From NCBI RefSeq assembly GCF_018118585.1, contig NZ_CP069421.1, forward strand, positions 1,426,001 to 1,490,000: a stretch of 64,000 nt of DNA, in the 5' to 3' direction. This DNA comes from Aristaeella lactis. Its GTDB lineage: Bacteria; Bacillota; Clostridia; Christensenellales; Aristaeellaceae. Below, one piece after another: positions 1-64,000 of this stretch. The position numbers were made by a program, and so were the translations under genes. Numbering within the stretch: the first letter of the stretch is position 1; each line of letters begins with the position of its first letter. Under the pieces are notes generated by a model, which saw nothing but the letters and a program-made list of their open reading frames with translations, searched no databases and was not told the origin of the DNA.

Positions 1-407
1 GCTATGCTGATATTGATGAAGCCAAAGAAGCCATTCTTTTTTTCAGGGATTGTGTTGATCAAAATCGCTTGCCTTTTGTCCTTGCGATTCAGCTGAAAGA
101 AACCGGAGAACTGATCGGTGACACAGGGGTCAGTGAAGTTGAGGAAGAACCGGACGCATTGGAGATCGGCTATCAGATTTGTGAAAAATATAACGGAAAA
201 GGACTGGCAACAGAAGTCCTTAATGCCATGACAGCATTCTCATTCGCCCGGCTTAACGCGACGATCAGTTACGGACGCGTTGTCCATGGAAACGCGGCAT
301 CGGCAAGGGTGCTGGAAAAAGCAGGATACATGTTTGTCAATGAGGAATATGGGGCTGAAGATGATCCTTACGGTAATGGGATGTTGGTATACAAGAGAGA
401 GGCATGA
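1..407 (+). CDS. GNAT N-acetyltransferase, 5' end outside window
   Basis: The reading frame is open from the first bases of the window to TGA at 405-407, so the start lies upstream. The visible part is the C-terminal two thirds of a RimJ/RimL-type GNAT fold: a beta strand (LEIGYQI), the acetyl-CoA pyrophosphate loop as YNGKGLATEVL, and the late segment NAASARVLEKAGY followed by a final strand. Such proteins transfer acetyl from acetyl-CoA to an amine; the substrate cannot be read from sequence. It is the first of a long series of GNAT genes on this strand and is closed by the hairpin at 534-575. Confidence 0.85.
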   Translation, partial: YADIDEAKEAILFFRDCVDQNRLPFVLAIQLKETGELIGDTGVSEVEEEPDALEIGYQICEKYNGKGLATEVLNAMTAFSFARLNATISYGRVVHGNAASARVLEKAGYMFVNEEYGAEDDPYGNGMLVYKREA

Positions 408-533
408 TAACCCGGAAAGCGGAAGATACTTGGACCCGGGAAAAGTAGCGCATTAAAGGTTCAGCAGGCTGGCCGGTCATCATCCGGCGTCTTTATGTTC
501 CGTGGCAGTGATTGGCACCTTCTGTGTTAATTC

Positions 534-575
534 AAAAAAGGGAGCAGGCACTTCTCTGTGTCTGCTCCCTTTTTC
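534..575. terminator. bidirectional intrinsic terminator
   Basis: Arms GGGAGCAG and CTGCTCCC enclose a short loop, with an A-tract to the left and TTTTT to the right. It can stop the partial GNAT gene from the left and the small membrane protein gene from the right. Confidence 0.8.
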
Positions 576-633
576 GGGTCTATGCAGGTATACTGCAACC
601 TTTTTCCGTCTGTTAACTCCTACGGAGTAAGCT

Positions 634-873
634 TTACTTATCAGTCTTTTTACCGTCTTTCAGCAGTCCGCAGACAAGGAAACCAATACCAACGACCAGC
701 GCGGCGATAGTGGCAATCAGCAGGTTCGGGCCGACGTAGCTCAGGCTGTTCCCGAACAGCTCAGCGCTCCAGGAAGAAGTGTTGCTCATGAAGATGGCAG
801 CGGCCACGTACCGGGCACCGGCCAGAATTGCGGCGATCAGGCAGAAAATTGCTCCTGTAATCTTGTTGTTCAT
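634..873 (-). CDS. small two-helix membrane protein
   Basis: A 79-residue protein starting MNNKITGAI. This start follows a strong AAGGAGG site at good spacing, so the longer frame upstream is not used. Two hydrophobic stretches (about residues 6-27 and 50-68) flank a short polar segment, and the C-terminus is lysine rich (KDGKKTDK), consistent with a cytoplasmic positive tail. I do not recognise a family. It stands alone between the terminator at 534-575 and the divergent TetR-controlled operon. Confidence 0.7.
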   Translation of the reverse strand: MNNKITGAIFCLIAAILAGARYVAAAIFMSNTSSWSAELFGNSLSYVGPNLLIATIAALVVGIGFLVCGLLKDGKKTDK

Positions 874-1075
874 TTTCGTATCCTCCTTGCCCTTTGGGCT
901 TCTTTCATTCTGTTTCCGACCGGCTTTTCCGCCAGCCATATATATATACGCTTGTTATAAGAGGATGGCTGTTAGTTGTGGTTTTTTCGAAATAAAAAAA
1001 GAATCATGTATTTGCAGGGGTTTTGACAGCATCGTTCCTAAGCATTGTAAACCACGGCAGCTTACAGGAGCCGAG

Positions 1076-1123
1076 TTGACAAGTGACCGATCGGTAACTA
1101 AAATAAGGTTACCGGTCGGTCAC
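1076..1123 (+). promoter_or_regulatory. sigma-A promoter with TetR-type operator
   Basis: TTGACA (1076-1081), a 17-base spacer and TAAAAT (1099-1104) form a near-consensus promoter. A 16-base arm at 1083-1098 (GTGACCGATCGGTAAC) is matched by its reverse complement at 1108-1123 with one mismatch, 9 bases apart. The left arm fills the spacer and the right arm covers the start-site region. Each arm has its own ACCGNNCGGT centre, as in TetR-family operators. The operon encodes a TetR protein (2084-2728), so autoregulation is the obvious reading. Confidence 0.8.
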
Positions 1124-1175
1124 TATTTTATTTTGCTTGGGAATAACGAAGATCGTGTTGAAATAAGGAATGAAG

Positions 1176-2087
1176 ATGAAAAGAAAGAAAAAGAATAAAA
1201 TGATAGCACTATGTATATTGGGGATTATCGTCTTGGCTCTTGCGGTAGATTTTATACTGGTCAGGAAAACAGCGCTGGACAGATTTGCAGTCTATGAGGC
1301 GAAAGCCCAAAGCATAAATAGTTCCTATGGAAAGATCAGTTATATAGACGAGGGTGAGGGAGAGCCCTTTCTTGTCTGTCATGGAATTACCGGAGGGTAT
1401 GACCAGGGTTTTGATGTGTTGAGCGGACGTACAGACGATTACAGGGTTATTGCACCATCAAGGTTCGGATATCCCGGAACAGATATGCCGGAAAACGCCA
1501 CAGTAGATATGCAGGTAGACGCATTTATTGAATTTCTGAATGCGCTTGGCATAGAGAAAACCTTTATCGTGGCTACCAGCGCCGGAGGAACAGTCGCGCA
1601 GAGATTCGCGTTGATGTATCCCGAAAGATGCAAAGGTCTGGTGCTGTACTGTTCAGGATATCCGGCATCGGAGAAACCGGCCAAACCGGCTGCAGGAATG
1701 TCAGGACCTCCGGAAATGTTGTGTAATGACATTGCCATGTGGATGATCAGTCCTTTGTTTAAACCGGTCATGGGAATGGAAAGCAGTGTGATAAAGCAGA
1801 TTATGCCGATGAAAGAACGCAGGGCAGGCATAGTCTTTGATGGAGAAGTTGTGAATAAGGATCATACTGATCACTATGAGAACTATGATTTACGAAATAT
1901 AAAAGTACCGGTTCTTATTATTCATTCTGAAGACGATAAGCTGGCAGATCCGGAGAAAGCGAAGTACTGGAGCAATGAAATACCCGATTGCGTTTCTGTT
2001 TTCTTTTCAGGCGGAGGCCATCTCATGACCGGCAACAGCGAAGAGATCAATCATGTACTGGATGAGTTTGTGGAGGAAAACAAATGA
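1176..2087 (+). CDS. alpha/beta hydrolase, membrane-anchored
   Basis: The start at 1176 is chosen because AAGGA ends 6 bases before it; an in-frame ATG at 1170 has no room for that site. A basic N-terminus and one hydrophobic helix (about residues 9-27) suggest a membrane anchor. The hydrolase fold shows the oxyanion HG motif (CHGITGG), the nucleophile elbow as ATSAGG (Ser near 135; Ala replaces the usual first Gly), the acidic residue in HSEDDKLAD and the catalytic His in GGGHLMTG. It overlaps the TetR gene by ATGA and is expressed from the operator-bearing promoter, so its substrate or product may be related to the TetR ligand. Substrate unknown. Confidence 0.85.
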   Translation: MKRKKKNKMIALCILGIIVLALAVDFILVRKTALDRFAVYEAKAQSINSSYGKISYIDEGEGEPFLVCHGITGGYDQGFDVLSGRTDDYRVIAPSRFGYPGTDMPENATVDMQVDAFIEFLNALGIEKTFIVATSAGGTVAQRFALMYPERCKGLVLYCSGYPASEKPAKPAAGMSGPPEMLCNDIAMWMISPLFKPVMGMESSVIKQIMPMKERRAGIVFDGEVVNKDHTDHYENYDLRNIKVPVLIIHSEDDKLADPEKAKYWSNEIPDCVSVFFSGGGHLMTGNSEEINHVLDEFVEENK

Positions 2088-2728
2088 GCACGAAAGAATT
2101 GATTCTTGAAGAGGCACTCAGACAGTTTTCGCAAAAAGGCTTCGACGGAACATCCATGAGTGACATTGCCGGCCCGCTGGGGATATCGAAAGCGGCGCTG
2201 TATAAGCACTTTGAAAGCAAGCAGCAGATCTTTGAGGAGATCATAGCGGAGTCGGAAGTAAAGTATAAAGCCTTTTTCGAAAAACTGTCGGTTCATTTTC
2301 TGACTGGCAGTCATGAAGCAATGAACAAACAGGATGTGGATGTCTACAGCGGCATCACATCAGAAGGATTATGTGAAAATGTTCTGGCATTCGTCCGCTT
2401 TTCCATGAGTGATGAATATTCAGGGCAGGTGCGCCGTATGCTGACCATATCACAGTTCCAGAGCAGAGAACTGGGCGAAACGTATACGAGACGATATGTT
2501 GACGCTATGCTGGGATATGATGAAAAGCTCTTTGAACAGCTGATGAAAGCGGGCGTCATAAAGCCTGGAAATCCAAAGGTGCTCGCCGCGATGTTTTATG
2601 CCCCGGTAATCATGTATATGGGAATATGGGACAGAGAACCGGACAGGGCTGATGAATGTGAGAAAGCAATCAGGGATCATGTTGAACAATTCTTTACAAT
2701 GACGAAACATATGGGCAGCGTACTATAA
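2084..2728 (+). CDS. TetR/AcrR family regulator
   Basis: A 214-residue protein whose first 50 residues are a TetR DNA-binding domain, with the recognition helix region GISKAALYKHFESK. The remainder is helical and is presumed to bind a ligand and to dimerise. Its ATG overlaps the hydrolase stop codon (ATGA) and is preceded by GGAGG, so the two are translationally coupled. The double inverted repeat at 1083-1123 is a plausible operator for it. A hairpin with a GAGGGAA/TTCCCTC stem follows the stop but has no T-tract. Confidence 0.92.
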   Translation: MSTKELILEEALRQFSQKGFDGTSMSDIAGPLGISKAALYKHFESKQQIFEEIIAESEVKYKAFFEKLSVHFLTGSHEAMNKQDVDVYSGITSEGLCENVLAFVRFSMSDEYSGQVRRMLTISQFQSRELGETYTRRYVDAMLGYDEKLFEQLMKAGVIKPGNPKVLAAMFYAPVIMYMGIWDREPDRADECEKAIRDHVEQFFTMTKHMGSVL

Positions 2729-2873
2729 CGAACGAGGGAAAAAGACCTTTCATTCGTCTTCCCTCTCATGCTTCTTCAGGTATCGCTCTTCAGCGCTCAG
2801 TTGTAATGAGGCTCAAGGCAAACTCCTACCATTGGTATGGGTATTCACCCAAATAATTATATTGCTGATCTCT

Positions 2874-2901
2874 TTTTCATTACTGACTTCTGTCATATAA
2901 T
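2874..2901 (+). promoter_or_regulatory. promoter of the XRE-TPR gene
   Basis: TTTTCA (2874-2879), a 16-base spacer and a perfect TATAAT (2896-2901) lie 31 bases before the ATG at 2932. Confidence 0.6.
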
Positions 2902-2931
2902 ATTTGAATAACCAGAAAGGAGGAGGACGGC

Positions 2932-4005
2932 ATGGAGACACGTATTGCGGAAAACATTCGGTCCTACCGGAAACAGCGCGGGCTGACCCAGGAACAGCTG
3001 GCGGAAGTGCTGGGGGTATCCGTCGGTGCGGTCTATAAGTGGGAATCCCGGTCCTCCCTGCCCGAACTGCGGCTTATCATGGAAATGGCGGATTTCTTTG
3101 ATATCTCCGTGGATGCGCTTCTGGGCTATCATCTGAATGACAACCGGCTGAACGCCATGGTGGAGCGTCTGTGGATGGCGGGAAACAGTCTTGATTACGA
3201 TGCGGTTTCGGAGGCGGAAAAGGCGGTTCGGAAATACCCTCATTCCTTCGATGTGGTCTTTGCTGCCGCCAACCTTTACTATACCTTTGCCGCGGGAACA
3301 AAAAAGGAGCCCTGGTTCCGGCGTGCCATAGAACTGCTGGGCAGTGCGCGCCTGCTGGTATCTCAGTGCACGGATTCCCGGGTAAACGAATCCTGGATCT
3401 GCGGCATGATCGCGGAGATGCATGAGATGCTGGGTGAAACGGACAAGGCGCTGGAACTGCTGAAAGCCCACAACCCCGGCGCGGTTTTTGATGACAGGAT
3501 CGGGATCATGCTGCTCGCTCATGGAAGGGATCCGAAAGAAGCAAATGATTACCTGGAGGATGGTTTTCTGCGAACGATCTCCTCACTCATCCAGACGGTG
3601 ATCGGCTATGCGATGCTGTTTGACGTAAAGAATGACAACGCATCCGGCATGGAAATGATGCGCTGGATCATTCCCACCCTGGAAGGGCTGAAAAAGACAA
3701 ATAAACCGGACTTTATAGACAAGATGATCGTGGTTTTCAACACCTTCCTGGCAGTCTTTCAGCATAAATCCGGCGATGTGAAAGGAGCAGAAGATTGTCT
3801 CAGGAAGGCAAAGTCCCTGGCCCTTGCCTTTGATGCTGCTCCGGACTGCGCGGCGAACCAGGTGAAATACGTCCGCGAATCGGAAATAACCAACGCCCAT
3901 GATCCGCTCTGGAAAACGGCCATGGACGCTGTGGAATATATCCTGCGCGGCAAAGCCCCTGAACTCCGGAAACTCTGGGCGGATGTTCGCGGCCATGAAG
4001 GCTGA
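2932..4005 (+). CDS. XRE-family regulator with C-terminal helical repeats
   Basis: Residues 1-60 are a Cro/C1-type helix-turn-helix (RGLTQEQLAEVLGVSVGAVYKWE), introduced by an AAGGAGG site. The remaining 290 residues are alpha-helical with alternating Ala-rich and aromatic positions like TPR repeats, for example LELLKAHNPGAVFDDRIG. The layout resembles cytosolic XRE-TPR regulators that sense a peptide or a state of the cell, but no small peptide gene is visible next to it. Its 3' end runs directly into the GNAT gene at 4061. Confidence 0.88.
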   Translation: METRIAENIRSYRKQRGLTQEQLAEVLGVSVGAVYKWESRSSLPELRLIMEMADFFDISVDALLGYHLNDNRLNAMVERLWMAGNSLDYDAVSEAEKAVRKYPHSFDVVFAAANLYYTFAAGTKKEPWFRRAIELLGSARLLVSQCTDSRVNESWICGMIAEMHEMLGETDKALELLKAHNPGAVFDDRIGIMLLAHGRDPKEANDYLEDGFLRTISSLIQTVIGYAMLFDVKNDNASGMEMMRWIIPTLEGLKKTNKPDFIDKMIVVFNTFLAVFQHKSGDVKGAEDCLRKAKSLALAFDAAPDCAANQVKYVRESEITNAHDPLWKTAMDAVEYILRGKAPELRKLWADVRGHEG

Positions 4006-4060
4006 ACAGCCAGCAGCATATTTCCGGACGAATACAGGTATGGATAAGGAAGTGATCGTT

Positions 4061-4597
4061 TTGAATACAGCGGAAAGCAAGAATCAACTTGCATCCTATC
4101 TGAAGCACGCGGATTTTGAAACCGAACAACTGCTTCTCCGTTTTGTCACAGAAGACGATATGCCGGAAGTCGCCCGGACATGGCCCGCAGATCATCATCC
4201 GCTTTCAGACGGAGAGGCACAGGAAGCCATCGCCTATATGCGCGGGAATTACGAACGGAATATGAAAGGCAGCATCTTCCACCTTTGCCTCGCGGTGTGC
4301 GGGAAAGATCATCCCGGAACCATCATGGGATGGTGCGGACTGGATGGCACGAGGAATCATGCGGAGCCTGAAATCTTCATTCTGCTGGATGAAGAATACC
4401 GAAACAAGGGATACGGAACCCAATGCGTGAAAGAACTCCTTCGGGTTGCCGCTGAAGAATACGCGCTTTCCGGCGTGCACGGCGGCTGTGACAAGGAGAA
4501 TATCGCCTCCGCCCGGGCCATGGAGAAGGGCGGCATGGTGCAGTATGGCACGGAAGAAAACGGCGATCCGCTGTTCCGGTTCTGTGCAAGTGTCTGA
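4061..4597 (+). CDS. GNAT N-acetyltransferase
   Basis: I place the start at TTG 4061. The preceding AAGGAAGTGATC is an almost full match to the 16S anti-SD complement, and its core ends 8 bases before TTG. An ATG at 4040 in the same frame has only a poor AGG. The protein (178 residues) has the acetyl-CoA loop EEYRNKGYGTQCVKELL and a C-terminal NIASARAMEKGGM segment. It acetylates an unknown amine. Its downstream neighbour begins 21 bases after the stop, so the two are probably co-transcribed. Confidence 0.85.
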   Translation: MNTAESKNQLASYLKHADFETEQLLLRFVTEDDMPEVARTWPADHHPLSDGEAQEAIAYMRGNYERNMKGSIFHLCLAVCGKDHPGTIMGWCGLDGTRNHAEPEIFILLDEEYRNKGYGTQCVKELLRVAAEEYALSGVHGGCDKENIASARAMEKGGMVQYGTEENGDPLFRFCASV

Positions 4598-4618
4598 TTG
4601 TATCAGGAGGGAACACCT

Positions 4619-5137
4619 GTGGATGACGAACATGTGAAACACATGAAACGATGCTATGAACTGGCGATAAGTGCCGGGAAAAAGGGCTATGATACCTTTG
4701 GCGCAGTTCTTGTGCATAACGGGAAAATCCTGGAGGAAGCGGAAAACACGTCAGACTATGTTCACAGGATCTTCGGGCATGCGGAATTCAATCTGGTGCA
4801 CAAATGCGCCAACAAGTATTCCGATGAAATTCTGGAGAATGCTGTCGTATATTCCAGCTGCGCTCCCTGTGAACGGTGCCTGGCAGCCATCGCGTCCCTT
4901 GGAGTGCATCAGATCGTATGCGGCGTCTCTTATAAAGAGTTTTGCAAGCTGCTGCCTTTTGATTATCAGGCGTTGGATCGCGAAGGCCTGCTGAAACAGC
5001 TGGGCATTCAGATGACGCTTACGGAATCCGTGCTCGAAGAGGAAGGGATGCATGTGTTTGAATGGTGGGGCGGAGAATACCGCCCGCTGGAGGAACTCAT
5101 TGCGGAAATGGATGCAGTGAAAAAGAAACAGAAGTAA
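4619..5137 (+). CDS. cytidine/guanine deaminase-family zinc hydrolase
   Basis: The start is GTG 4619, placed 8 bases after AGGAGG; the same frame extends upstream to a TTG without support. The 172-residue protein has both zinc motifs of the deaminase superfamily: HAE near residue 54 (FGHAEFN) and PCERC near residue 83 (SSCAPCERCLAAI). These ligate Zn and supply the Glu that activates water. Length and motif spacing fit the guanine/dCMP-deaminase type more than tRNA adenosine deaminases. It probably deaminates a free base or nucleoside. Confidence 0.85.
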   Translation: MDDEHVKHMKRCYELAISAGKKGYDTFGAVLVHNGKILEEAENTSDYVHRIFGHAEFNLVHKCANKYSDEILENAVVYSSCAPCERCLAAIASLGVHQIVCGVSYKEFCKLLPFDYQALDREGLLKQLGIQMTLTESVLEEEGMHVFEWWGGEYRPLEELIAEMDAVKKKQK

Positions 5138-5158
5138 GATAAAACCGGAGAAACCAGC

Positions 5159-5653
5159 ATGCGAAAGAAACTCATCCTCATCAGCGGTTCCCCCTGTGTA
5201 GGCAAGACAGCCGCAGGCACCCGGCTTTTTGAAAGCTTTGACAACAGCGCATATCTGGACGGGGACTGGTGCTGGTGCGTTCATCCCTTTTCCGTCACGG
5301 ACAGCCGGCTCCGCAACGGGGACAAAAGCATGTCCTTTATCCTTTCCAACTATCTGGATTCGGATTTCGAATATGTGTTTTTCACCTCCGTTGTACTGAC
5401 GGATCCGCAGATCCGCGAAGGGATCCTGAAGGGAATTACAGCCAAAGACTACGAGGTCATTGCCTTCACGCTCACCTGCTCTGAGGAGACACTGAAAAAG
5501 CGTCATGACAAGCGGGGCGACAAGGGCGAAACGAATTATTACTGGCTGCACCTGCCGCCCTGCCCTGGGGATATCGTCATTGACACAGACAATAAGAGCA
5601 TCAGGAACATCGTCAAAGAAATGAAAAAGCAGATCAATGCTGCGAATGAATAA
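5159..5653 (+). CDS. P-loop kinase-like ATPase
   Basis: A 164-residue protein with an N-terminal Walker A motif GSPCVGKT (residues 10-17), followed by a DGDW segment where small-molecule kinases hold substrate or Mg, and an arginine-rich lid (KKRHDKRGDKGE). The fold resembles shikimate/gluconate-type or antibiotic-modifying kinases, such as the chloramphenicol phosphotransferase-like protein at 47716-48225. Substrate unknown. It lies 21 bases after the deaminase gene and 26 before the phosphotransferase gene, in one apparent transcription unit. Confidence 0.75.
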   Translation: MRKKLILISGSPCVGKTAAGTRLFESFDNSAYLDGDWCWCVHPFSVTDSRLRNGDKSMSFILSNYLDSDFEYVFFTSVVLTDPQIREGILKGITAKDYEVIAFTLTCSEETLKKRHDKRGDKGETNYYWLHLPPCPGDIVIDTDNKSIRNIVKEMKKQINAANE

Positions 5654-5679
5654 ACAAGGTCATAACAGGAGGTATCTGA

Positions 5680-6678
5680 TTGAAGCGTATTCTTGAACAG
5701 GCAAAACATCTGTATACCCTGGAAGGCTGCACCTTCATCCCGGTATCCGGCCATGAAGGCGGACGGAACCAAATCGTGATCGTCAGCCGGAACGGCAATA
5801 ACCAGTATATTCTCCGATTCTCCACCCTCGGAGACAGAACGGAAAAAGACTATCTTGCTGAAACAGAGTTTATCCGCTTCCTGGCTGAAAACGGAGCGCC
5901 TGTGGCGGATGTGATTTCGTCTGTTCAGGGCAGGCTGGTGGAGTGCGTGGAGGCGGATGGCAAGGCTGTATATGTCAGCCTGTTTGCCTGCGCCAAAGGA
6001 ATGCTGCTTGCGGATAACGGCTACCGTTACCGGGAAGGCGCACCGCTGAGTGAATACTTCTTTAACGCCGGCAAGGCTCTGGGTGCGATCCACAGGCTGT
6101 CCAAAGCGTATGTGCCCGTCTCTCCCCGCCCGGACTACTTCGACAAATACAACATGACGTACCTGGGCCGCCTGATCCCGGATGAATACAGTGAACTCAA
6201 AACAGCCATTGCAAAACGTCTGGAGGCTTTCCGCACCCTCCCGATGGACAAAAGCTGCTATGGTCTGGTACATTTTGACTTCAGCGACGGAAACTACCAT
6301 ATCGACATGGATACAGGCGCGGTCACGGTGTTCGACTTTGACAACTGCATGAACTGCTGGTATATGTTCGACCTTGCCAATCTCTGGACTCATAACGAAG
6401 GCTGGACAAGACAGGAACCCGATCCGGGCAGGCGCTTCGAGCTGATGCAGCAGTGCTTCGACCTCCAGCTGCAGGGCTACAAAACCGAAACGGATCTTCC
6501 CGAGGAGATGCTGGAAAAGCTGCCGCTGTTCATCGACATGGTGCTGATCGAAAATATCGTGGATGAGCTGGAATGCTGTGCCCGGGAAGGTGAAGTGCTG
6601 GACTGGGAAGATATTGAAGACGCAGTGGAATGCCTGATCAATGACATCCCTTATGCAGGACTGAGAGAAAGAACATGA
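5680..6678 (+). CDS. aminoglycoside/choline kinase-type phosphotransferase
   Basis: It starts at TTG 5680 after CAGGAGG. The C-terminal half carries the Brenner motif HFDFSDGN (HxDxxxxN, catalytic Asp) followed by the metal-binding VFDFDN, which are the signatures of the APH fold. The N-lobe has GRNQIVIV and a strand-rich region for ATP binding. Members phosphorylate aminoglycosides, macrolides, homoserine, choline or sugars; nothing here picks one. The gene overlaps the next GNAT gene by ATGA, so the two are coupled. Confidence 0.85.
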   Translation: MKRILEQAKHLYTLEGCTFIPVSGHEGGRNQIVIVSRNGNNQYILRFSTLGDRTEKDYLAETEFIRFLAENGAPVADVISSVQGRLVECVEADGKAVYVSLFACAKGMLLADNGYRYREGAPLSEYFFNAGKALGAIHRLSKAYVPVSPRPDYFDKYNMTYLGRLIPDEYSELKTAIAKRLEAFRTLPMDKSCYGLVHFDFSDGNYHIDMDTGAVTVFDFDNCMNCWYMFDLANLWTHNEGWTRQEPDPGRRFELMQQCFDLQLQGYKTETDLPEEMLEKLPLFIDMVLIENIVDELECCAREGEVLDWEDIEDAVECLINDIPYAGLRERT

Positions 6679-7331
6679 ATAAACCACTTTTATACCAGGC
6701 GGCTATGCAGAACGTTTACGGCAAACAGGAGCAGTTCACCCGGAGCAGTATCACAGATGCGTTGTTTGTTTATCTGGACGGAGAACCGGAACCGGAATCT
6801 ATCGCCCGGGTGGAATCCCATTTCAGGAACAGGCCGCTGGTATGCATGACAGGTGCCTGGGAAGAACAGATTAAGGCGCAGTATCCTGATGCGGCAGTAT
6901 ACTGGCGGACAATGATGAAACCGGCATGCCGCTTTACCATACCGGAAAACACGGAGCTCCCGAAAGGATACTTCCTGACCGGTATGGATAAAGTTTCTTT
7001 TGAACAGCATCCGTTTTCTCACGGGGAGAATTATTCCAGCTTCGCCGCTTTTCATGCGGAAGGCTCCGGCGCTGTTGTCTATTATGGCGGCGAGATCGTA
7101 GCGGCCGCCTCCTCTTTCCTGAGCGTAAACAAGGAAGTGGAACTGGACGTATCCACAAAAGAAACTCATCGGGAAAAAAAGCTGGCATCTGCCTGCATTG
7201 CCTGGATGCTGCAGGATTGTATGAGACGCGGCATCACTGTCCATTGGGACGCGCAAAATGAAGTCTCCCGGCATCTGGCAGAGAAATTCGGTTTTGAGGC
7301 TGAAACTAAGTATTCTGTTTACTGGGTGTAA
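6675..7331 (+). CDS. GNAT-like acetyltransferase (PF12746-type)
   Basis: A 218-residue protein coupled by ATGA overlap to the phosphotransferase. The N-terminal half is variable. The C-terminal half is GNAT-like with the acetyl-CoA region THREKKLASACIAWML and final NEVSRHLAEKFGFE, the pattern I associate with the GNAT_acetyltran group common in Clostridia. A degraded copy of its 3' end is found at 17887-18035. Confidence 0.78.
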   Translation: MNKPLLYQAAMQNVYGKQEQFTRSSITDALFVYLDGEPEPESIARVESHFRNRPLVCMTGAWEEQIKAQYPDAAVYWRTMMKPACRFTIPENTELPKGYFLTGMDKVSFEQHPFSHGENYSSFAAFHAEGSGAVVYYGGEIVAAASSFLSVNKEVELDVSTKETHREKKLASACIAWMLQDCMRRGITVHWDAQNEVSRHLAEKFGFEAETKYSVYWV

Positions 7332-7414
7332 TAAACAGACTGTAACGGACACGGGAAAATCACTGGCAGGTTTGAAGTTGATTAAGCAGCAAATCGGAGT
7401 TTGTGGAGGCTGGA

Positions 7415-8134
7415 ATGAGTAATATAGAAAAGTATAAAAAATACTTTACTAAGGAGTACCTGATGGGTCCAAATTCTTTCAGGCTGCTTGATGAATTGAT
7501 CAGCAGATGTCCCGAGGATGTGAAATTTGACCGCACTTTGGATCTGGGATGCGGATATGCATTAACATCACTTTTTATTGCCAATGAAACAGATGCGAAG
7601 CACGTTTATGCGTTTGACCTATGGGTTCCTGCAACTGAAAACTATACAAGAATAACGGCTAATGGGCTTGCAGATAAGATTATACCGATTCATGGTGACG
7701 CAATGGATATGCCATTTGCACAGGATTATTTCGATAGCATTGTCAGCGTGGACTCTTATCATTACTTCGGCTGTAAGCCGGGTGTATTCGCAGAGAAAAT
7801 ACTGCCTTATGTCAAAGAAAACGGTCATGTCATGATTGCCATTCCGGGGTTGAAGGAGCAGCCACAGGGTGATTTGAAACAGTTGTTTGAAACATGGGCC
7901 GAGGGTGATGATTCACAACTGTTCAAAACGGCTTCCTGGTGGGACGCCCTGTTGAAGGACGAATGCGGAGACCAGTGCGACATCAGTGTTCTTGAGGCTG
8001 ATTGCTATGATATTGCATGGCAGGAATGGTTCCAGTCAGGGCATGAATTCGGACTGCGTGACAAGGAGTTTTTGGATAAGGGGCTGTATGACATTCTGAA
8101 TTTTCTTCTGATATATATCAGGAAAAGAAAATGA
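7415..8134 (+). CDS. class I SAM-dependent methyltransferase
   Basis: The ATG at 7415 is chosen over GTG 7403 because GGAGG (7405-7409) lies between them. The 239-residue protein has motif I LDLGCGYALTS, an acidic end of strand 2 (AFDLW), motif II-like GDAMDMPFAQDYFDSI and a conserved post-motif SVDSYHYFG. It resembles small-molecule methyltransferases of the UbiE/Methyltransf_11 kind. A TTTGTGGAG leader precedes it, shared with the genes at 10645 and 17212. Confidence 0.85.
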   Translation: MSNIEKYKKYFTKEYLMGPNSFRLLDELISRCPEDVKFDRTLDLGCGYALTSLFIANETDAKHVYAFDLWVPATENYTRITANGLADKIIPIHGDAMDMPFAQDYFDSIVSVDSYHYFGCKPGVFAEKILPYVKENGHVMIAIPGLKEQPQGDLKQLFETWAEGDDSQLFKTASWWDALLKDECGDQCDISVLEADCYDIAWQEWFQSGHEFGLRDKEFLDKGLYDILNFLLIYIRKRK

Positions 8135-8160
8135 TTGTGCGTATAAGGAGGAGCTTATAA

Positions 8161-8643
8161 ATGATCAGAGAAGTCTTTCACGAAGATATTCCGGCGTGTG
8201 TAAACATCATAAAACAGAGTTTTAAGACCGTGGCTGACGAGTTCGGTTTTACGGAAGAAAACGCTCCGAGATTTACTGCGTTTGCAACGAACGAGGAGAG
8301 ACTTCTCTGGCACATGGATGGTGAACACAGGCCTATGTATGTTTATGAGGAAGCCGGTGTTTTATGCGGATATTACTCATTGCTCATACAGGAGAATAAT
8401 GAGTGTGAATTGAACAACCTGGCCGTTTTGCCGGAATACCGCCATAAGGGTATAGGAAAGCAGCTGCTGGAGCATGCATATTCTGTGGCTCGCGAGAAGG
8501 ATTGCAAGCTTATGAATATCGGAATTGTGGAAGAAAACACAAAGCTTCGTAAGTGGTATGAAGAAAACGGAGCAATACATCTGGGGACCCATAAATTCGA
8601 CTTCTTTCCTTTCACATGCGGGTATATGAGAAAGGAACTGTGA
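8161..8643 (+). CDS. GNAT N-acetyltransferase
   Basis: A complete 160-residue single-domain GNAT preceded by AAGGAGG. The acetyl-CoA loop is LPEYRHKGIGKQLLEHA, after the strand CELNNLAV, and the C-terminal strand/helix is NTKLRKWYEENGA. No substrate can be assigned. It lies 26 bases after the methyltransferase gene. Confidence 0.9.
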   Translation: MIREVFHEDIPACVNIIKQSFKTVADEFGFTEENAPRFTAFATNEERLLWHMDGEHRPMYVYEEAGVLCGYYSLLIQENNECELNNLAVLPEYRHKGIGKQLLEHAYSVAREKDCKLMNIGIVEENTKLRKWYEENGAIHLGTHKFDFFPFTCGYMRKEL

Positions 8644-8694
8644 AACAAAGATTGATTGGAAGAATATATATCCTGAAGTAAAAAGGACTGAATT

Positions 8695-10173
8695 ATGGAA
8701 TACAAAAACATACAGGAAGTCTTTCCCGGAATCGGATGTGCCTGGACAAACGCGGCCGGGAAAACGACATCTGAATACTGCGGCGTTGCCGATTGGGAAA
8801 GCAATACACCGGTAAGCAGTGACACCATTTTCCCGGCGTTCTCCATTTCAAAATTCATTACCGCAATATGCGTCATGAAATTGTATGAACAGGGTGTCAT
8901 TGATATCGATCATCCTGCCAATACTTATTTGCAGCAATGGAAACTGCGCACATTGGATGGAAGTGAAAGCAATACGTCCATCCGGTCGATCCTGTGCCAC
9001 ACTGCCGGGATTATGGATGGAGAAGATGCTTTTTACGGACTGCGCCGGAATGATCCGGAAATCAGCCTGGTGGATATCCTCGAAGGAAAAACCACCTACA
9101 ACAACCGTCCTGTCCGTGCAGAAAAACCCCAGGGAGAAGCTTTTGAGTACTCCGATGCCGGTTACTGTGTCCTGCAGCAGCTGCTGCAGGATGTGATGCA
9201 TAAATCCTTTGACGATATTGTCTGGGATATTCTGCTGGATCCGTTGGGTTTATGCAATACCTTCTTTGCAACACCCGGCAACATAGCCTGTTTTGAAAGC
9301 AGGATGGCGACAGGTTATGATGAAGAAGGTCTGCCCATCCCGGGCAGATTCCCTGCTGTGCCCGATCTCGCGGCCTCCGGGTTGTGGAGCACACCGAAAG
9401 AACTCCTGATCATCGCAAAGGAATTCATGAAAGCATATGAGGGCAGAAGCCGCTTGCTGCGGCAAAAAACGGTGCAGGAAATGGCAAAACCCGTGGAAAA
9501 GTTTCCCTGGACTGGCCTTGGTCTGTTTATCGGAGAGGATAATACGCTCATCTCCCGGGGTTGGGGCGAAAGCGGGCAATGTATGCTGAAAATGCACTTC
9601 CGTACTGGAGAGATCGCTGTCGTCATGACAAACCGGAATCCCGGTGTTGATCAGCAGGCTTCCGGAGTGGAATGGCTTGCGGACAGGAAACCCGGCGAAG
9701 GAAATCAGGTATCCTTTGGCAGCCCCGATGATATTGAAAGCTGGATGAATCTTGTCCGGCGTGTCAGCTGGAATTTCCCCGGACTGGAAACAGAAAAGGC
9801 TTTGGAGGATCACCGGCAGACTGTGTTGAAGTTCATGGAAAAGAAGCAGGCACTGTGCACGAAAAACGGTGAGGAGATCACCGGTGTCCTTTTGTTTTCC
9901 AGGAACCGGAACATGATCTGCTGTCTGGCCGTTTCCCCGGAACAGCGCAGGAAAGGAATCGCGTCAAAGCTGCTGGAAAAAGCTCTTGATGAACTGGACA
10001 GGAACCGGGACATTACAGTATCAACCTTCCGGGAAGATGATGAAAAAGGTGTTGCGCCTCGTGCCCTGTACAGAAAATACGGTTTCCGCGAAAGTGAACT
10101 GACGGAAGAATTTGGTTATCCGAATCAGGTGTTTGTGCTGAAAAGCAGCCTGAGAACCAACGATAAATCGTAA
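8695..10173 (+). CDS. serine beta-lactamase-fold hydrolase fused to GNAT domain
   Basis: The 492-residue protein joins two families. Residues 1-330 are a class C beta-lactamase-like domain (PF00144): the nucleophile motif SxxK is S50-I-S-K53, the Tyr motif is YSD at 152-154 (YxN variant), and the third box region is SRGWGESG. There is no signal peptide, so it should act in the cytoplasm, not on cell-wall peptides. Residues about 350-492 are a GNAT domain with the loop VSPEQRRKGIASKLLEKA. No frameshift or stop separates the parts. A hydrolase that exposes an amine coupled to an acetylase that caps it is a reasonable but unproved reading. Confidence 0.88.
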   Translation: MEYKNIQEVFPGIGCAWTNAAGKTTSEYCGVADWESNTPVSSDTIFPAFSISKFITAICVMKLYEQGVIDIDHPANTYLQQWKLRTLDGSESNTSIRSILCHTAGIMDGEDAFYGLRRNDPEISLVDILEGKTTYNNRPVRAEKPQGEAFEYSDAGYCVLQQLLQDVMHKSFDDIVWDILLDPLGLCNTFFATPGNIACFESRMATGYDEEGLPIPGRFPAVPDLAASGLWSTPKELLIIAKEFMKAYEGRSRLLRQKTVQEMAKPVEKFPWTGLGLFIGEDNTLISRGWGESGQCMLKMHFRTGEIAVVMTNRNPGVDQQASGVEWLADRKPGEGNQVSFGSPDDIESWMNLVRRVSWNFPGLETEKALEDHRQTVLKFMEKKQALCTKNGEEITGVLLFSRNRNMICCLAVSPEQRRKGIASKLLEKALDELDRNRDITVSTFREDDEKGVAPRALYRKYGFRESELTEEFGYPNQVFVLKSSLRTNDKS

Positions 10174-10189
10174 TTTGAGGTCGGTTGAT

Positions 10190-10606
10190 ATGAAGTGTGA
10201 ACTGTTAGCAGAACAAAACCTTGCGCTGATGCTTGACTTTATTGATGATGAGAACACGAAATACGATGAGGCCGTGCTGAAAGCGTTTTTGGAGGAAAAG
10301 AACGCATACGGTTATATTGCTGTAGATAACAGAAAAGCCGTCGGATTTGCTTACGGCTATGTTCTCAATGAGCCGGATGGGCAGAAAGTATACTATCTGC
10401 ACGCAATTGACGTTATGGAAGGATGGCAGAATCAAGGCTACGGAACGGAACTTGTCCGGTTTGTTCACGAACATTCGAAAGTCCTGGGCTGCCGCAAAAT
10501 GTTTCTGCTTACCAATAAGCACAATGTTTCCGCCTGCAGGTGTTACGAGAAAGCAGGAGGAATCTGTAATGCCGCCTCCGATGATATCGTGTTTGCGTTT
10601 AAATGA
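10190..10606 (+). CDS. GNAT acetyltransferase, AAC(3)-I-like layout
   Basis: The ATG at 10190 follows TGAGGT by 8 bases. The 138-residue protein has strand YYLHAIDV, then WQNQGYGTELVRFVHEH, then the KHNVSACRCYEKAGG segment ending in a short strand. Length and order resemble AAC(3)-I aminoglycoside acetyltransferases, but I see no motif that establishes drug specificity. It is the 3' neighbour of the hydrolase-GNAT fusion. Confidence 0.82.
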   Translation: MKCELLAEQNLALMLDFIDDENTKYDEAVLKAFLEEKNAYGYIAVDNRKAVGFAYGYVLNEPDGQKVYYLHAIDVMEGWQNQGYGTELVRFVHEHSKVLGCRKMFLLTNKHNVSACRCYEKAGGICNAASDDIVFAFK

Positions 10607-10644
10607 TGTGCTGACAATTCCAGTTTGTGGAGGAAACAAGACAG

Positions 10645-11013
10645 ATGGAACTGAAGAAAATCGAACATAAGCTTACTGTTTGTAAAGTATTCGGGACATC
10701 CGATATTAATATGGATGCAGATTTCTACTTTATTGGAAAAACGGATGAAGAATTGTCGCTGGTGTGCAAAACGGAGGATACGCCGCAGAACACGATCGAG
10801 CGGGATGATGGATGGAGAGGCTTTCGTATTTAGGGAGTTCTCGACTTTTCATTGATTGGTATTCTGTCAAAACTGTCCGGCATACTCGCGGCTCATAAAA
10901 TCGGCATCTTTGCCGTATCAACATACAACACGGATTATATCCTTGTGAAAGAGGAAAACTATGAACGGGCACTGACCGTTTTGGCTTCTGAAGGATATAC
11001 AGTAGTATCATAA
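10645..11013 (+). pseudogene. ACT-domain protein gene interrupted by an in-frame TAG
   Basis: A first frame from ATG 10645 (after GGAGG) encodes 62 residues ending GWRGFRI and stops at TAG 10831-10833. Reading through that codon, the same frame continues 59 residues (GVLDFSLIGILSKLSGIL ... EGYTVVS) to TAA 11011-11013. The joined product of about 122 residues matches the whole layout of small ACT-domain proteins with conserved TDEELSLVC and STYNTDYILV segments. A single change such as GAG to TAG explains it. Both halves keep good codons, so the mutation looks recent, unless the stop is read through. Confidence 0.85.
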
Positions 11014-11036
11014 AACAATGAAAAGAGGAATACTTT

Positions 11037-11849
11037 ATGGATAAATATATCGCAGGAAATAAAGCGGCATGGGAGGAAGCATTTGATCAGAGGCATGCTT
11101 CCTGGGGAGCCGATATAACAGACCGCATTCAGAAGGAAGACTACCCTTTTTTCAACCAGGAAACGGCGGCGGCCCTGAGGAAAATACACACTGAGGGAAA
11201 GGTGATCGGTCATTTCTGCTGCAATAACGGACGTGAACTGCTTTCCCTGGTGAAAAGCGGAAAAGCAGCGAAAGGAATCGGTTTTGATATTGCTGAAAAC
11301 CAGGTGGCCTTTGCCAATGAAAAAGCAAAGGAGCTGGGTCTCCCCTGCGTGTTTGAAGCTGTAAACGTATATGATATTGATGACCGGTATAAGGAACAGT
11401 TTGATATTGTGATCATCACGATCGGCGCGCTCTGCTGGTTTGATGACCTGAACCGTTTTTTTGCCGTTGTCGCAAAATGCATGAAACCGGGTGCTGTCAT
11501 TGTGATCAATGAACAGCATCCCTGCACGAATATGCTTGCTTCTGAAGGCGATGAAGAGTTCGACCCGGAACACAGGACGGAATGCCGGTTTTCCTATTTC
11601 GAACACGAGTGGACCGGCAACGGCGGCATGTATTATATGACGCAGAAAAACTATCATTCCAAAACCTTCACCGACTTCACCCATTCGATGTCCGAGATTA
11701 TATCCGGAATGTGCAGCAACGGAATGGTGATTACCGGCCTTCAGGAGTTTGACAGCGATATCAGCGGTGGGTTTGAGGCGATTGATCACAGCGGATACCC
11801 GCTGTCCATGATCATCCAGGGTCGGAAAAACCGTAGCCCGGAAATGTAA
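11037..11849 (+). CDS. class I SAM-dependent methyltransferase
   Basis: A 270-residue protein starting after AAGAGGA. Motif I is degenerate (VIGHFCCNNGRELLSLV), motif II is GIGFDIAENQV, and EQFDIVIITIGAL matches motif IV of small-molecule methyltransferases. The C-terminal third is strand rich (ECRFSYFEHEW), as in the group that methylates small acids or antibiotics. After its stop lies a strong GC hairpin (arms CCGGGGGG and CCCCCCGG, 11879-11906 approximately) without a T-tract. Confidence 0.82.
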   Translation: MDKYIAGNKAAWEEAFDQRHASWGADITDRIQKEDYPFFNQETAAALRKIHTEGKVIGHFCCNNGRELLSLVKSGKAAKGIGFDIAENQVAFANEKAKELGLPCVFEAVNVYDIDDRYKEQFDIVIITIGALCWFDDLNRFFAVVAKCMKPGAVIVINEQHPCTNMLASEGDEEFDPEHRTECRFSYFEHEWTGNGGMYYMTQKNYHSKTFTDFTHSMSEIISGMCSNGMVITGLQEFDSDISGGFEAIDHSGYPLSMIIQGRKNRSPEM

Positions 11850-12020
11850 GACTTTTACGGCAAACAGTGAAATTCAGCCGGGGGGCCCGGAAACGTCCCC
11901 CCGGCCACATGAGATTCCCAAAGAACCGGTTACGAAAATGGTCGAAGCCAGAGCGAAAAACAATTGTGCGGGCTAAAAAAGCGTCAGCACAGCGTCGTCT
12001 GCGGGAGAGGATATTTCAGG

Positions 12021-12815
12021 ATGGAGAAGATATTCAGCGTTCAGGATCGGGAAAACGCCTTTAACTTTGTGCTGTCAGCAGCCAGGGAGTGCAAGAGGAT
12101 TGTTGCACTGGTTCAGGTAGGATCCGGCGCGCAGGGGTATCACGACGAATGGTCGGACCTGGATTTTGTGATTGCACTGGATTCGGGTGATGCCATGGCG
12201 GAAGTCATGTCCTATATGCATCAGAAGATATCCGGGGAATACCGGCTTCCGTTTTTCAATCAGGATGAGTCCAGGCATCTCCAGTGTTTTCTCTTGTCCA
12301 ATCTCCTGGAGATAGATATCGGATACGGCACTTATGAACACGCAGCCGCATGGAAGCCTGCCTTTCGGGTTCTGTACGATCACTCCGGCGTGGTGGAGGA
12401 AAAGATGGTCAGTTCCCGGGCATGGATGGATGACAGGATATACGGCGAGAAGCAGAGGAAGGACATTGACGCAACCTGCCGGTCTGTATGGATCCGGCTG
12501 ATGCATGCGGCCGTGGCCATTCACCGCGGTCAGTATTTCCGCGCAGTGGGTGAGCTGGAAACTGTCCGGAGGCAGTACATTGATCTGTTGGGAGACCGAT
12601 ATCGGCTGGAAAGCAGTCTGAACCGGGAAATTGACAGACTGCCGGAAACGGAAAAGGCAGCGATCAGAAGCACGTTTGTGACTGAAGAAGATCCGGCTAG
12701 CCTGTGGACGATACTTCTGAACCTGACAAAGCTGATTTATCAGGAGCTGGCCGGATGCAGCGTTCCGGTGACGCAGGATATGCTGGCTGAATACTATAAG
12801 AATCTCAGGAGCTGA
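12021..12815 (+). CDS. nucleotidyltransferase (ANT/aminoglycoside adenylyltransferase-like)
   Basis: The ATG at 12021 follows AGAGGA; the longer TTG frame upstream is unsupported. The N-terminal 110 residues have the polymerase-beta-type signature GSGAQGYHDEWSDLDFVI, where GS binds the nucleotide and the two Asp ligate Mg, and a third acidic residue in LLEIDIGYG. The C-terminal 130 residues are a helical substrate domain. It resembles ANT(6)/lincosamide nucleotidyltransferases that inactivate drugs by AMP transfer, but the substrate is not deducible. The GNAT gene follows after 8 bases. Confidence 0.82.
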   Translation: MEKIFSVQDRENAFNFVLSAARECKRIVALVQVGSGAQGYHDEWSDLDFVIALDSGDAMAEVMSYMHQKISGEYRLPFFNQDESRHLQCFLLSNLLEIDIGYGTYEHAAAWKPAFRVLYDHSGVVEEKMVSSRAWMDDRIYGEKQRKDIDATCRSVWIRLMHAAVAIHRGQYFRAVGELETVRRQYIDLLGDRYRLESSLNREIDRLPETEKAAIRSTFVTEEDPASLWTILLNLTKLIYQELAGCSVPVTQDMLAEYYKNLRS

Positions 12816-12823
12816 GGAAAGAG

Positions 12824-13273
12824 ATGGAATATAAGATAAGAACCGCAGTCCCGGAAGATGAAGAAAAGATCCGCGAACTGTTTCTGGAAATGCTGCGGAC
12901 GATATATCACACAGATGATGTGAAAGGCTACGGAGAGGGCGACCTGGACAGGTTCTGGAGTGAAACCCCGGATCGGATCTATGTCGCGGAAGACGGCCAG
13001 GTGATCGCATTCCTGTCCGTGGAGGTCCATCATGACCCGGTGGACCATATCTACCTGGATGACTTTTCAGTCACAGCGGCTTACCGGAACAAAGGAATCG
13101 GTTCAGCATTGATCCGTGCTGCGGAAGAATACGCAGGACAGCTTGGCAGCAAGGCGGTCCTCCTGCATGTAGAGAAAGCAAACACGTCAGCGATGCGCTT
13201 TTATGAGCGGTACGGGTATTCTGTCTTCAGGAATGATGGAAACAGGTTCCTGCTGAAAAAGGACATTAACTGA
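12824..13273 (+). CDS. GNAT N-acetyltransferase
   Basis: A compact 149-residue GNAT. The strand DHIYLDDFSV leads into TAAYRNKGIGSALIRAAEEYA (acetyl-CoA loop), followed by ANTSAMRFYERYGY and a C-terminal strand. It is a textbook match to the family. It begins 8 bases after the nucleotidyltransferase stop, so both are likely made together. Confidence 0.9.
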   Translation: MEYKIRTAVPEDEEKIRELFLEMLRTIYHTDDVKGYGEGDLDRFWSETPDRIYVAEDGQVIAFLSVEVHHDPVDHIYLDDFSVTAAYRNKGIGSALIRAAEEYAGQLGSKAVLLHVEKANTSAMRFYERYGYSVFRNDGNRFLLKKDIN

Positions 13274-13313
13274 GAAAATTCTGTTGTTGAGCCATACTCG
13301 CGGAGGCAGGAAA

Positions 13314-13736
13314 ATGCTGATTATTCAGTGTACAAGTCAGGATATACATACATTGGCAGTTCTGAACAAAAGCCTGATTGAAGATGAAAAAAGCAACAAC
13401 CCCATGGGCCTGGAAGAGCTGGAGAACAGAATGACGACGTTCCTCGCCAGTGAATACAATGCTTACTTTTTCAAAGAGGCGGAAGAGATTATCGGATATG
13501 CCTTAATCAGACATACCTGTTCGCCGCTTTATCTCAGACAGTTTTATATCGACAGGGCATATCGGCGGAAGCATTATGGGGAAAAAGCTTTTCATGAATT
13601 GTTGAAGCTTCTTCAGGTGGATACCATCGATATTGATGTATTGCCCTGGAATGAAGCAGGCTTGCGATTCTGGAAGAGCCTTGGATTCACTGAAACCTGT
13701 ATTTCAATGCATTACAAAAGTCCTTTGGAAATATAA
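13314..13736 (+). CDS. GNAT N-acetyltransferase
   Basis: The start is ATG 13314, placed by GGAGG at 13302-13306; the frame opens at an upstream ATG with no site. The 140-residue product has YLRQFYIDRAYRRKHYGEKA as its acetyl-CoA segment, with the second Gly of the usual RxxGxG loop intact but the first replaced (RRKHYG), then NEAGLRFWKSLGF. Activity is likely but the loop is atypical. Confidence 0.82.
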   Translation: MLIIQCTSQDIHTLAVLNKSLIEDEKSNNPMGLEELENRMTTFLASEYNAYFFKEAEEIIGYALIRHTCSPLYLRQFYIDRAYRRKHYGEKAFHELLKLLQVDTIDIDVLPWNEAGLRFWKSLGFTETCISMHYKSPLEI

Positions 13737-13773
13737 ACGAGATTTATAGAGATAATTTTTTGAGGAGATAAAT

Positions 13774-14136
13774 GTGAAGGAAATACAGTATATTCAGCAG
13801 CCGACAGAGTACCTGTGCGGTCAGGCATGTGTCGCAATGATTGCCAATGTGTCCGTGGATGATGTCATCCGGGTAATGAATAATGATAAAGCAACCGGGA
13901 AAAAAGACATTGAGAAAGCGTTGGAGCATTATGGGATCAGGCAGGCAAAAACCATGACAAAGGCAGATAACAGCACGCCGCTGCCGCCGGTATGCATATT
14001 GAAGGTTTTACTCCCCCGCTATAGTCATTGGATATTGTATTATCATGGAAAATACTATGATCCTGAGTTTGGGCTTACAGATGAACTGTATTGTAAAGCC
14101 AAAATCCAGTCATATCTGGAACTGTATGCAGACTAA
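13774..14136 (+). CDS. C39/BtrH-like cysteine peptidase-fold protein
   Basis: A 120-residue protein starting at GTG 13774 after GAGGAG. The N-terminal segment QPTEYLCGQACVAMIAN resembles the catalytic Cys region of C39-type papain-fold peptidases, and SHWILYYHGKYYDPE matches the His and Asp region. It lacks a transporter domain and signal peptide, so it is a free cytosolic domain. Proteins of this kind cleave leader peptides or act as acyltransferases. No peptide precursor is visible nearby. Confidence 0.7.
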   Translation: MKEIQYIQQPTEYLCGQACVAMIANVSVDDVIRVMNNDKATGKKDIEKALEHYGIRQAKTMTKADNSTPLPPVCILKVLLPRYSHWILYYHGKYYDPEFGLTDELYCKAKIQSYLELYAD

Positions 14137-14196
14137 TACCGGCCGCTGTCTTTGGTTTTTCTTCGAGCAACAAACGTTTTGAAGTTGGAGTGATTT

Positions 14197-14805
14197 ATGA
14201 TGCAATACATCACAGGCGGATTATTCCTGTTCTTTTTGCTGCTTCTGTTTTATCTCCTCTTTCACATCTGGCTGGAAGGCAGACGGGAGCAAAGCAAACC
14301 CCATGAGATCGCCGGTGAAGAGCTCCCGGAAGCACTGCGGGAAGCTGCTCTTCGTCCCCTGAAGCTGTTGAACAAATACTATGCAAAACGTGATCCCGAA
14401 CACGTGGACGCCTGCATTGATGAAACGATGCTTCCGGACAATATGCGGATCCTGGGAACCAATCCTGACGAGATCTTTTATGGCCGTCAGGGAGCCACAT
14501 GGCTGCTGCAGGGTGACTGGAAACACTGGGGACAACTGGCGCTTGATGTGGATCAAACCTCGCTCCTCCGTGCCGGTAGTGCCCTGTACTTTGTTCTGCG
14601 GGGAAAGATTAAGCTGGATTACGTTCATTTCCGCATTCCGATCAGGATAACAGGTATCCTGGAGGAAAAGGACAGCCTTTGGTATATCAGCAAGCTGCAG
14701 TTTGTAAACAACCTGAACAGTAACTATCTGGTAGTGGCCTGGATTCCTGCCCTGGCAGCATTGATCAGCCTGCTGCTCTTCGGCGTTTCATGCTTGTTAA
14801 GATAA
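14197..14805 (+). CDS. membrane-anchored NTF2/SnoaL-like protein
   Basis: A 202-residue protein with a hydrophobic helix at each end (residues about 5-25 and 180-200). The middle resembles an NTF2/SnoaL-type alpha+beta barrel: LNKYYAKRDPEHVDACIDE, then ILGTNPDEIFYGRQGATWLLQGDW, the pattern of polyketide-cyclase-like domains in which an acidic cleft binds a small molecule. Function unknown. ATG 14197 follows GGAG; a second ATG is directly adjacent. Confidence 0.7.
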   Translation: MMQYITGGLFLFFLLLLFYLLFHIWLEGRREQSKPHEIAGEELPEALREAALRPLKLLNKYYAKRDPEHVDACIDETMLPDNMRILGTNPDEIFYGRQGATWLLQGDWKHWGQLALDVDQTSLLRAGSALYFVLRGKIKLDYVHFRIPIRITGILEEKDSLWYISKLQFVNNLNSNYLVVAWIPALAALISLLLFGVSCLLR

Positions 14806-14866
14806 TCTTGATGGGATTTGTTTATACACAGAGCACATATCAGGACGAATTAATGGAGGTACAGAT

Positions 14867-16030
14867 TTGATAAAGTTTGGTAGTGGCATCAGCTATCTGA
14901 CAATTGATCTGATCAGAATCTGGAAATCCAGCAATGAACATGATTTCGCAGAAAACAGGGACAAGTATCTGGCTGCGGAAAACCCGCCGGATGCTTCCTA
15001 TTACCGCCAGCTGGACTATCACCGGATGGAGAAGATGGTTCAGTTTATTGACCGGTATCTGGATAGTGTGACACCTGAGAACGAAATGAAGATGGAGATA
15101 TTCTTCAATCAGGATCAGCCGGCGTTTATCCATGATGAAGTCAATACGCGCCTGTTCAATTTTTCATACGCTGACAAGGTATATGCTTTCGCGCAGGAAA
15201 ATGAACTGAGCCTCAGGATTCACACGATCATATGGTACTGTCACGTCCCAAGGCAGTTAACGGAGTATCTGGAAAACAGAAGCGCGGAAGACCGGAAAAA
15301 ACTGACATACAAGTTTATCAAAACCTATATGCAGTGTCTGAAAGAACGGTATCCCAACGCTTACAGTATGGATCTGATCAATGAGATCGCTGCCGATCCG
15401 GATGAAATCAGAGCCCTTCGTGAAGAAGAAAAGCCCGTATATGACGTCGATGACGAGGGTGTCCGGATCGATGATTGGTATAGGTTGTTGGGAAAGCATT
15501 ATTACATCCAGGTTTTCCGGTTGGCACGTGAAGTGTTTGGAAGTCAGATCAAATTATTCTATAATGACAACAATGAGGGAAACCGGGAGAAACAGATTAT
15601 TTTCAAAACGGTGATCGACCGGATCAAAACATATGAGCAGGAACACGGGATCCGGCTGATCGACGGATTCGGAATGCAATGCCATTTCTGGGGATCTGAA
15701 GATGAAACCCGGGCATATATGGATGAAATGTTCTCGTTCTGTACAAATATGGGCGTGAAAGTACAGATCACGGAATTTGACGTAAGCAACCACAGCACAA
15801 AAGAGATTCAGGAATCTATATTTGTTAATTTCCCGGAAGTTGCAAAGCAATACGATATCGAAGTTTTCACAACATGGGGTTTAAATGACATTGTTTCATG
15901 GCTTCACGGGGAGGATGCATCCCTGGTAAATTCAAACTGTGAACTGAAACCGTTCACCATGAAATACATCGAAGCTTTTTCCGGGAAATACAATCACGGA
16001 AACGACAGAGGCAAAAAAAATGATCATTGA
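14867..16030 (+). CDS. GH10 endo-1,4-beta-xylanase, cytoplasmic
   Basis: It starts at TTG 14867, six bases after GGAGGT, and has 387 residues. GH10 landmarks are in order: SVTPENEMKME near residue 66, LRIHTIIWYCHVP (substrate-binding His/Trp), MDLINE with the acid/base Glu, FYNDNN, GFGMQCHF, and VQITEFD with the nucleophile Glu, ending in TTWGLNDIVSWL. There is no signal peptide or carbohydrate-binding module, so it probably cleaves imported xylo-oligosaccharides. Its 3' end overlaps the following GNAT gene by 11 bases. A glycosidase is out of place among modifying enzymes. Confidence 0.92.
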   Translation: MIKFGSGISYLTIDLIRIWKSSNEHDFAENRDKYLAAENPPDASYYRQLDYHRMEKMVQFIDRYLDSVTPENEMKMEIFFNQDQPAFIHDEVNTRLFNFSYADKVYAFAQENELSLRIHTIIWYCHVPRQLTEYLENRSAEDRKKLTYKFIKTYMQCLKERYPNAYSMDLINEIAADPDEIRALREEEKPVYDVDDEGVRIDDWYRLLGKHYYIQVFRLAREVFGSQIKLFYNDNNEGNREKQIIFKTVIDRIKTYEQEHGIRLIDGFGMQCHFWGSEDETRAYMDEMFSFCTNMGVKVQITEFDVSNHSTKEIQESIFVNFPEVAKQYDIEVFTTWGLNDIVSWLHGEDASLVNSNCELKPFTMKYIEAFSGKYNHGNDRGKKNDH

Positions 16031-16628
16031 AACAAAAAGGCTGATCATCCGTCCGTTCCGGGAGGAAGACGCTGACGCACTGTACAGGATCAAAACCGAT
16101 CCGCAGGTGATAAAATTCTGCCCGGATTTTCTGGATGTTGATGCAAAACGGACAGATATGCTCAGCTATATCCATGGCTTTCAAAGAATTGAAGATGCCG
16201 GCGACACTGACACATGGCGGTGCTATGCTATTGAAAACAAAGAAACCGGCGAAGTGATGGGTGCACTTACTTTCTGTAAGCAGAATATGCTCCATGAATT
16301 TGATCTTGGCTGGATGATGATCAGTGAGTATGCCGGGAAAGGCTATGCATCCGAAGCGGCGGAGGCGTTTGCGGAGGATTTCTGCCGGAGTCATAAGTTT
16401 GACTATCTGACTGCGGTCATGGACGTGGATAATCCAGCCTCCCGTAAAACGGCCGAGAAGAGCGGGTTCCGTCTCTTTGAAAAGAGAACAGTCTATGATT
16501 ATAGCTTAAGCCGGTACGCAGACGATTATTTCTATTTTCGCAGATACTGGTCCGGCTGCACGCTGAAAGACCGGTATTACGGAGATTCTCCGTATTACGG
16601 GCGTTCAACATCAGACAGGAATGAATAA
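16020..16628 (+). CDS. RimJ/RimL-type GNAT acetyltransferase
   Basis: The 202-residue product begins METKRL-like (MIIETKRLIIRPF), the usual start of ribosomal-protein acetylase-type GNATs. The acetyl-CoA loop is SEYAGKGYASEAAEAFAE and is followed by NPASRKTAEKSGF. A 30-residue Tyr/Arg/Ser-rich tail (KDRYYGDSPYYGRSTSDRNE) extends past the domain and looks disordered. The start overlaps the xylanase 3' end. Confidence 0.9.
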   Translation: MIIETKRLIIRPFREEDADALYRIKTDPQVIKFCPDFLDVDAKRTDMLSYIHGFQRIEDAGDTDTWRCYAIENKETGEVMGALTFCKQNMLHEFDLGWMMISEYAGKGYASEAAEAFAEDFCRSHKFDYLTAVMDVDNPASRKTAEKSGFRLFEKRTVYDYSLSRYADDYFYFRRYWSGCTLKDRYYGDSPYYGRSTSDRNE

Positions 16629-16653
16629 CCGAACAGGAGGTTAAAGAAATAAG

Positions 16654-17163
16654 ATGAATAATACATATATCATTCGAGAGGCTGTTCCGGATGATGCAGA
16701 GAAAATGATTATTTACCTGAATCAGGTAGGTGGAGAATCTGATAATTTGCTGCATGGTGATAATGAATTTACTGTTCCGGTTGAAGGCGTAAAACGAAAA
16801 CTGGCCATGAGTAAAGACTCGGAGAATAGTATCGTTCTGATAGCTCTTGATAACGAACAGATTATTGCGAGAGCAGAATTAGAGGGATATTATCCGGCAA
16901 GAATTCGTCATAGGGCTAAATTCTCGATTTCAGTAAGAAAGGATTACTGGAATCAGGGAATAGGAACCGAAATGATGAAAAGAATTGTCGAACAGGCAAA
17001 GAAGATGAAGCTCAGCGTTATAGAACTGGAAGTCATTTCTGATAATGCGAGGGGCATTAACCTGTACCATAAAATGGGATTTGTTGACATAGGATTATAT
17101 AAAAAGTATTTTTATGTTAACGGGATGTATAAAGATGCTGTAGTCATGCAGAAAGTACTATAA
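16654..17163 (+). CDS. GNAT N-acetyltransferase
   Basis: A 169-residue GNAT. Strand FSISVRKDYW leads to NQGIGTEMMKRIVEQA, and SDNARGINLYHKMGF closes the active-site region. The layout with a long N-terminal VGGESDNLL segment is common to a GNAT group found beside other resistance-like genes in Firmicutes. The local sequence is more AT-rich than its neighbours, which hints at a separate origin. Confidence 0.9.
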   Translation: MNNTYIIREAVPDDAEKMIIYLNQVGGESDNLLHGDNEFTVPVEGVKRKLAMSKDSENSIVLIALDNEQIIARAELEGYYPARIRHRAKFSISVRKDYWNQGIGTEMMKRIVEQAKKMKLSVIELEVISDNARGINLYHKMGFVDIGLYKKYFYVNGMYKDAVVMQKVL

Positions 17164-17211
17164 TATCAATTACGGCATCATCAAAGAACACTGTTTGTGG
17201 AGCGAAATATT

Positions 17212-17673
17212 ATGATTAAAGAGATAACTGATCCCGCTGAAAAACAAGCTATTGCTAGAAATGTGCTGGAGGCTCTGACTGATTGGTTCGGAATAGAGGA
17301 AAGCAGAGAAGATTACATTTCACACAGTGCTGACTGGACTTTTTTAGCAGCCAAAGATGATCATAATGTAGTGGGTTTTCTGTGTTTAAAGGAAACGGGA
17401 AAAGCTACTGTTGAACTGGCTGTGATGGGAGTGCTGAAGGATTATCATAGACGTGGCATAGGACGTCAGCTCGTTGAAAAAGCAAAAGAAATTGCAAGGG
17501 CTCAGGGTTATGAATTCATGCAGGTTAAGACCGTAAAAATGGGAGTTTATGACGATTATGATAAGACAAATCATTTTTACATCAGCTGCGGATTTAAAGA
17601 GCTGGAAGTATTTCCCCTCTTGTGGGATGAATGGAATCCATGCCAGGTATATGTAATGTCTTTAAACCGTTAA
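17212..17673 (+). CDS. GNAT N-acetyltransferase
   Basis: The ATG at 17212 is preceded by a TGGAGCG site; the GTG frame 15 bases upstream includes that site and is rejected. The 153-residue protein has VELAVMGVLKDYHRRGIGRQ as its acetyl-CoA segment and TNHFYISCGF near the end. Like the 16654 gene it is AT-rich. It is the last intact gene of the island and is followed by the terminator at 17753-17790. Confidence 0.9.
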   Translation: MIKEITDPAEKQAIARNVLEALTDWFGIEESREDYISHSADWTFLAAKDDHNVVGFLCLKETGKATVELAVMGVLKDYHRRGIGRQLVEKAKEIARAQGYEFMQVKTVKMGVYDDYDKTNHFYISCGFKELEVFPLLWDEWNPCQVYVMSLNR

Positions 17674-17752
17674 AATCCGGAATTACAGAAATGGCAAACC
17701 CCAATTGACGGAACAAATGTTTAACAGGAAAACCGGAAGTAAATAGGCCTAT

Positions 17753-17790
17753 GGACATCACTCTGGCAATGCTTCAGTGATGTCTTTTTC
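17753..17790 (+). terminator. intrinsic terminator
   Basis: GACATCACT and AGTGATGTC form a 9-bp stem followed by TTTTT. It closes the long + strand acetyltransferase island. Confidence 0.85.
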
Positions 17791-17796
17791 TGTTTG

Positions 17797-17826
17797 TAGG
17801 ATTAACAGGACTCGAACCTGTGTTCC
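17797..17826 (-). pseudogene. tRNA 3'-end fragment
   Basis: On the - strand this reads ACAGG-TTCGAGT-CCTGT-TAATCC, a perfect 5-bp T-arm plus six bases of an acceptor 3' strand. No anticodon arm or D-arm can be found 5' of it and no CCA follows. It sits directly after a terminator, as does the second piece at 18362. It is probably a relic of a tRNA or an old attachment-site copy. Confidence 0.65.
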
Positions 17827-17886
17827 TCATGCTCAATAATTATCCATCTCCTTTGGTGCGGGAATCTATGTACTCTTTTTATTGTC

Positions 17887-18035
17887 AGGATGCTGCAAGC
17901 ATTGTGAAGCGTTATATTATTGTCCATTGAGACGGCAAAATATTGTATTCGGCATCTGACAGTGAAATCTGTTTTTGAAGCTGAAACAAGGTGTTCAGTC
18001 TGCTGTTACTGTAAACAGATTGTAATGGATAAGGC
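17887..18035 (+). pseudogene. degraded 3' end of a PF12746-like acetyltransferase gene
   Basis: This stretch aligns with 7204-7350, the last 40 codons and trailer of the acetyltransferase at 6675-7331. Shared words include GGATGCTGCA, TGTCCATTG, CGGCATCTG and the coding for FEAET, then AAACAGA.TGTAA after the stop. Indels and a TGA break the frame. It is a decayed paralogue whose 5' part is gone. Confidence 0.75.
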
Positions 18036-18068
18036 AAAAAAGACTGGTATAGGAGTGATCATGGCCCT

Positions 18069-18293
18069 ATGAATTGGCTGGAATATGCATTACTCTATGC
18101 TTCAATTTTCTATGTATATGTTTTTGTTTATGCCCCCAGTTTATTTCTGATAGCTGCTTGTCTTGGGTCGCTATGGTTCTCATATCAGGTATGGAATTCA
18201 GGCAAAAAACTCCTCAGCGTCTTCTTTGTGTTTCTTGCCATAGTATTTGCCGTATTGGCGTATGTTATATATAGGCAAATAATATATCGCTGA
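18069..18293 (+). CDS. small hydrophobic membrane protein
   Basis: The 74-residue product (MNWLEYALLYASIF) is almost wholly hydrophobic, with about three short helices (residues 5-20, 22-40 and 48-68) and a basic end. The ATG at 18069 overlaps the stop of a three-codon frame (ATG GCC CTA TGA, 18061-18072) that carries the only good ribosome site (TAGGAGTGATC), so re-initiation from a mini-ORF is possible. No family recognised. It lies between pseudogenes and tRNA relics. Confidence 0.55.
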   Translation: MNWLEYALLYASIFYVYVFVYAPSLFLIAACLGSLWFSYQVWNSGKKLLSVFFVFLAIVFAVLAYVIYRQIIYR

Positions 18294-18325
18294 AAAAATC
18301 TACGATCCGATACTGTATCGAAAAC

Positions 18326-18356
18326 AAAAAGGCCAATCCTTTCGGATGGCCTTTTT
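18326..18356. terminator. bidirectional intrinsic terminator
   Basis: AAAAAGGCC-A-ATCC pairs with GGAT-GGCCTTTTT around a short loop. It ends the small membrane gene and, on the - strand, lies just beyond the tRNA relic at 18362, the same arrangement as at the intact tRNA-Val. Confidence 0.75.
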
Positions 18357-18361
18357 CGCTT

Positions 18362-18560
18362 TGGTGGGATTAGTAGGACTCGAACCATATGTTCCGTTCG
18401 CTCAATCGTCGCTGCCCGCCTTTGGAGCAGGCTCGCCGCTCGTTTCGCGCCAACAAACTCAGGTCGCTTGCCTTCGGCACTCCACACTGTGGAGACGCTT
18501 CCTTCGTTTGCCCCCACGATCGTGGGGCCCCGTAGTCATAGGTTCGAGTCGACTGACCCA
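18362..18560 (-). pseudogene. scrambled tRNA-Val relic with internal insertion
   Basis: 18362-18386 repeats, on the - strand, the last 25 bases of the intact tRNA-Val (CCA, acceptor strand and T-loop). After 125 bases of unrelated GC-rich sequence, 18521-18550 holds the opposite strand of the same tRNA's anticodon-to-T-arm part, ending CATAGGTTCGAGTC, with seven extra bases (CCCCGTA). The junction of the two orientations makes the perfect palindrome CCCCACGATCGTGGGG at 18512-18527. A second palindrome, CTCCACA.TGTGGAG, lies at 18480-18494. It looks like an inverted, partly deleted tRNA duplication. Confidence 0.65.
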
Positions 18561-18568
18561 AAACTAAG

Positions 18569-18599
18569 AAAAAACAGATCCATGAAGGATCTGTTTTTT
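18569..18599. terminator. intrinsic terminator after tRNA-Val
   Basis: AAAAAACAGATCC and GGATCTGTTTTTT form a stem around ATGA. On the - strand it lies 3 bases past the tRNA CCA end. Confidence 0.8.
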
Positions 18600-18601
18600 C
18601 T

Positions 18602-18678
18602 TGGTGGGATTAGTAGGACTCGAACCTATGACCCCCACGATGTCAACGTGGTGCTCTAACCAACTGAGCTATAATCCC
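18602..18678 (-). tRNA. tRNA-Val(GAC)
   Basis: Read on the - strand the 77 bases fold as a full cloverleaf: acceptor GGGATTA/TAATCCC, D-arm with AGCTCAGTTGGTTAGAGC, anticodon stem CCACG/CGTGG around TTGACAT (anticodon GAC, Val), and T-arm with TTCGAGT. CCA is encoded. The T-stem has one A.C mismatch at its base. A strong promoter (18697-18725) and a terminator (18569-18599) show that it is an independent unit. Confidence 0.95.
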
Positions 18679-18696
18679 AAACGGTCAGCGAAAGGG

Positions 18697-18725
18697 ATTA
18701 TAGCATAGGCCGGATCAATTTGCAA
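18697..18725 (-). promoter_or_regulatory. promoter of tRNA-Val
   Basis: On the - strand TTGCAA (18720-18725), a 17-base spacer and TATAAT (18697-18702) lie about 20 bases before the tRNA 5' end. Confidence 0.75.
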
Positions 18726-18776
18726 GGACTTTTTCCGCCCATATTTGTGAAACAGAAATAAAACTATTCACAGTAC

Positions 18777-18807
18777 AAAAACATCCGGCTGTTCTCACAG
18801 CCGGATG
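18777..18807 (-). terminator. intrinsic terminator of the sigma/anti-sigma operon
   Basis: CATCCGGCTGT and ACAGCCGGATG form an 11-bp stem, and the - strand continues with TTTTTG. It lies 70 bases past the DUF4179 gene stop. Confidence 0.8.
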
Positions 18808-18876
18808 CATCTTGAATTGTTTTTCTGTTACCGGACAGGGTAATTTCTGCAGACGTTCCCCATTCGGAAGGCCTGC

Positions 18877-20103
18877 TTATTCATCCTGCGCATGCTGCGT
18901 TTCCTCTTCCAGAGGCTTCATCGTGAATTCTACAGTTTCATATTTCTGGCGTATGAGCCGGTTGAACGCCCTGAGGGCATAATGATCTCCGATGGCTTCC
19001 CGGCTGATTGAGAAGTGCACCTGGAAGGTGGTCGGTTCTCCCTCTTCCGGTCCCGGAGTACTCTTCTCAACACCGCCATCCAATCCTGCTTTAACAGTCT
19101 TATACCCATCCGTTTCCGTGCTGTCAGGGGTTACAAACTGGAATGCGAGCATTCCTTCTTCCTCCTGGGCGTTGTACAGTTCTTCATCTGTAACAACAGC
19201 CTGTACTTCACAGCGGACATCCAGGGGGGTAACAATCATCTGGACCCTGGTGACCTTCACGCCAACACTCGGGAATTCCATTTCGTCTTCACAGACCCAC
19301 TTTTCATTACCGGTGAATTTCACCCTCAGCGGAATCTCTATACGTTCTGTATTATCAAGGTTAAAATCGAAGTATTCCGCGTCTTCCTCGGCGGTGTCCG
19401 GAGTATACTCCATATACAGCAGAATCGTGTCTTCCGGTGTCGGATCCCCATAGTCCGCCAGTTTCCAGTGATAGTAAGCTGTCACAGAACCGTCTTCATT
19501 CATCATGAAATCGGTCATTTCATTGGGATAGCCATCCCAGTCCTTTTCCTTTTCAGGCCATGCGTTCAGATATGCCCCAATCTGTGCCACATGCCCGTCA
19601 TAATGTTCCTTTGCGTATTCCGCAACCGTTTTTGTTTCCGGTTCCATCTGGTTATAGACACTCCAGATATCCCCTTCTGCATCGATGCCAAACTCGTTTA
19701 CCAGGAGTTCATTGTTTTTGGGATGCATTGTTACGGCAATCCGGATATAGGCTTCATCATAATATGTTTCGTGAACAGTGTAGACCATGTGCTCCGATTC
19801 CACGGTAACGTCTTCCTTCAGGAAGGATTCCTCTATGTTTTCCGGCAGAGTGATCCCGGCATCCTTCGCGTACCGGGCAATGAAGTCTCCCAGGCCGAAA
19901 AGGTTCAGCGTGGCGGCAACGGCTCCCGTAGCCAGGACACATACCAGCACCAGCGCCATCACCCAGCCGATGCTCAGTCTCATTCTCTTTTCCTTAACCG
20001 GTGTAGTCAGCTCAAGCAGCTGCATATCGCTTCTTGCGTCAAAACCTTCCGGAACGTCCGGCAGTTTATTCTGCATTGCGGATTTCATTCTTTCCTCAAT
20101 CAC
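18877..20103 (-). CDS. DUF4179-type membrane anti-sigma factor
   Basis: A 408-residue protein starting at GTG 20103, after AAGGAGG. Residues 1-42 are cytoplasmic and acidic/amphipathic, the place where an anti-sigma factor holds its sigma. A single transmembrane helix follows (about 44-64, WVMALVLVCVLATGAVAA), then a 340-residue extracytoplasmic domain rich in Asp, Glu and Tyr. The arrangement and the 8-base overlap with the ECF sigma gene fit DUF4179 proteins. The outer domain presumably senses an envelope or external signal. The paralogue at 20802-22073 has the same layout. Confidence 0.8.
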   Translation of the reverse strand: MIEERMKSAMQNKLPDVPEGFDARSDMQLLELTTPVKEKRMRLSIGWVMALVLVCVLATGAVAATLNLFGLGDFIARYAKDAGITLPENIEESFLKEDVTVESEHMVYTVHETYYDEAYIRIAVTMHPKNNELLVNEFGIDAEGDIWSVYNQMEPETKTVAEYAKEHYDGHVAQIGAYLNAWPEKEKDWDGYPNEMTDFMMNEDGSVTAYYHWKLADYGDPTPEDTILLYMEYTPDTAEEDAEYFDFNLDNTERIEIPLRVKFTGNEKWVCEDEMEFPSVGVKVTRVQMIVTPLDVRCEVQAVVTDEELYNAQEEEGMLAFQFVTPDSTETDGYKTVKAGLDGGVEKSTPGPEEGEPTTFQVHFSISREAIGDHYALRAFNRLIRQKYETVEFTMKPLEEETQHAQDE

Positions 20104-20581
20104 AGCTTAATCCCTCCTTGCTCATCTGTTCCCTGATCCTGCCCAGCAGCGTGTTGATACGGGACGAGACCGTTCCTCTCGGAATGTTGAGGATGGATGC
20201 GATGTCGGCCTCCCGCAGGTTTTCCTGGTACTTGAGAACCAGCAGCAGCTGATCCTTTTCCTTCATCCCCGACAGATAATCGGTGATAGGATCTCCGGAT
20301 TCTCCCACGGCCAGCGTCTCCTGATAAGGCTCTAACGGCTCTGTCCGCTTCTTCTTTCGAAGCATACTTTTCGCGGCATTGATTGTGCATCGGATCAGGT
20401 AGGCTGGAATGGCTTCCTCATTGCGGATATGTTTCAGGCTCTTCCATGTGGATTCCACCGCGTCGGAAACTGCGTCTTCCGCGTCCTGGGCGGAATGCAG
20501 GTAACCCAGCGCGACACGGTACATCTGATGGCGTCTTTCACGCACCGCATCGATAAAGACCTGCTCTTTGGCTCGATCCAT
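20096..20581 (-). CDS. ECF sigma-70 factor
   Basis: The 161-residue product starting MDRAKEQVF follows a GAGGA site; an ATG 48 bases upstream has no site. Region 2 is RRHQMYRVALGYLHSAQDAEDAVSDA, and region 4 holds the helix-turn-helix (LREADIASILNIPRGTVSSRI). It directs RNA polymerase to a small regulon and should be held by the anti-sigma factor encoded immediately downstream, whose start overlaps its stop by 8 bases. Confidence 0.9.
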   Translation of the reverse strand: MDRAKEQVFIDAVRERRHQMYRVALGYLHSAQDAEDAVSDAVESTWKSLKHIRNEEAIPAYLIRCTINAAKSMLRKKKRTEPLEPYQETLAVGESGDPITDYLSGMKEKDQLLLVLKYQENLREADIASILNIPRGTVSSRINTLLGRIREQMSKEGLSCD

Positions 20582-20753
20582 CGTCTTCGTCCTCGCTTTC
20601 GTTTTGGGATACACTTTAAAGATGCGCATGGAATCCAGTTTTGCTCATTTTTTTCTGAAACTTTTTTATTTTTTTCAGCAGTCCTTTCCGGACCGCAGCC
20701 GATGCTGATTTTACCATACTTTTCCGGAATCGGCAGCAGCATATTTCCGGGCA

Positions 20754-20786
20754 AGAAAAAGCCCTGCGGAATTGCTTCCGCAGGGC
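20754..20786 (-). terminator. intrinsic terminator
   Basis: GCCCTGCGGAA and TTCCGCAGGGC pair around TTGC. The - strand continues with TTTTTC. It ends the DUF4179 gene at 20802. Confidence 0.85.
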
Positions 20787-20801
20787 ACTGCTTGTCAGTG
20801 T

Positions 20802-22073
20802 TCATTCCTCCACCGGCTCCACGGTGAATTCCACCGTCCCGAACCGCTCACCTGTTTCCATATTACGGGCCCGCATGGCAAAGCGGGGGCCAAAGGCGTC
20901 CAGACTGATCGGGAATGCCGCGTGGAACATGGCACCCTTAAACGGCTCAGAATAAGTGCATCCTCCGGAGTAACATCCTGCCGGTCCCTGCGGCACAGTC
21001 TTTCCCATCTTTTCTTCCCCTGTTCCTTCCGGATAAACAAACTCGTAGTCAAGAGCGTCCATCCTCTGCATTTCCCTGGACTCATACGTCACATCGCCAA
21101 ACCCTGAATAAACCGTCACCTCGCGTTCCACCCACTGTTTTCCGAACTGTTCGGCGTCTGTTACCTTGAAGTCCATTTCGCACCAGATCTCCAGTGGATT
21201 GACTTCCATTCTCACTTCTGTAACCCTGACCCCGACATCCGGGACGTCAAACCCGTCTTTACACACATACTTCCTGGCTTTCACCGTGCGAATGGTCATC
21301 GGGATTATGGTGGTGTCCTCTTCCAGTGCTTCGACATGCCATCCGGCATCGCCCCGGGACACTTTCCCCTTTTTGTAGTTAATCTGCATCTGTACATCCC
21401 GTTCCGTCAGTGCCGGCCCATCGACCATCATGTCCTGGATGATGGATATGGAACCATCTCCGTTCAGTACAACCCCTTCACTGTAACCGCAGAATACATT
21501 TCCGTCATCTGCTTCCCCAAAGCAAAACTCTGCCACATTCCCGTTATGGTGTTTCCAGGCATATTCTCCCAGCGTTGCTTCTTCTGTAACGTCAGTTCGG
21601 TAGTATCTGTCCTGGATAGGTTCATTCATCTCTTCATCATCCATATACCATACCGGAAGGACATCCTCCTTCGGAGCCACATTGACGACAAGGGTCAGCG
21701 TCTTCCCATCGCAATAGTATCCGGGAATCGTATAGACAGCATGCTCATCCTCAACGACAATCTCGTCCTTCTGAACCACTTCATCCCGGATCATTTCCTC
21801 ATAGTTGTCCGGCAGTTTTGTCTCCCCACCTGCCTCAAGCCATTTCCAGAAATCATCAAGCGTCAGTCCCTGTGTCGCTGCCGCCACCGCGCCGGTGATC
21901 AGAATGCACAGCAGCACGATGACCAGGATCGCGCCTACAGATAGTTTCTTCACAGGTTTTTCTCCTTCACTTGCGCCGATCACACGCCGGGCAAGCCATG
22001 GATCCGCCTGAAAGCCGGAGAGCCGACGGTCAAGAGCTTCGGAAAAAGTATCTTTCGTATATCTTTTACTCAT
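20802..22073 (-). CDS. DUF4179-type membrane anti-sigma factor
   Basis: The ATG at 22073 is preferred (GGGGAG upstream) over an in-frame GTG at 22082. The 423-residue protein repeats the plan of its neighbour: a cytoplasmic N-terminus of about 45 residues, a transmembrane helix (VGAILVIVLLCILITGAVAAA) and a large acidic outer domain with several Cys and Trp residues. Shared pieces such as VYTIPGYYCDGKTL, TIRTVKARKYVC and MEVNPLEIWCE align with the first paralogue, so the two arose by duplication. It overlaps the sigma gene stop by 8 bases. Confidence 0.8.
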   Translation of the reverse strand: MSKRYTKDTFSEALDRRLSGFQADPWLARRVIGASEGEKPVKKLSVGAILVIVLLCILITGAVAAATQGLTLDDFWKWLEAGGETKLPDNYEEMIRDEVVQKDEIVVEDEHAVYTIPGYYCDGKTLTLVVNVAPKEDVLPVWYMDDEEMNEPIQDRYYRTDVTEEATLGEYAWKHHNGNVAEFCFGEADDGNVFCGYSEGVVLNGDGSISIIQDMMVDGPALTERDVQMQINYKKGKVSRGDAGWHVEALEEDTTIIPMTIRTVKARKYVCKDGFDVPDVGVRVTEVRMEVNPLEIWCEMDFKVTDAEQFGKQWVEREVTVYSGFGDVTYESREMQRMDALDYEFVYPEGTGEEKMGKTVPQGPAGCYSGGCTYSEPFKGAMFHAAFPISLDAFGPRFAMRARNMETGERFGTVEFTVEPVEE

Positions 22074-22590
22074 CGAACTCACTCCCCTCCATCATCGCCT
22101 TCAGTCTCTCCCGTCCCCGTTTCAGCCTTCCGGAAACAGAGGACTGCGATATACCAAGCGATTCAGCTGTTTCATTTACATTCATATGCTGATAGTAATA
22201 CAGGAGGATCACTTCCCGAAGCCGGATCGGCAGCCGGATCACGGCGTTCATCAGTTCATCATCACTCTCTTCAAAGGGAACAGCCGTCTCCGGAACCATG
22301 TCAGGCGTCACCTGCCGGTTGAACACCCGGAACCATCCGGAATGGTTCATGTCATAGCATGTCCTGATGGCGATCCTCATGATCCAGGTTTTCTCACTGG
22401 CTTCCCCACGGAACGTATCCAAAGCCCGGTATACTTTCAGGAATGTCTCCTGCATGGCGTCTTCCGCCAGCGTTTTGTCGCACAGATAGAGAAAGCACAT
22501 CCGCATGACCTGTTCCTGATACCGGTCAACCAGCTGTTCCAGTCTCTGATTGCGATCCGGAGCATTGTCTGGGCCCTTCACATTGCTCAC
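22066..22590 (-). CDS. ECF sigma-70 factor
   Basis: 174 residues from GTG 22590, which follows AGGAGGTGAGC at ideal spacing. Region 2 is VMRMCFLYLCDKTLAEDAMQ, with the DNA-melting segment TFRGEASEKTWIMRIA. Region 4 contains VNETAESLGISQSSVSGRLKRG. The sequence resembles SigW/SigV-like envelope-stress factors. It is encoded with its own anti-sigma (20802-22073), independent of the pair at 18877-20581. Confidence 0.92.
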   Translation of the reverse strand: MSNVKGPDNAPDRNQRLEQLVDRYQEQVMRMCFLYLCDKTLAEDAMQETFLKVYRALDTFRGEASEKTWIMRIAIRTCYDMNHSGWFRVFNRQVTPDMVPETAVPFEESDDELMNAVIRLPIRLREVILLYYYQHMNVNETAESLGISQSSVSGRLKRGRERLKAMMEGSEFDE

Positions 22591-22663
22591 GTTTCGCTCA
22601 CCTCCTACACCTGATTAGACAGAAAAAGAAAAAATAATATCGGATTTCATCAAAATTTCTTTC

Positions 22664-22703
22664 AAAAAAAATACGCCCGGTTCTGTATAACAAAGCCGGG
22701 CGT
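22664..22703 (-). terminator. intrinsic terminator
   Basis: CGCCCGG and CCGGGCG pair around 15 bases. The - strand continues with a run of T. It ends the Lgt-like gene at 22730 and insulates the sigma gene. Confidence 0.8.
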
Positions 22704-22729
22704 TTCAGTCTATTGATTAGCGGATCCGG

Positions 22730-23701
22730 TCAGTCTTCCCGCGGAAAGGCTTTCTTCCACAGCGGCACGACTGCAGCCAGCATCCAGACGCAGCAGGCAG
22801 CCATCACAATGTAGCTCAGGTCCGCGCGCATCCACATCAGGAAAGAAACCTTCTGGTCCAGGGCGAATTCCATCAGCATGACGATGCCCGCAGCCAGGAA
22901 TATCATCACCAGCCTGAAAGTCAGTTCCCGCTTGCTCCGCTGCTGCTTCGGCAGCTTCAGCCAGCAGAAGATCAGGATCCCCAGCACCAGCAGCGCGCTG
23001 ATCAGCTGATTTGCCTTCACGAAGCCCCAGATAATGACCTCGTCCTTCCGCATGGATTCAAACAGGATCTGGCAGGAAGCGTACATCAGAAGCAGGAGCG
23101 ACGCGGCTCCGCCGGTCTTCCGCTTCTTCATCCGCAGCAGCACGACCAGGAACACGATGGCGGCCAGGCCTTCCAGCAGGTTGATGGAGAAGCGCCAGGT
23201 GCCGTAATAGTTCTGCACCGCGAAGGGGAAACGGCAGATCGGTTCCGGATTCTCCCAGGCGATCATGCTCCAATCCTCAAAGGGATCGAACCATTCTTCC
23301 ACTGAGGAACCAAAGCCGGCTTCGATCAGGTATTCCGCGAAACGGCCTGCGGCGATCAGCAGCGCGGCGGGTGCCGCGGCGGCATCGGCGATCCTGCCGA
23401 AAGCCTGTCCTGTAATCTTCGAGGATATGAACGCGGCGGCAAATCCGCCGATAACAGCACCGTACAGCATATAGCTGTATCCGCTTCCCAGGAAATCCCA
23501 GAAGGAAAGTCCGCTGTCCGGGATCCACTCCAGGGAGCAGAGCCAGAAGGCCGCACGTCCCAGCAGGATGCAGAGCACCGCGGCCAGGGCCCCGAACACA
23601 AATACGGTCCGCTTCCTCAGGTCATGCTTTTCCCTCAGGAAAAACATCAGCAGCAGCGCGGCCGCGGCCGCGCCGAGCATCACCAGTCCAAAGGATGTCA
23701 T
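22730..23701 (-). CDS. prolipoprotein diacylglyceryl transferase-like membrane protein
   Basis: A 323-residue polytopic protein with about eight helices. It has the order of Lgt landmarks: GRAAFWLC, YGAVIGGFAAAF, AAGRFAEYLIEAGFG with the conserved GR and E, and a late FESMRKDE...WGFVKANQ. Two Lgt features are changed (no clear HGG motif, and unusual insertions with two extra C-terminal helices), so this is a divergent family member and perhaps not the housekeeping Lgt. It starts 3 bases after the stop of the secreted protein gene, so the two are one operon. Confidence 0.75.
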   Translation of the reverse strand: MTSFGLVMLGAAAAALLLMFFLREKHDLRKRTVFVFGALAAVLCILLGRAAFWLCSLEWIPDSGLSFWDFLGSGYSYMLYGAVIGGFAAAFISSKITGQAFGRIADAAAAPAALLIAAGRFAEYLIEAGFGSSVEEWFDPFEDWSMIAWENPEPICRFPFAVQNYYGTWRFSINLLEGLAAIVFLVVLLRMKKRKTGGAASLLLLMYASCQILFESMRKDEVIIWGFVKANQLISALLVLGILIFCWLKLPKQQRSKRELTFRLVMIFLAAGIVMLMEFALDQKVSFLMWMRADLSYIVMAACCVWMLAAVVPLWKKAFPRED

Positions 23702-23704
23702 TGA

Positions 23705-24637
23705 TTACTCCTCCGATACGGCAGAAGCAAAATAGATCATGCCGTAAATCTCCCGGCGTCCCTTCGCGCTGTTGACCTTCTTCTGTCCCATGTACAGCTT
23801 GGAGGAACCGCCGCCGTCCAGGTTATACGCCACTTTGCAGTCCGGGAATGTCTTGGCGATGAAGTTCGCCAGTTCCGTGCAGTTTGTTCCGACGCCGTCT
23901 CCGCCGTCCACCGCGAATACGGCATAGGTCAGCGTATCCAGCTGGCAGATAGCCGTGCGGGCCGCGGAAAGGGCCACCTCGTGGGTGCTGTCGGATCCCT
24001 TGATCTCCTGCACCTCACCGTTCAGCACCAGGGCCGGTCCGAAAGTGAATACGTTTGTCGCTTCCTTGCCCTGGCCTTCCAGGTCCGCGATGAACGCCTG
24101 CACGTCTGCGGAGGAAGCTTTCTGGATCACAGAGAAATCGCCCTGGCTGTCGATCACCAGCACGTCCTGCTTCATCTCTTCCTTCCACTCGTCCAGGCTG
24201 TCGCAGCAGAACACGCCCTGGCGGACCACATAACCCTTGTAGTTGTTCATCTTGACATAGTCGTCATTAAAGGAAACAACCGGGTTGATATACTTCACCA
24301 GTTCAGGGGGATTAGCACCCTTCTTGGCTTCAAAGCTGTCATAGCTCAGCACCGTACGGATCTGGGAGGGATCCTTGATCTCGATCACCACCCAGTGGAT
24401 CGTGGTGGGACCGGCACTGGACTTGGTCTTGTAGTTCTTTCTTTCATATAAAGTAGCATGAATGGATTCATCCTGGTATTCCCTGCCCGGCGTGATCCAT
24501 CCTTCCTTGGCGGGAGGCGTTCCGTGCTCCAGCATGTCCGTCGCGATGGGCTTCACTTCAGCCGTCGCCGGGACCAGGATGCTCAGCAGCAGCGCCGCGA
24601 TGATCAGGGTCAGGATCCAGTGTTTTCCGGTATGCAT
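23705..24637 (-). CDS. secreted phosphodiester glycosidase (NAGPA/DUF2233) domain protein
   Basis: The 310-residue protein begins with a signal peptide (HWILTLIIAALLLSILVPATA). The C-terminal half carries the NAGPA-domain signature FAVDGGDGVGTNCTELANF and YNLDGGGSSKLYM, with Asp residues and a Gly-rich turn at the active site. Earlier strands (FTFGPALVLNGEV) fit the same fold. Family members cleave phosphodiester-linked sugars, for example in wall or exopolysaccharide. It is encoded upstream of and coupled to the Lgt-like gene. Confidence 0.82.
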   Translation of the reverse strand: MHTGKHWILTLIIAALLLSILVPATAEVKPIATDMLEHGTPPAKEGWITPGREYQDESIHATLYERKNYKTKSSAGPTTIHWVVIEIKDPSQIRTVLSYDSFEAKKGANPPELVKYINPVVSFNDDYVKMNNYKGYVVRQGVFCCDSLDEWKEEMKQDVLVIDSQGDFSVIQKASSADVQAFIADLEGQGKEATNVFTFGPALVLNGEVQEIKGSDSTHEVALSAARTAICQLDTLTYAVFAVDGGDGVGTNCTELANFIAKTFPDCKVAYNLDGGGSSKLYMGQKKVNSAKGRREIYGMIYFASAVSEE

Positions 24638-24720
24638 TCTCGTCTTCTCCTCCGGGACTCATAATGTAATATATATACCATAGAAAAGCCTTTTCTGGCA
24701 AGCTGTCAGGACACATTGTA

Positions 24721-24776
24721 TGCATGAATAAAAGCAAATATTCATTCATTTATGCATATATTCATTTTTATGCATT
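24721..24776 (+). promoter_or_regulatory. possible ArgR-binding region (ARG-box-like)
   Basis: This stretch holds CATGAATAAAA (24723-24733 approximately), then ATATTCATTCAT and two ATGCAT words, an AT-rich cluster of TGAAT/ATTCA half-sites like Firmicutes ARG boxes. It lies 36-90 bases upstream of the argG -35 element. No half-site pair has the ideal spacing, so this is tentative. Confidence 0.4.
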
Positions 24777-24811
24777 GTGAAAAAATCTTTTGATTTTCTA
24801 TTGTTTTCCTC

Positions 24812-24840
24812 TTGACAACGGGTTTGTGGCGGTGTATATT
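24812..24840 (+). promoter_or_regulatory. promoter of the arg-car operon
   Basis: A perfect TTGACA (24812-24817), 17 bases, then TATATT (24835-24840). The argG ATG lies 33 bases further on after AAGGAGG. Confidence 0.85.
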
Positions 24841-24873
24841 GCCTGCATAATCATGCAGAAGGAGGTCACCCCA

Positions 24874-26100
24874 ATGAATAAAGCTGACATCAAGAAAGTC
24901 GTCCTCGCCTACTCCGGCGGTCTCGATACATCCATCATCATCCCGTGGCTGAAGGAGAATTACAACAATCCTGAGATCATCGCCGTCTCCGGCGACGTGG
25001 GCCAGGGCACTGAACTGGACGGTCTGGAAGAAAAGGCTATCAAGACCGGTGCCAGCAAGCTGTACGTGCTGGACCTGACGGAAGAATATGTGGATGACTA
25101 CATCATCCCCACCATGAAGGCCGGTGCCGTATATGAGGATTACCTCCTGGGCACCAGCCACGCCCGTCCCTGCATCGCCAAGGGCCTGGTGGAGATCGCC
25201 AAGAAAGAAGGAGCTGACGCCATCTGCCACGGCTGCACCGGCAAGGGCAATGACCAGGTCCGGTTTGAACTGGCTGTGAAGCACTTCGCTCCGGATATGC
25301 CCATCATCGCTCCCTGGCGTGAGTGGGATATCGTATCCCGGGATGAAGAGATTGACTACGCTGAAGCCCACAACATCCCGCTGAAGATCAACCGGGAGAC
25401 CAACTATTCCAAGGACAAGAACCTCTGGCATCTGAGCCATGAAGGTATGGACCTGGAAGACACCGGCAACGAACCGCAGTACGAAAAGCCCGGCTTCCTG
25501 GAAATGGGCGTTTCCCCCATTGACGCTCCTGACAAGCCCACCTATGTGACCATCGAGTTCGAAAAGGGCATCCCGGTGGCGCTGGACGGCGAGAAGATGT
25601 CCGCCAAGAACATCATCCTGAAGCTGAATGAGCTGGGCGGTGCCAACGGCATCGGTATCATCGACATCGTCGAGAACCGGCTGGTCGGCATGAAGTGCCG
25701 CGGCGTATATGAGACCCCCGGCGGAACCATCCTGTACAAGGCTCATGAGACCCTCGAGTCCATCTGCCTGGACAAGCTGACCATGCATGAAAAGCAGAAG
25801 CTGTCCATCACCTTCGCTGAGCTGGTTTACAACGGCCTGTGGTTCTCTCCCCTGCGGGAAGCGCTGTCCGCCTTCGTGGACAAGACCCAGGAGAAGGTCA
25901 CCGGTAAAGTGAAGCTCAAGCTCTACAAGGGCAACATTATCAAGGCCGGTGTCTGGAGCGACTATTCCCTGTATTCTGAGGATATCGCCACCTTCGGTGC
26001 CAGCGACTACGACCAGAAAGACTCTGCCGGCTTCATCACCCTGTTCGGCCTGCCCACCAAAGTTCAGGCCATGGTGGACGCCGCCAATCAGAAGAAGTAA
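24874..26100 (+). CDS. argG: argininosuccinate synthase
   Basis: A 408-residue enzyme joining citrulline and aspartate with ATP to argininosuccinate. The ATP-binding PP-loop [10 protein letters not shown] is at residues 11-20. Other family segments follow: [31 protein letters not shown] and the substrate-binding [14 protein letters not shown]. The start at 24874 follows AAGGAGG. It leads a + strand operon that also makes acetylornithine and carbamoyl phosphate, though argF and argH are not in the window. Confidence 0.98.
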
Positions 26101-26116
26101 TCTTCCATAGATTCTT

Positions 26117-26153
26117 AACCACTCCCGCCCTCCGTACGGCCGGCGGGATGGTT
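26117..26153 (+). promoter_or_regulatory. hairpin between argG and argC
   Basis: AACCA and CCCGCC pair with GGCGGG and TGGTT around a GC-rich loop. Only a weak T-tail follows. It could attenuate transcription or protect the argG mRNA end. Confidence 0.4.
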
Positions 26154-26171
26154 TCATATCATAGGCTCAAC

Positions 26172-26209
26172 TATTAATTGTTCACTGTTAACTGTTCATT
26201 GTTAATTGG
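26172..26209 (+). repeat. AT-rich tandem array before argC
   Basis: Permuted copies of TTAATTGTTCA/CTGTTAA follow each other. It belongs to the family of short AT arrays found in at least eight intergenic gaps of this window. Confidence 0.6.
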
Positions 26210-26225
26210 AATGAAAGGAACTTTC

Positions 26226-27149
26226 ATGATAAAGGTTTTCATTGACGGCAGTGCCGGAACCACCGGCCTGCGGATCCGCGAAAGGCTCTCCGCCCGGAAG
26301 GATCTCGAACTGATCATCCTTCCGGAGGAAACCCGCAAGGATCCCGCCGCCCGGGCGGACGCGCTGAACAGCGCCGCCGTTTCCTTCCTCTGCCTGCCGG
26401 ATGCAGCGGCGGTGGAAGCTGCTTCCTTTGTAACCAGCCCGGATGCGGTGATCATCGATACCTCCACCGCGCACCGGGTTGCGGATGACTGGGTTTACGG
26501 TATGCCGGAGCTGTCCGGCCAGCGGGAGAAGCTGAAAGCCGCAAAGCGGATCGCCAATCCCGGCTGCCATGCCACAGGCTTCATCTCCCTGGTGGCTCCG
26601 CTGGTTGCGGCCGGGCTCCTGAAAAAAGATGTCCGGCTGTCCTGCTTTTCCCTCACCGGGTACTCAGGCGGCGGCAAGAAGATGATCGCGGAATACGAAA
26701 CTCCCGAAGTGAATCCGCTTTACCAGGCACCCCGTCAGTACGGCCTCGGCCAGACCCACAAGCATCTGCCGGAAATGGCAAAGCTCTGCGGCCTGGATCA
26801 CGCGCCGGTGTTCTCTCCCATTGTCGCGCCGTATTACGCCGGCATGGAAGTCACCGTTCCGCTGACGCCGGCGGAAACCTCCGCCTCCGTTGAGGAGATT
26901 AAGGAAGTTTACAAAGCTTATTACCAGTCCGGCCTGATCCGTTTCGCGGACACGTCGGATGAGGGCGGATTCCTCTCCGCCGGTGCCTTCGCCGGCCGGG
27001 ATGACCTGGAAGTTTCTGTTTACGGAAACGATGAACGGATCCTGCTGGTATCCCGCTTCGACAACCTGGGCAAAGGTGCCTCAGGCGCGGCAATCCAGAA
27101 CATGAACATCGCCCTCGGATTCAATGAAGCAGAGGGCCTGGTCATTTAA
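26226..27149 (+). CDS. argC: N-acetyl-gamma-glutamyl-phosphate reductase
   Basis: 307 residues, the short (type 2) form. The N-terminal nucleotide loop is DGSAGTTGLRIRERL and the catalytic Cys is in ANPGCHATGF near residue 112. LTGYSGGGKKMI and the C-terminal Asp/Gly region match the family. It reduces N-acetylglutamyl phosphate to the semialdehyde with NADPH, the third step to ornithine. The start at 26226 follows GAAAGGA; the frame extends upstream into the AT array without a site. Confidence 0.97.
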   Translation: MIKVFIDGSAGTTGLRIRERLSARKDLELIILPEETRKDPAARADALNSAAVSFLCLPDAAAVEAASFVTSPDAVIIDTSTAHRVADDWVYGMPELSGQREKLKAAKRIANPGCHATGFISLVAPLVAAGLLKKDVRLSCFSLTGYSGGGKKMIAEYETPEVNPLYQAPRQYGLGQTHKHLPEMAKLCGLDHAPVFSPIVAPYYAGMEVTVPLTPAETSASVEEIKEVYKAYYQSGLIRFADTSDEGGFLSAGAFAGRDDLEVSVYGNDERILLVSRFDNLGKGASGAAIQNMNIALGFNEAEGLVI

Positions 27150-27179
27150 GAAATCATCAGACTCAATGGAGAGTTAGGG

Positions 27180-27650
27180 ATGGATCAGCAGATTATCAAC
27201 GAGATCGACATCATGCCGATGAAGCCCGAGGATTACGATGACGTCCGCGCCCTGTGGATGACCATCCGCGGTTTCGGCATCCGGGCCCTGGACGATTCCC
27301 GGGAAGATATCGAACGTTTCATTCAACGTAATCCCACCACCAGCGTGGTGGCAAAGGCCGGGAACCGGATCATCGGAACGATCCTCTGCGGTTCCGACGG
27401 CCGTCAGGGTTATCTCTACCACGTCTGCGTCGCCAAGGAATACCGGCGGCGGGGCATCGGCACCCACATGGTCGGCTTCTGCATGCATCAGCTGAAAGCC
27501 ATGGGCATCAACAAGGTGGCCCTGATCGCTTTCACCGCCAACGACGTGGGCAACGCCTTCTGGAAGCAGATTGGCTGGAACCAGCGGGCGGATGTGTACT
27601 ACTACGACTTCGTGCTGAACGAAAAGAACATCACACGGTTTATATCTTGA
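27180..27650 (+). CDS. GNAT acetyltransferase in arginine operon, candidate N-acetylglutamate synthase
   Basis: A 156-residue GNAT placed between argC and argJ. Strand GYLYHVCVAKEY leads to RRRGIGTHMVGFCMHQL (acetyl-CoA loop), then NDVGNAFWKQIGW. Short stand-alone GNATs act as N-acetylglutamate synthase in some bacteria (for example Rv2747 of Mycobacterium tuberculosis), and the position makes that role plausible here, backing up the cyclic route through ArgJ. Its TGA is the first three bases of the hairpin element at 27649. Substrate not proven. Confidence 0.85.
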   Translation: MDQQIINEIDIMPMKPEDYDDVRALWMTIRGFGIRALDDSREDIERFIQRNPTTSVVAKAGNRIIGTILCGSDGRQGYLYHVCVAKEYRRRGIGTHMVGFCMHQLKAMGINKVALIAFTANDVGNAFWKQIGWNQRADVYYYDFVLNEKNITRFIS

Positions 27651-27682
27651 TCTGTCCAAATCTTTGATTTGGGTAACAGATC
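27649..27682 (+). repeat. GTA-bulge hairpin element, single hairpin
   Basis: GATCTGT and ACAGATC form the outer stem, CCAAATC and GATTTGG the inner stem, loop TTT, with GTA bulged on the 3' side. It overlaps the stop codon of the GNAT gene and precedes argJ. Same design as 29931, 31391, 31435, 35770, 35871, 53439 and 53481. Confidence 0.8.
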
Positions 27683-27704
27683 AGATGCAGCGAAGGAGAA
27701 GACA

Positions 27705-28952
27705 ATGAAGATTCGTAAGATTGCGGGCGGGTTCACCGCCGCCAAGGGGTTCAAAGCGGCCAGCTGTGAGGCGGCCATCAAGTACCAGAACCGCCGGGAC
27801 ATGGCCCTGCTCTTCACGGATGTTCCCTGCGCCGTGGCCGGCACCTTTACTTCCAATAAAGTGAAGGCCGCTCCGGTACTCTGGGATATGGACATTGTGA
27901 AGTCTGGAAAACCGGTTCGCGCGGTGGTGGTTAACACCGGCATTGCCAACGCCGGTACCGGTGCGGAAGGCATGCGCCTGTGCAGCGAAACCGCGAAGCA
28001 CACCGCTGAGATTCTGGGCATCTCCGCCAGCGAAGTCCTGGTGGGTTCCACCGGTGTCATCGGCCCGAATGTGCCTCTGGACCGGATCACCGCCGGTGTT
28101 TCCGTCATGGCAAAGAATCTTTCCGATTCCGCTGAAGCCGCCACCCTGGCCAGCAAGGCGATCATGACCACGGATACAGTGAACAAGGAATATGCTGTGG
28201 AGTTCGACCTGCCCGCTGCTTCCGGTGAAGGAACGGTCACCGTTCATCTCGGCGGCATGAGCAAAGGTTCCGGCATGATTCATCCAAACATGTGCACCAT
28301 GCTGGGCTATCTGGCTACAGACTGCGCCATTGATCCCGCCCTGCTGCAGAAAGCCCTCAGCGCCGTGATCAAGGATACATTCAATATGATCACTGTGGAC
28401 GGCGATACCAGCACCAACGACACGCTGCTGCTCCTGTCCAGCGGCCTGGCCGGCAACAAGCCGATCATCGCCGCGGATGAATCCTATGAGCTGTTCTGTG
28501 CCGCGCTCTTCAGCGTCTGCCACGACCTGGCAAGGCTCATGGCCTCCGATGGCGAAGGCGCCACCCACCTGATCGAGACCCGGGTTTTCAACGCCGATAC
28601 GAAAGAGAACGCCCGGATCCTTGCCCGTTCCGTGGTTGGTTCCAGCCTGGTCAAGGCCATGATCTACGGGAAGGACGCCAACTGCGGCCGCGTGCTCTGC
28701 GCGCTGGGCTATGCCGGTCCCGATTTCAACCCTGCCGATATCACGATCACCATGACCGGTGAAAGCGGTTCCGTCTGCTTCTATAAGGACGGCTGCGTGC
28801 AGCTCTTTGATGAGGAAAAAGCCCTGGCAATCCTTTCCGAGCATGATGTCCACTTTGACTGCGATATGAATATGGGCAGTGAGGAAGCCACCGCCTTCGG
28901 CTGCGACCTCACCTACGATTACGTCAAAATCAACGGCGACTACCGCACCTGA
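27705..28952 (+). CDS. argJ: ornithine acetyltransferase (ArgJ)
   Basis: A 415-residue precursor that cleaves itself into two chains. The autocatalytic Thr lies in KGSGMIHPNMCTMLGYL near residue 195; the residue before Thr is Cys where most homologues have Ala. GGFTAAKGFKA, STGVIGPNVP and ATHLIE also match. ArgJ moves acetyl from N-acetylornithine to glutamate; some also use acetyl-CoA. The start at 27705 follows GAAGGAG, 22 bases after the hairpin element. Confidence 0.97.
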   Translation: MKIRKIAGGFTAAKGFKAASCEAAIKYQNRRDMALLFTDVPCAVAGTFTSNKVKAAPVLWDMDIVKSGKPVRAVVVNTGIANAGTGAEGMRLCSETAKHTAEILGISASEVLVGSTGVIGPNVPLDRITAGVSVMAKNLSDSAEAATLASKAIMTTDTVNKEYAVEFDLPAASGEGTVTVHLGGMSKGSGMIHPNMCTMLGYLATDCAIDPALLQKALSAVIKDTFNMITVDGDTSTNDTLLLLSSGLAGNKPIIAADESYELFCAALFSVCHDLARLMASDGEGATHLIETRVFNADTKENARILARSVVGSSLVKAMIYGKDANCGRVLCALGYAGPDFNPADITITMTGESGSVCFYKDGCVQLFDEEKALAILSEHDVHFDCDMNMGSEEATAFGCDLTYDYVKINGDYRT

Positions 28953-28983
28953 TGGTCGACACAAAGGCTTTCAGGCAATCATC

Positions 28984-29014
28984 ATTATGCATTATGCATT
29001 ATGCATTATGCATT
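28984..29014 (+). repeat. tandem ATTATGC x4 before argB
   Basis: Four exact copies of the 7-mer ATTATGC and a partial fifth, ending 19 bases before the argB start codon. The array may affect promoter or ribosome access by slippage. Confidence 0.75.
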
Positions 29015-29033
29015 AAAAACCAGGAGGGTTTTT

Positions 29034-29930
29034 ATGCACAGTGATCTGACAAATATGGAACGGGCTGAAGTGCTTACCGCCGCCCTTCCCTACATCCGCC
29101 GTTATGCAGGCAAAGTGGTTGTTGTAAAGTACGGCGGCAACGCCATGATCAATGATCAGCTCAAGCAGCAGGTCATGGAGGACATTGTTCTGCTGTGGCT
29201 CATCGGTGTGCGCATCGTGCTGGTACACGGCGGCGGTCCTGAGATCAATGATCTGATGGATCGTCTCGGCAAAAAGCCGGAATTCGTGGACGGTCTGCGG
29301 GTCACTGACAAGGAGACCATGGACATCGTTCAGATGGTGCTGGCCGGCAAGATCAACAAAACGCTGGTCAACCTGCTGGAGATGAAGGGCGGCAAGGCCG
29401 TCGGCCTGTCCGGTATGGACGGACGCCTGCTGCAGTGCAGCATGAAGGATGAACGCCTGGGCTATGTGGGCGAGATCCAGAAGGTACACATCCAGCCGGT
29501 TACGGACCTGCTGGACCGCGGCTACATTCCTGTTGTCTCCACCGTCGGCTGCGACAAGAACGGCAACGCCTACAACATCAACGGTGACACCACCGCGGCC
29601 TATATCGCCGGCGCCCTGGGTGCTGAGAGGCTGATCATGATGACTGACATCGCCGGTGTGCTGAAGGATAAGAACGATCCTTCCACCCTGATCCCGCAGA
29701 TCACTCTGCCGGAGCTGCCTTCCCTGTATGACAGCGGTATTATCTCCGGCGGCATGATCCCGAAGGTGGAATGCTGCGCGAAGGCTCTTTCCCGCGGTGT
29801 CCGCAACGTGGTCATCATGGACGGCCGTGTTCCCCACTCCATCCTCATGGAGCTCCTCACCGACGAAGGTGCCGGCACTATGGTTTCCAACGGCGAAACC
29901 CCTGACGACCGTCAAAGCGGGTGGGAGTGA
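29034..29930 (+). CDS. argB: N-acetylglutamate kinase
   Basis: 298 residues. The amino-acid kinase fold shows VVVKYGGNAM near residue 27, LVHGGGPEIN, and the C-terminal GGMIPKVECC. It phosphorylates N-acetylglutamate, the second step of ornithine synthesis. NGDTTAAYIAGAL and the Asn/Asp pocket agree. The N-terminal helix (LTNMERAEVLTAALPYIRRYAGK) is the type that forms hexamers in arginine-inhibited kinases, so feedback by arginine is likely. The ATG at 29034 follows CAGGAGG. Confidence 0.97.
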   Translation: MHSDLTNMERAEVLTAALPYIRRYAGKVVVVKYGGNAMINDQLKQQVMEDIVLLWLIGVRIVLVHGGGPEINDLMDRLGKKPEFVDGLRVTDKETMDIVQMVLAGKINKTLVNLLEMKGGKAVGLSGMDGRLLQCSMKDERLGYVGEIQKVHIQPVTDLLDRGYIPVVSTVGCDKNGNAYNINGDTTAAYIAGALGAERLIMMTDIAGVLKDKNDPSTLIPQITLPELPSLYDSGIISGGMIPKVECCAKALSRGVRNVVIMDGRVPHSILMELLTDEGAGTMVSNGETPDDRQSGWE

Positions 29931-30053
29931 GCGTCAAAATATCAAATCCGCAGGATGAAGATATTTTGGTAACGCCACCCACAGCTACAGGAACCCGCGA
30001 TTGACGAGCCGTAGGCGAAGGCAGAGCGGCCGCGACGATCGCTGGGAGTGAGC
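29922..30053 (+). repeat. GTA-bulge element, long-loop copy, with flanking direct repeat
   Basis: The hairpin (29931-29975) begins at the base after the argB stop. GCGT pairs with ACGC and CAAAATATC with GATATTTTG, the GTA bulge is kept, and the loop holds an inner ATCC/GGAT stem. A GC-rich tail ends GCGACGATCGC. TGGGAGTGAGC occurs at both 29922-29932 and 30043-30053, like a duplicated target or repeat junction. Confidence 0.7.
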
Positions 30054-30076
30054 ATTAGAATCTTCCAGGCGCAAGC

Positions 30077-30118
30077 TGTCATTCTGAGCGAAGCCGTAGG
30101 CGGAGTTGAAGAATCTCC
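30077..30118 (+). repeat. TGTCATTCTGAGCG-type dispersed repeat
   Basis: The words TGTCATTCTGAGCG, AAGCCGTAGGCGGAG and GAAGAATCTCC match 40845-40886 (TGTCATCCTGAGCGGAGC...GAAGGATCTCC) with scattered changes. Similar sequences are common intergenic repeats in unrelated bacteria. Confidence 0.7.
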
Positions 30119-30137
30119 CCGCCCGCAGGCGACACCA

Positions 30138-30174
30138 TTAATTCTGAATTCTTAATTCTGAATTCTTAATTCTG
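30138..30174 (+). repeat. 14-bp tandem array before argD
   Basis: TTAATTCTGAATTC occurs twice in exact tandem and then TTAATTCTG. It ends 20 bases before the argD start. Confidence 0.75.
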
Positions 30175-30194
30175 ATAACTATCCGGAGGTTTTA

Positions 30195-31355
30195 ATGAAT
30201 ACTATCGAACTAGACCAACAGTTTGTCGCTTCCACCTACAAGCGTTTCCCCGTTGAAATCGTCAGCGGCAAAGGTTCCCTGGTTCAGGACGCAAACGGTA
30301 AGGAATACATCGATATGGGGTCCGGCATCGCCGTTTCCTCCTTCGGTGTGGCGGATGAACTCTGGATCGCCGCCGTGGAAAAGCAGATCCACAGCGTCCA
30401 GCACATGTCCAACCTGTTTTACACCGCACCCTGTGCCAACCTGGCAAAGCTCCTGTGCGAAAAAACCGGCATGTCCAAGGTTTTCTTCTCCAACTCCGGA
30501 GCCGAAGCCAATGAATGTGCCATCAAGGTAGCCCGGAAATGGGCGGCTGAAAACAAAGGCCCCGCCTGCTCCACCATCGTTACGCTGAAGAACAGCTTCC
30601 ACGGCCGGACACTGACCACCCTGGCTGCCACCGGTCAGGATCACTTCCATGAGCTGTTCCAGCCCCTGACCCCCGGCTTTGCTTCCTTTGCTGTCGGGGA
30701 TATGGACGCGCTGAAGGCCCTGTGTGCAAACGGAACGGTCGCAGCGGTGCTGATCGAACTGGTTCAGGGCGAAGGCGGCGTCATCCCGCTGGATCCTGCT
30801 TTTGTGAAGGAACTGGATGCTTACCTGAAGGAGCAGAACATCCTGCTCATGATCGATGAGGTCCAGACCGGCAACGGCCGCACCGGTTCCCTTTATGCCT
30901 ATATGCAGTACGGTCTGCATCCCGATGTGGTTTCCACCGCCAAAGGCCTGGCCGGCGGCCTGCCCATGGGGGCAACCCTGATGAGCGAGAAGGTCTGCAA
31001 CGTCCTTTCCTACGGCGATCACGGATCCACCTTCGGCGGCAACCCTGTGGCGGCTGCCGCGGCCATCTCCGTGGTGGAACGGCTGACGGATGATCTCCTG
31101 GCGGATGTGACCCGCAAAAGCAAACTGATCCGGAGCCTGCTGGAAGGCGCTCCCGGGATCGAGAGCGTAACCGGCCTCGGCCTGATGATCGGCATCAAGA
31201 CCGTGAAGCCCGCCGCGGAAGTGCTGGCTGCCTGCCGGGAGAGCGGCGTCCTCTGCCTCACCGCAAAGGACAAAGTCCGCCTCCTCCCCGCCCTGAACAT
31301 CCCGGATGACCTGCTCATCAAAGCCGCTGAAGTCATCAAGCAGGCTTGTGCATAA
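30195..31355 (+). CDS. argD: acetylornithine aminotransferase
   Basis: A 386-residue class III PLP enzyme that makes N-acetylornithine from the semialdehyde with glutamate as donor. SNSGAEANECAIKVAR binds the PLP phosphate, LIDEVQTGNGRTG holds the Asp for the ring nitrogen, and STAKGLAGGLPMG contains the Schiff-base Lys near residue 239. The ATG at 30195 follows CCGGAGG. It sits between two hairpin elements. Confidence 0.97.
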   Translation: MNTIELDQQFVASTYKRFPVEIVSGKGSLVQDANGKEYIDMGSGIAVSSFGVADELWIAAVEKQIHSVQHMSNLFYTAPCANLAKLLCEKTGMSKVFFSNSGAEANECAIKVARKWAAENKGPACSTIVTLKNSFHGRTLTTLAATGQDHFHELFQPLTPGFASFAVGDMDALKALCANGTVAAVLIELVQGEGGVIPLDPAFVKELDAYLKEQNILLMIDEVQTGNGRTGSLYAYMQYGLHPDVVSTAKGLAGGLPMGATLMSEKVCNVLSYGDHGSTFGGNPVAAAAAISVVERLTDDLLADVTRKSKLIRSLLEGAPGIESVTGLGLMIGIKTVKPAAEVLAACRESGVLCLTAKDKVRLLPALNIPDDLLIKAAEVIKQACA

Positions 31356-31375
31356 ACAAACTCATAATTATGAAT

Positions 31376-31482
31376 TATGAATTGTTGAGCAGTTGTCCAA
31401 ATCTTTGATTTGAGTAACAACTGCCATGCTACAGCTGTCAAAGTGCCTTGGGCACTTTGGTAACAGCGATCGCAGAATTCTG
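31376..31482 (+). repeat. GTA-bulge element, two-hairpin copy
   Basis: Hairpin 1 (31391-31421): AGTTGT/ACAACT outside, CCAAATC/GATTTGA inside, loop TTT, GTA bulge. Linker TGCCATGCTACAG. Hairpin 2 (31435-31466): CTGT/ACAG, CAAAGTGCC/GGCACTTTG, loop TTG, GTA bulge. Ends CGATCGCAG. It is about 93% identical to 53427-53526, and CTGT/ACAG here is CCGT/ACGG there, a compensating change. AT words TGAATT flank both ends. Confidence 0.85.
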
Positions 31483-31518
31483 AATTACGATTCCATTTAT
31501 TGTATCGGAGGAACATGT

Positions 31519-32580
31519 ATGGCATACTTGGTTCTCGCCAACGGTACCATCTTCGAAGGCAAGCGTATCGGCGCGCCTGTCGACCGGATCGGTGAGTTGG
31601 TCTTCACCACCGGCATGGAAGGCTACCTGGAAACCCTGACAGATCCCAGCTATTACGGCCAGATTGTCACCCAGACCTTCCCGATGATCGGCAACTACGG
31701 CGTCATTGAGGAAGACTTTGAAGGCAACAGCACACTCTTCGGCTACATTGTCCGGGAGCTGTGCGACACGCCTTCCAACTTCCGTTCCGCCTATCCCCTG
31801 AACGATTACCTGGTGGCCAAAGGCATACCCGGCCTGTGCGGTGTGGATACCCGCGAGATTGTACGGATCACCCGCGAAGAGGGCGTTATGAACGCCATGA
31901 TCTGCGATGAAGTGCCTGCAGACCTCAGCGCAATCCGCAGCTTCACCGTGAAGGATGCCGTTGCGTCTGTTTCATCCAATATAAAGGAATTCTTCCCCGC
32001 AGAAGGCGTGGAAAAGTGTCGTGTCGCTCTGATCGACTACGGCGCCAAACACAACATCATCCGCAGTCTGGAGAAGCGCGGCTGTTCTGTCACAGTCTGG
32101 CCTTCCAGTACCACTGCCGAAACTATCCTGGAGTCTGATCCGGACGGCATCATGCTGTCCAACGGCCCCGGAGATCCGAAAGAAAACAAGGAATGCATAG
32201 CCCAGCTGAAAAAGCTGATCGGAAAGCTGCCGGTTTTCGGAATCTGCCTCGGTCACCAGCTGACAGCCCTTGCCCTGGGTGGTGACACCATCAAGCTGAA
32301 ATACGGTCATCGCGGCGGCAACCAGCCCGTCAAGGATCTGGCAGCCGGCCGTACCTATATCACATCCCAAAACCACGGCTACGCGGTTGTCGCGGACTCC
32401 CTGAAGGGGATCGGCACGGAATCCTTCCGGAACGCCAATGACGGCAGCTGCGAAGGCATGGATTATCCGGACCTGAAATGCTTCACGGTCCAGTTCCATC
32501 CCGAAGCCGCCTCCGGTCCCCGGGATACCGCGGTTCTGTTTGACCGGTTTGTTGAAAATATGGCAGGAGGGAGGAACTGA
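31519..32580 (+). CDS. carA: carbamoyl-phosphate synthase small subunit
   Basis: A 353-residue glutaminase subunit. The N-terminal half is the CPSase small-chain domain; the C-terminal half is a class I amidotransferase with nucleophile Cys in FGICLGHQ (near residue 246) and His/Glu in FHPEAASGP. It feeds ammonia to CarB for carbamoyl phosphate, used for arginine and pyrimidines. ATG 31519 follows CGGAGG. Its stop and the carB start are 2 bases apart. Confidence 0.98.
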   Translation: MAYLVLANGTIFEGKRIGAPVDRIGELVFTTGMEGYLETLTDPSYYGQIVTQTFPMIGNYGVIEEDFEGNSTLFGYIVRELCDTPSNFRSAYPLNDYLVAKGIPGLCGVDTREIVRITREEGVMNAMICDEVPADLSAIRSFTVKDAVASVSSNIKEFFPAEGVEKCRVALIDYGAKHNIIRSLEKRGCSVTVWPSSTTAETILESDPDGIMLSNGPGDPKENKECIAQLKKLIGKLPVFGICLGHQLTALALGGDTIKLKYGHRGGNQPVKDLAAGRTYITSQNHGYAVVADSLKGIGTESFRNANDGSCEGMDYPDLKCFTVQFHPEAASGPRDTAVLFDRFVENMAGGRN

Positions 32581-32582
32581 TC

Positions 32583-35500
32583 ATGCCTAAAGATACTTCG
32601 ATTCAAAAGGTTCTTGTCATCGGTTCCGGCCCCATCGTCATCGGACAGGCCGCCGAGTTTGACTACGCCGGTGCCCAGGCCTGCCGCGTGCTGAAAGCGG
32701 AAGGCATCAACGTGGTCCTGGTGAACTCCAACCCCGCCACCATCATGACCGACCAGCACCTGGCGGATGAGATCTACCTGGAGCCGCTGAATGCCGCCAC
32801 TGTACGCCGCGTCATCGAAAAGGAACGTCCGGACGGACTGATCGCCGGTCTCGGCGGCCAGACCGGTCTGACCCTGGCCATGCAGCTGAGCAAAGACGGT
32901 ACCCTGGAGGAATTCGGTGTCCGCCTGCTGGGTTCTCCCATTGAAGCCATCGAGCGAGCGGAAGACCGGGAAAAGTTCCGGGAAACCATGCTGAAGGCCG
33001 GCCAGCCCTGCGTGCCCTCCGGCATCGCGGAAACCCTGGAGGAAGCCCTGGACTGGGCAGAAAAGATCGGCTATCCGGTCATCGTGCGTCCCGCCTACAC
33101 TCTGGGCGGCAGCGGCGGCGGTATCGCGGCCGATGTGGAGGAAATGCGCGTTATCGCCCGTGCCGGCCTGGATGCCTCTCCCATCACCCAGATTCTGGTG
33201 GAAAAATGCATCTCCGGCTGGAAAGAGATCGAGTTTGAAACCATGCGGGACGCGCAGGGCAACGTCATTGCCGTCTGCTCCATGGAAAACGTGGACCCCG
33301 TGGGAATCCATACCGGCGACAGCGTGGTCGTGGCTCCTGCCCTGACCCTGTCCGATAAGGAATACCAGATGCTCCGTACCGCGTCGCTGGATATCATCAG
33401 TGCCATCGGCATCGTCGGCGGTTGCAACTGCCAGTTCGCCCTGAATCCGGATTCTTTCGAGTATGCGGTCATCGAAGTCAATCCCCGCGTCAGCCGTTCC
33501 TCCGCCCTGGCCAGCAAGGCCACCGGCTACCCCATTGCCAAGATTACCACCCGTCTCGCCCTGGGCTACTCTCTGGATGAGATTGCCAACGATATTACCG
33601 GCAAAACCTGTGCCTGCTTCGAGCCCACCGTGGACTATGTGGTGGTTAAGTTCCCGAAGTGGCCCTTTGATAAATTCTACGGTTCCTCCCGCCGCCTGGG
33701 CACCCAGATGAAGGCGACCGGTGAGGTCATGGCTATCGGCCAGCGTTTCGAGGAAGCCCTGATGAAGGCTGTCCGCGGCGCTGAGATCTCCCTGGATACG
33801 CTGAATGCCCCTGCCCTGACGGATGAACCTATCCGCGACCGCCTGGCCCGCCAGGATGACCGTCGTCTCTTCACGGTTTTCGAGGCCCTGAAGCAGGGCA
33901 TCACCGTGGACGAGATCTTTGACATCACAAAGATCGACCGCTTCTTCCTCTACCGCCTGCGTGCCATGGCGGAGCTGGAAATGCGGACCGAAGGCAAAGG
34001 CCTGCAGCCCGGCGACTATGAAACCTTCAAGAAAATGGGCTATCCGGACAAGGCCATCATGCGCATCACCGGTGCGAAGGAAGTTCCCGGCTGGCAGATG
34101 AGCTATAAGATGGTGGATACCTGCGGTGCGGAGTTTGCCGCGGAAACGCCTTACTTCTACTCCTGCACGGACAAGGCCTGCGAGTCCCGGAGCCTGAAGC
34201 GTTCCGGCCGTCCCGTGGTCATCGTGCTGGGTTCCGGCCCCATCCGCATCGGCCAGGGTATCGAGTTCGACTACTCCTCTGTCCACTGCGTGTGGACCCT
34301 GCGCCGTATCGGCTATGACGTGGTCATCATCAACAACAACCCGGAAACCGTCTCCACGGACTATGACACCGCGGACCGGCTGTATTTTGAGCCCCTCACG
34401 CCTGAAGATGTCATGAACGTCATCGCCGTGGAGAATCCCGTGGGCGTTGTGGTGGCCTTCGGCGGCCAGACTGCCATCAAGCTGACCCAGTTCCTGGACT
34501 CCCAGGGCATCCGTATCCTGGGCACCAGCGCTGAATCCATCGACATCGCTGAGGACCGGGAGCGTTTTGACGAACTGCTGGAGCAGTTCAACATCCGCCG
34601 TCCCCGCGGCATGGGCGTCCGCACCATGGAAGAAGCCGTTGCCGCAGCGGAAGGCCTGGGCTATCCCGTACTGCTGCGTCCTTCCTACGTCATCGGCGGT
34701 CAGAACATGACCATCTCCCGTAACCGGAAGCACACCGTGGACTATATGACCCGGATCCTTTCCGGCGGCATTGAGAATCCGGTGCTTGTGGACCAGTACC
34801 TTCCCGGTATTGAGCTGGAGGTGGACGTCATCTCCGACGGGCGGGATGTTCTGATCCCCGGCATCATGGAACACATTGAGCGTGCCGGCGTCCACAGCGG
34901 CGACTCCATCGCTGTCTATCCGCCCTTCAACCTCACCGAAAAGTTCCAGGAAAAGATCTGCGATATCTCCACCAAGCTCGCTCTGGCGCTGGGTACCAAG
35001 GGACTGGTGAATATCCAGTACCTGATCTATGACAACGAACTGTATGTCATTGAGGTCAATCCCCGGGCCTCCCGGACGATTCCTTATATTTCCAAGGTCA
35101 CCGGCGTGCCCATGGTGGATCTCGCCTCCCGCGTCATGCTGGATGAGCCCCTGAAGGATCTCGGGTACGGCACAGGCCTCTATCCCGCTCCTCCCTACTG
35201 CGCCATCAAGGTGCCGGTCTTCTCCTTCGAGAAGCTGAATGATGCCGACTCCATTCTCGGCCCGGAAATGAAATCCACCGGTGAAGTGCTTGGCATCGGT
35301 ATCACCAAGGCGGAAGCGCTCTTCAAGGGCCTGTCCGCTGCGGGTTTCCACCTGCCTACCGTCCGTGAGAAGGAGCACACCGGCGTCCTCCTGTCCGTTG
35401 AGGATGAGGACTTCCCGGATGCCATCGCCGTAGCCAAACGCTGCTATGACCAGGGCATCAGCGTTTACGCCACAAAGGATACCGCCCGGGCTATCTCCGC

Positions 35501-35786
35501 CGTCGGCATCCATGTGACGCCTGTGGCTGACCCGAAGATCAGCGATGAGATCATCGGTCTGATGGAAAACGGCTCCGTAAACTACATCATCTACACCGGC
35601 GCCGTCAAGGATGACACCGTGGGCGACTATACCGTGCTCCACCGTAAGGCCATGGTCCTGGGCATTCCCTGCATGACCTCCCTGGACACCGCCAACGCTC
35701 TGATGGACATTCTCGGTTCCCGCTTCACTCTGCAGAACACCGAGCTGGTGGATATCAACTCGATGCGCAGGTGTCAGAATCTTTGA
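32583..35786 (+). CDS. carB: carbamoyl-phosphate synthase large subunit
   Basis: A full-length, 1067-residue chain with two homologous ATP-grasp halves (first: GSGPIVIGQAAEFDYAG near residue 12; second: GSGPIRIGQGIEFDYSS near residue 550) and a C-terminal MGS-like allosteric domain. EVNPRVSRSSALASKATGYP and EVNPRASRTIPYISKVTG are the paired metal/ATP segments. The last codons (RRCQNL, then TGA) are encoded by the first tandem copy of the hairpin element, so the native C-terminus has been replaced or trimmed there. Confidence 0.98.
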   Translation: MPKDTSIQKVLVIGSGPIVIGQAAEFDYAGAQACRVLKAEGINVVLVNSNPATIMTDQHLADEIYLEPLNAATVRRVIEKERPDGLIAGLGGQTGLTLAMQLSKDGTLEEFGVRLLGSPIEAIERAEDREKFRETMLKAGQPCVPSGIAETLEEALDWAEKIGYPVIVRPAYTLGGSGGGIAADVEEMRVIARAGLDASPITQILVEKCISGWKEIEFETMRDAQGNVIAVCSMENVDPVGIHTGDSVVVAPALTLSDKEYQMLRTASLDIISAIGIVGGCNCQFALNPDSFEYAVIEVNPRVSRSSALASKATGYPIAKITTRLALGYSLDEIANDITGKTCACFEPTVDYVVVKFPKWPFDKFYGSSRRLGTQMKATGEVMAIGQRFEEALMKAVRGAEISLDTLNAPALTDEPIRDRLARQDDRRLFTVFEALKQGITVDEIFDITKIDRFFLYRLRAMAELEMRTEGKGLQPGDYETFKKMGYPDKAIMRITGAKEVPGWQMSYKMVDTCGAEFAAETPYFYSCTDKACESRSLKRSGRPVVIVLGSGPIRIGQGIEFDYSSVHCVWTLRRIGYDVVIINNNPETVSTDYDTADRLYFEPLTPEDVMNVIAVENPVGVVVAFGGQTAIKLTQFLDSQGIRILGTSAESIDIAEDRERFDELLEQFNIRRPRGMGVRTMEEAVAAAEGLGYPVLLRPSYVIGGQNMTISRNRKHTVDYMTRILSGGIENPVLVDQYLPGIELEVDVISDGRDVLIPGIMEHIERAGVHSGDSIAVYPPFNLTEKFQEKICDISTKLALALGTKGLVNIQYLIYDNELYVIEVNPRASRTIPYISKVTGVPMVDLASRVMLDEPLKDLGYGTGLYPAPPYCAIKVPVFSFEKLNDADSILGPEMKSTGEVLGIGITKAEALFKGLSAAGFHLPTVREKEHTGVLLSVEDEDFPDAIAVAKRCYDQGISVYATKDTARAISAVGIHVTPVADPKISDEIIGLMENGSVNYIIYTGAVKDDTVGDYTVLHRKAMVLGIPCMTSLDTANALMDILGSRFTLQNTELVDINSMRRCQNL

Positions 35787-35971
35787 TTCTGGTAACACCT
35801 GCCATGCTACAGGAGCCCATCGGTGGCAAGCATATGCGAAGCCGGCGTGGCTGCGACGATCGCATGCGCAGGTGTCAGAATCTTTGATTCTGGTAACACC
35901 TGCCATGCTACAGGAGCCCATCGGTGGCAAGCATATGCGAAGCCGGCGTGGCTGCGACGATCGCATGCGCA
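35762..35971 (+). repeat. GTA-bulge element, tandem duplicate of 101 bp
   Basis: Two direct copies, period 101 bases (hairpins at 35770-35799 and 35871-35900). Stem GGTGT/ACACC with CAGAATC/GATTCTG, loop TTT, GTA bulge, then TGCCATGCTACAG, a GC-rich tail and GCGACGATCGC. The stem bases differ from all other copies but still pair. The carB TGA lies in the loop of the first copy. Confidence 0.85.
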
Positions 35972-35991
35972 GATAAAACCAACTTCAATTC

Positions 35992-36028
35992 AAAAAACTG
36001 CTTCCAGATCAACCGGAAGCAGTTTTTT
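35992..36028. terminator. bidirectional terminator of arg-car operon and GH27 gene
   Basis: AAAAAACTGCTTCC and GGAAGCAGTTTTTT pair around nine bases. It is followed by CCGCCATT and a TGAATT array (36034-36060), as at 54961 and 58204. Confidence 0.85.
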
Positions 36029-36033
36029 CCGCC

Positions 36034-36060
36034 ATTATGAATTGTGAATTATGAATTGTG
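36034..36060. repeat. TGAATT tandem array
   Basis: ATTATGAATT, GTGAATT and ATGAATTGTG follow each other directly after the terminator and before the GH27 gene stop. Confidence 0.6.
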
Positions 36061-36077
36061 TTTCATTGCTTTTCGCC

Positions 36078-37352
36078 TCACGAAAAGCACCGAAACACCG
36101 CCGCGTCATGGGCGGCAAGCGTTGCGGAATAGCTTTCCGTCTCCGCGGTTTTCCGTCCGGTCCACAGTTCCGTGGCTTCGGATGAATCCGCCAGTCCCTG
36201 TTGCTTTGCGGAAACCGTCACAGTCCGTTCCTCATCGCTGAGGTTGAACAGCGCCAGGTAATAGCCTGTACCGTCCCTGCGCGGGGCGATCCAGGCGCTT
36301 TCCTTCTCCGTGGTGAAAAGCGGATGGGCCGACCAGCTTTCTTTCTCAATAGCCAGCACTTCCCCGTTGGTAAGCAGTTTCAGGGTAAAATCGTCGTTTT
36401 TCGTCATTTCCCCGCCGATCATCAGGGGTGAGCGCATCATGCACCAAAGCGTCATCATCGTCCGCTGTTCCGCCTGGGTAAACTGCGTCCGGTTATCCGG
36501 ATCATAGCACTGCCGCAGCGCGCCTACCGGCAGCATATCCGCATCCGGCCAGTGGCCCGGTCCGGCATGGATACACCACTTTTCCGCCCGCTCAAACATG
36601 CCCTTCAGCAGTTCCCATTTGTCCCAGAAATCGTCTGTGATCCGCCACATATTCGCCCAGGTTTTCAGGTGCTCTGCCCTGTCCAGCGGCGCCGGTCCGG
36701 GGCTCAGGCTCAGAACCATATCCCGGCCGCATTTCCTGCAGGCGGCGGAGATCACCTCAATCTCCTTTTCGCAGTGCGGATACTCCCGGGCAATGTCATC
36801 ACACTTTACAAAGTCCACACCCCACTCGGCATAGAGCCTGAAAATGCTGTCATAATATGCCCGTGCCTGAGGCGTATCGCATTTCAGACCGTACATATCC
36901 GGATTCCACAGGCAGATGGAATGGGGATTCGCCGCCTGATCACAGGTGGCGTCGCTGTCCTTGATGGGCAGGTGCTGGTGCGCCGCCATCCGGGGCATTC
37001 CCCGCATAATATGAATGCCGAATTTCAGGCCCATTTCGTGGATTTTATCCGCCAGCGGCCTGAATCCCCGTCCTCCGGCCGCGCTGGGAAACCTGTTTTC
37101 TGCGGGGATAAGCCGGCCGAACCCGTCCATCCGGAGCTCCGAAAACGCATGATATTCGTGGCTGTCCGCGTCCGGAGCCGACCACTGGATATCCACAACA
37201 ATATATTCCCAGCCATATTGTTTCAGGTACTTTGCCATATATTCGGCGTTCTGTAAAACCTGTTCCTCTGTCACGGCTGCTCCGTAACAATCCCAGCTGT
37301 TCCAGCCCATGGGCGGTGTATCAGCGATCATAGTACGCACCTCACTCTTCAT
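36078..37352 (-). CDS. GH27 alpha-galactosidase
   Basis: A 424-residue (beta/alpha)8 enzyme. PPMGWNSWDCYG near residue 13 is the family opener. The nucleophile Asp is in VDFVKCDD near residue 184 and the acid/base Asp in RITDDFWD. The C-terminal 80 residues are a beta-sandwich (YYLALFNLSDEERTVTV). No signal peptide, so it hydrolyses alpha-galactosides taken up by the cell. The ATG at 37352 has GGAG; an internal ATG (37331) with GAGGTG is also possible. It follows the GH36 gene by 20 bases in one operon. Confidence 0.93.
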   Translation of the reverse strand: MKSEVRTMIADTPPMGWNSWDCYGAAVTEEQVLQNAEYMAKYLKQYGWEYIVVDIQWSAPDADSHEYHAFSELRMDGFGRLIPAENRFPSAAGGRGFRPLADKIHEMGLKFGIHIMRGMPRMAAHQHLPIKDSDATCDQAANPHSICLWNPDMYGLKCDTPQARAYYDSIFRLYAEWGVDFVKCDDIAREYPHCEKEIEVISAACRKCGRDMVLSLSPGPAPLDRAEHLKTWANMWRITDDFWDKWELLKGMFERAEKWCIHAGPGHWPDADMLPVGALRQCYDPDNRTQFTQAEQRTMMTLWCMMRSPLMIGGEMTKNDDFTLKLLTNGEVLAIEKESWSAHPLFTTEKESAWIAPRRDGTGYYLALFNLSDEERTVTVSAKQQGLADSSEATELWTGRKTAETESYSATLAAHDAAVFRCFS

Positions 37353-37372
37353 TATTGCTCCGGATGTCTTTC

Positions 37373-39439
37373 TTACGCCAGGTGAACCGCGATCGCCTCG
37401 AAAGGCGCCTTCAGTTCCACCGTCAGCTCACCGTCTGCCAGCGTGACTCGGTTATCTTCCGAGCTCATGACCCGGAGAATCTTCTTTGCCTTCACCGGAA
37501 GGGTGATCTTTTCCGGCAGGGTACCGCCGAAGGTATGGATCACTGCCAGGCTTCCCTCTTCCGCAGTCCGGACCACCGCCTGCCAGCCCTCCGGATGGCG
37601 CCAGCTTTCCGATACTTCCCCGTGGAAGGTGCTTACGCCGTCCCGGATGATACCGCGAACCTGCCGGTAGAAGTCTGTTCCTTCCTCCACCTTGTTCCAT
37701 TGTTCTTTGGAAAGGTGGACCACGTCTCCGGAGATGCACATGACGCCAAGGAAGGTATTGATCAGGGAATAATTGATCCGCCTGATGCTGTCCTTTGCCT
37801 GCAGCACTGCCCAGATCTGGCTCTGGGCCGGCAGGATCACCCTGTGCAGCGCCGCCGCGATGATCGGGATCTCCAGGCATTCATGGGCATCTGAGAAGGA
37901 TGCCATGTCAGACAGGGCCATCAGGGACGGCTCCAGGCGGTGTCCGCCGGAAGCGCAGTTTTCGATATATATCTCCGGGATTGCTTCCCGAATGCGACGG
38001 AAAAAGCGCAGCGTTCCCTGCATGTTCTTCCGAAGTCCTTCTCCAAGACCGTCCGGATCATCGCAGCCCATGCCGATGCAGTCGTTATAGTCGATCTTGA
38101 TATATTCAAACCCGCAGCGCTTCAGCAGGCCGATCACCCGCTCCTCCAGGAAAGCGTGAGTCTCTTCCTTTCGCATATCCAGGAAGCGCCGGTTATCCGT
38201 GTCGATCACAACTCCGTCCCGGGTCAGAAGCAGATCCTCCCGCTGGAATATGTCCGCGTCCCTGGCACAGGTCTCCGGTTCAAACCAGAGACCGGGCTTC
38301 ATCCCGCCGGCACGGATCATATCCGCGGTTGCCTTCAGGCCTTCCGGGAATATCTTCGTTTCTTCCGGAATCCAGTCTCCTCCGCATTCATACCAGTTTT
38401 TCCCCGGTTTTCCGTACCATCCGGCATCGATCACCAGGAATTCCATTCCGCGGCCTTCCAGGCTTTTCACGATTTCTTTCAGGTTTTCATGCGTCGGATT
38501 GCCCCAGGTCATGCAGTATTCATTGAACATCACCGGCAGGGTCATATCCGGCCGGGGCATGTTCCTGCGCTGTACAGTCAGCAGCCGCTGGGACACCTCA
38601 TCCAGGCCGCCTTTCCCCGCGGTCACATACGCTTCCGGTGTCTCGAAGCATTCTCCCGGCTTCACGGTCTTTGCCCATTGGCCGAAATCTTCATCCGGCA
38701 GGGAAGCCATCAGGTTCAGGCAGTCATCCTTCCGGCGGATCTCCATCTGCCAGGAGGAAGGACAGGCCAGCTGCACCGCCCAGGTAACCCCGGCTTTTGT
38801 GTCCTCCACTGCCATGAAGGGAAAATACCCGCGAACCGGCATGGACCCCAGCTGACCGAACCGGAAAACCCGGAGGGCATGGCCTGTCCAGGACCTCTCC
38901 AGCATCAGCTGTTCAACGTTTTCGGTGATCACGCGGCCCTCCGCGCTCCATGCACTGCCGATCCGGTGTACCCGCAGGGCGCCTGACGCGTCTCCTTCTG
39001 TGAACGGGGTAATCCCGCTCAGATTGGCGCTGGACAGCAGGTTCAGCGTAACCGGCTTTTCTCCGCGGTTTTCAAACATGCAGGAAACCACCACCGCCTG
39101 CAGTCCTTCTTCCCAGCGGACTTGGTGGTGCACGGTCCGGCCGTTCTCGTCCGCCAGCGTTGTGATGATCGTATTGCCTTCCTGCTTCTGGCCCGCAAAC
39201 TTCATCGCGTCCGTGGCTGTGGTACAGGCCATGGTATGCCCGTTGCCATAACCGTTTGGCAGCTGATCACCCTTCGCGTGGATCTGGACCAGCGGCTCCG
39301 GTGTGTATATCTTGTCCGTTACCCGGTCTTTCATAGCTGCCGGGATCAGGGTCATGCTCATCCGGTTCCGTTCATCCAGATTGTATTGCAGCAGCATATC
39401 TCCGAGGATATATTGGCTGTATCCTTTTTTCTCTGTCAT
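37373..39439 (-). CDS. GH36 alpha-galactosidase
   Basis: 688 residues. An N-terminal beta-sandwich is followed by the catalytic barrel. The nucleophile Asp lies in EYIKIDYNDCIG, and the acid/base Asp follows in ENCASGGHRLEPSL/SDMASFSDAHE. VIDAGWYGKPGKNW is the substrate-binding strand. It is cytoplasmic, with no signal peptide. The strong promoter at 39483-39511 drives it and the GH27 gene, giving two alpha-galactosidases of different families for raffinose-type or galactomannan-derived sugars. Confidence 0.93.
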   Translation of the reverse strand: MTEKKGYSQYILGDMLLQYNLDERNRMSMTLIPAAMKDRVTDKIYTPEPLVQIHAKGDQLPNGYGNGHTMACTTATDAMKFAGQKQEGNTIITTLADENGRTVHHQVRWEEGLQAVVVSCMFENRGEKPVTLNLLSSANLSGITPFTEGDASGALRVHRIGSAWSAEGRVITENVEQLMLERSWTGHALRVFRFGQLGSMPVRGYFPFMAVEDTKAGVTWAVQLACPSSWQMEIRRKDDCLNLMASLPDEDFGQWAKTVKPGECFETPEAYVTAGKGGLDEVSQRLLTVQRRNMPRPDMTLPVMFNEYCMTWGNPTHENLKEIVKSLEGRGMEFLVIDAGWYGKPGKNWYECGGDWIPEETKIFPEGLKATADMIRAGGMKPGLWFEPETCARDADIFQREDLLLTRDGVVIDTDNRRFLDMRKEETHAFLEERVIGLLKRCGFEYIKIDYNDCIGMGCDDPDGLGEGLRKNMQGTLRFFRRIREAIPEIYIENCASGGHRLEPSLMALSDMASFSDAHECLEIPIIAAALHRVILPAQSQIWAVLQAKDSIRRINYSLINTFLGVMCISGDVVHLSKEQWNKVEEGTDFYRQVRGIIRDGVSTFHGEVSESWRHPEGWQAVVRTAEEGSLAVIHTFGGTLPEKITLPVKAKKILRVMSSEDNRVTLADGELTVELKAPFEAIAVHLA

Positions 39440-39482
39440 TTTTTTGCTGTCTCCTGTTTTTACACTTTGGGAACTTGTTCAC

Positions 39483-39511
39483 AGTATAGGAAAGCCGTAT
39501 TCTGTTGTCAA
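39483..39511 (-). promoter_or_regulatory. promoter of the alpha-galactosidase operon
   Basis: On the - strand TTGACA (39506-39511), 17 bases, TATACT (39483-39488). No clear operator palindrome overlaps it. Confidence 0.85.
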
Positions 39512-39523
39512 CGGCACCGGCAC

Positions 39524-39551
39524 AAAAAAGGAAGCCGGTTTTCCGGCTTCC
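39524..39551 (-). terminator. terminator of the flavodiiron gene
   Basis: GGAAGCCGG and CCGGCTTCC pair around TTTT. The - strand continues with six T. Confidence 0.88.
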
Positions 39552-39570
39552 TGTCGTTGTATTTTCCTGC

Positions 39571-40728
39571 TTACAGCATCTCTCTCGCCAGCTGTTCGAT
39601 CTGTGCTTTGTTTTCCTCAGTCATTGCGGAAAGGATCTTTACTTCCGTCTCCGCGAAGGCAGTGTTCTTGCAGCCCTCCAGCATACCTTTCATCACCTTG
39701 GCGGCGGTCGGCGCCCAGCTGCCGTTCTCAATGAAACCGATCTTCCGGTTCTGGAAGTTCCGCTCCGTCAGGTGTTCAATGAACTCCTTCATGAAGGGGA
39801 AGATGTCCGCGTTGTAGGTGGTGGTGGCAAGTACGATCTTTCCGTACCGGAAGGCGTCTTCCACGGCTTCCGCCATGTCATCCCGGGCCAGGTCGCTGAC
39901 AGCTACCTTCGGGCAGCCCAGTTCCTGAAGCTTCTGAGCCAGGTATTCCGCCGCTTCTTTCGTATGTCCGTAAACGGAGGTGTAGAAAACGGCAACCCCT
40001 TCGGTTTCCACGCCGTAGGAGGACCAGGTGTTGTACAGGTCCAGGTAGTATCCAAGGTTCTCGTTCAGAACCGGGCCGTGCAGCGGGCAGATAATCTGAA
40101 TGTCCAGCGTCGCAGCCTTCTTCAGCACAGCCTGCACCTGGGCGCCGTATTTGCCCACGATGCCGAAGTAATACCGGCGGGCTTCGCAGGCCCAGCCTTC
40201 CTCGTCCTCCGCGTCCAGGGCGCCGAACTTGCCGAAGGCGTCCGCAGAGAACAGCACCTTGTCCGAACTGTCATAGGTGAACATCACCTCAGGCCAGTGC
40301 ACCATGGGAGCGGTCACAAAGTTCAGCGTGTGGCTGCCCAGTTCCAGCTTATCCCCTTCCTTCGCCACGATGCCCCGGGCGGAATAATCCGTACCGGTGA
40401 AGTTCTTCATCATGGTGAACGCCTTGGCGGTAGCTACTACTTTAGCCTCCGGATAAGCTTTCATGAAAGCGTCGATACCGGAGGAATGGTCCGGCTCCAT
40501 ATGCTGCACGATCAGGTAATCCGGTTTCCGGCCTTCCAGCGCCGCATCCAGGTTGCCCATCCATTCCTGCACAAAGTGCCGGTCAGCCGTATCCATGACG
40601 GCAACCTTTTCATCCATGATCACGTAGGAATTATAAGCCATGCCTTCCGGCACAATATACATACCTTCAAACAGATCGATCTCATGATCGTTTACACCGA
40701 TATAGCGGATATCCTTTGTCACATTCAT
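39571..40728 (-). CDS. A-type flavodiiron protein (FprA family)
   Basis: 385 residues from ATG 40728, which follows GGGAGG; the longer frame has no site. The N-terminal metallo-beta-lactamase domain has the diiron ligands in HMEPDHSSGID and CPLHGP. The C-terminal flavodoxin domain has FYTSVYGHTKEAAEYL for FMN phosphate and GSWAPTAAKVM. Such proteins reduce O2 to water or NO to N2O and protect anaerobes. No rubredoxin or reductase gene is adjacent. Confidence 0.95.
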   Translation of the reverse strand: MNVTKDIRYIGVNDHEIDLFEGMYIVPEGMAYNSYVIMDEKVAVMDTADRHFVQEWMGNLDAALEGRKPDYLIVQHMEPDHSSGIDAFMKAYPEAKVVATAKAFTMMKNFTGTDYSARGIVAKEGDKLELGSHTLNFVTAPMVHWPEVMFTYDSSDKVLFSADAFGKFGALDAEDEEGWACEARRYYFGIVGKYGAQVQAVLKKAATLDIQIICPLHGPVLNENLGYYLDLYNTWSSYGVETEGVAVFYTSVYGHTKEAAEYLAQKLQELGCPKVAVSDLARDDMAEAVEDAFRYGKIVLATTTYNADIFPFMKEFIEHLTERNFQNRKIGFIENGSWAPTAAKVMKGMLEGCKNTAFAETEVKILSAMTEENKAQIEQLAREML

Positions 40729-40844
40729 CTTATATTTTCCTCCCGGATTCATTCTGATGTAATTTTACCACAAGCCCGCAAACGGAACAATCATTATCAT
40801 TGACTGTTTCCTGCATTCATTGAATACCTTTTGCCGGTTCCAGG

Positions 40845-40900
40845 TGTCATCCTGAGCGGAGCCGTAGGCGTAGTCGAAGGATCTCCTACGGGTTCAGAAT
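40845..40900 (+). repeat. TGTCATCCTGAGCG-type dispersed repeat
   Basis: Matches 30077-30118, with GGAGCCGTAGGCG and CGAAGGATCTCC, and is followed by a third, diverged start (TGTCATTCCGAGCAAAG at 40933). Confidence 0.7.
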
Positions 40901-40932
40901 GAAACAACTATGTCCGCAGGCATGCCCCAAAA

Positions 40933-41400
40933 TGTCATTCCGAGCAAAGTGGGGAACGATCCGAGTGGTGACCCAGTGGGTCATTCGCCACAGGCGAAAA
41001 CGAGGTGGAGTCCTGACGCGCGCGGTGCGCGGGACGGGGATTCCGTCCGCGGTGCGTGTGCGTTTCCTTACCGAAACAAGCAATGCGAAGCGCTCCAGGG
41101 CGAACCTCTGATGACCGCCAGTGGGCGAAGAACCGATGACCTCCAGTGGAGGGAATCTCATCGATTCTGAGGTCAACTGAAAGGGAATGGTCTCCCCAGT
41201 GGGGAGCCATGACCATTGAAGTTGCGGGAAGAAATATCATCAGAGGGTTTGGAGCGCCCGGAGAAAGAGCCAGTGGCTCTTTCTCAGCGAAAAACGGGCG
41301 GCAGCCCCGAGAGGTCAATCGAAAGGGAGCTATCTCCCCAGTGGGGAGTTGCGACCATTGAGATTGCGGTAAGTGCATCGATTGAGGTTGCGGGAGGAAT
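40933..41400. repeat. array of CCAGTGG-centred palindromes
   Basis: Six hairpins share the centre CCA-G-TGG (the second is shortened): 40969-40983 (arms TGACCCA/TGGGTCA), 41116-41127 (CGCC/GGCG), 41140-41152 (CCTCCA/TGGAGG), 41192-41206 (CTCCCCA/TGGGGAG), 41261-41285 (12-bp perfect arms) and 41334-41348. Stem sequences differ yet each pairs. The 60 bases around 41170-41230 and 41311-41370 are diverged copies of each other (GAGGTCAA..GAAAGGGA...GACCATTGA.. TTGCGG). No plausible gene is present in this gap. Confidence 0.75.
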
Positions 41401-41433
41401 CCCTTACTACGTCCGAAGGACGCATTTATTCAC

Positions 41434-41464
41434 AAAAACAGCACCTTTCGGTGCTGTTTTCTCC
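41434..41464. terminator. terminator-like hairpin
   Basis: AAAACAGCACC and GGTGCTGTTTT pair around TTTC, then TCTCC and an AT array (41467-41499). Confidence 0.7.
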
Positions 41465-41520
41465 ACAATTGTTCATTGTTCATTATTAATTGTTCATTTA
41501 GCGCCAAATCCGAAAAATCA

Positions 41521-41549
41521 TTGAGATTTTTCAGATTTAGTGCTACAAT
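41521..41549 (+). promoter_or_regulatory. promoter of the antiporter gene
   Basis: TTGAGA (41521-41526), 17 bases, TACAAT (41544-41549). The left element lies in the loop of an AAATC(C/T)GAAAAATC inverted repeat (41506-41539). Confidence 0.65.
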
Positions 41550-41603
41550 CTCCGGCGTGTGTAATAAGCACACCAAGGATTTCTGAAAGGATGCGTGCCT
41601 TTT

Positions 41604-42920
41604 ATGCAGACTCTTCTGCTCATTGCGATCGCGCTCTTCGCCGGTCTTCTGATGACCCGGCTTTTTGTCAAATTCCGCCTGCCGGACGTTACAGCCTATC
41701 TGGTGGCCGGTATCCTGATCGGGCCCTGCGTACTGGGACGTCTTGGCGTACCCTGCCTGGGCTTCAACACTTCGGACCAGGTGGACTCCCTGTCCATGAT
41801 TTCCGATGTGGCCCTGGGCTTCATCGCCTTCGCCATCGGTCATGAGTTCCGGCTTTCTGCCCTGAAGCAGACCGGTAAGCAGGCCACCATCATCGGTATC
41901 CTGCAGGCTGTGGTCGCCACCGTCTGCGTGGACATTGCCCTGGTCGTGCTGCATTTCATGATGCCCGACCTGCTCCCGATGCCCGTTGCCATTACCCTCG
42001 GCGCCATAGCTGCCGCCACCGCTCCCGCCGCCACCCTGATGGTCGTCCGTCAGTACAAGGCAAAGGGTCCGGTGACTGACGTGCTGCTGCCCGTTGTCGC
42101 CCTGGACGATGCCGTAGGCCTGGTGATCTTCGCCGTATCCTTCGGTATTGCCCAGTCCATGAAAAACGGAACCACCCACATTGCCGCGCTGATCATTGAG
42201 CCTCTGATGGAAGTTTTCCTTTCCGTGGTCTTCGGCGGTCTGGTCGGCCTGGGCCTCACCTGGCTGGAGCGGTTCTTCCACTCCCACCGCAACCGTAACG
42301 CCCTGATCGTCGGCAGCGTGATCCTGACCGTCGCCGTCAGCCAGCTGAAGATCCCGATCGGTTCTTTCACCTTCGGTTTCTCCTCCCTGCTGGTCTGCAT
42401 GATGCTCGGTACCATCTTCTGCAACTTCTGCCCGCTCAGCGAGGACCTGATGCTGCAGGCGGACCGCTGGTCCGGCCCTGCCATCACCCTGTTCTTTGTG
42501 CTCAGCGGTGCCGCGCTGGACTTCACCGTTTTCTCGGATCTGTCCGTGGTCATCATCGGTGTCGTCTATATTATCTTCCGTTCCTTCGGAAAGATCATCG
42601 GTGCCCACTTCTCTTCCGTCCTGGCAAAGAGCCCGGAAACCGTGAAGAAGTACCTGGGCATCACCCTGCTGCCCCAGGCCGGTGTGGCCCTGGGAATGTG
42701 CAGCACTGCCTACCGGGTACTCGGCGGTGCCGAAGGTTCCCTGATCCGGAACATCGTCCTGTTCTCCGTGCTGATCTATGAACTGGTTGGTCCTTCCCTC
42801 ACCAAGTGGGCCCTGACCAAAGCCGGTGACATTCAGGCCAAATCTCCTGATATGCTCACCCGCCGCCAGCGCCGCCTGCAGGAGATCACCAAGCCCGTTC
42901 CCCCAGCCTTTGATAAGTAA
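41604..42920 (+). CDS. CPA2-family cation/proton antiporter
   Basis: A 438-residue protein with about 12 hydrophobic helices and the Na_H_Exchanger (PF00999) pattern. VTAYLVAGILIGP near residue 30 and FIAFAIGHEF come early, DDAVGLVIFAVSFG carries the ion-binding Asp pair, and GVALGMCSTA lies near the end. No C-terminal TrkA domain is present. It exchanges Na+ or K+ for H+ across the membrane. The start may be ATG 41604 or GTG 41595; AAAGGA upstream does not decide. Confidence 0.9.
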   Translation: MQTLLLIAIALFAGLLMTRLFVKFRLPDVTAYLVAGILIGPCVLGRLGVPCLGFNTSDQVDSLSMISDVALGFIAFAIGHEFRLSALKQTGKQATIIGILQAVVATVCVDIALVVLHFMMPDLLPMPVAITLGAIAAATAPAATLMVVRQYKAKGPVTDVLLPVVALDDAVGLVIFAVSFGIAQSMKNGTTHIAALIIEPLMEVFLSVVFGGLVGLGLTWLERFFHSHRNRNALIVGSVILTVAVSQLKIPIGSFTFGFSSLLVCMMLGTIFCNFCPLSEDLMLQADRWSGPAITLFFVLSGAALDFTVFSDLSVVIIGVVYIIFRSFGKIIGAHFSSVLAKSPETVKKYLGITLLPQAGVALGMCSTAYRVLGGAEGSLIRNIVLFSVLIYELVGPSLTKWALTKAGDIQAKSPDMLTRRQRRLQEITKPVPPAFDK

Positions 42921-42936
42921 TTATCTGTTGAAAGCA

Positions 42937-42968
42937 AACACCCTTCGCAAAGCGTGAAGGGTGTTTTT
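42937..42968 (+). terminator. intrinsic terminator
   Basis: AACACCCTTC and GAAGGGTGTT pair around a short loop, then TTTTC. It is a near copy of the hairpin at 44271 (GCCCTTCAC). Confidence 0.85.
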
Positions 42969-43042
42969 CGATATTCTTTCATAGATTGCACAAATAGAAT
43001 AACCAGAAAACTTGATCATATTGAAGAGCAAGTAAAATCATG

Positions 43043-43210
43043 TTATCCTACTTGATCCTCAAACTCTATGGTTTCAGCAACATGTTCAACGCCAAAGACA
43101 TCTGAAAGCAGAGATAGCCAGAATTTCTGGCTCTCTCCCTTTTCATAGCCTTTACCCTTCCAGTATTCCGCAAAATGCTTTGCTGCCGCTCGCTGCTGAA
43201 CATCTGTCAT
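43043..43210 (-). pseudogene. N-terminal remnant of MmeI-like DNA methyltransferase
   Basis: A 55-codon frame (MTDVQQRAAAKHFAEYW, then KGKGYEKGESQKFWLSLL, FGVEH and EFEDQVG) ends in TAA at 43043-43045. The wording is that of the extreme N-terminus of large class I DNA methyltransferases of type IIL/MmeI and related restriction enzymes, normally about 900 residues. No methylase motif or nuclease remains downstream (left). It is a stub of a lost restriction-modification gene. Confidence 0.75.
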
Positions 43211-43384
43211 GTCGTTCACCGCCTGTTATTTGCCTTTACACATTTTATATATATTACCATACCGTTCAAACACAGCGCAACGAAACATCTTCCTGATATA
43301 TGTATTTTTTCACCTAAGAAGTACGAATACCGGTTCTTTTTTTGCTTGTTCTGGTTGTCAGGAGATTCACAGGATGGGGTAAAA

Positions 43385-43474
43385 ATGCCCTGCTGCTTTT
43401 GTTCTAATAAAGAGGGGCACAAACATCCATGTGATCATCCGGGCAATACTGCTAAAAAGGAGGGATATCCTTGA
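43385..43474 (+). CDS. 29-residue Cys/His-rich peptide (possible)
   Basis: MPCCFCSNKEGHKHPCDHPG and nine more residues, with four Cys and four His (CCxC...HxH..C.H), suggesting a metal-binding or modified peptide. A GGGG site precedes its ATG. Its TGA overlaps the TTG of the next small frame (TTGA). It is too short to be sure, but the coupling of three frames with strong ribosome sites supports it. No homologue recognised. Confidence 0.4.
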   Translation: MPCCFCSNKEGHKHPCDHPGNTAKKEGYP

Positions 43475-43539
43475 ATTACAAAAAACATTTTTTCAAAAGA
43501 TGGGTAACAAAGCCATGTTTTTTTGCTCTTACCAAGTGA
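43471..43539 (+). CDS. 22-residue basic peptide (possible)
   Basis: Translation from TTG 43471, seven bases after AAAAAGGAGGG, gives MNYKKHFFKRWVTKPCFFAL plus TK, a basic, aromatic, hydrophobic peptide. Its stop overlaps the next ribosome site (AAAGGAGG). It could be a leader or effector peptide of the operon with 43556-44251, or only a coupling frame. Confidence 0.35.
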   Translation: MNYKKHFFKRWVTKPCFFALTK

Positions 43540-43555
43540 AAGGAGGTAAAAAAGC

Positions 43556-44251
43556 ATGGCACACAAACCAACGCCATCAAGCAAAGAACCAAACATGAAA
43601 TCCCGGAACAAACCCAACGAATCAGAAAAAACAATTGAGGAGGAAAACACTATGAAATCCACTACAAAAAACAACTCTCAGGACGATACCACCCTGGCTG
43701 TAAAAGACTATCGTGACCATGAAGCATGGTCCGCATCTCTCGAAGAGCATTTTGGCAGCTGGGCCGCGCTTTCTTTCGCGTTCGGCAGTGACTTCCTGCT
43801 GGAAGAGATAGAGCAAGATCTGATAGGATTGAAAACCAAGCCTGCCGGAACACATCTCGGACAGGTTGTATCCCCGCTGGCCGATATCCTTCCCCAGCAA
43901 TTCCTGATAAGCTATGATTATAACTTCCTTTGGCAGATGAGATGCGAACTGATCAACATGCGAAAAAGAGCCGGCAACGGAGCATCTATGGAGGCACGCA
44001 GTGTCCTGGAAGAGCTAATCATCTATCTATGCAACGATGAAACTGCGGGATATATCGAATCTATAGACGCCAATGTTGTCTTTGATCGTAAAGATGAAAA
44101 AATAAATAATGACTGGATTTATGATCTCTTTGATGATAGCGATATCATCACGTTCCTGTATTCCGACATCTGGCTTCCGGGAGACCATACTTATCATTTT
44201 TCTCACTGGGGTGAAAAAGAGTTCAATGCCCAAGCATTCCTGCAGCAATAA
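43556..44251 (+). CDS. unrecognised protein with alternate internal start
   Basis: 231 residues from ATG 43556 (AAAGGAGG upstream). The first 33 residues are polar and Lys/Ser/Asn-rich. A second strong site (TTGAGGAGG) precedes an in-frame ATG at 43652, so a 199-residue form (MKSTTKNN) is equally supported. The body has DHEAWSASLEEHFGSWAALS, a helical middle with MRCELINMRKRAG, and an acidic C-terminus (DLFDDSDIITFLYSDIW). There is no signal peptide, membrane helix or motif I know. It ends at the terminator at 44271. Confidence 0.7.
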   Translation: MAHKPTPSSKEPNMKSRNKPNESEKTIEEENTMKSTTKNNSQDDTTLAVKDYRDHEAWSASLEEHFGSWAALSFAFGSDFLLEEIEQDLIGLKTKPAGTHLGQVVSPLADILPQQFLISYDYNFLWQMRCELINMRKRAGNGASMEARSVLEELIIYLCNDETAGYIESIDANVVFDRKDEKINNDWIYDLFDDSDIITFLYSDIWLPGDHTYHFSHWGEKEFNAQAFLQQ

Positions 44252-44270
44252 GTAATCCATAACACCAAGA

Positions 44271-44302
44271 ATGCCCTTCACAAAACGTGAAGGGCGTTTT
44301 TT
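44271..44302 (+). terminator. intrinsic terminator
   Basis: GCCCTTCAC and GTGAAGGGC pair around AAAAC, then TTTTTT after a G. Confidence 0.88.
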
Positions 44303-44314
44303 GATGCTCCTGTA

Positions 44315-44827
44315 TTATTTTCTGTCCCCGGTACTTCCGATCACGGTGTACACCATGCCGTTCTCTCCGCGTTCAGAGCGATAAAGGCATACCTCATCCA
44401 CGATCATGGATGCCTGGGGTATTTCGAGCCCTGCCACATTCACACCATCCGGAATCACCGGCTTTCGCGCCAGGGTAATGTGCGGATTGAACCCCTTCGG
44501 ATCAAAAGGGATTCCATGTTCAGCCAGACAGTCCCGGGCACACTGTGCCAGACGGTTCAGTTCTTCTGAAGTCTCTACTCCCGCCCACAGCACCTTTGCT
44601 TCCGGAAAGATTCCGGGAGACGCCAGCGTGATCGTGAACGGATGCTCAACCGGCGGCAGAACCTGAGTAATATCCTCCGGCCATTCTCCGATAAACGCCA
44701 GTGTCATATGCAGATTGGATGGTTCAAGATACCGCCCGGTGATTCCGGCGGCTCGAAACCTGTCCTGCAGCACCGCCAGCGCCGCGCGGAAGCCATCCGA
44801 TGGCCGTATCCCTGTAAACAGTCGCAT
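44315..44827 (-). CDS. thpR: RNA 2',3'-cyclic phosphodiesterase
   Basis: A 170-residue 2H phosphoesterase. The paired motifs are HMTLAFIGEW near residue 42 and HITLARK near residue 125, each supplying a catalytic His. The start MRLFTGIRP (44827) is typical of the family; the frame extends ten codons upstream without a better site. It opens cyclic phosphates at RNA ends. It is the last gene of a six-gene - strand run beginning at 48225. Confidence 0.9.
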   Translation of the reverse strand: MRLFTGIRPSDGFRAALAVLQDRFRAAGITGRYLEPSNLHMTLAFIGEWPEDITQVLPPVEHPFTITLASPGIFPEAKVLWAGVETSEELNRLAQCARDCLAEHGIPFDPKGFNPHITLARKPVIPDGVNVAGLEIPQASMIVDEVCLYRSERGENGMVYTVIGSTGDRK

Positions 44828-44895
44828 AAAGCCTGCCTTTCTGCCTTCCGTCATCATTTCATCTGTCGAAGCAGTTCATTCGGGATGGCTGCAGA

Positions 44896-45417
44896 TCACT
44901 TCATCATAGAAATAGCTTCGTCCACGGAAACACACTCGGCGAATCTCTTCGGCCACATCATTTCGTTGTAATACCTGTATGTTGTCCCGGCATCCATGTA
45001 TTCGTTATCAAAGGTCGAATTTGTTCCTTCCGGAATGATCACCCTGAAGCCTTTTTCAAACGCGGATTTGACTGACGCGTCTATGCAGAAATTCGTCTGC
45101 AGTCCCACGATCATCAGGCGCCTGTCATCCAGTCCCTGCAAATACGCGGATAATTCAGGATTGCCAAAGCAGCTGTTTATATCCTTCACGTAAACCTTAT
45201 CTGTTTTTTCAGGCGCGACCTGGTCCGCGATCTCATAAGCCTCATCACCGACAGAAAAGCCCGTTCCAGGGCCGTCATCATGCTGGACATAGATGACTTC
45301 AACGTTATGCTCTCTTGCCGCCGCTATAATCCGTTTTGTGTTGTTTATGAAGCCCTCAAAATCGTACAATCTGTTATCCGTGATGCCTTTTTGAATGTCT
45401 ATAACCAATAAAACCAT
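44896..45417 (-). CDS. isochorismatase-family cysteine hydrolase
   Basis: 173 residues. The catalytic triad is recognisable: Asp in VIDIQKG near residue 7, Lys near residue 78 (KVYVKDINSCF), and Cys in VGLQTNFCIDAS near residue 111, preceded by the cis-peptide LQ/TN. Members hydrolyse amides such as nicotinamide or other small substrates. Context (GNAT, methyltransferase, kinase-like) does not specify it. The neighbouring GNAT ends 24 bases upstream. Confidence 0.9.
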   Translation of the reverse strand: MVLLVIDIQKGITDNRLYDFEGFINNTKRIIAAAREHNVEVIYVQHDDGPGTGFSVGDEAYEIADQVAPEKTDKVYVKDINSCFGNPELSAYLQGLDDRRLMIVGLQTNFCIDASVKSAFEKGFRVIIPEGTNSTFDNEYMDAGTTYRYYNEMMWPKRFAECVSVDEAISMMK

Positions 45418-45441
45418 CTTTTGTTTCCTCGCTGAATTCTG

Positions 45442-46251
45442 TTATACCTTTGGGATCTGTGCAAAGACGCTGTTCTGTCCCTCAACCTTTGCAAACCCGG
45501 CGGCAGTATATAATGCAATATCCTCTCCGGCGTCCGCATCGACCAGCACCATCATCTGATGCGGCCCGTTCAGTTCAGTTGCTTTCGCCAGCAGTGCCAG
45601 TCCATAGTCCTCCTGCGCGGCTTCAGGTTTCACAAACAGGTCGTATATCTCATTCTCGTCATAACTGTATGTGACATCAATATAGCCCTGCACCTGGCCG
45701 TCCTTTATGGCCACCAGTGTCCTGAAGCGATCCTGGGCCGAAAGGATGCGCTCGGCGGTCCAGTAAACGTCTGTTCTGTGGAGCCCGCAGTACTGCTTTT
45801 CCCACTTTTCAGAAAGCAGTTCGACTCCGTTCGTCGATACATCCGGTGCCGGTCCGGTGAATACCATTTTCTGCTGTTCCGGTTCAAAGGCCGCGCCTTT
45901 CCTTTCAAGCACCCGTGCAACAGCCGGATTCTGCGGATTAAAAACAAAATCCATCTGGTATCCCGGCCAATTCTTTTCCATATAGGAAAGCATTTCAGCA
46001 AAGGTGTCTTCTTTCCTGGTGAATCCGATGAGCATCTCGATGAACTGTTCATCGGGAATAACAAGCCAGACGAAGATCCCCTCTGTGGTCCCGTTTTCCG
46101 TTATGGCAAAGGCGTATTCGTCTTTCCTGTTTATCGAACCATAAAGGTTGTCCCTGTCATAAATGAAATGCGGGTCAGAGTATAAGGGATCTTCTGCCAG
46201 TTCGCTGATAAATCCCTCATACTGTTCAAAAGACCGGATTTCCTGAATCAT
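45442..46251 (-). CDS. two-domain GNAT acetyltransferase
   Basis: 269 residues with a degenerate N-terminal GNAT-like half (FNPQNPAVARVLERKGA near residue 105) and a C-terminal half with IYDLFVKPEAAQEDYGLALLAKA and YTAAGFAKVEGQ. Neither half keeps a canonical RxxGxG loop, so catalysis may be altered. It resembles tandem-GNAT proteins of unknown substrate. Operon position is between the putative metallopeptidase and the isochorismatase-like gene. Confidence 0.78.
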   Translation of the reverse strand: MIQEIRSFEQYEGFISELAEDPLYSDPHFIYDRDNLYGSINRKDEYAFAITENGTTEGIFVWLVIPDEQFIEMLIGFTRKEDTFAEMLSYMEKNWPGYQMDFVFNPQNPAVARVLERKGAAFEPEQQKMVFTGPAPDVSTNGVELLSEKWEKQYCGLHRTDVYWTAERILSAQDRFRTLVAIKDGQVQGYIDVTYSYDENEIYDLFVKPEAAQEDYGLALLAKATELNGPHQMMVLVDADAGEDIALYTAAGFAKVEGQNSVFAQIPKV

Positions 46252-46283
46252 TAGTTACGTCTCCTCAAATTCCTGTTCCGGGA

Positions 46284-47069
46284 TCAGAAGGTTTTCTCTG
46301 CCTCCTGTATATGCCTTCTGATCTCCTTTTCATGTCCAATGCAGTAGTCATACGACTTCGCCATAAAATCCGTCATTTTATTCTTCCGGTACAGTTCCTC
46401 AAGGGTATCAAGGATATATTTCCCGTCAACGGTCATATCCTGGAAATAGCTGTATACACAGCCGCCATGTTCTCTCGGGAAATACGGATTGATGGAACTC
46501 AGCCGTTCATCCCTCATGATGCTTTCAACGACCATCTCACTCAGGATCCACTTCATCGAAGGCATCTCATATTCATCATAGCTGTCCCCAAAGGTTTTAT
46601 TCCAGACATAAAACCATATAAAGTGGATCACCTCATGGATGGAGATTCCCAGTGCGCCTCTCTCACTGTTTTTGCAGAACACATCAAAGCATCTTTCAGG
46701 CAGAAACCTTGGGCTCACAGGGTTCAGGCAGATATTCCCCGCCAGGTCATTGAATATGCCCTTTACTTCTGTTTCAAAAGCATCTGACAGGGCATCGTTG
46801 ATCTGGTTTTCGTATCTGCTGAAATGTTCATTGTAAAGAAGAACTTTTCTGTTTAATTCCGGTTCCAGTTCAGCATATACGTCTGAAAGCACATTTATCA
46901 GGTACTCTTTTCTCGCACTGAACGGCTTGCTCCGTAACACAGCCAAATCAACCTGGGGATAGAAATACGGCAGCGCGTCAGAGTAATTCGGAGCCGTTTC
47001 ATCCGTCTGGAAAAGCATAATGCTGTCAACGGAATGCTCAAACCCCGGATTCTTATAAGTAACCCGCAT
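46284..47069 (-). CDS. putative HExxH zinc metalloprotein
   Basis: A 261-residue protein with LGISIHEVIHFIWFYVW near residue 143, a clear HExxH, followed about 35 residues later by SEMVVESIMRDE, which could supply the third (Glu) zinc ligand as in gluzincins. There is no signal peptide, so it is intracellular. The rest is helical and unrecognised. The start follows AGGAGG. It is encoded with a methyltransferase and GNAT, which suggests a bespoke peptide- or small-molecule-handling role. Confidence 0.65.
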   Translation of the reverse strand: MRVTYKNPGFEHSVDSIMLFQTDETAPNYSDALPYFYPQVDLAVLRSKPFSARKEYLINVLSDVYAELEPELNRKVLLYNEHFSRYENQINDALSDAFETEVKGIFNDLAGNICLNPVSPRFLPERCFDVFCKNSERGALGISIHEVIHFIWFYVWNKTFGDSYDEYEMPSMKWILSEMVVESIMRDERLSSINPYFPREHGGCVYSYFQDMTVDGKYILDTLEELYRKNKMTDFMAKSYDYCIGHEKEIRRHIQEAEKTF

Positions 47070-47106
47070 ACTTATCCTCCTGTATATCCTGGTTTGTTTA
47101 TCAGAG

Positions 47107-47697
47107 TCACTTTACAAACGCAAAGAGATAAGCGTTTTCTGTCTCAGCTTTCTTTTTTGTTTTCAGGCCGGCCTGCTCCGCAAGCGAAATGATCTCATCC
47201 GGTGTGTCCGGATAAACGCGGATCTTTCTGTTCCCCATATCGATCCATTCGCTCTGGTTTTTGTCTATGGACAAACAGAAAAGCCCGTTGTCATTCAGCA
47301 GTGAGTATACTTTTCCGATCACTCGTCCCTTGTCCCGGAAATGCATCATCGTCAGCGAGGAATAGACCACGTCGAACGTCCCTGTAAACTGGCAGGTTAA
47401 GAAGTCATCGCAGATCAGGGATATGTTCGGGTACGGCCGGAGGTTTTCCCTCGCTCTTTCAATGGTTTTTGCCGACAGGTCTATCCCCGTCAGATGCCCG
47501 CATTGCCCGGCTGTTTTTGCCGCAAGCCTTCCTGTCCCGACGCCTATTTCCAGCACGTCTTTCGATGGATCCAGTTCCATCAGGTCAAGAAATGCCTGCC
47601 CGTCCCATGATTCCATGTATTTCTGCAAAACCGGCGGGTCACGGAAAGGGTCGTTATTTTCCTCAATCAGCAGATCATAATGGGTTTTGATGTCCAT
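47107..47697 (-). CDS. class I SAM-dependent methyltransferase
   Basis: 196 residues, with motif I as VLEIGVGTGRLAA near residue 48, acidic motif II as LTGIDLSAKTI, GTFDVVYSSLTMMHF as motif IV, and the C-terminal strands. It fits the Methyltransf_25/11 type that acts on small molecules. It starts 18 bases after the kinase-like gene. Confidence 0.88.
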   Translation of the reverse strand: MDIKTHYDLLIEENNDPFRDPPVLQKYMESWDGQAFLDLMELDPSKDVLEIGVGTGRLAAKTAGQCGHLTGIDLSAKTIERARENLRPYPNISLICDDFLTCQFTGTFDVVYSSLTMMHFRDKGRVIGKVYSLLNDNGLFCLSIDKNQSEWIDMGNRKIRVYPDTPDEIISLAEQAGLKTKKKAETENAYLFAFVK

Positions 47698-47715
47698 ATG
47701 CGTTTCCCTCTGTAG

Positions 47716-48225
47716 TCAGAACAGCTCCCGGAGAATTTTGTCAGCGCATTCTTCCGGGGAAAGCAGGCTCGTATCCACCCTTATGCTGTACCGGATATCC
47801 TTCGCCATCAGTTCCGCCTGTTCATCCGACTGCGATTCATACCGGTCTCCCCGGTCAATATTGCGCTGCCTGCAGATATCCAGCGGGCAATATACCTCTA
47901 CGATGTCCAGCGGGTTATTCCCCAGGATCTCTTTCATGCGTTCGTAATGGGGCGCAACGCCTTCACGCTCCACCAGGATGCTGTCTATGATCACGTTTTT
48001 CCCCATATCCGAAAACAGTTTCGCGGTATGGTACATCATGATGATCACTTCGCCAAGGTATTTCCAGTAATCTCCCTGCAGGTATTCCTCTCCGATCATC
48101 TCCTGGAACAGGTCGTTGGCCACAACATAGAAGAAAACGTCCCGGCGTGCCTGCAGCGCTTCCACAATGGATGTTTTACCGGAGCTGGTGACCCCGTTCA
48201 GATAGATGATCCGTCCTTTTTCCAT
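47716..48225 (-). CDS. chloramphenicol phosphotransferase-like kinase
   Basis: 169 residues with Walker A in LNGVTSSGKTSI near residue 12, IIDSILVER as the strand holding a catalytic Asp, and the lid RQRNIDRGDRYESQSDEQ. The order fits CPT-like proteins that phosphorylate chloramphenicol or nucleosides. Drug resistance is not demonstrated. It is first in the - strand run ending at 44315; GGGAGGG precedes ATG 48225. Confidence 0.8.
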   Translation of the reverse strand: MEKGRIIYLNGVTSSGKTSIVEALQARRDVFFYVVANDLFQEMIGEEYLQGDYWKYLGEVIIMMYHTAKLFSDMGKNVIIDSILVEREGVAPHYERMKEILGNNPLDIVEVYCPLDICRQRNIDRGDRYESQSDEQAELMAKDIRYSIRVDTSLLSPEECADKILRELF

Positions 48226-48330
48226 GACAGAACCCTCCCTGCGGTTTTGATCAGGCAGTAAGCCTGTGGTTTTGCTGAAGCTCTGATTGGTTCCTGGCTA
48301 TGATCATATCATACTTGCCATGTTTTCCCA

Positions 48331-48366
48331 AAGAAAATCTCCGTCAGCTTGTAACAGCTGCCGGAG
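48331..48366 (-). terminator. possible terminator of the S41 peptidase gene
   Basis: CTCCGGCAGCT and AGCTGACGGAG pair with one mismatch around GTTACA; the - strand continues ATTTTCTTT. Confidence 0.55.
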
Positions 48367-48394
48367 ATATCCTCTTTTTTGTCTTTTTTCCCGG

Positions 48395-49753
48395 TTATTT
48401 GCTCCTGAGGTATTCCAGTGCTTTTGCCATTCCCGCATCGCGGCGGTCGATCACGTCCCTTACTGTCCACGGAAGCCTTATATCGGGCGAGAAGCCCTTA
48501 TTGTATATATCCTCGCCGTTCTGGGCATAGCACCGCCTGGTGCAGATCCGGAATGATCCCCCGCTTTCAAGTTTGAAGAATAAGGGCTGTCCCGAAGAGC
48601 CCCCTGTATTGCCTCCGATAAACACCGCGTTGGTATGTGCCTTCATCACATCCACAAAATCCTCCGCTGCTGAAAATGTCAGTTCGTTCATCAGCACAGC
48701 AACCGGCCCGTTCAGCTTTCCGGGAGCCTGGTTCTTCTTTGTGCCGATTTCCCTTTTATAGCAGATATGGCGGCTCATTCTGAAGGCCCTCAGGCTTTCC
48801 TCATCCAGGTGCTTTGCCTCCAGTTCTTCAGCGGTCGCGTTCCTGAAATCATCCCTGCACGCTGCCCAGGCCCTGAAAGTCGGCTCATAAACCTGTGTCT
48901 CGGCGCCGCAGCTTTCAAAATCACCGTCTATGAACATCGCCGCGATCGCGTCACCGTTCCCGCTGTTCCCGCCGCCGTTCCCCCTGACATTGATAATATA
49001 TCCCCTTGCCTTTTTCAACTCGTCAAAGCAGGCATATACTTTGCCGGGCATATCATTGTCCATAAAGGAACTGATCGTTATCACCGCGATATCGTCCTCA
49101 GTCATTTCAATGCTGCAGCTGTCTCCCTTCAGGAAATCCCCCTTCAGGATGGTTCTGTTCTTATTGTTGGCGTTGAACAGATACTCCATGTTGCACCAGT
49201 GCAGATTCACGGGATTCTCCCGGGTCAGTTCAATGTCAAACTGCTCCCCGTCCTTTTCAAAGGTGCAGTTCAGCCTGCTTCCTGCCCTGCCGATCATCAG
49301 GCCGTTCATTGCGTTGACCCGGCATGCCTCCTCATGGGCATGCCAGATATAGGGATAGACCTTTTCTCTCACATACTCGGAAGCATCCATTCCGTCTATC
49401 TTCTTCAGGATGCTGTACAGGCTGATTCTGTCCTTGTATTCTTCCGTCACATTCAGTACGGCAATCCCTTCATCGAATTGATACAGCACGACCGGAAGCA
49501 TCGAACAGTACTCCGGATCCTGCATCAGATCCATCGGCATACTGACATCCGTATGACCGTCTCCCAGGAGAGCGAGGAAGCGCGTAAGCTCCCGGTAGTA
49601 TTCATACCTGTCCTTTGCCGCCAGAACCCTGGGCAGGGCCTTCCTGTATTCTCCGTCCCAGTCGATCTTTACCTTGTCCCAGAACGCAAAGTTATATTCC
49701 GCTTCTTTCCAGATCAGCGAAAGCTCATAGATTTTTTGTTCATCGGTCAGCAT
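48395..49753 (-). CDS. S41-family peptidase-like protein
   Basis: 452 residues from ATG 49753 (GGGAG upstream; GTG at 49768 is less likely). The C-terminal 200 residues are the S41/tail-specific-protease fold: YIINVRGNGGGNSG, then MNELTFSAAEDFVDVMK with the candidate nucleophile Ser and a downstream GGNTGGSSGQ. There is no signal peptide or PDZ domain that I can see, so the target is cytosolic or unknown. It ends the gene pair begun by the long sigma factor at 51405. Confidence 0.8.
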   Translation of the reverse strand: MLTDEQKIYELSLIWKEAEYNFAFWDKVKIDWDGEYRKALPRVLAAKDRYEYYRELTRFLALLGDGHTDVSMPMDLMQDPEYCSMLPVVLYQFDEGIAVLNVTEEYKDRISLYSILKKIDGMDASEYVREKVYPYIWHAHEEACRVNAMNGLMIGRAGSRLNCTFEKDGEQFDIELTRENPVNLHWCNMEYLFNANNKNRTILKGDFLKGDSCSIEMTEDDIAVITISSFMDNDMPGKVYACFDELKKARGYIINVRGNGGGNSGNGDAIAAMFIDGDFESCGAETQVYEPTFRAWAACRDDFRNATAEELEAKHLDEESLRAFRMSRHICYKREIGTKKNQAPGKLNGPVAVLMNELTFSAAEDFVDVMKAHTNAVFIGGNTGGSSGQPLFFKLESGGSFRICTRRCYAQNGEDIYNKGFSPDIRLPWTVRDVIDRRDAGMAKALEYLRSK

Positions 49754-49785
49754 TTTCGTTTCTCCCACACACAGTGATTTGACTT

Positions 49786-51405
49786 TTACTTTTCAACAAT
49801 CATGTAGCATCCTTCCGCGCCAAGTCCGTTTTCCGGCGGGGTCAGCAGGCCTTTTTCGATCAGGCACTCCACCACGGCGTCAAGTACCGGCATGCTGGCA
49901 AGATAATTGGCATAGGTCCATTCACCCATCAGGTAGTCGGGAATCGCTTTCCTGTAAAGCGCCGCCAGTTCATCCGCTGTGCTTTCCGCCGCGCTCTTCA
50001 GGCTGCTGCTGTCAAGGCGGTAACTGAGATCAAACAGATGGCTGTCCTTTTGTTCACTGACCAGGATCTTCGTATACAGCATATCACCGTCACGGTACAG
50101 ATACCCGCTCTCGATAGCTTTGGCCGCGTGCTCCTTATCCTTTTCAGAAATCGCTGCCACATTCAGTCCTTTGATCGCGCGGATAGCCAGCTGAATCTGC
50201 GGATCTTTGGAGATATCAGCTTCAGCACAGAAGTGTTTCCGGATGCGTGTGATATAGATATTCTCCATGTAAATCCGGGAATATCCGCAAAGGTTGTCAG
50301 CGTCGGTTCCGTCACAGCCCCCGCCGAAATACTTCCCGATATCCACATATCCGTATACCGTAAAGGGCCTGTTTGTTTTTTGGATATCCTTTAGGTACTT
50401 CTGCTCCAGGATCGAAGCAACGGCACCGGGATATACAGATGCCAGATGCTTTATCTGCTGCCAGAGGATCAGGTTCAGATCCACCTTTTTGTTCAGGTAC
50501 GGAAAAGCGAGATACTCTTCCTTATGCTTTTCAATATGCTCTGTGATAATGTCGCAGATTTGGGGCACCCGGGCTGTATACAGCTCCATTGCTTTTTCAA
50601 TCACATCTTTATCAAGGAGAATAAAGTTGATCGCGTATCTGCCGTTGTCCAGGCGGCGCAGCAGGCCGTACTCACCATTCATGCCTTTTGTCAGGATTTC
50701 CAGTTCCTCTTCCACATACACCGTCGGCACATTGAGTTCTTCAGCGATCTCCGACGCGCTTCTCGGTTTCTGATGGCAAAGCCATACGATATGCCTGGAA
50801 AACTGCCGCGTGCATACCTGCCGCGGATCTCCCCAGGAAGGCCGTCCGGTTCCCCATATCACAAAATCAATATTCTCCAGCGCCACAGGTCTGTGATCCA
50901 TCTCTTTCATTTCTTCCATCTCACCTCTGATCTTCTGCCTTGCCGAAAACAAACGCTGCCGGACAGTGCCTTCCCCGACATCCAGTTTTTTCGCGATCTC
51001 TGCTGTGGATAGTCCGTCCAGGTAAAAGGCGATCATGACTTCGCGGTATGCCTTTGTCAGGAAAGCAATACGTCGGCAGATCAGGATCAGTGCGTCCGAA
51101 GCATCGTCTTCTTCCGCTGCTTCAGTGTCCTGCATTGCCTTTTCCGGATCTCCCTCATAGAACACAGCCGAATGTTTGCTGCGTTTTTGGGAATAATCGG
51201 CATAAACATTTCGCGCCACTTTCCATATGAACGGATAAACGTTCCCGATCTCTCCGTCAGTATCCGCCGCCTTCAGGAGGGCATAAACGATATCTGAGCA
51301 AAGCTCCTCCGCTTCATAGCTGTCATTCGTTCGGGCATAGCAAAATCCGTACAGCTTATCAAGCAGTCCGTCATCGATTGTTTTCAGCAAATCTCTTTTA
51401 ACCAT
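49786..51405 (-). CDS. ECF sigma factor with long C-terminal extension
   Basis: 539 residues, three times the usual ECF length. Residues 1-165 are a normal factor: region 2 near NDSYEAEELCSDIVYALLKA and region 4 HTH in GLSTAEIAKKLDVGEGTVRQRL. A winged-helix-like segment (SEIAEELNVPTVYVEEELEIL) follows near residues 215-245, then about 290 residues that look alpha/beta. Long C-terminal extensions replace anti-sigma factors in some ECF groups. The GGAG site and the palindrome at 51416-51439 sit in its leader. It is 33 bases from the S41 peptidase gene. Confidence 0.88.
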   Translation of the reverse strand: MVKRDLLKTIDDGLLDKLYGFCYARTNDSYEAEELCSDIVYALLKAADTDGEIGNVYPFIWKVARNVYADYSQKRSKHSAVFYEGDPEKAMQDTEAAEEDDASDALILICRRIAFLTKAYREVMIAFYLDGLSTAEIAKKLDVGEGTVRQRLFSARQKIRGEMEEMKEMDHRPVALENIDFVIWGTGRPSWGDPRQVCTRQFSRHIVWLCHQKPRSASEIAEELNVPTVYVEEELEILTKGMNGEYGLLRRLDNGRYAINFILLDKDVIEKAMELYTARVPQICDIITEHIEKHKEEYLAFPYLNKKVDLNLILWQQIKHLASVYPGAVASILEQKYLKDIQKTNRPFTVYGYVDIGKYFGGGCDGTDADNLCGYSRIYMENIYITRIRKHFCAEADISKDPQIQLAIRAIKGLNVAAISEKDKEHAAKAIESGYLYRDGDMLYTKILVSEQKDSHLFDLSYRLDSSSLKSAAESTADELAALYRKAIPDYLMGEWTYANYLASMPVLDAVVECLIEKGLLTPPENGLGAEGCYMIVEK

Positions 51406-51415
51406 TCATATCTCC

Positions 51416-51439
51416 GTGAGTGTTGATCAACGCTCTCAC
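51416..51439 (-). promoter_or_regulatory. palindrome in the sigma-factor leader
   Basis: GTTGATCAAC is a perfect 10-base centre, flanked by GTGAG and CTCAC with one unmatched base on each side. It ends 11 bases before the start codon, so it may be an operator or block ribosomes. Confidence 0.55.
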
Positions 51440-51509
51440 TTATATAGTCTGTCCTTTTTCGTAAATGTTAGGTCATACCGAATAATACATTTTTCTTTCC
51501 CTGTTGGTT

Positions 51510-52523
51510 TCAGAGGAAGTACTCAAATTTGGTTTCGTCTTTATGGAACGGATATTCATCCCCGTTGCAGCCCTGAAGGATGATTTCATCATCGCTGTAA
51601 CGTTTAACGATCCACTGCATCATTCCGCAGGCATCCGGCTGATCCTGGCCGTAGCTGATCGTAACAGTGCCGTCCTTATCTTCCTGGAGCTGGCGGCCGA
51701 AGTCGAAGAAAAAACCGCAGAAAAAGTCGGAATTATCCTTATAGTTCCGCATCCGGAAATACTGCCCGGAGGATTTCAGGCCCAGTTCAAACGGCGCATT
51801 GTAGCTACAGCCGCAATAGATGTTGGTATCCTGCGGATAAATGCTGAAAATATACTCAACGTTTCCGGTACACAAACTGATTCTGAAGGAATCATCCGAA
51901 ACAGACATAACAACACCCTTCCGCCACTCTTCCAGTGCCCGGCGGATACCGACCTCCGAAACCGTATGAAGCGGCTTGTCGCCGTGATTGATCAGGAAGC
52001 TGTCCAGCCGGTCCATCTGATCCAGCCGTTCCCGCCGGAATTCTTCGCCCATGAGGGCTTCAAATTCCGGGTGATTGGTATAAACTGTGTCATTATACTG
52101 ATAGGCATAGAACGTGGGCTCTTCGCGGCTTATCCTGCAGTCCCGCTCACAGATGGCGGTCAGTTTCTTCACAGAACCGTTTCCCTTGTATACCCTGGCG
52201 CCGATCGTATGCTTGTCCCGGCCGTAATACTCCAGGAGCAGCTTTTCCGTCTCAACGATCTCGCAGCAGCCTTTGCGGTAGATGCCACAGACAAAGCGGA
52301 CACCTTCCTTTTCGAAGTTGGTAACATTGACAAGCAAATCGTCGGTTGACACGCAAAACAGTCGGCTGATAGCGACGATCTTCCGGATATCCGGTACAGC
52401 CTGGTCCAGTTCCCACTTGGAAACAGTCTGCCTTGTCGCACCGAGCATCTCTCCGAATTCTTCCTGGGACATGCCGCGGGATACGCGGATCTCCTGGATC
52501 TTACGGCCAAGCGTCATATTCAT
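51510..52523 (-). CDS. XRE-family regulator with large C-terminal domain
   Basis: 337 residues from ATG 52523 (site AAAGGGCGG; ATG 52517 is possible). Residues 1-60 are the helix-turn-helix (RGMSQEEFGEMLGATRQTVSKWE). The following 270 residues form a mixed domain with many aromatic and Cys residues (FVCGIYRKGCCE, RVYKGNGSVKKL), which could sense a ligand. It is divergent from the LUD/MFS genes at 52784; shared regulation is possible. Confidence 0.85.
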   Translation of the reverse strand: MNMTLGRKIQEIRVSRGMSQEEFGEMLGATRQTVSKWELDQAVPDIRKIVAISRLFCVSTDDLLVNVTNFEKEGVRFVCGIYRKGCCEIVETEKLLLEYYGRDKHTIGARVYKGNGSVKKLTAICERDCRISREEPTFYAYQYNDTVYTNHPEFEALMGEEFRRERLDQMDRLDSFLINHGDKPLHTVSEVGIRRALEEWRKGVVMSVSDDSFRISLCTGNVEYIFSIYPQDTNIYCGCSYNAPFELGLKSSGQYFRMRNYKDNSDFFCGFFFDFGRQLQEDKDGTVTISYGQDQPDACGMMQWIVKRYSDDEIILQGCNGDEYPFHKDETKFEYFL

Positions 52524-52710
52524 TCCGCCCTTTCTGACAGGACCGCGGCGCGTTTGCTCCGGCAGTCCGTTTGTTTCATCTTCCGAAAACATATTATCTG
52601 ATATCCGGAGAGAAAACAACCAAGTCTGCGTGGAAATTTGTCGCTTCACAGTTGACAAACTGATTCATACGGATCCGTCTGTCGTTTTTCTGCTTTCCTG
52701 CCCGGCAGGC

Positions 52711-52739
52711 TTGAAGGTCCTTTCCTTTTTTGTTATTAT
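52711..52739 (+). promoter_or_regulatory. putative promoter of LUD-domain gene
   Basis: TTGAAG (52711-52716), 17 bases, TATTAT (52734-52739), then AGGAGG before ATG 52784. Confidence 0.55.
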
Positions 52740-52783
52740 CGCAATAAAGAGTGATTTGCAGACACGATAACAGGAGGATGGAA

Positions 52784-53413
52784 ATGAATCCGAACATCAC
52801 CAAACGGAATGAACTCCTCGCGCAAAAGGTCATCAAGGGACTGGAATCCCGCAATATGACCGGTTATTACGCCGCCTCAAAGGAAGAAGCACTGAAGCTC
52901 GCCCTCAGCCTGATTCCGGAATACAGCACCGTTACCATGGGCGGCGCCATGAGCGCTCATGAGATCGGCCTGGTCAATGCCGTAAAGTCCGGCAATTATC
53001 ATTTCATCGACCGGGATACCGCGGAAGACAAGCGTGCCGCCATGCTCGCCGCCTATGACGCGGATGTGTTCCTGTCCAGCGTAAACGCCATGACGGATGA
53101 CGGGATCCTCGTCAACATCGACGGGAACTCCAACCGTGTTTCCGCCATCTGCCAGGGACCGAAGCAGGTCCTCTTCATCGTGGGAATGAACAAGATCTGC
53201 GGTGACCTGGACAGCGCCATGAAACGGGCCCGCAACGTGGCCGCGCCGACCAACGCCCAGCGTTTCGGCCTGTCCACGCCCTGTGCGAAGACCGGTAAGT
53301 GCATGGACTGCAAGAGCCCTGATACCATCTGCTGCCAGTTCCTGATCACCCGGTTCAGCCGCCACACCGGCCGAATCCACGTGATCCTTGTCAACGACAC
53401 CCTCGGCTTCTGA
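52784..53413 (+). CDS. LUD-domain (LutC-like) protein
   Basis: A 209-residue member of the LUD family, whose lactate-utilisation relatives include LutC. GYYAASKEEALKLALSLI and VTMGGAMSAHEIGL give the phosphate-binding region, NRVSAICQGPKQVLFIVG the next strand, and the tail CAKTGKCMDCKSPDTICC holds a Cys cluster that could bind a metal. The family is usual in anaerobes, though its substrate is not certain. The ATG at 52784 follows CAGGAGG. Confidence 0.88.
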   Translation: MNPNITKRNELLAQKVIKGLESRNMTGYYAASKEEALKLALSLIPEYSTVTMGGAMSAHEIGLVNAVKSGNYHFIDRDTAEDKRAAMLAAYDADVFLSSVNAMTDDGILVNIDGNSNRVSAICQGPKQVLFIVGMNKICGDLDSAMKRARNVAAPTNAQRFGLSTPCAKTGKCMDCKSPDTICCQFLITRFSRHTGRIHVILVNDTLGF

Positions 53414-53426
53414 TGGTTGTATTATG

Positions 53427-53526
53427 AATTGTTGAGCCGTTGTCCAAATCTTTGATTTGGGTAACAACTGCCATGCTACAGCCGTCAAAGTGCCAAAGGC
53501 ACTTTGGTAACGGCGATCGCAGAATT
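53427..53526 (+). repeat. GTA-bulge element, two-hairpin copy
   Basis: Hairpin 1 (53439-53468): GTTGT/ACAAC with CCAAATC/GATTTGG, loop TTT. Linker TGCCATGCTACAG. Hairpin 2 (53481-53513): GCCGT/ACGGC with CAAAGTGCC/GGCACTTTG, loop AAA. Both have the GTA bulge and the element ends CGATCGCAG. Near-identical to 31376-31482 with compensated stem changes. Confidence 0.85.
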
Positions 53527-53533
53527 GTGAATT

Positions 53534-54733
53534 ATGAATTATAAGAAATCTCTTTCTCCCGTCACCTTTCATTACATGATCATCACCGGCGGGTTCTGGA
53601 TGGCCTTCTGTGTGGTCACTGCCTATGCCGCCGTCTATCTGCAGGGTGTCGGGTGTTCCAATGCGGAACTGGGCCTTATCCTGGCCCTGGGCAACGTGGG
53701 CGGAGCCCTGCTCAGCCCTGTGCTTGGCGCGCGGATCGACCGGAACCGGAACCTCCGTCATGCCACGGTTGTCAATGTGCTTCTGGCCATCCAGGTGGTC
53801 CTGCTCGTTCTCCTGCGGATTCATCCCCGCCATGACCTGCTGAACGCCGCCTGCTATGTGCTCTATATGACCGCCATGATGCCGGTCAACGCCGTCAACC
53901 TGGACCTCTGCGTCCGGCTGGAGCGGGCGAAAGCACCGCTGAACTTCGGCCTTGCCCGTTCCATGGGCAGTTTCTCCTTCGTGATCCTGAGCACCCTTCT
54001 GGGCGTCATTACAGCCCAATGGGGGCATCTGTCCCTGCCCTTTGCCGGGCTGGCAGTGGTGCTTTTGCAGTTCATCGGCAACCGGATCATCGACCGGGAT
54101 CTGCGTCAGTTCGAAGCGGTCCTGCCGCCCTCTGAAAACGAGGTGCGGGAACAGTCCTCCTCCCTCCCCGTCTTTATCCGGGAAAACAGGATGTTCTGCC
54201 TCATGCTCTTCGGTACCATCATCATTTTCATCGCCCATAACATGGACGGCAACTTCCTGATCAATGAGATCCGCGCCCTGGGCGGCGATACCGCCATCAT
54301 GGGTTATGTGGCGGCCTTCACAGCCATCACGGAAGTGCCGATCATGATGTTTGCCTCCAGGCTTCCGAAGCGCTGGTCCACGGTGCAGTATATCCGCCTG
54401 GCTCTTGTCCTCTTTGTCTTCAAAGCCCTGGCTTACGCCCTGGCGCCGAACATTCCCCTGTTCTTCGCCTCCCGCGTCTTCCAGGCTCCCAGCTACGCGC
54501 TCTATACCGTCCTCATTGTCGGCTACGCGGACAGCCAGGTCGCCCGCAAGGATTCGGCCAAAGCCCAGAGCCTTGCCTTCAGCATGACCACCATCGGTTC
54601 AGTGCTGGCCAGCCTTATCGGCGGCCAGATGTTTGACTCCGTGGGCGTAAAGCCCACCATGCTCACCGCCGTCGCCATCTGCGCTGTCGGCACTGTTATA
54701 GCTTTGTTTGGAACCCGCCAGCGCCAAAGTTGA
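53534..54733 (+). CDS. MFS transporter (LacY/NHS-like)
   Basis: 399 residues with 12 hydrophobic helices. GFWMAFCVVTAYAAVYLQGV opens the first, and GARIDRNRNLRHA is the loop 2-3 signature. It resembles sugar or nucleoside symporters of the MFS_1-like group. The start codon lies in the TGAATT array behind the hairpin element, and no ribosome site is visible, so translation may depend on coupling or an internal start (ATG 53576 also lacks one). Its TGA is within a GTTGACA/TGTCAAC inverted repeat. Confidence 0.88.
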   Translation: MNYKKSLSPVTFHYMIITGGFWMAFCVVTAYAAVYLQGVGCSNAELGLILALGNVGGALLSPVLGARIDRNRNLRHATVVNVLLAIQVVLLVLLRIHPRHDLLNAACYVLYMTAMMPVNAVNLDLCVRLERAKAPLNFGLARSMGSFSFVILSTLLGVITAQWGHLSLPFAGLAVVLLQFIGNRIIDRDLRQFEAVLPPSENEVREQSSSLPVFIRENRMFCLMLFGTIIIFIAHNMDGNFLINEIRALGGDTAIMGYVAAFTAITEVPIMMFASRLPKRWSTVQYIRLALVLFVFKALAYALAPNIPLFFASRVFQAPSYALYTVLIVGYADSQVARKDSAKAQSLAFSMTTIGSVLASLIGGQMFDSVGVKPTMLTAVAICAVGTVIALFGTRQRQS

Positions 54734-54824
54734 CAGAGGGACGGGGTTTTTGTCAACTCCAATAGTGAAAACTTCTCACTCTTCACTCTGCACTTTTCAC
54801 TCAATCACTTATAAACCAAAGCAC

Positions 54825-54917
54825 CCGACACGCAAAGCGGGAATGTGACTGCGGGACAGATCAAGTGTCATAGCCATTACGCTGTGACACTTGGTCTGTC
54901 CCCTCTGTCATATTCAC
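54825..54917. repeat. GGGACAGA/TCTGTCCC hairpin element, copy 1
   Basis: GAATGTGAC (54841) pairs with GTCATATTC (54907-54915); inside, GGGACAGA pairs with TCTGTCCC; the core AAGTGTCA pairs with TGACACTT. Copy 2 at 58085 has a different core that also pairs. Confidence 0.75.
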
Positions 54918-54957
54918 GCTCTCCACTGCCCGCATAAATGCTGTCATTCCAAAAAAA

Positions 54958-54992
54958 GTGAAAACTCCTGCGATTTTCGCAGGAGTTTTTTC
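54958..54992. terminator. bidirectional terminator
   Basis: AAAACTCCTGCGA and TCGCAGGAGTTTT pair around TTT. It is followed by CCGCCATT and a TTAATTG array (54997-55031). Confidence 0.85.
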
Positions 54993-54996
54993 CGCC

Positions 54997-55031
54997 ATTG
55001 TTAATTGTTAATTATTTATTGTTAATTGTTC
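54997..55031. repeat. TTAATTG tandem array
   Basis: ATTGTTA units repeat after the terminator, ahead of the glycosyltransferase stop. Confidence 0.6.
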
Positions 55032-55055
55032 AGGGTTGGACCTGGTCTGACCCCG

Positions 55056-55892
55056 TCAGCCCAATCCGACTCTGAACAAATACATCCACAGCCTGTTCTT
55101 ATACTTCTCATACAGTCCGCGTTTGCGGTACATATCCTTTAGGTGCCGGTACAGTTCTCCTTTGATCCGGGTGTTCTCCGCCGGATGTTTCACGCAGTCG
55201 ATCACCTGCTGGATTGAGGTACTGCCCGCCGTGCGGCGGTAGTCATACAGGGAATCTTTCATAAAGGACACCTGCTTCACGCCAGCGAGATAGTCCATCA
55301 CAAAGGCGAAGTCCTCGCCCCAGGTCAGGTCTTCCTGGAACCGGCAGCCGTTCTCCTCAATGATCTCCCGCAGGAACAGCTTGTTCCACAGCACGCCGTA
55401 GAAGTAGGAGTTGGCGTGATCGCACAGGTGGCGCATCATGTCATCGCAGGGAACCGTATCGTCCCGTCCCGCCAGGTTGTGAAAGCTCTTCCGTTCCCCA
55501 AAATACTGGTCATATCCGCCGATCACCAGCTCGGAACCGTCCTTTTCAGCCCGGCGGACCATCCGCTCAATGGAATCAAGCGGAAGCGTATCATCCGCGT
55601 CGATAAAGCGGATGTATTTCCCCTTGCACAGGGCTACGCCCGCGTTCCGGGCATAGGATATGCCCAGGTTACCCTGGGATACCACCGTCAGCCGGGAATC
55701 TTCCTCCGCGATCTTCCTGGCCATCTCTTCGGTCCCGTCTTTGCTACCGTCATTCACCAGGATGATCTGCAGGTTCTGCCACGTCTGGTTCAGCAGGCAG
55801 GCAAACAGCCTTTCCAGGGTTCCTGTCGCGTTGTAGGCCGGAATGACCACACTGACCATGGCCTCGTCCTGTTCAGGGATCAAGGGCTTCAT
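55056..55892 (-). CDS. family 2 glycosyltransferase
   Basis: A 278-residue GT-A enzyme. VSVVIPAYNATGTLERLFAC near residue 13 binds the nucleotide sugar, VNDGSKDGTEEMA and FIDADDTL (the DxD metal site near residue 97) follow, and WGEDFAFVMDYLAG has the catalytic acidic residue. No membrane helix. It is likely to add a sugar to cell-surface polymer. AGGAG directly abuts the ATG, so ATG at residue 12 may be used instead. Confidence 0.9.
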   Translation of the reverse strand: MKPLIPEQDEAMVSVVIPAYNATGTLERLFACLLNQTWQNLQIILVNDGSKDGTEEMARKIAEEDSRLTVVSQGNLGISYARNAGVALCKGKYIRFIDADDTLPLDSIERMVRRAEKDGSELVIGGYDQYFGERKSFHNLAGRDDTVPCDDMMRHLCDHANSYFYGVLWNKLFLREIIEENGCRFQEDLTWGEDFAFVMDYLAGVKQVSFMKDSLYDYRRTAGSTSIQQVIDCVKHPAENTRIKGELYRHLKDMYRKRGLYEKYKNRLWMYLFRVGLG

Positions 55893-56037
55893 CTCCTGTC
55901 ATTGTCCTTCTGGTTTTATGGTATTTTACCATGCTTCCCCTTGTTTGAAAAGCATTCTTCCTCCCCTTTGGCTGGACAGAAAGATCAAAAGCGGATAAAA
56001 TAAGTTGTTGTATTTCAACGGGAAAGGAGGCGCCGGC

Positions 56038-57105
56038 ATGAACCCGAAACTGAAAAAAATACTCAGCGCGCTGTTCATCCTCGTAACCTTTGCCGCCGTC
56101 TTCTGTATCGCCTTCGGCAACCCGGAGCTGAGTAACGCCTGGGACGCGCTCTTCAGCCTGGATGCCAGGTGGATCGCCGTTGTTTTCCTCTGCTGGGCCG
56201 GATACGCTTTCTTTGACGCCCTTGGAACATGGTTTTGCCTGCGAAAGCAGGGGTTCCGGCTCGGCCTCTGGACCGTGATCAGCGTAACGCTGACCGGGTT
56301 TTATTACAGCAATATCACGCCCGGTGCCAGCGGTGGCCAGCCCATGCAGGTTAATTCCCTGCGCAAGGCCGGTGTCCCGGTTGGCAACGGCACCACGGCG
56401 GTCACCATCCGCCTCATCGCCAATCAGTTTATGGTGTCCCTGCTCAGCCTGCTGTTCCTGCTGTTCAACCGCGCTTTTGTGTATCAGCAGCTGAGTGATG
56501 CCATGTGGTTCGTCCGCATCGGCTGGATCATCAATTTCAGCGTGGTTCCCCTGGTGCTCCTGGCCGCCTTCAGGCGCAGCCTGGTGCGCCGTCTTGCCTC
56601 CGGCCTGATCGGCCTGGCCGCCCGGATCCGCCTGGTCAAAGACCGGGAAGCTGCGCTGGAAAAAACTTATGAAGTGCTGGATACCTATCATACGGCCATT
56701 TATGATCTGTTCCGCTCCCCTGCGCAGCTGCTCCTGCAGTGCCTGTGCAGCGCCTTGAGCATGCTGGCTCTGACCGGTTCCATCGTCTTCGTCTATTATG
56801 CTTTCGGGCTTTCCGGAACCCCCTGGTATCACCTGCTGACCCTGGGACTGCTGCTCTTCGTCAGTGCGAGCTATACGCCTCTCCCCGGTGCCAGCGGCGC
56901 TCAGGAAGGCGGTTTCATGCGTTATTTCGACGGCATCTTTCCCGGCGGAACCAAGGGCCTTGCCCTGCTGATCTGGCGTTTCTTTACCTATTACCTGTTC
57001 CTGTTTGTGGGCGTCATTACCGTTCTGCTTGAAAAGGCGGGCCTCTACGGCCATGCCCGCAGGCAGGACACTGAACCGGACCAAACGGAGGATACAGTAT
57101 GTTAA
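56038..57105 (+). CDS. lysylphosphatidylglycerol synthase-type membrane protein
   Basis: 355 residues with about eight transmembrane helices in the LPG_synthase_TM/UPF0104 fold, without the synthetase domain that MprF proteins have. GASGGQPMQV and PLPGASGAQEGGFM are the two conserved motifs. Likely to flip or move a lipid. ATG 56038 follows AAAGGAGG. Its stop overlaps the start of mscS-like gene by seven bases. Confidence 0.9.
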   Translation: MNPKLKKILSALFILVTFAAVFCIAFGNPELSNAWDALFSLDARWIAVVFLCWAGYAFFDALGTWFCLRKQGFRLGLWTVISVTLTGFYYSNITPGASGGQPMQVNSLRKAGVPVGNGTTAVTIRLIANQFMVSLLSLLFLLFNRAFVYQQLSDAMWFVRIGWIINFSVVPLVLLAAFRRSLVRRLASGLIGLAARIRLVKDREAALEKTYEVLDTYHTAIYDLFRSPAQLLLQCLCSALSMLALTGSIVFVYYAFGLSGTPWYHLLTLGLLLFVSASYTPLPGASGAQEGGFMRYFDGIFPGGTKGLALLIWRFFTYYLFLFVGVITVLLEKAGLYGHARRQDTEPDQTEDTVC

Positions 57106-58007
57106 GTCCTGCCAGAATGATAGCCGCCAAGGTAACACCTGCCCCTGGCGTGGGTGAGCAGGTTGAAACTGACCTGAAAGCAGCCACTGAGGGTGCCAAA
57201 AGCATCCTGGATAAATTCCCCGAGTTTTTCAGCCATCTGCTGATCTCAGCGATTGTGCTGGTCATCGGCCTGGTGATCATCAAGCTGGGTAAAAAGATCA
57301 TTGCCGGCCTGGCCCGCCGCCGCAGCAAAAACAGCAAGGTCAATTCTCAGCGTTCTGAAACCTTCCGGTCGATCATCACCAGTATTTTCAGCTACATCAT
57401 GTTCTTTATCCTGGTCACGATCATCCTGAACATCTTTGGTGTGGACGTGACCTCTCTGCTGGCCGCTGCCGGGGTTGTTGGTATCGCGCTGGCCTTCGGT
57501 GCCCAGACGCTGGTCAAGGACCTGCTTGCCGGTCTGTTCATCTGGGGTGAAGGCACCATTGCCGTGGGCGACCTGGTGAGCATCAACGATCTTGACGGCA
57601 CCGTGGAGTCCATCACCATCCGCACCACTTCCATCCGGAACTATAATGGGAATATCTACAATATCCCCAACGGCGATATCCGGACCATCACCAACATGAG
57701 CCGCGGTTTCAAGCGGGCCATCGTCAACGTTCCCTGCCCCTATGAGGAAAGTCAGGAGCGCCTGGTCAGCATGGTGAAGGAAGAGATGGAGATCGCCGCG
57801 AAGGAAGTCGAAGGCATAAGGACCGTTCCGGATGTCATGAGCATCGTGGCCTTTGACAAAAACTCCGTCCGGCTTCAGGTGGCGGTGGTCTGTCCCGTGG
57901 GTGAACACTGGCGCATAGAGCGGGAAATCCGCACCCGGATCAAAGCCCGTTTTGACCGGGAAGGCATCATGATGCCGCACTATTCCGTTCCCGAAACAGA
58001 AACCTGA
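57099..58007 (+). CDS. MscS-family mechanosensitive channel
   Basis: 302 residues. Helices near 40-65 and 90-110 precede the pore helix segment (LLAAAGVVGIALAFGAQTLVKDLLAG), the usual glycine/alanine-packed TM3. The beta domain is GTVESITIRTTSIRNYNGN. It releases solutes under hypo-osmotic shock. It overlaps the flippase-like gene and has GGAGG, so both are in one operon. Confidence 0.95.
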   Translation: MLSPARMIAAKVTPAPGVGEQVETDLKAATEGAKSILDKFPEFFSHLLISAIVLVIGLVIIKLGKKIIAGLARRRSKNSKVNSQRSETFRSIITSIFSYIMFFILVTIILNIFGVDVTSLLAAAGVVGIALAFGAQTLVKDLLAGLFIWGEGTIAVGDLVSINDLDGTVESITIRTTSIRNYNGNIYNIPNGDIRTITNMSRGFKRAIVNVPCPYEESQERLVSMVKEEMEIAAKEVEGIRTVPDVMSIVAFDKNSVRLQVAVVCPVGEHWRIEREIRTRIKARFDREGIMMPHYSVPETET

Positions 58008-58084
58008 TTCATGGTGAAAAGTCTCCCTCTGGAAGCTTTTTCATTTGCCTTGCAATTATACAAACATACTTTCAAACAGCCATC

Positions 58085-58166
58085 GCCCCTGGCGGGAATG
58101 TGACTGCGGGACAGATGAAATGTAATGCGAAGCGTGACATTTCGTCTGTCCCCTCTGTCACGTTCC
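58085..58166. repeat. GGGACAGA/TCTGTCCC hairpin element, copy 2
   Basis: GAATGTGAC/GTCACGTTC (one wobble) and GGGACAGA/TCTGTCCC are conserved; the core is GAAATGT with ACATTTC, a base-paired replacement of copy 1's core. Confidence 0.75.
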
Positions 58167-58203
58167 TTTCCATTACCTCCACTACCCAAACCATCCATTC
58201 AAC

Positions 58204-58236
58204 AAAACAGCTTCCGGATTCTCCGGAAGCTGTTTT
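58204..58236. terminator. bidirectional terminator
   Basis: AAAACAGCTTCCGGA and TCCGGAAGCTGTTTT pair around TTC. It serves the MscS gene and the GH36 gene. Confidence 0.88.
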
Positions 58237-58247
58237 TCCACTATTCT

Positions 58248-60440
58248 TCATTTTTCATTCTTCATTTCTTTCAGCCGCACCTGTACTGCCGGATAGTCTC
58301 CATGCATCTGCCCGAAACTAATTCCTTGTAGCAGTGCGGCTCCCGTTACCGTCTCCCCCGTGTCTTCTCTCCGATACACAGTTTCCGGCTCCAGCCCTTG
58401 CAGCCGTACCAGCGGGAACGCTCCGTTCGATCGCACATGCGTCGCCACAAAGCTCACCAGTGCCTCGTCTTTCTCCGGGCTTACCACCATCCAGGCCGTA
58501 TAGTCCTCTTCGCCCTCATCCAGCCGGTAATAGTCTCCGCCTTCAATCAGGGTCTCATAGCGGTGGAAAGCCTCAATCTGCTGCTTCACCGTCTGCTTTT
58601 CTTCATCTGTCAGCTTCGCCGGGTTCAGCTCATACCCGAAGGTACCCGTCTGTGCCACAACGCCCCGTGTCTCCAGCGGTACTGTCCGTCCTGTCTGGTG
58701 ATTCGGGCACGCGGATACATGCGATCCCATGGCGCACACCGGATAGCCATAGGAGGTGCCCTTCTGGATCTCCAGCCGTTCAATGGCGTCCGTATTGTCG
58801 GAACACCATATCTGCGGGCAGTAATAGAGCATCCCTGCGTCAAACCGTCCGCCGCCTCCGGAGCAGCCTTCGATCATCACATCCGGAAAAGCTGCTGTCA
58901 GTCGTTCCAGCAGCCGGTAGGTGCCCAGCATAAACCGGTGCGCCGCCTCTCCCTGCCTGTCAGCGGGAAGCGCGCCGGACCAGCAGTTGGCCACACTCCG
59001 GTTGAAGTCCCATTTAATATACTCAATCTGCGCGTCATTCAATATCGCGCTGATCCTGTTAAACAGATAATCCTGGATTTCCTCCCTGCCCATGTCCAGC
59101 ACCAGCTGGCGTCTGGAAACCATCGGCAGCCTTCCGGGATCCTGCAGTGCCCAGTCCGGATGAGCCCGGTACAGGTCGGAATCCGGGCTGATCATCTCCG
59201 GTTCCACCCACAGGCCGAACTTCAATCCCGTTTCGTGGATCCGTTCGGACAGTTCCTTCAGGCTGCAGCCCAGCTTACCTTCATTGCATACCCAGTCACC
59301 CAGGCTGGTAGTATCATCATTGCGCTTGCCGAACCAGCCGTCATCCAGGACCAGCATTTCCATGCCCAGATCTTTCGCGGCCTTGCTCAGATCCAGCAGC
59401 TTCTCCGCGTCAAAATCAAAATAGCAGGCTTCCCAGCTGTTCACCAGCACGGGCTTTTTCGCGTTTCTCCACCGGGGTGCGATCACTTCTTTCCGGATCA
59501 CCCGGTGATAGTTCCGGCTCAGAACGTTCAGGCCTTCCGCACTGAAGGAAAGGATTGCCTCCGGCGTCTGGAAATTCTCTCCCGGCGCCAGCTTCCATTC
59601 AAATCCCTCCGGATGGATCCCGCTCACCACGCGCACGCTTCCCGTCTGGTCCATGCTGACCTCTTCCAGATGGTTTCCGGAATACATCAGCATAAAGCCC
59701 CAGCATTCTCCCTGCCGTTCCGTGGCAGCCGGATCGCAGAGAATGATAAACGGATTGCTCTGGTGGCTGCTCATACCCCGTCTGGACTCAAAGGCCAGCC
59801 GGCCGCCCTGCGGGATCCCCATCCGCTCCGGCACCCTTTCCATGGCATGCCGTCCGTGGAAATGCATGACTTCCTTCTTGCCGTACGGAAAATCCATGCA
59901 GACCGAAGCTGCTTTTCCCAGAGTAATGACTTCAGTCCCGCGGTTTTCAAGCCGTACGCTCCGTACGATCACATCCTGCTCTTCAAACAGCCAGTATATC
60001 AGGAACGCGTTCAGACCGCTGACTTTGTCCTCCAGGCAGATCTCCAGCCCTTCCGTTTCCGCGTTGCCCCGCAGTCCCGGCAGGCCCTGCGGCTTTTCCT
60101 TGCCCTTCAGCAGGCGGTATCCCGCATAGCGCCAGTCTACGCTTCGGCTGCCGTTTTCCAGCTTTACCTTTACCGCGGCGGAGCGGAAGTCACCCACCCC
60201 GTCCGTGGAGTATTCCTGGGGCAGCGTGTCCAGGGAATAGTCAAACCGTGTCTGCTGCTCATAGGGATTGCCGCAGAACCCGCGGTTTGCCGTACGGATC
60301 CGGCTGCTCATGTCCGATCCGGTTTTCAGGCCGTACCATACGTGCAGCAGTACGCCCGTCTCATCCGCCTTCATCTGGTATTCTGTATGGATTGTTTCCA
60401 GGGAAAACAGTCTTTCCTTTTCGTTAATCCGAATGCTCAC
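58248..60440 (-). CDS. GH36 alpha-galactosidase
   Basis: 730 residues from GTG 60440, six bases after AGAGGA; the longer open frame upstream has no site and overruns the family length. An N-terminal beta-sandwich precedes the barrel with LVLDDGWFG, the nucleophile in YIKWDFNRSV and acid/base EGCSGGGGRFD...CSDNTDA. No signal peptide. Its last residues (KEMKNEK) are encoded by an AT array of TTCATT units, so the 3' end has been remodelled. It differs from the 37373 enzyme in length and motifs. Confidence 0.95.
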   Translation of the reverse strand: MSIRINEKERLFSLETIHTEYQMKADETGVLLHVWYGLKTGSDMSSRIRTANRGFCGNPYEQQTRFDYSLDTLPQEYSTDGVGDFRSAAVKVKLENGSRSVDWRYAGYRLLKGKEKPQGLPGLRGNAETEGLEICLEDKVSGLNAFLIYWLFEEQDVIVRSVRLENRGTEVITLGKAASVCMDFPYGKKEVMHFHGRHAMERVPERMGIPQGGRLAFESRRGMSSHQSNPFIILCDPAATERQGECWGFMLMYSGNHLEEVSMDQTGSVRVVSGIHPEGFEWKLAPGENFQTPEAILSFSAEGLNVLSRNYHRVIRKEVIAPRWRNAKKPVLVNSWEACYFDFDAEKLLDLSKAAKDLGMEMLVLDDGWFGKRNDDTTSLGDWVCNEGKLGCSLKELSERIHETGLKFGLWVEPEMISPDSDLYRAHPDWALQDPGRLPMVSRRQLVLDMGREEIQDYLFNRISAILNDAQIEYIKWDFNRSVANCWSGALPADRQGEAAHRFMLGTYRLLERLTAAFPDVMIEGCSGGGGRFDAGMLYYCPQIWCSDNTDAIERLEIQKGTSYGYPVCAMGSHVSACPNHQTGRTVPLETRGVVAQTGTFGYELNPAKLTDEEKQTVKQQIEAFHRYETLIEGGDYYRLDEGEEDYTAWMVVSPEKDEALVSFVATHVRSNGAFPLVRLQGLEPETVYRREDTGETVTGAALLQGISFGQMHGDYPAVQVRLKEMKNEK

Positions 60441-60526
60441 TGGATCCTCTTTCCGGGCTTTATCCCCCAAGCTTTTTAGCATGTGTATCTTATCATAATC
60501 ACAGGATTCTTCAAGACAGAATCCGT

Positions 60527-61177
60527 TTATTTGACCGTCAGCCCGTCCGGTTCCACTTGGCACGGAAGAAAAAGCACTTCCACGCCTGCTTCCCGGGCTT
60601 CCCGCATCGCATCCCCGAATTCCGGATGGGTCCCGGTATTGGGCCGTACCTCTGTGATCCCGTCCATCTGGATCGCGAAGGCGATCACTGCCCGGTATCC
60701 TTTCTTCACGGCCTTCGCCAGCTCCCGCAGGTGCTTGACGCCCCGTTCTGTGGGAGCGTCCGGGAAATACCCGATCCCGTCAATCTCCAGCGTGCAGCCC
60801 TTCACTTCCATCAGGGTACGCTCTTCTCCCCGCTCCAGGTAAAAATCGATCCGGGAATCGCCATAGGTATATTCCGGAACAACCCTGTCATATTCCTGCT
60901 TTTCCAGCCATTCCTTCACAACGGCATTGGGCGCCTGGCTGTCGATGTTGACCAGCAGGCCGCTGTCTTTTCGCACCGCCACCAGGTCATATTTCGTTTT
61001 TCGTCCTTCGGTTCCGGGGGCTGTCAGCCAGACCTCCGCCCCGGGCAGCAGCAATTCCCTGCATCGCCCGGTATTCTTCACATGAACCGTTTCCCTGCGT
61101 CCTTCAATCTCCGCGTGGGCAATGAAACGGTTGGGCCGGTCCAGGAAAACGCCCCGGGTAATGTTCCTGTATCTCAT
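60527..61177 (-). CDS. sfsA: SfsA family DNA/RNA nuclease
   Basis: 216 residues. RFIAHAEIEG and VHVKNTGRCRELL are the N-terminal OB-like part. The nuclease core SRIDFYL, LMEVKGCTLE and YFPDAPTERGVKHLRELA has the conserved Asp and Glu-x-Lys. It is a small, near-full-length version of SfsA (about 230 residues in most). Once named a sugar-fermentation stimulator, it acts as a nuclease in E. coli. It has no gene overlap on either side. Confidence 0.95.
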   Translation of the reverse strand: MRYRNITRGVFLDRPNRFIAHAEIEGRRETVHVKNTGRCRELLLPGAEVWLTAPGTEGRKTKYDLVAVRKDSGLLVNIDSQAPNAVVKEWLEKQEYDRVVPEYTYGDSRIDFYLERGEERTLMEVKGCTLEIDGIGYFPDAPTERGVKHLRELAKAVKKGYRAVIAFAIQMDGITEVRPNTGTHPEFGDAMREAREAGVEVLFLPCQVEPDGLTVK

Positions 61178-61288
61178 ACACTCCTGCCTGCGGTATCAGT
61201 CTTGATAGGTTCATGTCTTCCGCTGCCGATCATATCACGGTTTCTCCCGCTGCCGCAAGTGCATCGTTCATACGTTTTCCGGTTCCCG

Positions 61289-61317
61289 TTGACCTGGTGC
61301 CTGTTTTAGAGTATGAT
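61289..61317 (+). promoter_or_regulatory. promoter of secreted-protein gene
   Basis: TTGACC (61289-61294), 17 bases, TATGAT (61312-61317). It gives a leader of about 120 bases before ATG 61443. Confidence 0.65.
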
Positions 61318-61442
61318 GGGCTCAAAGAAAAGTCCGTAAAAAGAAATACATATTTTGATTGCCATGAGGATTTTTGTATCGTACCAATATATGTCAACAG
61401 AACATGAGTGAAACGGATTATGTACCAAAGGAGGTTCCCATT

Positions 61443-62171
61443 ATGAAAAAACTGTTTGCGCTGATGCTGATGCTCTGCCTCGTCCTTACCGCGGCGGCGG
61501 TTGCGGAAGAAGAATTCGGCTATTATCCGGATGAGTATCCGGAATCTAAAGTATATGTGAACACCTGGATTGCAGAAGACGGTGACTGGCGGATCGAGAT
61601 GTACGCCGAGGACGGCGGCATTAAGCCCATGATCGTCCACCGGCTGGGTGACAATAAAGAGGATATCTGGGAATACGCCACTGCCCTTAATCCTGACATG
61701 ACAGCGCTCACTGCGGTTCCCTTCGGCCTTCATTACCGGCAGGATACCGTCTCTTACGATTGGGACGAAACCTATTACGAGGACGGAGACGCTGTTTTCA
61801 CCATCAACGAAAACGGAAAGCTCCTCTGGAATGACCTGAAGGAAGATGCAGGAAAAGGCCTGGAATTCGAGCCCATCGGCAATTTCTACGGCGGACGGTG
61901 GATGAAGGGTGACACGGAAGTTATCTTCTATGACTGGTATGAAGGCGAGTACGATATTCGTTGCTTCACCTACGGAAGGAATGACGAGATCCTGGCGGAC
62001 GCCATCCTGAAGGGCAGCTATGATCCCGCTTCCGATACCATTACCGCGGAAGGCTTCTTTGATCCGGATGAGCCCTTCACCGTCACCTTCTCCTATGATG
62101 AAAGCAACAATGTAGTCTGGACCGAAAACGGTGAAAGCACCGTGCTGGAGTACAGCTACAGAACGGACTGA
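61443..62171 (+). CDS. secreted acidic protein, unknown
   Basis: 242 residues starting after AAAGGAGG. A signal peptide (MKKLFALMLMLCLVLTAAAVA) is followed by a very acidic mature part rich in Asp, Glu, Tyr and Trp, with a pattern of beta strands (EDGDWRIEMYAEDGG). No domain recognised. The stop codon is part of a strong terminator, so it is a single-gene unit. Confidence 0.8.
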   Translation: MKKLFALMLMLCLVLTAAAVAEEEFGYYPDEYPESKVYVNTWIAEDGDWRIEMYAEDGGIKPMIVHRLGDNKEDIWEYATALNPDMTALTAVPFGLHYRQDTVSYDWDETYYEDGDAVFTINENGKLLWNDLKEDAGKGLEFEPIGNFYGGRWMKGDTEVIFYDWYEGEYDIRCFTYGRNDEILADAILKGSYDPASDTITAEGFFDPDEPFTVTFSYDESNNVVWTENGESTVLEYSYRTD

Positions 62172-62194
62172 GCACAGCTCAGTCCCTTTTTTTT
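62166..62194 (+). terminator. terminator overlapping the stop codon
   Basis: GGACTGAGC and GCTCAGTCC pair around ACA, then eight T. The TGA of the secreted protein is inside the left arm. Confidence 0.9.
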
Positions 62195-62317
62195 GAGGAG
62201 AACAGGTATTCCTGTTCCGAATCCAGTACAACAGAAGACACAGCAATCACCTGCTCCTTGTGGTATAATCCTGATAACGTCGTTAAGGAAAAGCCATATG
62301 AAAGGAGCAGGTTCTGT

Positions 62318-62908
62318 ATGCCCCGTATTCAGTGGATGGGAAACCAGGATTGGAATAAGGATTATCCTGAAGTTGATCTGCCCGGACAAGCGCAGATGAT
62401 CGAAATGCCTGCGAACAAAATGCGTGTTTCGATTATATATGGAATCCTTCCCTTTCTGCTCTGTCTGGCCTGCCTGTACCTGAAAAAGGCATTGTATGGA
62501 GAATTTCCTTTTGATAAACCATACGTCTTTGTGGGTATTCTCCTGGGGTTCTGTCTGATCCCCGTTCATGAGCTGCTTCACGCTGTATGTTGTCCTCCGG
62601 ATTCTGTTGCTTACTACGGCATCAGTCTGAACAAATTCTCAGCCTTCTGTGTGTGTCATTATCCCATGAGCAGGAAAAGGGCGATTGTCATGTCACTCCT
62701 CCCTGCAATACTGGGGATCATTCCACTTATCCTGTTTTGCGTTTTCCCCATTTCATGGAAGATCCCCTCGGCTATTTGCTGGGCGGCTGCCGCCTTTGGC
62801 CTGCTTTCCCCGTCACCGGATTATATGGACGTCCATTACATTCTCAAGCAGGTTCCGAAACAGGCATATATCCAATCCAACAATTCCGGCTGGTTCTGGT
62901 ATAAATAA
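62318..62908 (+). CDS. DUF3267-type membrane zincin
   Basis: 196 residues from ATG 62318 (AAAGGAGC). Four or so transmembrane helices; VHELLHAVCCP near residue 88 carries HExxH. DUF3267 proteins are predicted membrane metallopeptidases. The ATG is 40 bases after an extended TATAAT (62264-62269). The N-terminal 20 residues contain conserved Trp (IQWMGNQDW). Confidence 0.8.
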   Translation: MPRIQWMGNQDWNKDYPEVDLPGQAQMIEMPANKMRVSIIYGILPFLLCLACLYLKKALYGEFPFDKPYVFVGILLGFCLIPVHELLHAVCCPPDSVAYYGISLNKFSAFCVCHYPMSRKRAIVMSLLPAILGIIPLILFCVFPISWKIPSAICWAAAAFGLLSPSPDYMDVHYILKQVPKQAYIQSNNSGWFWYK

Positions 62909-62996
62909 AGGCTGCGGTCATTTCCTTCCGTTTGCTTTTGACCACCGCTTTCCTCTTTGATAGAATAATCAAAAACAGAAAACAAGGAGAATTCTT

Positions 62997-63833
62997 ATGG
63001 CCAATATGATCATGCGTTTCCCGGGCGGCCTGCCCAAGGCGCTTACCCTAAGCTACGATGACGGTGTGGAACAGGATGAAAAGCTGATCGCCATCGCGGA
63101 GAAATACGGGCTGAAGGGCACCTTCAACATCAACAGCGGATGCTTCCCGCCGGAAGGGACCACCTATGCTCCCGGAACCATCCACCGGCGTATGCCCCTG
63201 AACCAGCTCAAAGAAGTATACGCAAAAAGCAGCTGGGAGATCGCTGCCCACGCTTATACCCACGCCTCCCTCGTGGGCCTTCCCGCCAACATTGCGGCGG
63301 AGGAAGTACTCCGGGACCGGAAAGAACTGGAAAGTCTCTTCGACACGGTGATCCGTGGCTTTGCCTATCCCTACGGCGCCTTTGATGACCAGAGTGTCGG
63401 GGTCCTGAAAAGCTGCGGCATCTGCTACGCGCGGACCGTGCAGTCCACCCGTGATTTCCATCTGCCGAAGGACTGGCTCCGCCTGCAGGCCACCTGCCAC
63501 CATAATGATCCGGAACTGATGAATCTCGCGGAAAAATTTGTCAAAGCCCGGAACTGGTGGGATCCCATGCTCTTTTACCTCTGGGGCCACAGTTATGAAT
63601 TTGAGGCCAATGATAACTGGGATGTGATTGAGCGCTTTGCCCAGGCTGTCAGCGGCAAAGAGGATATCTGGTACGCGGCCAACATCGAGATTTATGACTA
63701 CTGCCGGGCGTTCAGCCAGCTGGTTTTCAACACAGCCATGACGCTCTGCGTCAATCCCACCGCACGGGACCTGTGGTTCGCGTACGGTGAAAAGGAAGTA
63801 CACATTCCCGCCGGAAGCACCGTCTCCTTCTGA
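62997..63833 (+). CDS. CE4-like polysaccharide deacetylase
   Basis: 278 residues. LTLSYDDGVEQDEKL near residue 18 holds the Asp pair of motif 1, EIAAHAYTHASL the HxxxH metal site, and GFAYPYGAFDDQ motif 3. No signal peptide, so it is probably cytoplasmic or acts on a small sugar substrate. ATG 62997 follows AAGGAG. Confidence 0.9.
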   Translation: MANMIMRFPGGLPKALTLSYDDGVEQDEKLIAIAEKYGLKGTFNINSGCFPPEGTTYAPGTIHRRMPLNQLKEVYAKSSWEIAAHAYTHASLVGLPANIAAEEVLRDRKELESLFDTVIRGFAYPYGAFDDQSVGVLKSCGICYARTVQSTRDFHLPKDWLRLQATCHHNDPELMNLAEKFVKARNWWDPMLFYLWGHSYEFEANDNWDVIERFAQAVSGKEDIWYAANIEIYDYCRAFSQLVFNTAMTLCVNPTARDLWFAYGEKEVHIPAGSTVSF

Positions 63834-63861
63834 TATTTCTGATTTATTGGAGTAACGATCA

Positions 63862-64000
63862 ATGTCCTTTCAGATGATCCACATGGAGATCGCCTACAGG
63901 GTTATGGAAAAGCTCAGCCTCACGGAAGGCCGGGAAGCCTTTATGCTGGGTTCTGTTGCCCCGGATGCCGTCCATATGCGGGCGGATTATACCGTTGAAA
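63862..64000 (+). CDS. zinc-dependent phospholipase C-like protein, 3' end outside window
   Basis: ATG 63862 follows TTGGAG. The visible 46 residues (MSFQMIHMEIAYRVMEKL and FMLGSVAPDAVHMRADY) match the N-terminus of the zinc-dependent phospholipase C family, where His and Asp (HMEI, PDAVH) bind zinc. The rest is beyond the window. Confidence 0.75.
   Translation, partial: MSFQMIHMEIAYRVMEKLSLTEGREAFMLGSVAPDAVHMRADYTVE

Follow-up and report, generated by a model that had tools for sequence, protein, structure and literature searches.

We report a family of dispersed non-coding repeats of about 90 nt, recovered by pattern and model searches, that is represented in a 64,000-nt stretch of the Aristaeella lactis genome (the window). 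We consider it probable, at roughly 70%, that these are non-autonomous REP/MITE-like mobile elements, mobilized by an enzyme as a folded single strand at the replication fork. A full unit begins with TGAG, followed by a hairpin (H1), the linker CCATGCTACA, a second hairpin (H2) and the end GATCGC. H1 has an 8-bp outer stem, an upper stem and a 3-nt bulge (mostly GTA); H2 has a 5-bp outer stem, an upper stem and a GTA bulge. The GTA lies unpaired between basal and upper stem, and a unit holds one or two such hairpins.

Eight hairpins at five places in the window had been described in an earlier note, and they are real: a scan requiring an inner stem of at least 7 pairs, GTA and an outer stem of at least 4 pairs returned seven; the other 63 trinucleotides, scanned for in the same way, gave 2 in total, a mean of 0.03. 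The eighth, at 31391, fails the cut-off by one C/A mismatch. DNA fold z-scores for five stretches run from -3.0 to -5.4. The copies in the window do not all belong to one unit; they comprise doubles, a tandem variant, a single hairpin and a more distant 121-nt relative (Table 1).

Table 1. Copies of the element and of a second module in the window
Feature	Position in window	Strand	Details
Single-hairpin insertion, GNAT-argJ	27645..27694	+	outer stem TGATCTGT / ACAGATCA, GTA bulge; R1 35 bits
121-nt distant relative after argB	29922..30053	+	outer stem GCGT / ACGC, GTA bulge, end GACGATCGC
Full double, argD-carA gap, within 7-mer array	31386..31473	+	R1 97.2 bits
Two tandem 101-nt units, carB end	35764..35964	+	GCAGGTGT / ACACCTGC; R1 63.3 bits each
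Free-standing self-nested copies of second structured module	41098..41380	+	direct repeat D8, sequence, covarying helix; borders set by eye
Full double, within 7-mer array	53433..53520	+	R1 99.4 bits; ORF end 53413, next ORF start 53534

The element alters operons. GNAT and argJ, which overlap in relatives lacking the insertion, are separated in A. lactis by a 50-nt insertion that supplies the GNAT stop codon, and the tandem at the carB end, which has ATGCGCAG repeats on its flanks, gives carB its stop. The idea that every copy lies after a stop therefore fails even within the window: the hairpin at 27648 contains the GNAT stop, and the carB ORF stops at 35786, within the tandem's first hairpin, so that this copy lies inside the reading frame. 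The relative after argB sits between copies of an 11-nt direct repeat, TGGGAGTGAGC, and matches our model R1 weakly (E 0.59). The last copy of Table 1 is also present, in a similar setting, in a related contig (L241). The second module carries the signature GCGAA..., GAGGTCAAyC ... GrTTGCGG, and elsewhere stands in for the GTA bulge. An Rfam search of the window at gathering thresholds gave one tRNA and nothing on the element, and of the four matches that 11 loci gave at E<=1, every one scored below gathering and lay off the element. The T run of an intrinsic terminator is absent after the hairpins, where the sequence reads GTAAC...GATCGC instead.

Model R1 has 34 matches in the A. lactis genome and 27-46 in each of four sister species (G022, 46; G035, 30; G007, 32; G001, 27). 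When 161 nt including the GNAT-argJ gap served as query, 22 places were recovered in the A. lactis genome, the query's own among them, on both strands. The 31 A. lactis copies listed spread from 0.37 to 3.30 Mb, so the concentration in the arg-car operon that had been proposed holds for this window alone. The linker pattern (<=1 mismatch) is present in 26 of 61 genomes, 25 of the 37 within the genus (A. lactis included) and one of the 24 outside it; a reversed control gave seven matches in total, and genomes with a single match may represent chance. One genome (G004), 70% complete, has 17 copies. Named public genomes contributed 26 stretches, all titled Clostridia or Clostridiales and most, by their titles, from the ruminant gut.

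Pairing is kept while sequence changes, which bears out the claim of selection on the fold. In 73 distinct two-hairpin copies (of 85 parsed H1 copies), 97.8% of 1962 pair cells pair, whereas shuffles reach 76.0% and slid controls 45.7% at most; 23 of the 27 pairs show change on both sides, and double-change cells number 445 versus 137 in shuffles, although related copies inflate these counts and the structure was derived from the same sequences. By a weaker measure, further pair types, the excess is small (55 versus 50.5 shuffled, matched by 6 of 500 shuffles). The same is seen at single places. At the carB end the stems of A. lactis and of G064 (GGAGGCGT / ACGCCTCC in the latter) are compensated, and between secY and adk they differ and compensate among three species (G062, G014, G030). 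Compensated stems at one place in different species point to a real constraint on the fold, although such same-place copies may be separate insertions.

That these are small mobile repeats, one of the options raised earlier, is supported by gain or loss at fixed places between species and by empty sites. None of the 26 fetched relatives with argD upstream has the argD-carA copy (three further fetched loci were without argD, and about 10 genomes with a carA-like match lay outside the set); several of these gaps contain bare 7-mer arrays. Eight relatives were compared at GNAT-argJ: G007 carries an insertion like that of A. lactis, four (G035, G022, G001 and G033) show an empty site in which TTTATA is joined exactly to GGAGAAG, and three (G016, G064 and G015) lack the insertion in a diverged gap. 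Between argB and argD there is one copy in A. lactis, two plus a partial one in G007 and G035, a partial one only in G022 and none in G001, with a variant in G016 and a remnant in G064. At the carB end a unit occupies the same place in G064 and in none of the other 10 relatives compared; G022 has a full double further downstream and G016 an apparent remnant.

We also set 15 copies of G022 against sampled stretches of G035. One (L161) gives the sole clean empty site: the G022 copy lies within a 7-mer array, and G035 has the matching array without it, four bases also differing at the join. One copy (L143) is common to both genomes as a full-length match, and another (L167), at an orthologous place, is shared but has the second module in G035 where G022 has GTA. 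Three (L159, L110, L163) are missing from G035 between diverged flanks, and the remainder could not be aligned on both sides. At the level of sequence comparison, the filled and empty sites amount to gain or loss of copies; gain would be the direction, judging from the many empty relatives and taken without a tree. On the presence/absence pattern across relatives an operon-specific RNA was rejected.

Copies accept other structures at their unpaired positions. A second double hairpin sits at the tip of H1 in five copies (L015, L021, L024, L026, L035), and the second module, of about 105 nt, takes the place of the bulge in H1 of two (L013, L023) and in H2 of three (L015, L022, L032); in L110 and L168 a copy precedes the linker in reverse orientation. 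The module's own helix covaries: 24 of 26 copies are fully paired in seven arm combinations, with one G.T and one mismatch in the others, in a search that fixed the outer two pairs and left three free to vary.

Ten copies in relatives start immediately behind the stop codon of a gene in sense, and post-stop placement between secY and adk is seen at 3 of 30 genus loci, those of the three species named above. A prophage origin of the post-stop copies was rejected, because the neighbouring proteins, which by their sequences include SecY, Adk, RpsB and Tsf, look chromosomal. The placement resembles that of E. coli REPs affecting translation (PMC12306157); there, ribosomes stall when a REP lies within 15 nt of a stop (Liang 2015, as reported in PMC12306157). 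Post-stop hairpins might be functional RNA sites, acting as translation roadblocks, processing sites or stabilizers of mRNA 3' ends, with selection keeping the fold. The in-sense copies, the compensated secY-adk and carB-end stems and the E. coli parallel agree with this; as an account of the family it appears doubtful, since copies in the A. lactis genome are indifferent to gene direction and presence at any single gene is patchy. A home-made gene caller, applied to 29 A. lactis copies (a set without the 1.016-Mb copy and the carB tandem), called both neighbours for 26; gene directions around these, relative to the element, are ++ 9, -- 9, -+ 4 and +- 4, and not uniformly + as the earlier note had it. 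The note's suggestion of an mRNA processing or stabilizing site specific to the operon is likewise not supported, because copies are patchy between species and their orientation in A. lactis tracks the inferred fork, not the neighbouring genes. A local RNA effect is possible for the copies directly after stop codons: such copies would be tolerated, and by analogy with E. coli REPs may either reduce the expression of the gene before them or protect it.

Orientation follows the inferred replication fork. In three complete genomes (G000, G022 and G035), 87 of the 100 copies listed, out of 110 R1 matches, are oriented alike with respect to the inferred fork, a count in which copies shared by descent are not independent. 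The strand given here is on the lagging side in 28 of 31 copies listed for A. lactis, 35 of 41 for G022 and 24 of 28 for G035. In sampled stretches of the A. lactis genome GC skew changes sign near 0.85 and 2.59 Mb, and we place the origin at 2.59 Mb because the skew changes there and all three rRNA operons are directed away from it, on the inferred leading strand. The dnaA gene, at 1.31 Mb, speaks against this placing, being 1.3 Mb off, but is on the inferred leading strand. For G022 and G035 origin and terminus come solely from sampled skew. Stretches with skew of the wrong sign occur at 0.2 Mb in A. lactis, at 0.2 and 0.4 Mb in G035 and at 2.25 Mb in G022; none of the 13 exceptions to the fork rule is farther than about 0.6 Mb from an inferred origin. 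It is unlikely that the secY-adk copies obey the rule.

Gene direction does not explain the fork bias in A. lactis, where 65% of called genes are on the leading strand, because the genes neighbouring the 26 copies split 26:26. Most neighbours are antisense in G022 and G035, so gene effects on orientation are possible in those two genomes. The earlier note had held that copies independent of strand and gene, with no covariation, would speak against a structural RNA; in the A. lactis genome they are gene-independent, which points that way, but also strongly covarying and fork-oriented, which does not.

Mismatches bear on which strand folds. Among 87 H1 and 102 H2 hairpins parsed, outer stems on the strand given have 22 G.T mismatches to one A.C, the two scored alike, and 10 others; inner stems have 6 G.T to 8 A.C, no asymmetry, and 36 others. 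Distinct arm pairs number 12 with G.T and one with A.C, or 11:0 after removal of one non-element row and one out of register, in a parse that scored G.T favourably. The G.T excess favours the given strand as the folded strand. It would also be expected if that strand folds as RNA, and one can imagine a putative master copy whose transcript would fold and then be reverse-transcribed at the fork. Fork orientation fits such retro-mobilization too, but the inner stems without asymmetry do not, and we regard this route as unlikely.

Of 57 copies in three genomes (presumed chance linker loci left out), 42 have 7-mer periodicity on at least one side (five on both), versus 0.6% of random 28-mers. This, the difference of filled and empty sites inside a 7-mer array and the varying number of tandem units could reflect a process needing no enzyme, in which 7-mer arrays recombine or anneal at the fork and template switching keeps the stems perfect. 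We think that improbable: bare GAATTnT-type arrays in A. lactis stretches (54, of which 33 could be oriented) divide 18:15 with no fork bias, the GNAT-argJ and post-stop copies have no array, and template switching alone leaves G.T over A.C unexplained. Chance, or recent near-identical duplication, deserves hardly any weight, for although near-identical copies do occur (D1, 92% over 120 nt; D2, 100%), seven hairpins were found where 0.03 were expected, there are 31 distinct H1 arm pairs, and change in the stems is compensatory.

For enzyme-driven mobility at the fork, our preferred reading, we infer a trans-acting enzyme that would recognize the folded single strand, which would then be inserted into single-stranded DNA exposed at the fork. 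Fork insertion of a folded strand would account for the way copies point and for modules nesting where bases are unpaired. A simple IS200/IS605-like model fits poorly because the G.T excess favours the given strand and the lagging template, by the inferred origin, carries the other.

A search of 41 genomes for Y1 transposase genes gave 53 Y1_Tnp matches. Of the 32 loci inspected, with flanks of 1.5 kb or less, none had the element nearby, on which count a RAYT link was rejected, and none held a tnpA-bearing parent of IS200/IS605 type with the same ends. Y1 genes occur in genomes free of the element (G009, G017, G018), and G004 has no Y1 match. As for an autonomous copy, no gene-sized gap appears in the 80 of 122 linker rows with a left end found, the left-end distances being 38/39, 44, 58, 120, 140-145, 197 or 268 nt. 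The other 42 rows, partly read by eye, include chance matches and post-stop copies without TTGAG, and in one a copy is broken by a 1.7-kb insertion holding an IS110-family gene.

Known palindromic repeats offer partial likenesses. REPs with TnpA-REP (RAYT), of E. coli type, are likewise short, extragenic hairpins of basal stem, bulge and upper stem, dispersed and sometimes near stops (PMC8266576, PMC6006769). Our element is an imperfect bulged palindrome, mostly extragenic and in many copies. The rule given in PMC6006769 has GTAG or GTGG 0-2 nt 5' of the hairpin; in our alignment neither is found there on the given strand, and on the complementary strand GTAG lies 4 nt from H1, with none before H2. 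Also unlike REP/RAYT, the two hairpins of the element are direct rather than head-to-head, modules nest, and no Y1 link is seen among the loci examined. CGTC-tagged REPs (PMC3733652) have the tag unpaired at one end, a stem of 8-9 bp, a loop of 4-5 nt and dimers mostly head-to-head, and Firmicutes are not among the five phyla listed for them; they share with the element CGTC/TGTC on the hairpin 5' side and the want of an associated transposase. In the element, by contrast, the CGT/TGT is paired, in the outer stem below the GTA bulge. REP/RAYT and CGTC-tagged REPs each fail a tested defining feature, and we therefore treat the element as a variant within the palindromic repeat kind. Among open-access titles and abstract openings we found no description of it.

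Three further systems invite comparison. Miniature IS200/IS605-type elements have two same-orientation subterminal hairpins with unpaired bases and insert in relation to the fork; the element is like them in its paired hairpins and in its orientation bias (87 of 100 listed copies, with origins placed by sampled GC skew) and unlike them in that the G.T asymmetry points to the strand off the lagging template. The double-hairpin elements of Allomyces mitochondria also comprise two hairpins and are mobile and nested, but reside in organelle DNA, and we know of no test of fork orientation for them. Integron attC sites, which an integrase recombines and which have R and L boxes, also function as single strands folded with extrahelical bases, as the element appears to; its outer stems appear to depart from the attC consensus.

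Palindromic repeats are common in bacteria, and families that lack a linked transposase pose the question of how they spread. Since this family combines complete genomes, empty sites, covariation, a fork rule and nesting, strand, timing and enzyme can be tested in one genus. Tentatively, the family may represent a new class of mobile element in bacteria. Lacking a transposase of its own, such an element would move as folded single-stranded RNA or DNA coupled to replication, and would grow by accepting other structured modules into its bulges and loop in self-similar nesting.

About 15 loci were dropped as presumed chance linker matches from the gene-neighbour and linker-row readings, in part wrongly, as two of them (L270, L275) later gave weak R1 matches; the gene-neighbour count additionally omits one L252 row. 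Viral stretches with the right-end pattern numbered 85 and were mostly chance matches by the R1 test. Besides the weaker matches in L270 and L275, four viral contigs (L267, L271, L273, L475) do match R1, and these may be phage or pieces of host DNA.

In one copy of the hairpin element, a dispersed repeat of about 90 nt, the second module (a structured unit of about 105 nt that replaces the GTA bulge in some copies) contains an IS110-family transposase gene with DEDD_Tnp_IS110 and Transposase_20 domains. The non-coding end of this gene and the second module have GGTCAATCG in common, and this stretch is possibly a bridge-RNA guide that would target the repeat.

Tandem 7-mer arrays of the types GAATTnT, TTCAnTn and similar occur in the window and at many loci (about 70 in 654 kb of sampled own-genome sequence), and hairpin elements often adjoin them or sit within them. 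In the unit after argB, 47 nt are identical across A. lactis and two related genomes of the genus (G007 and G035), whereas its surroundings match at 90–93%.

Four Y1_Tnp genes (L009–L012 of A. lactis; open frames of 253–289 aa) have GGGACGG-type palindromes nearby that are distinct from the hairpin element; genes and palindromes together are perhaps a separate REP-like system. Direct-repeat pairs in the window bear GGGACAGA / GTGACA motifs and may be copies of these palindromes. By GC skew, the inferred replication origin is about 1.3 Mb away from the dnaA gene.

Positions of the features discussed
Feature	Sequence	Positions
7-mer array	window	31360-31385
7-mer array	window	53418-53432
7-mer array	window	36030-36060
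7-mer array	window	41470-41480
Unit after argB	window	29922-30053
Direct-repeat pair	window	54837-54915
Direct-repeat pair	window	58092-58165
IS110-family gene	L077 (A. lactis, near 2.608 Mb)	2326-3450
dnaA	G000:C1 (A. lactis)	1306829-1307311
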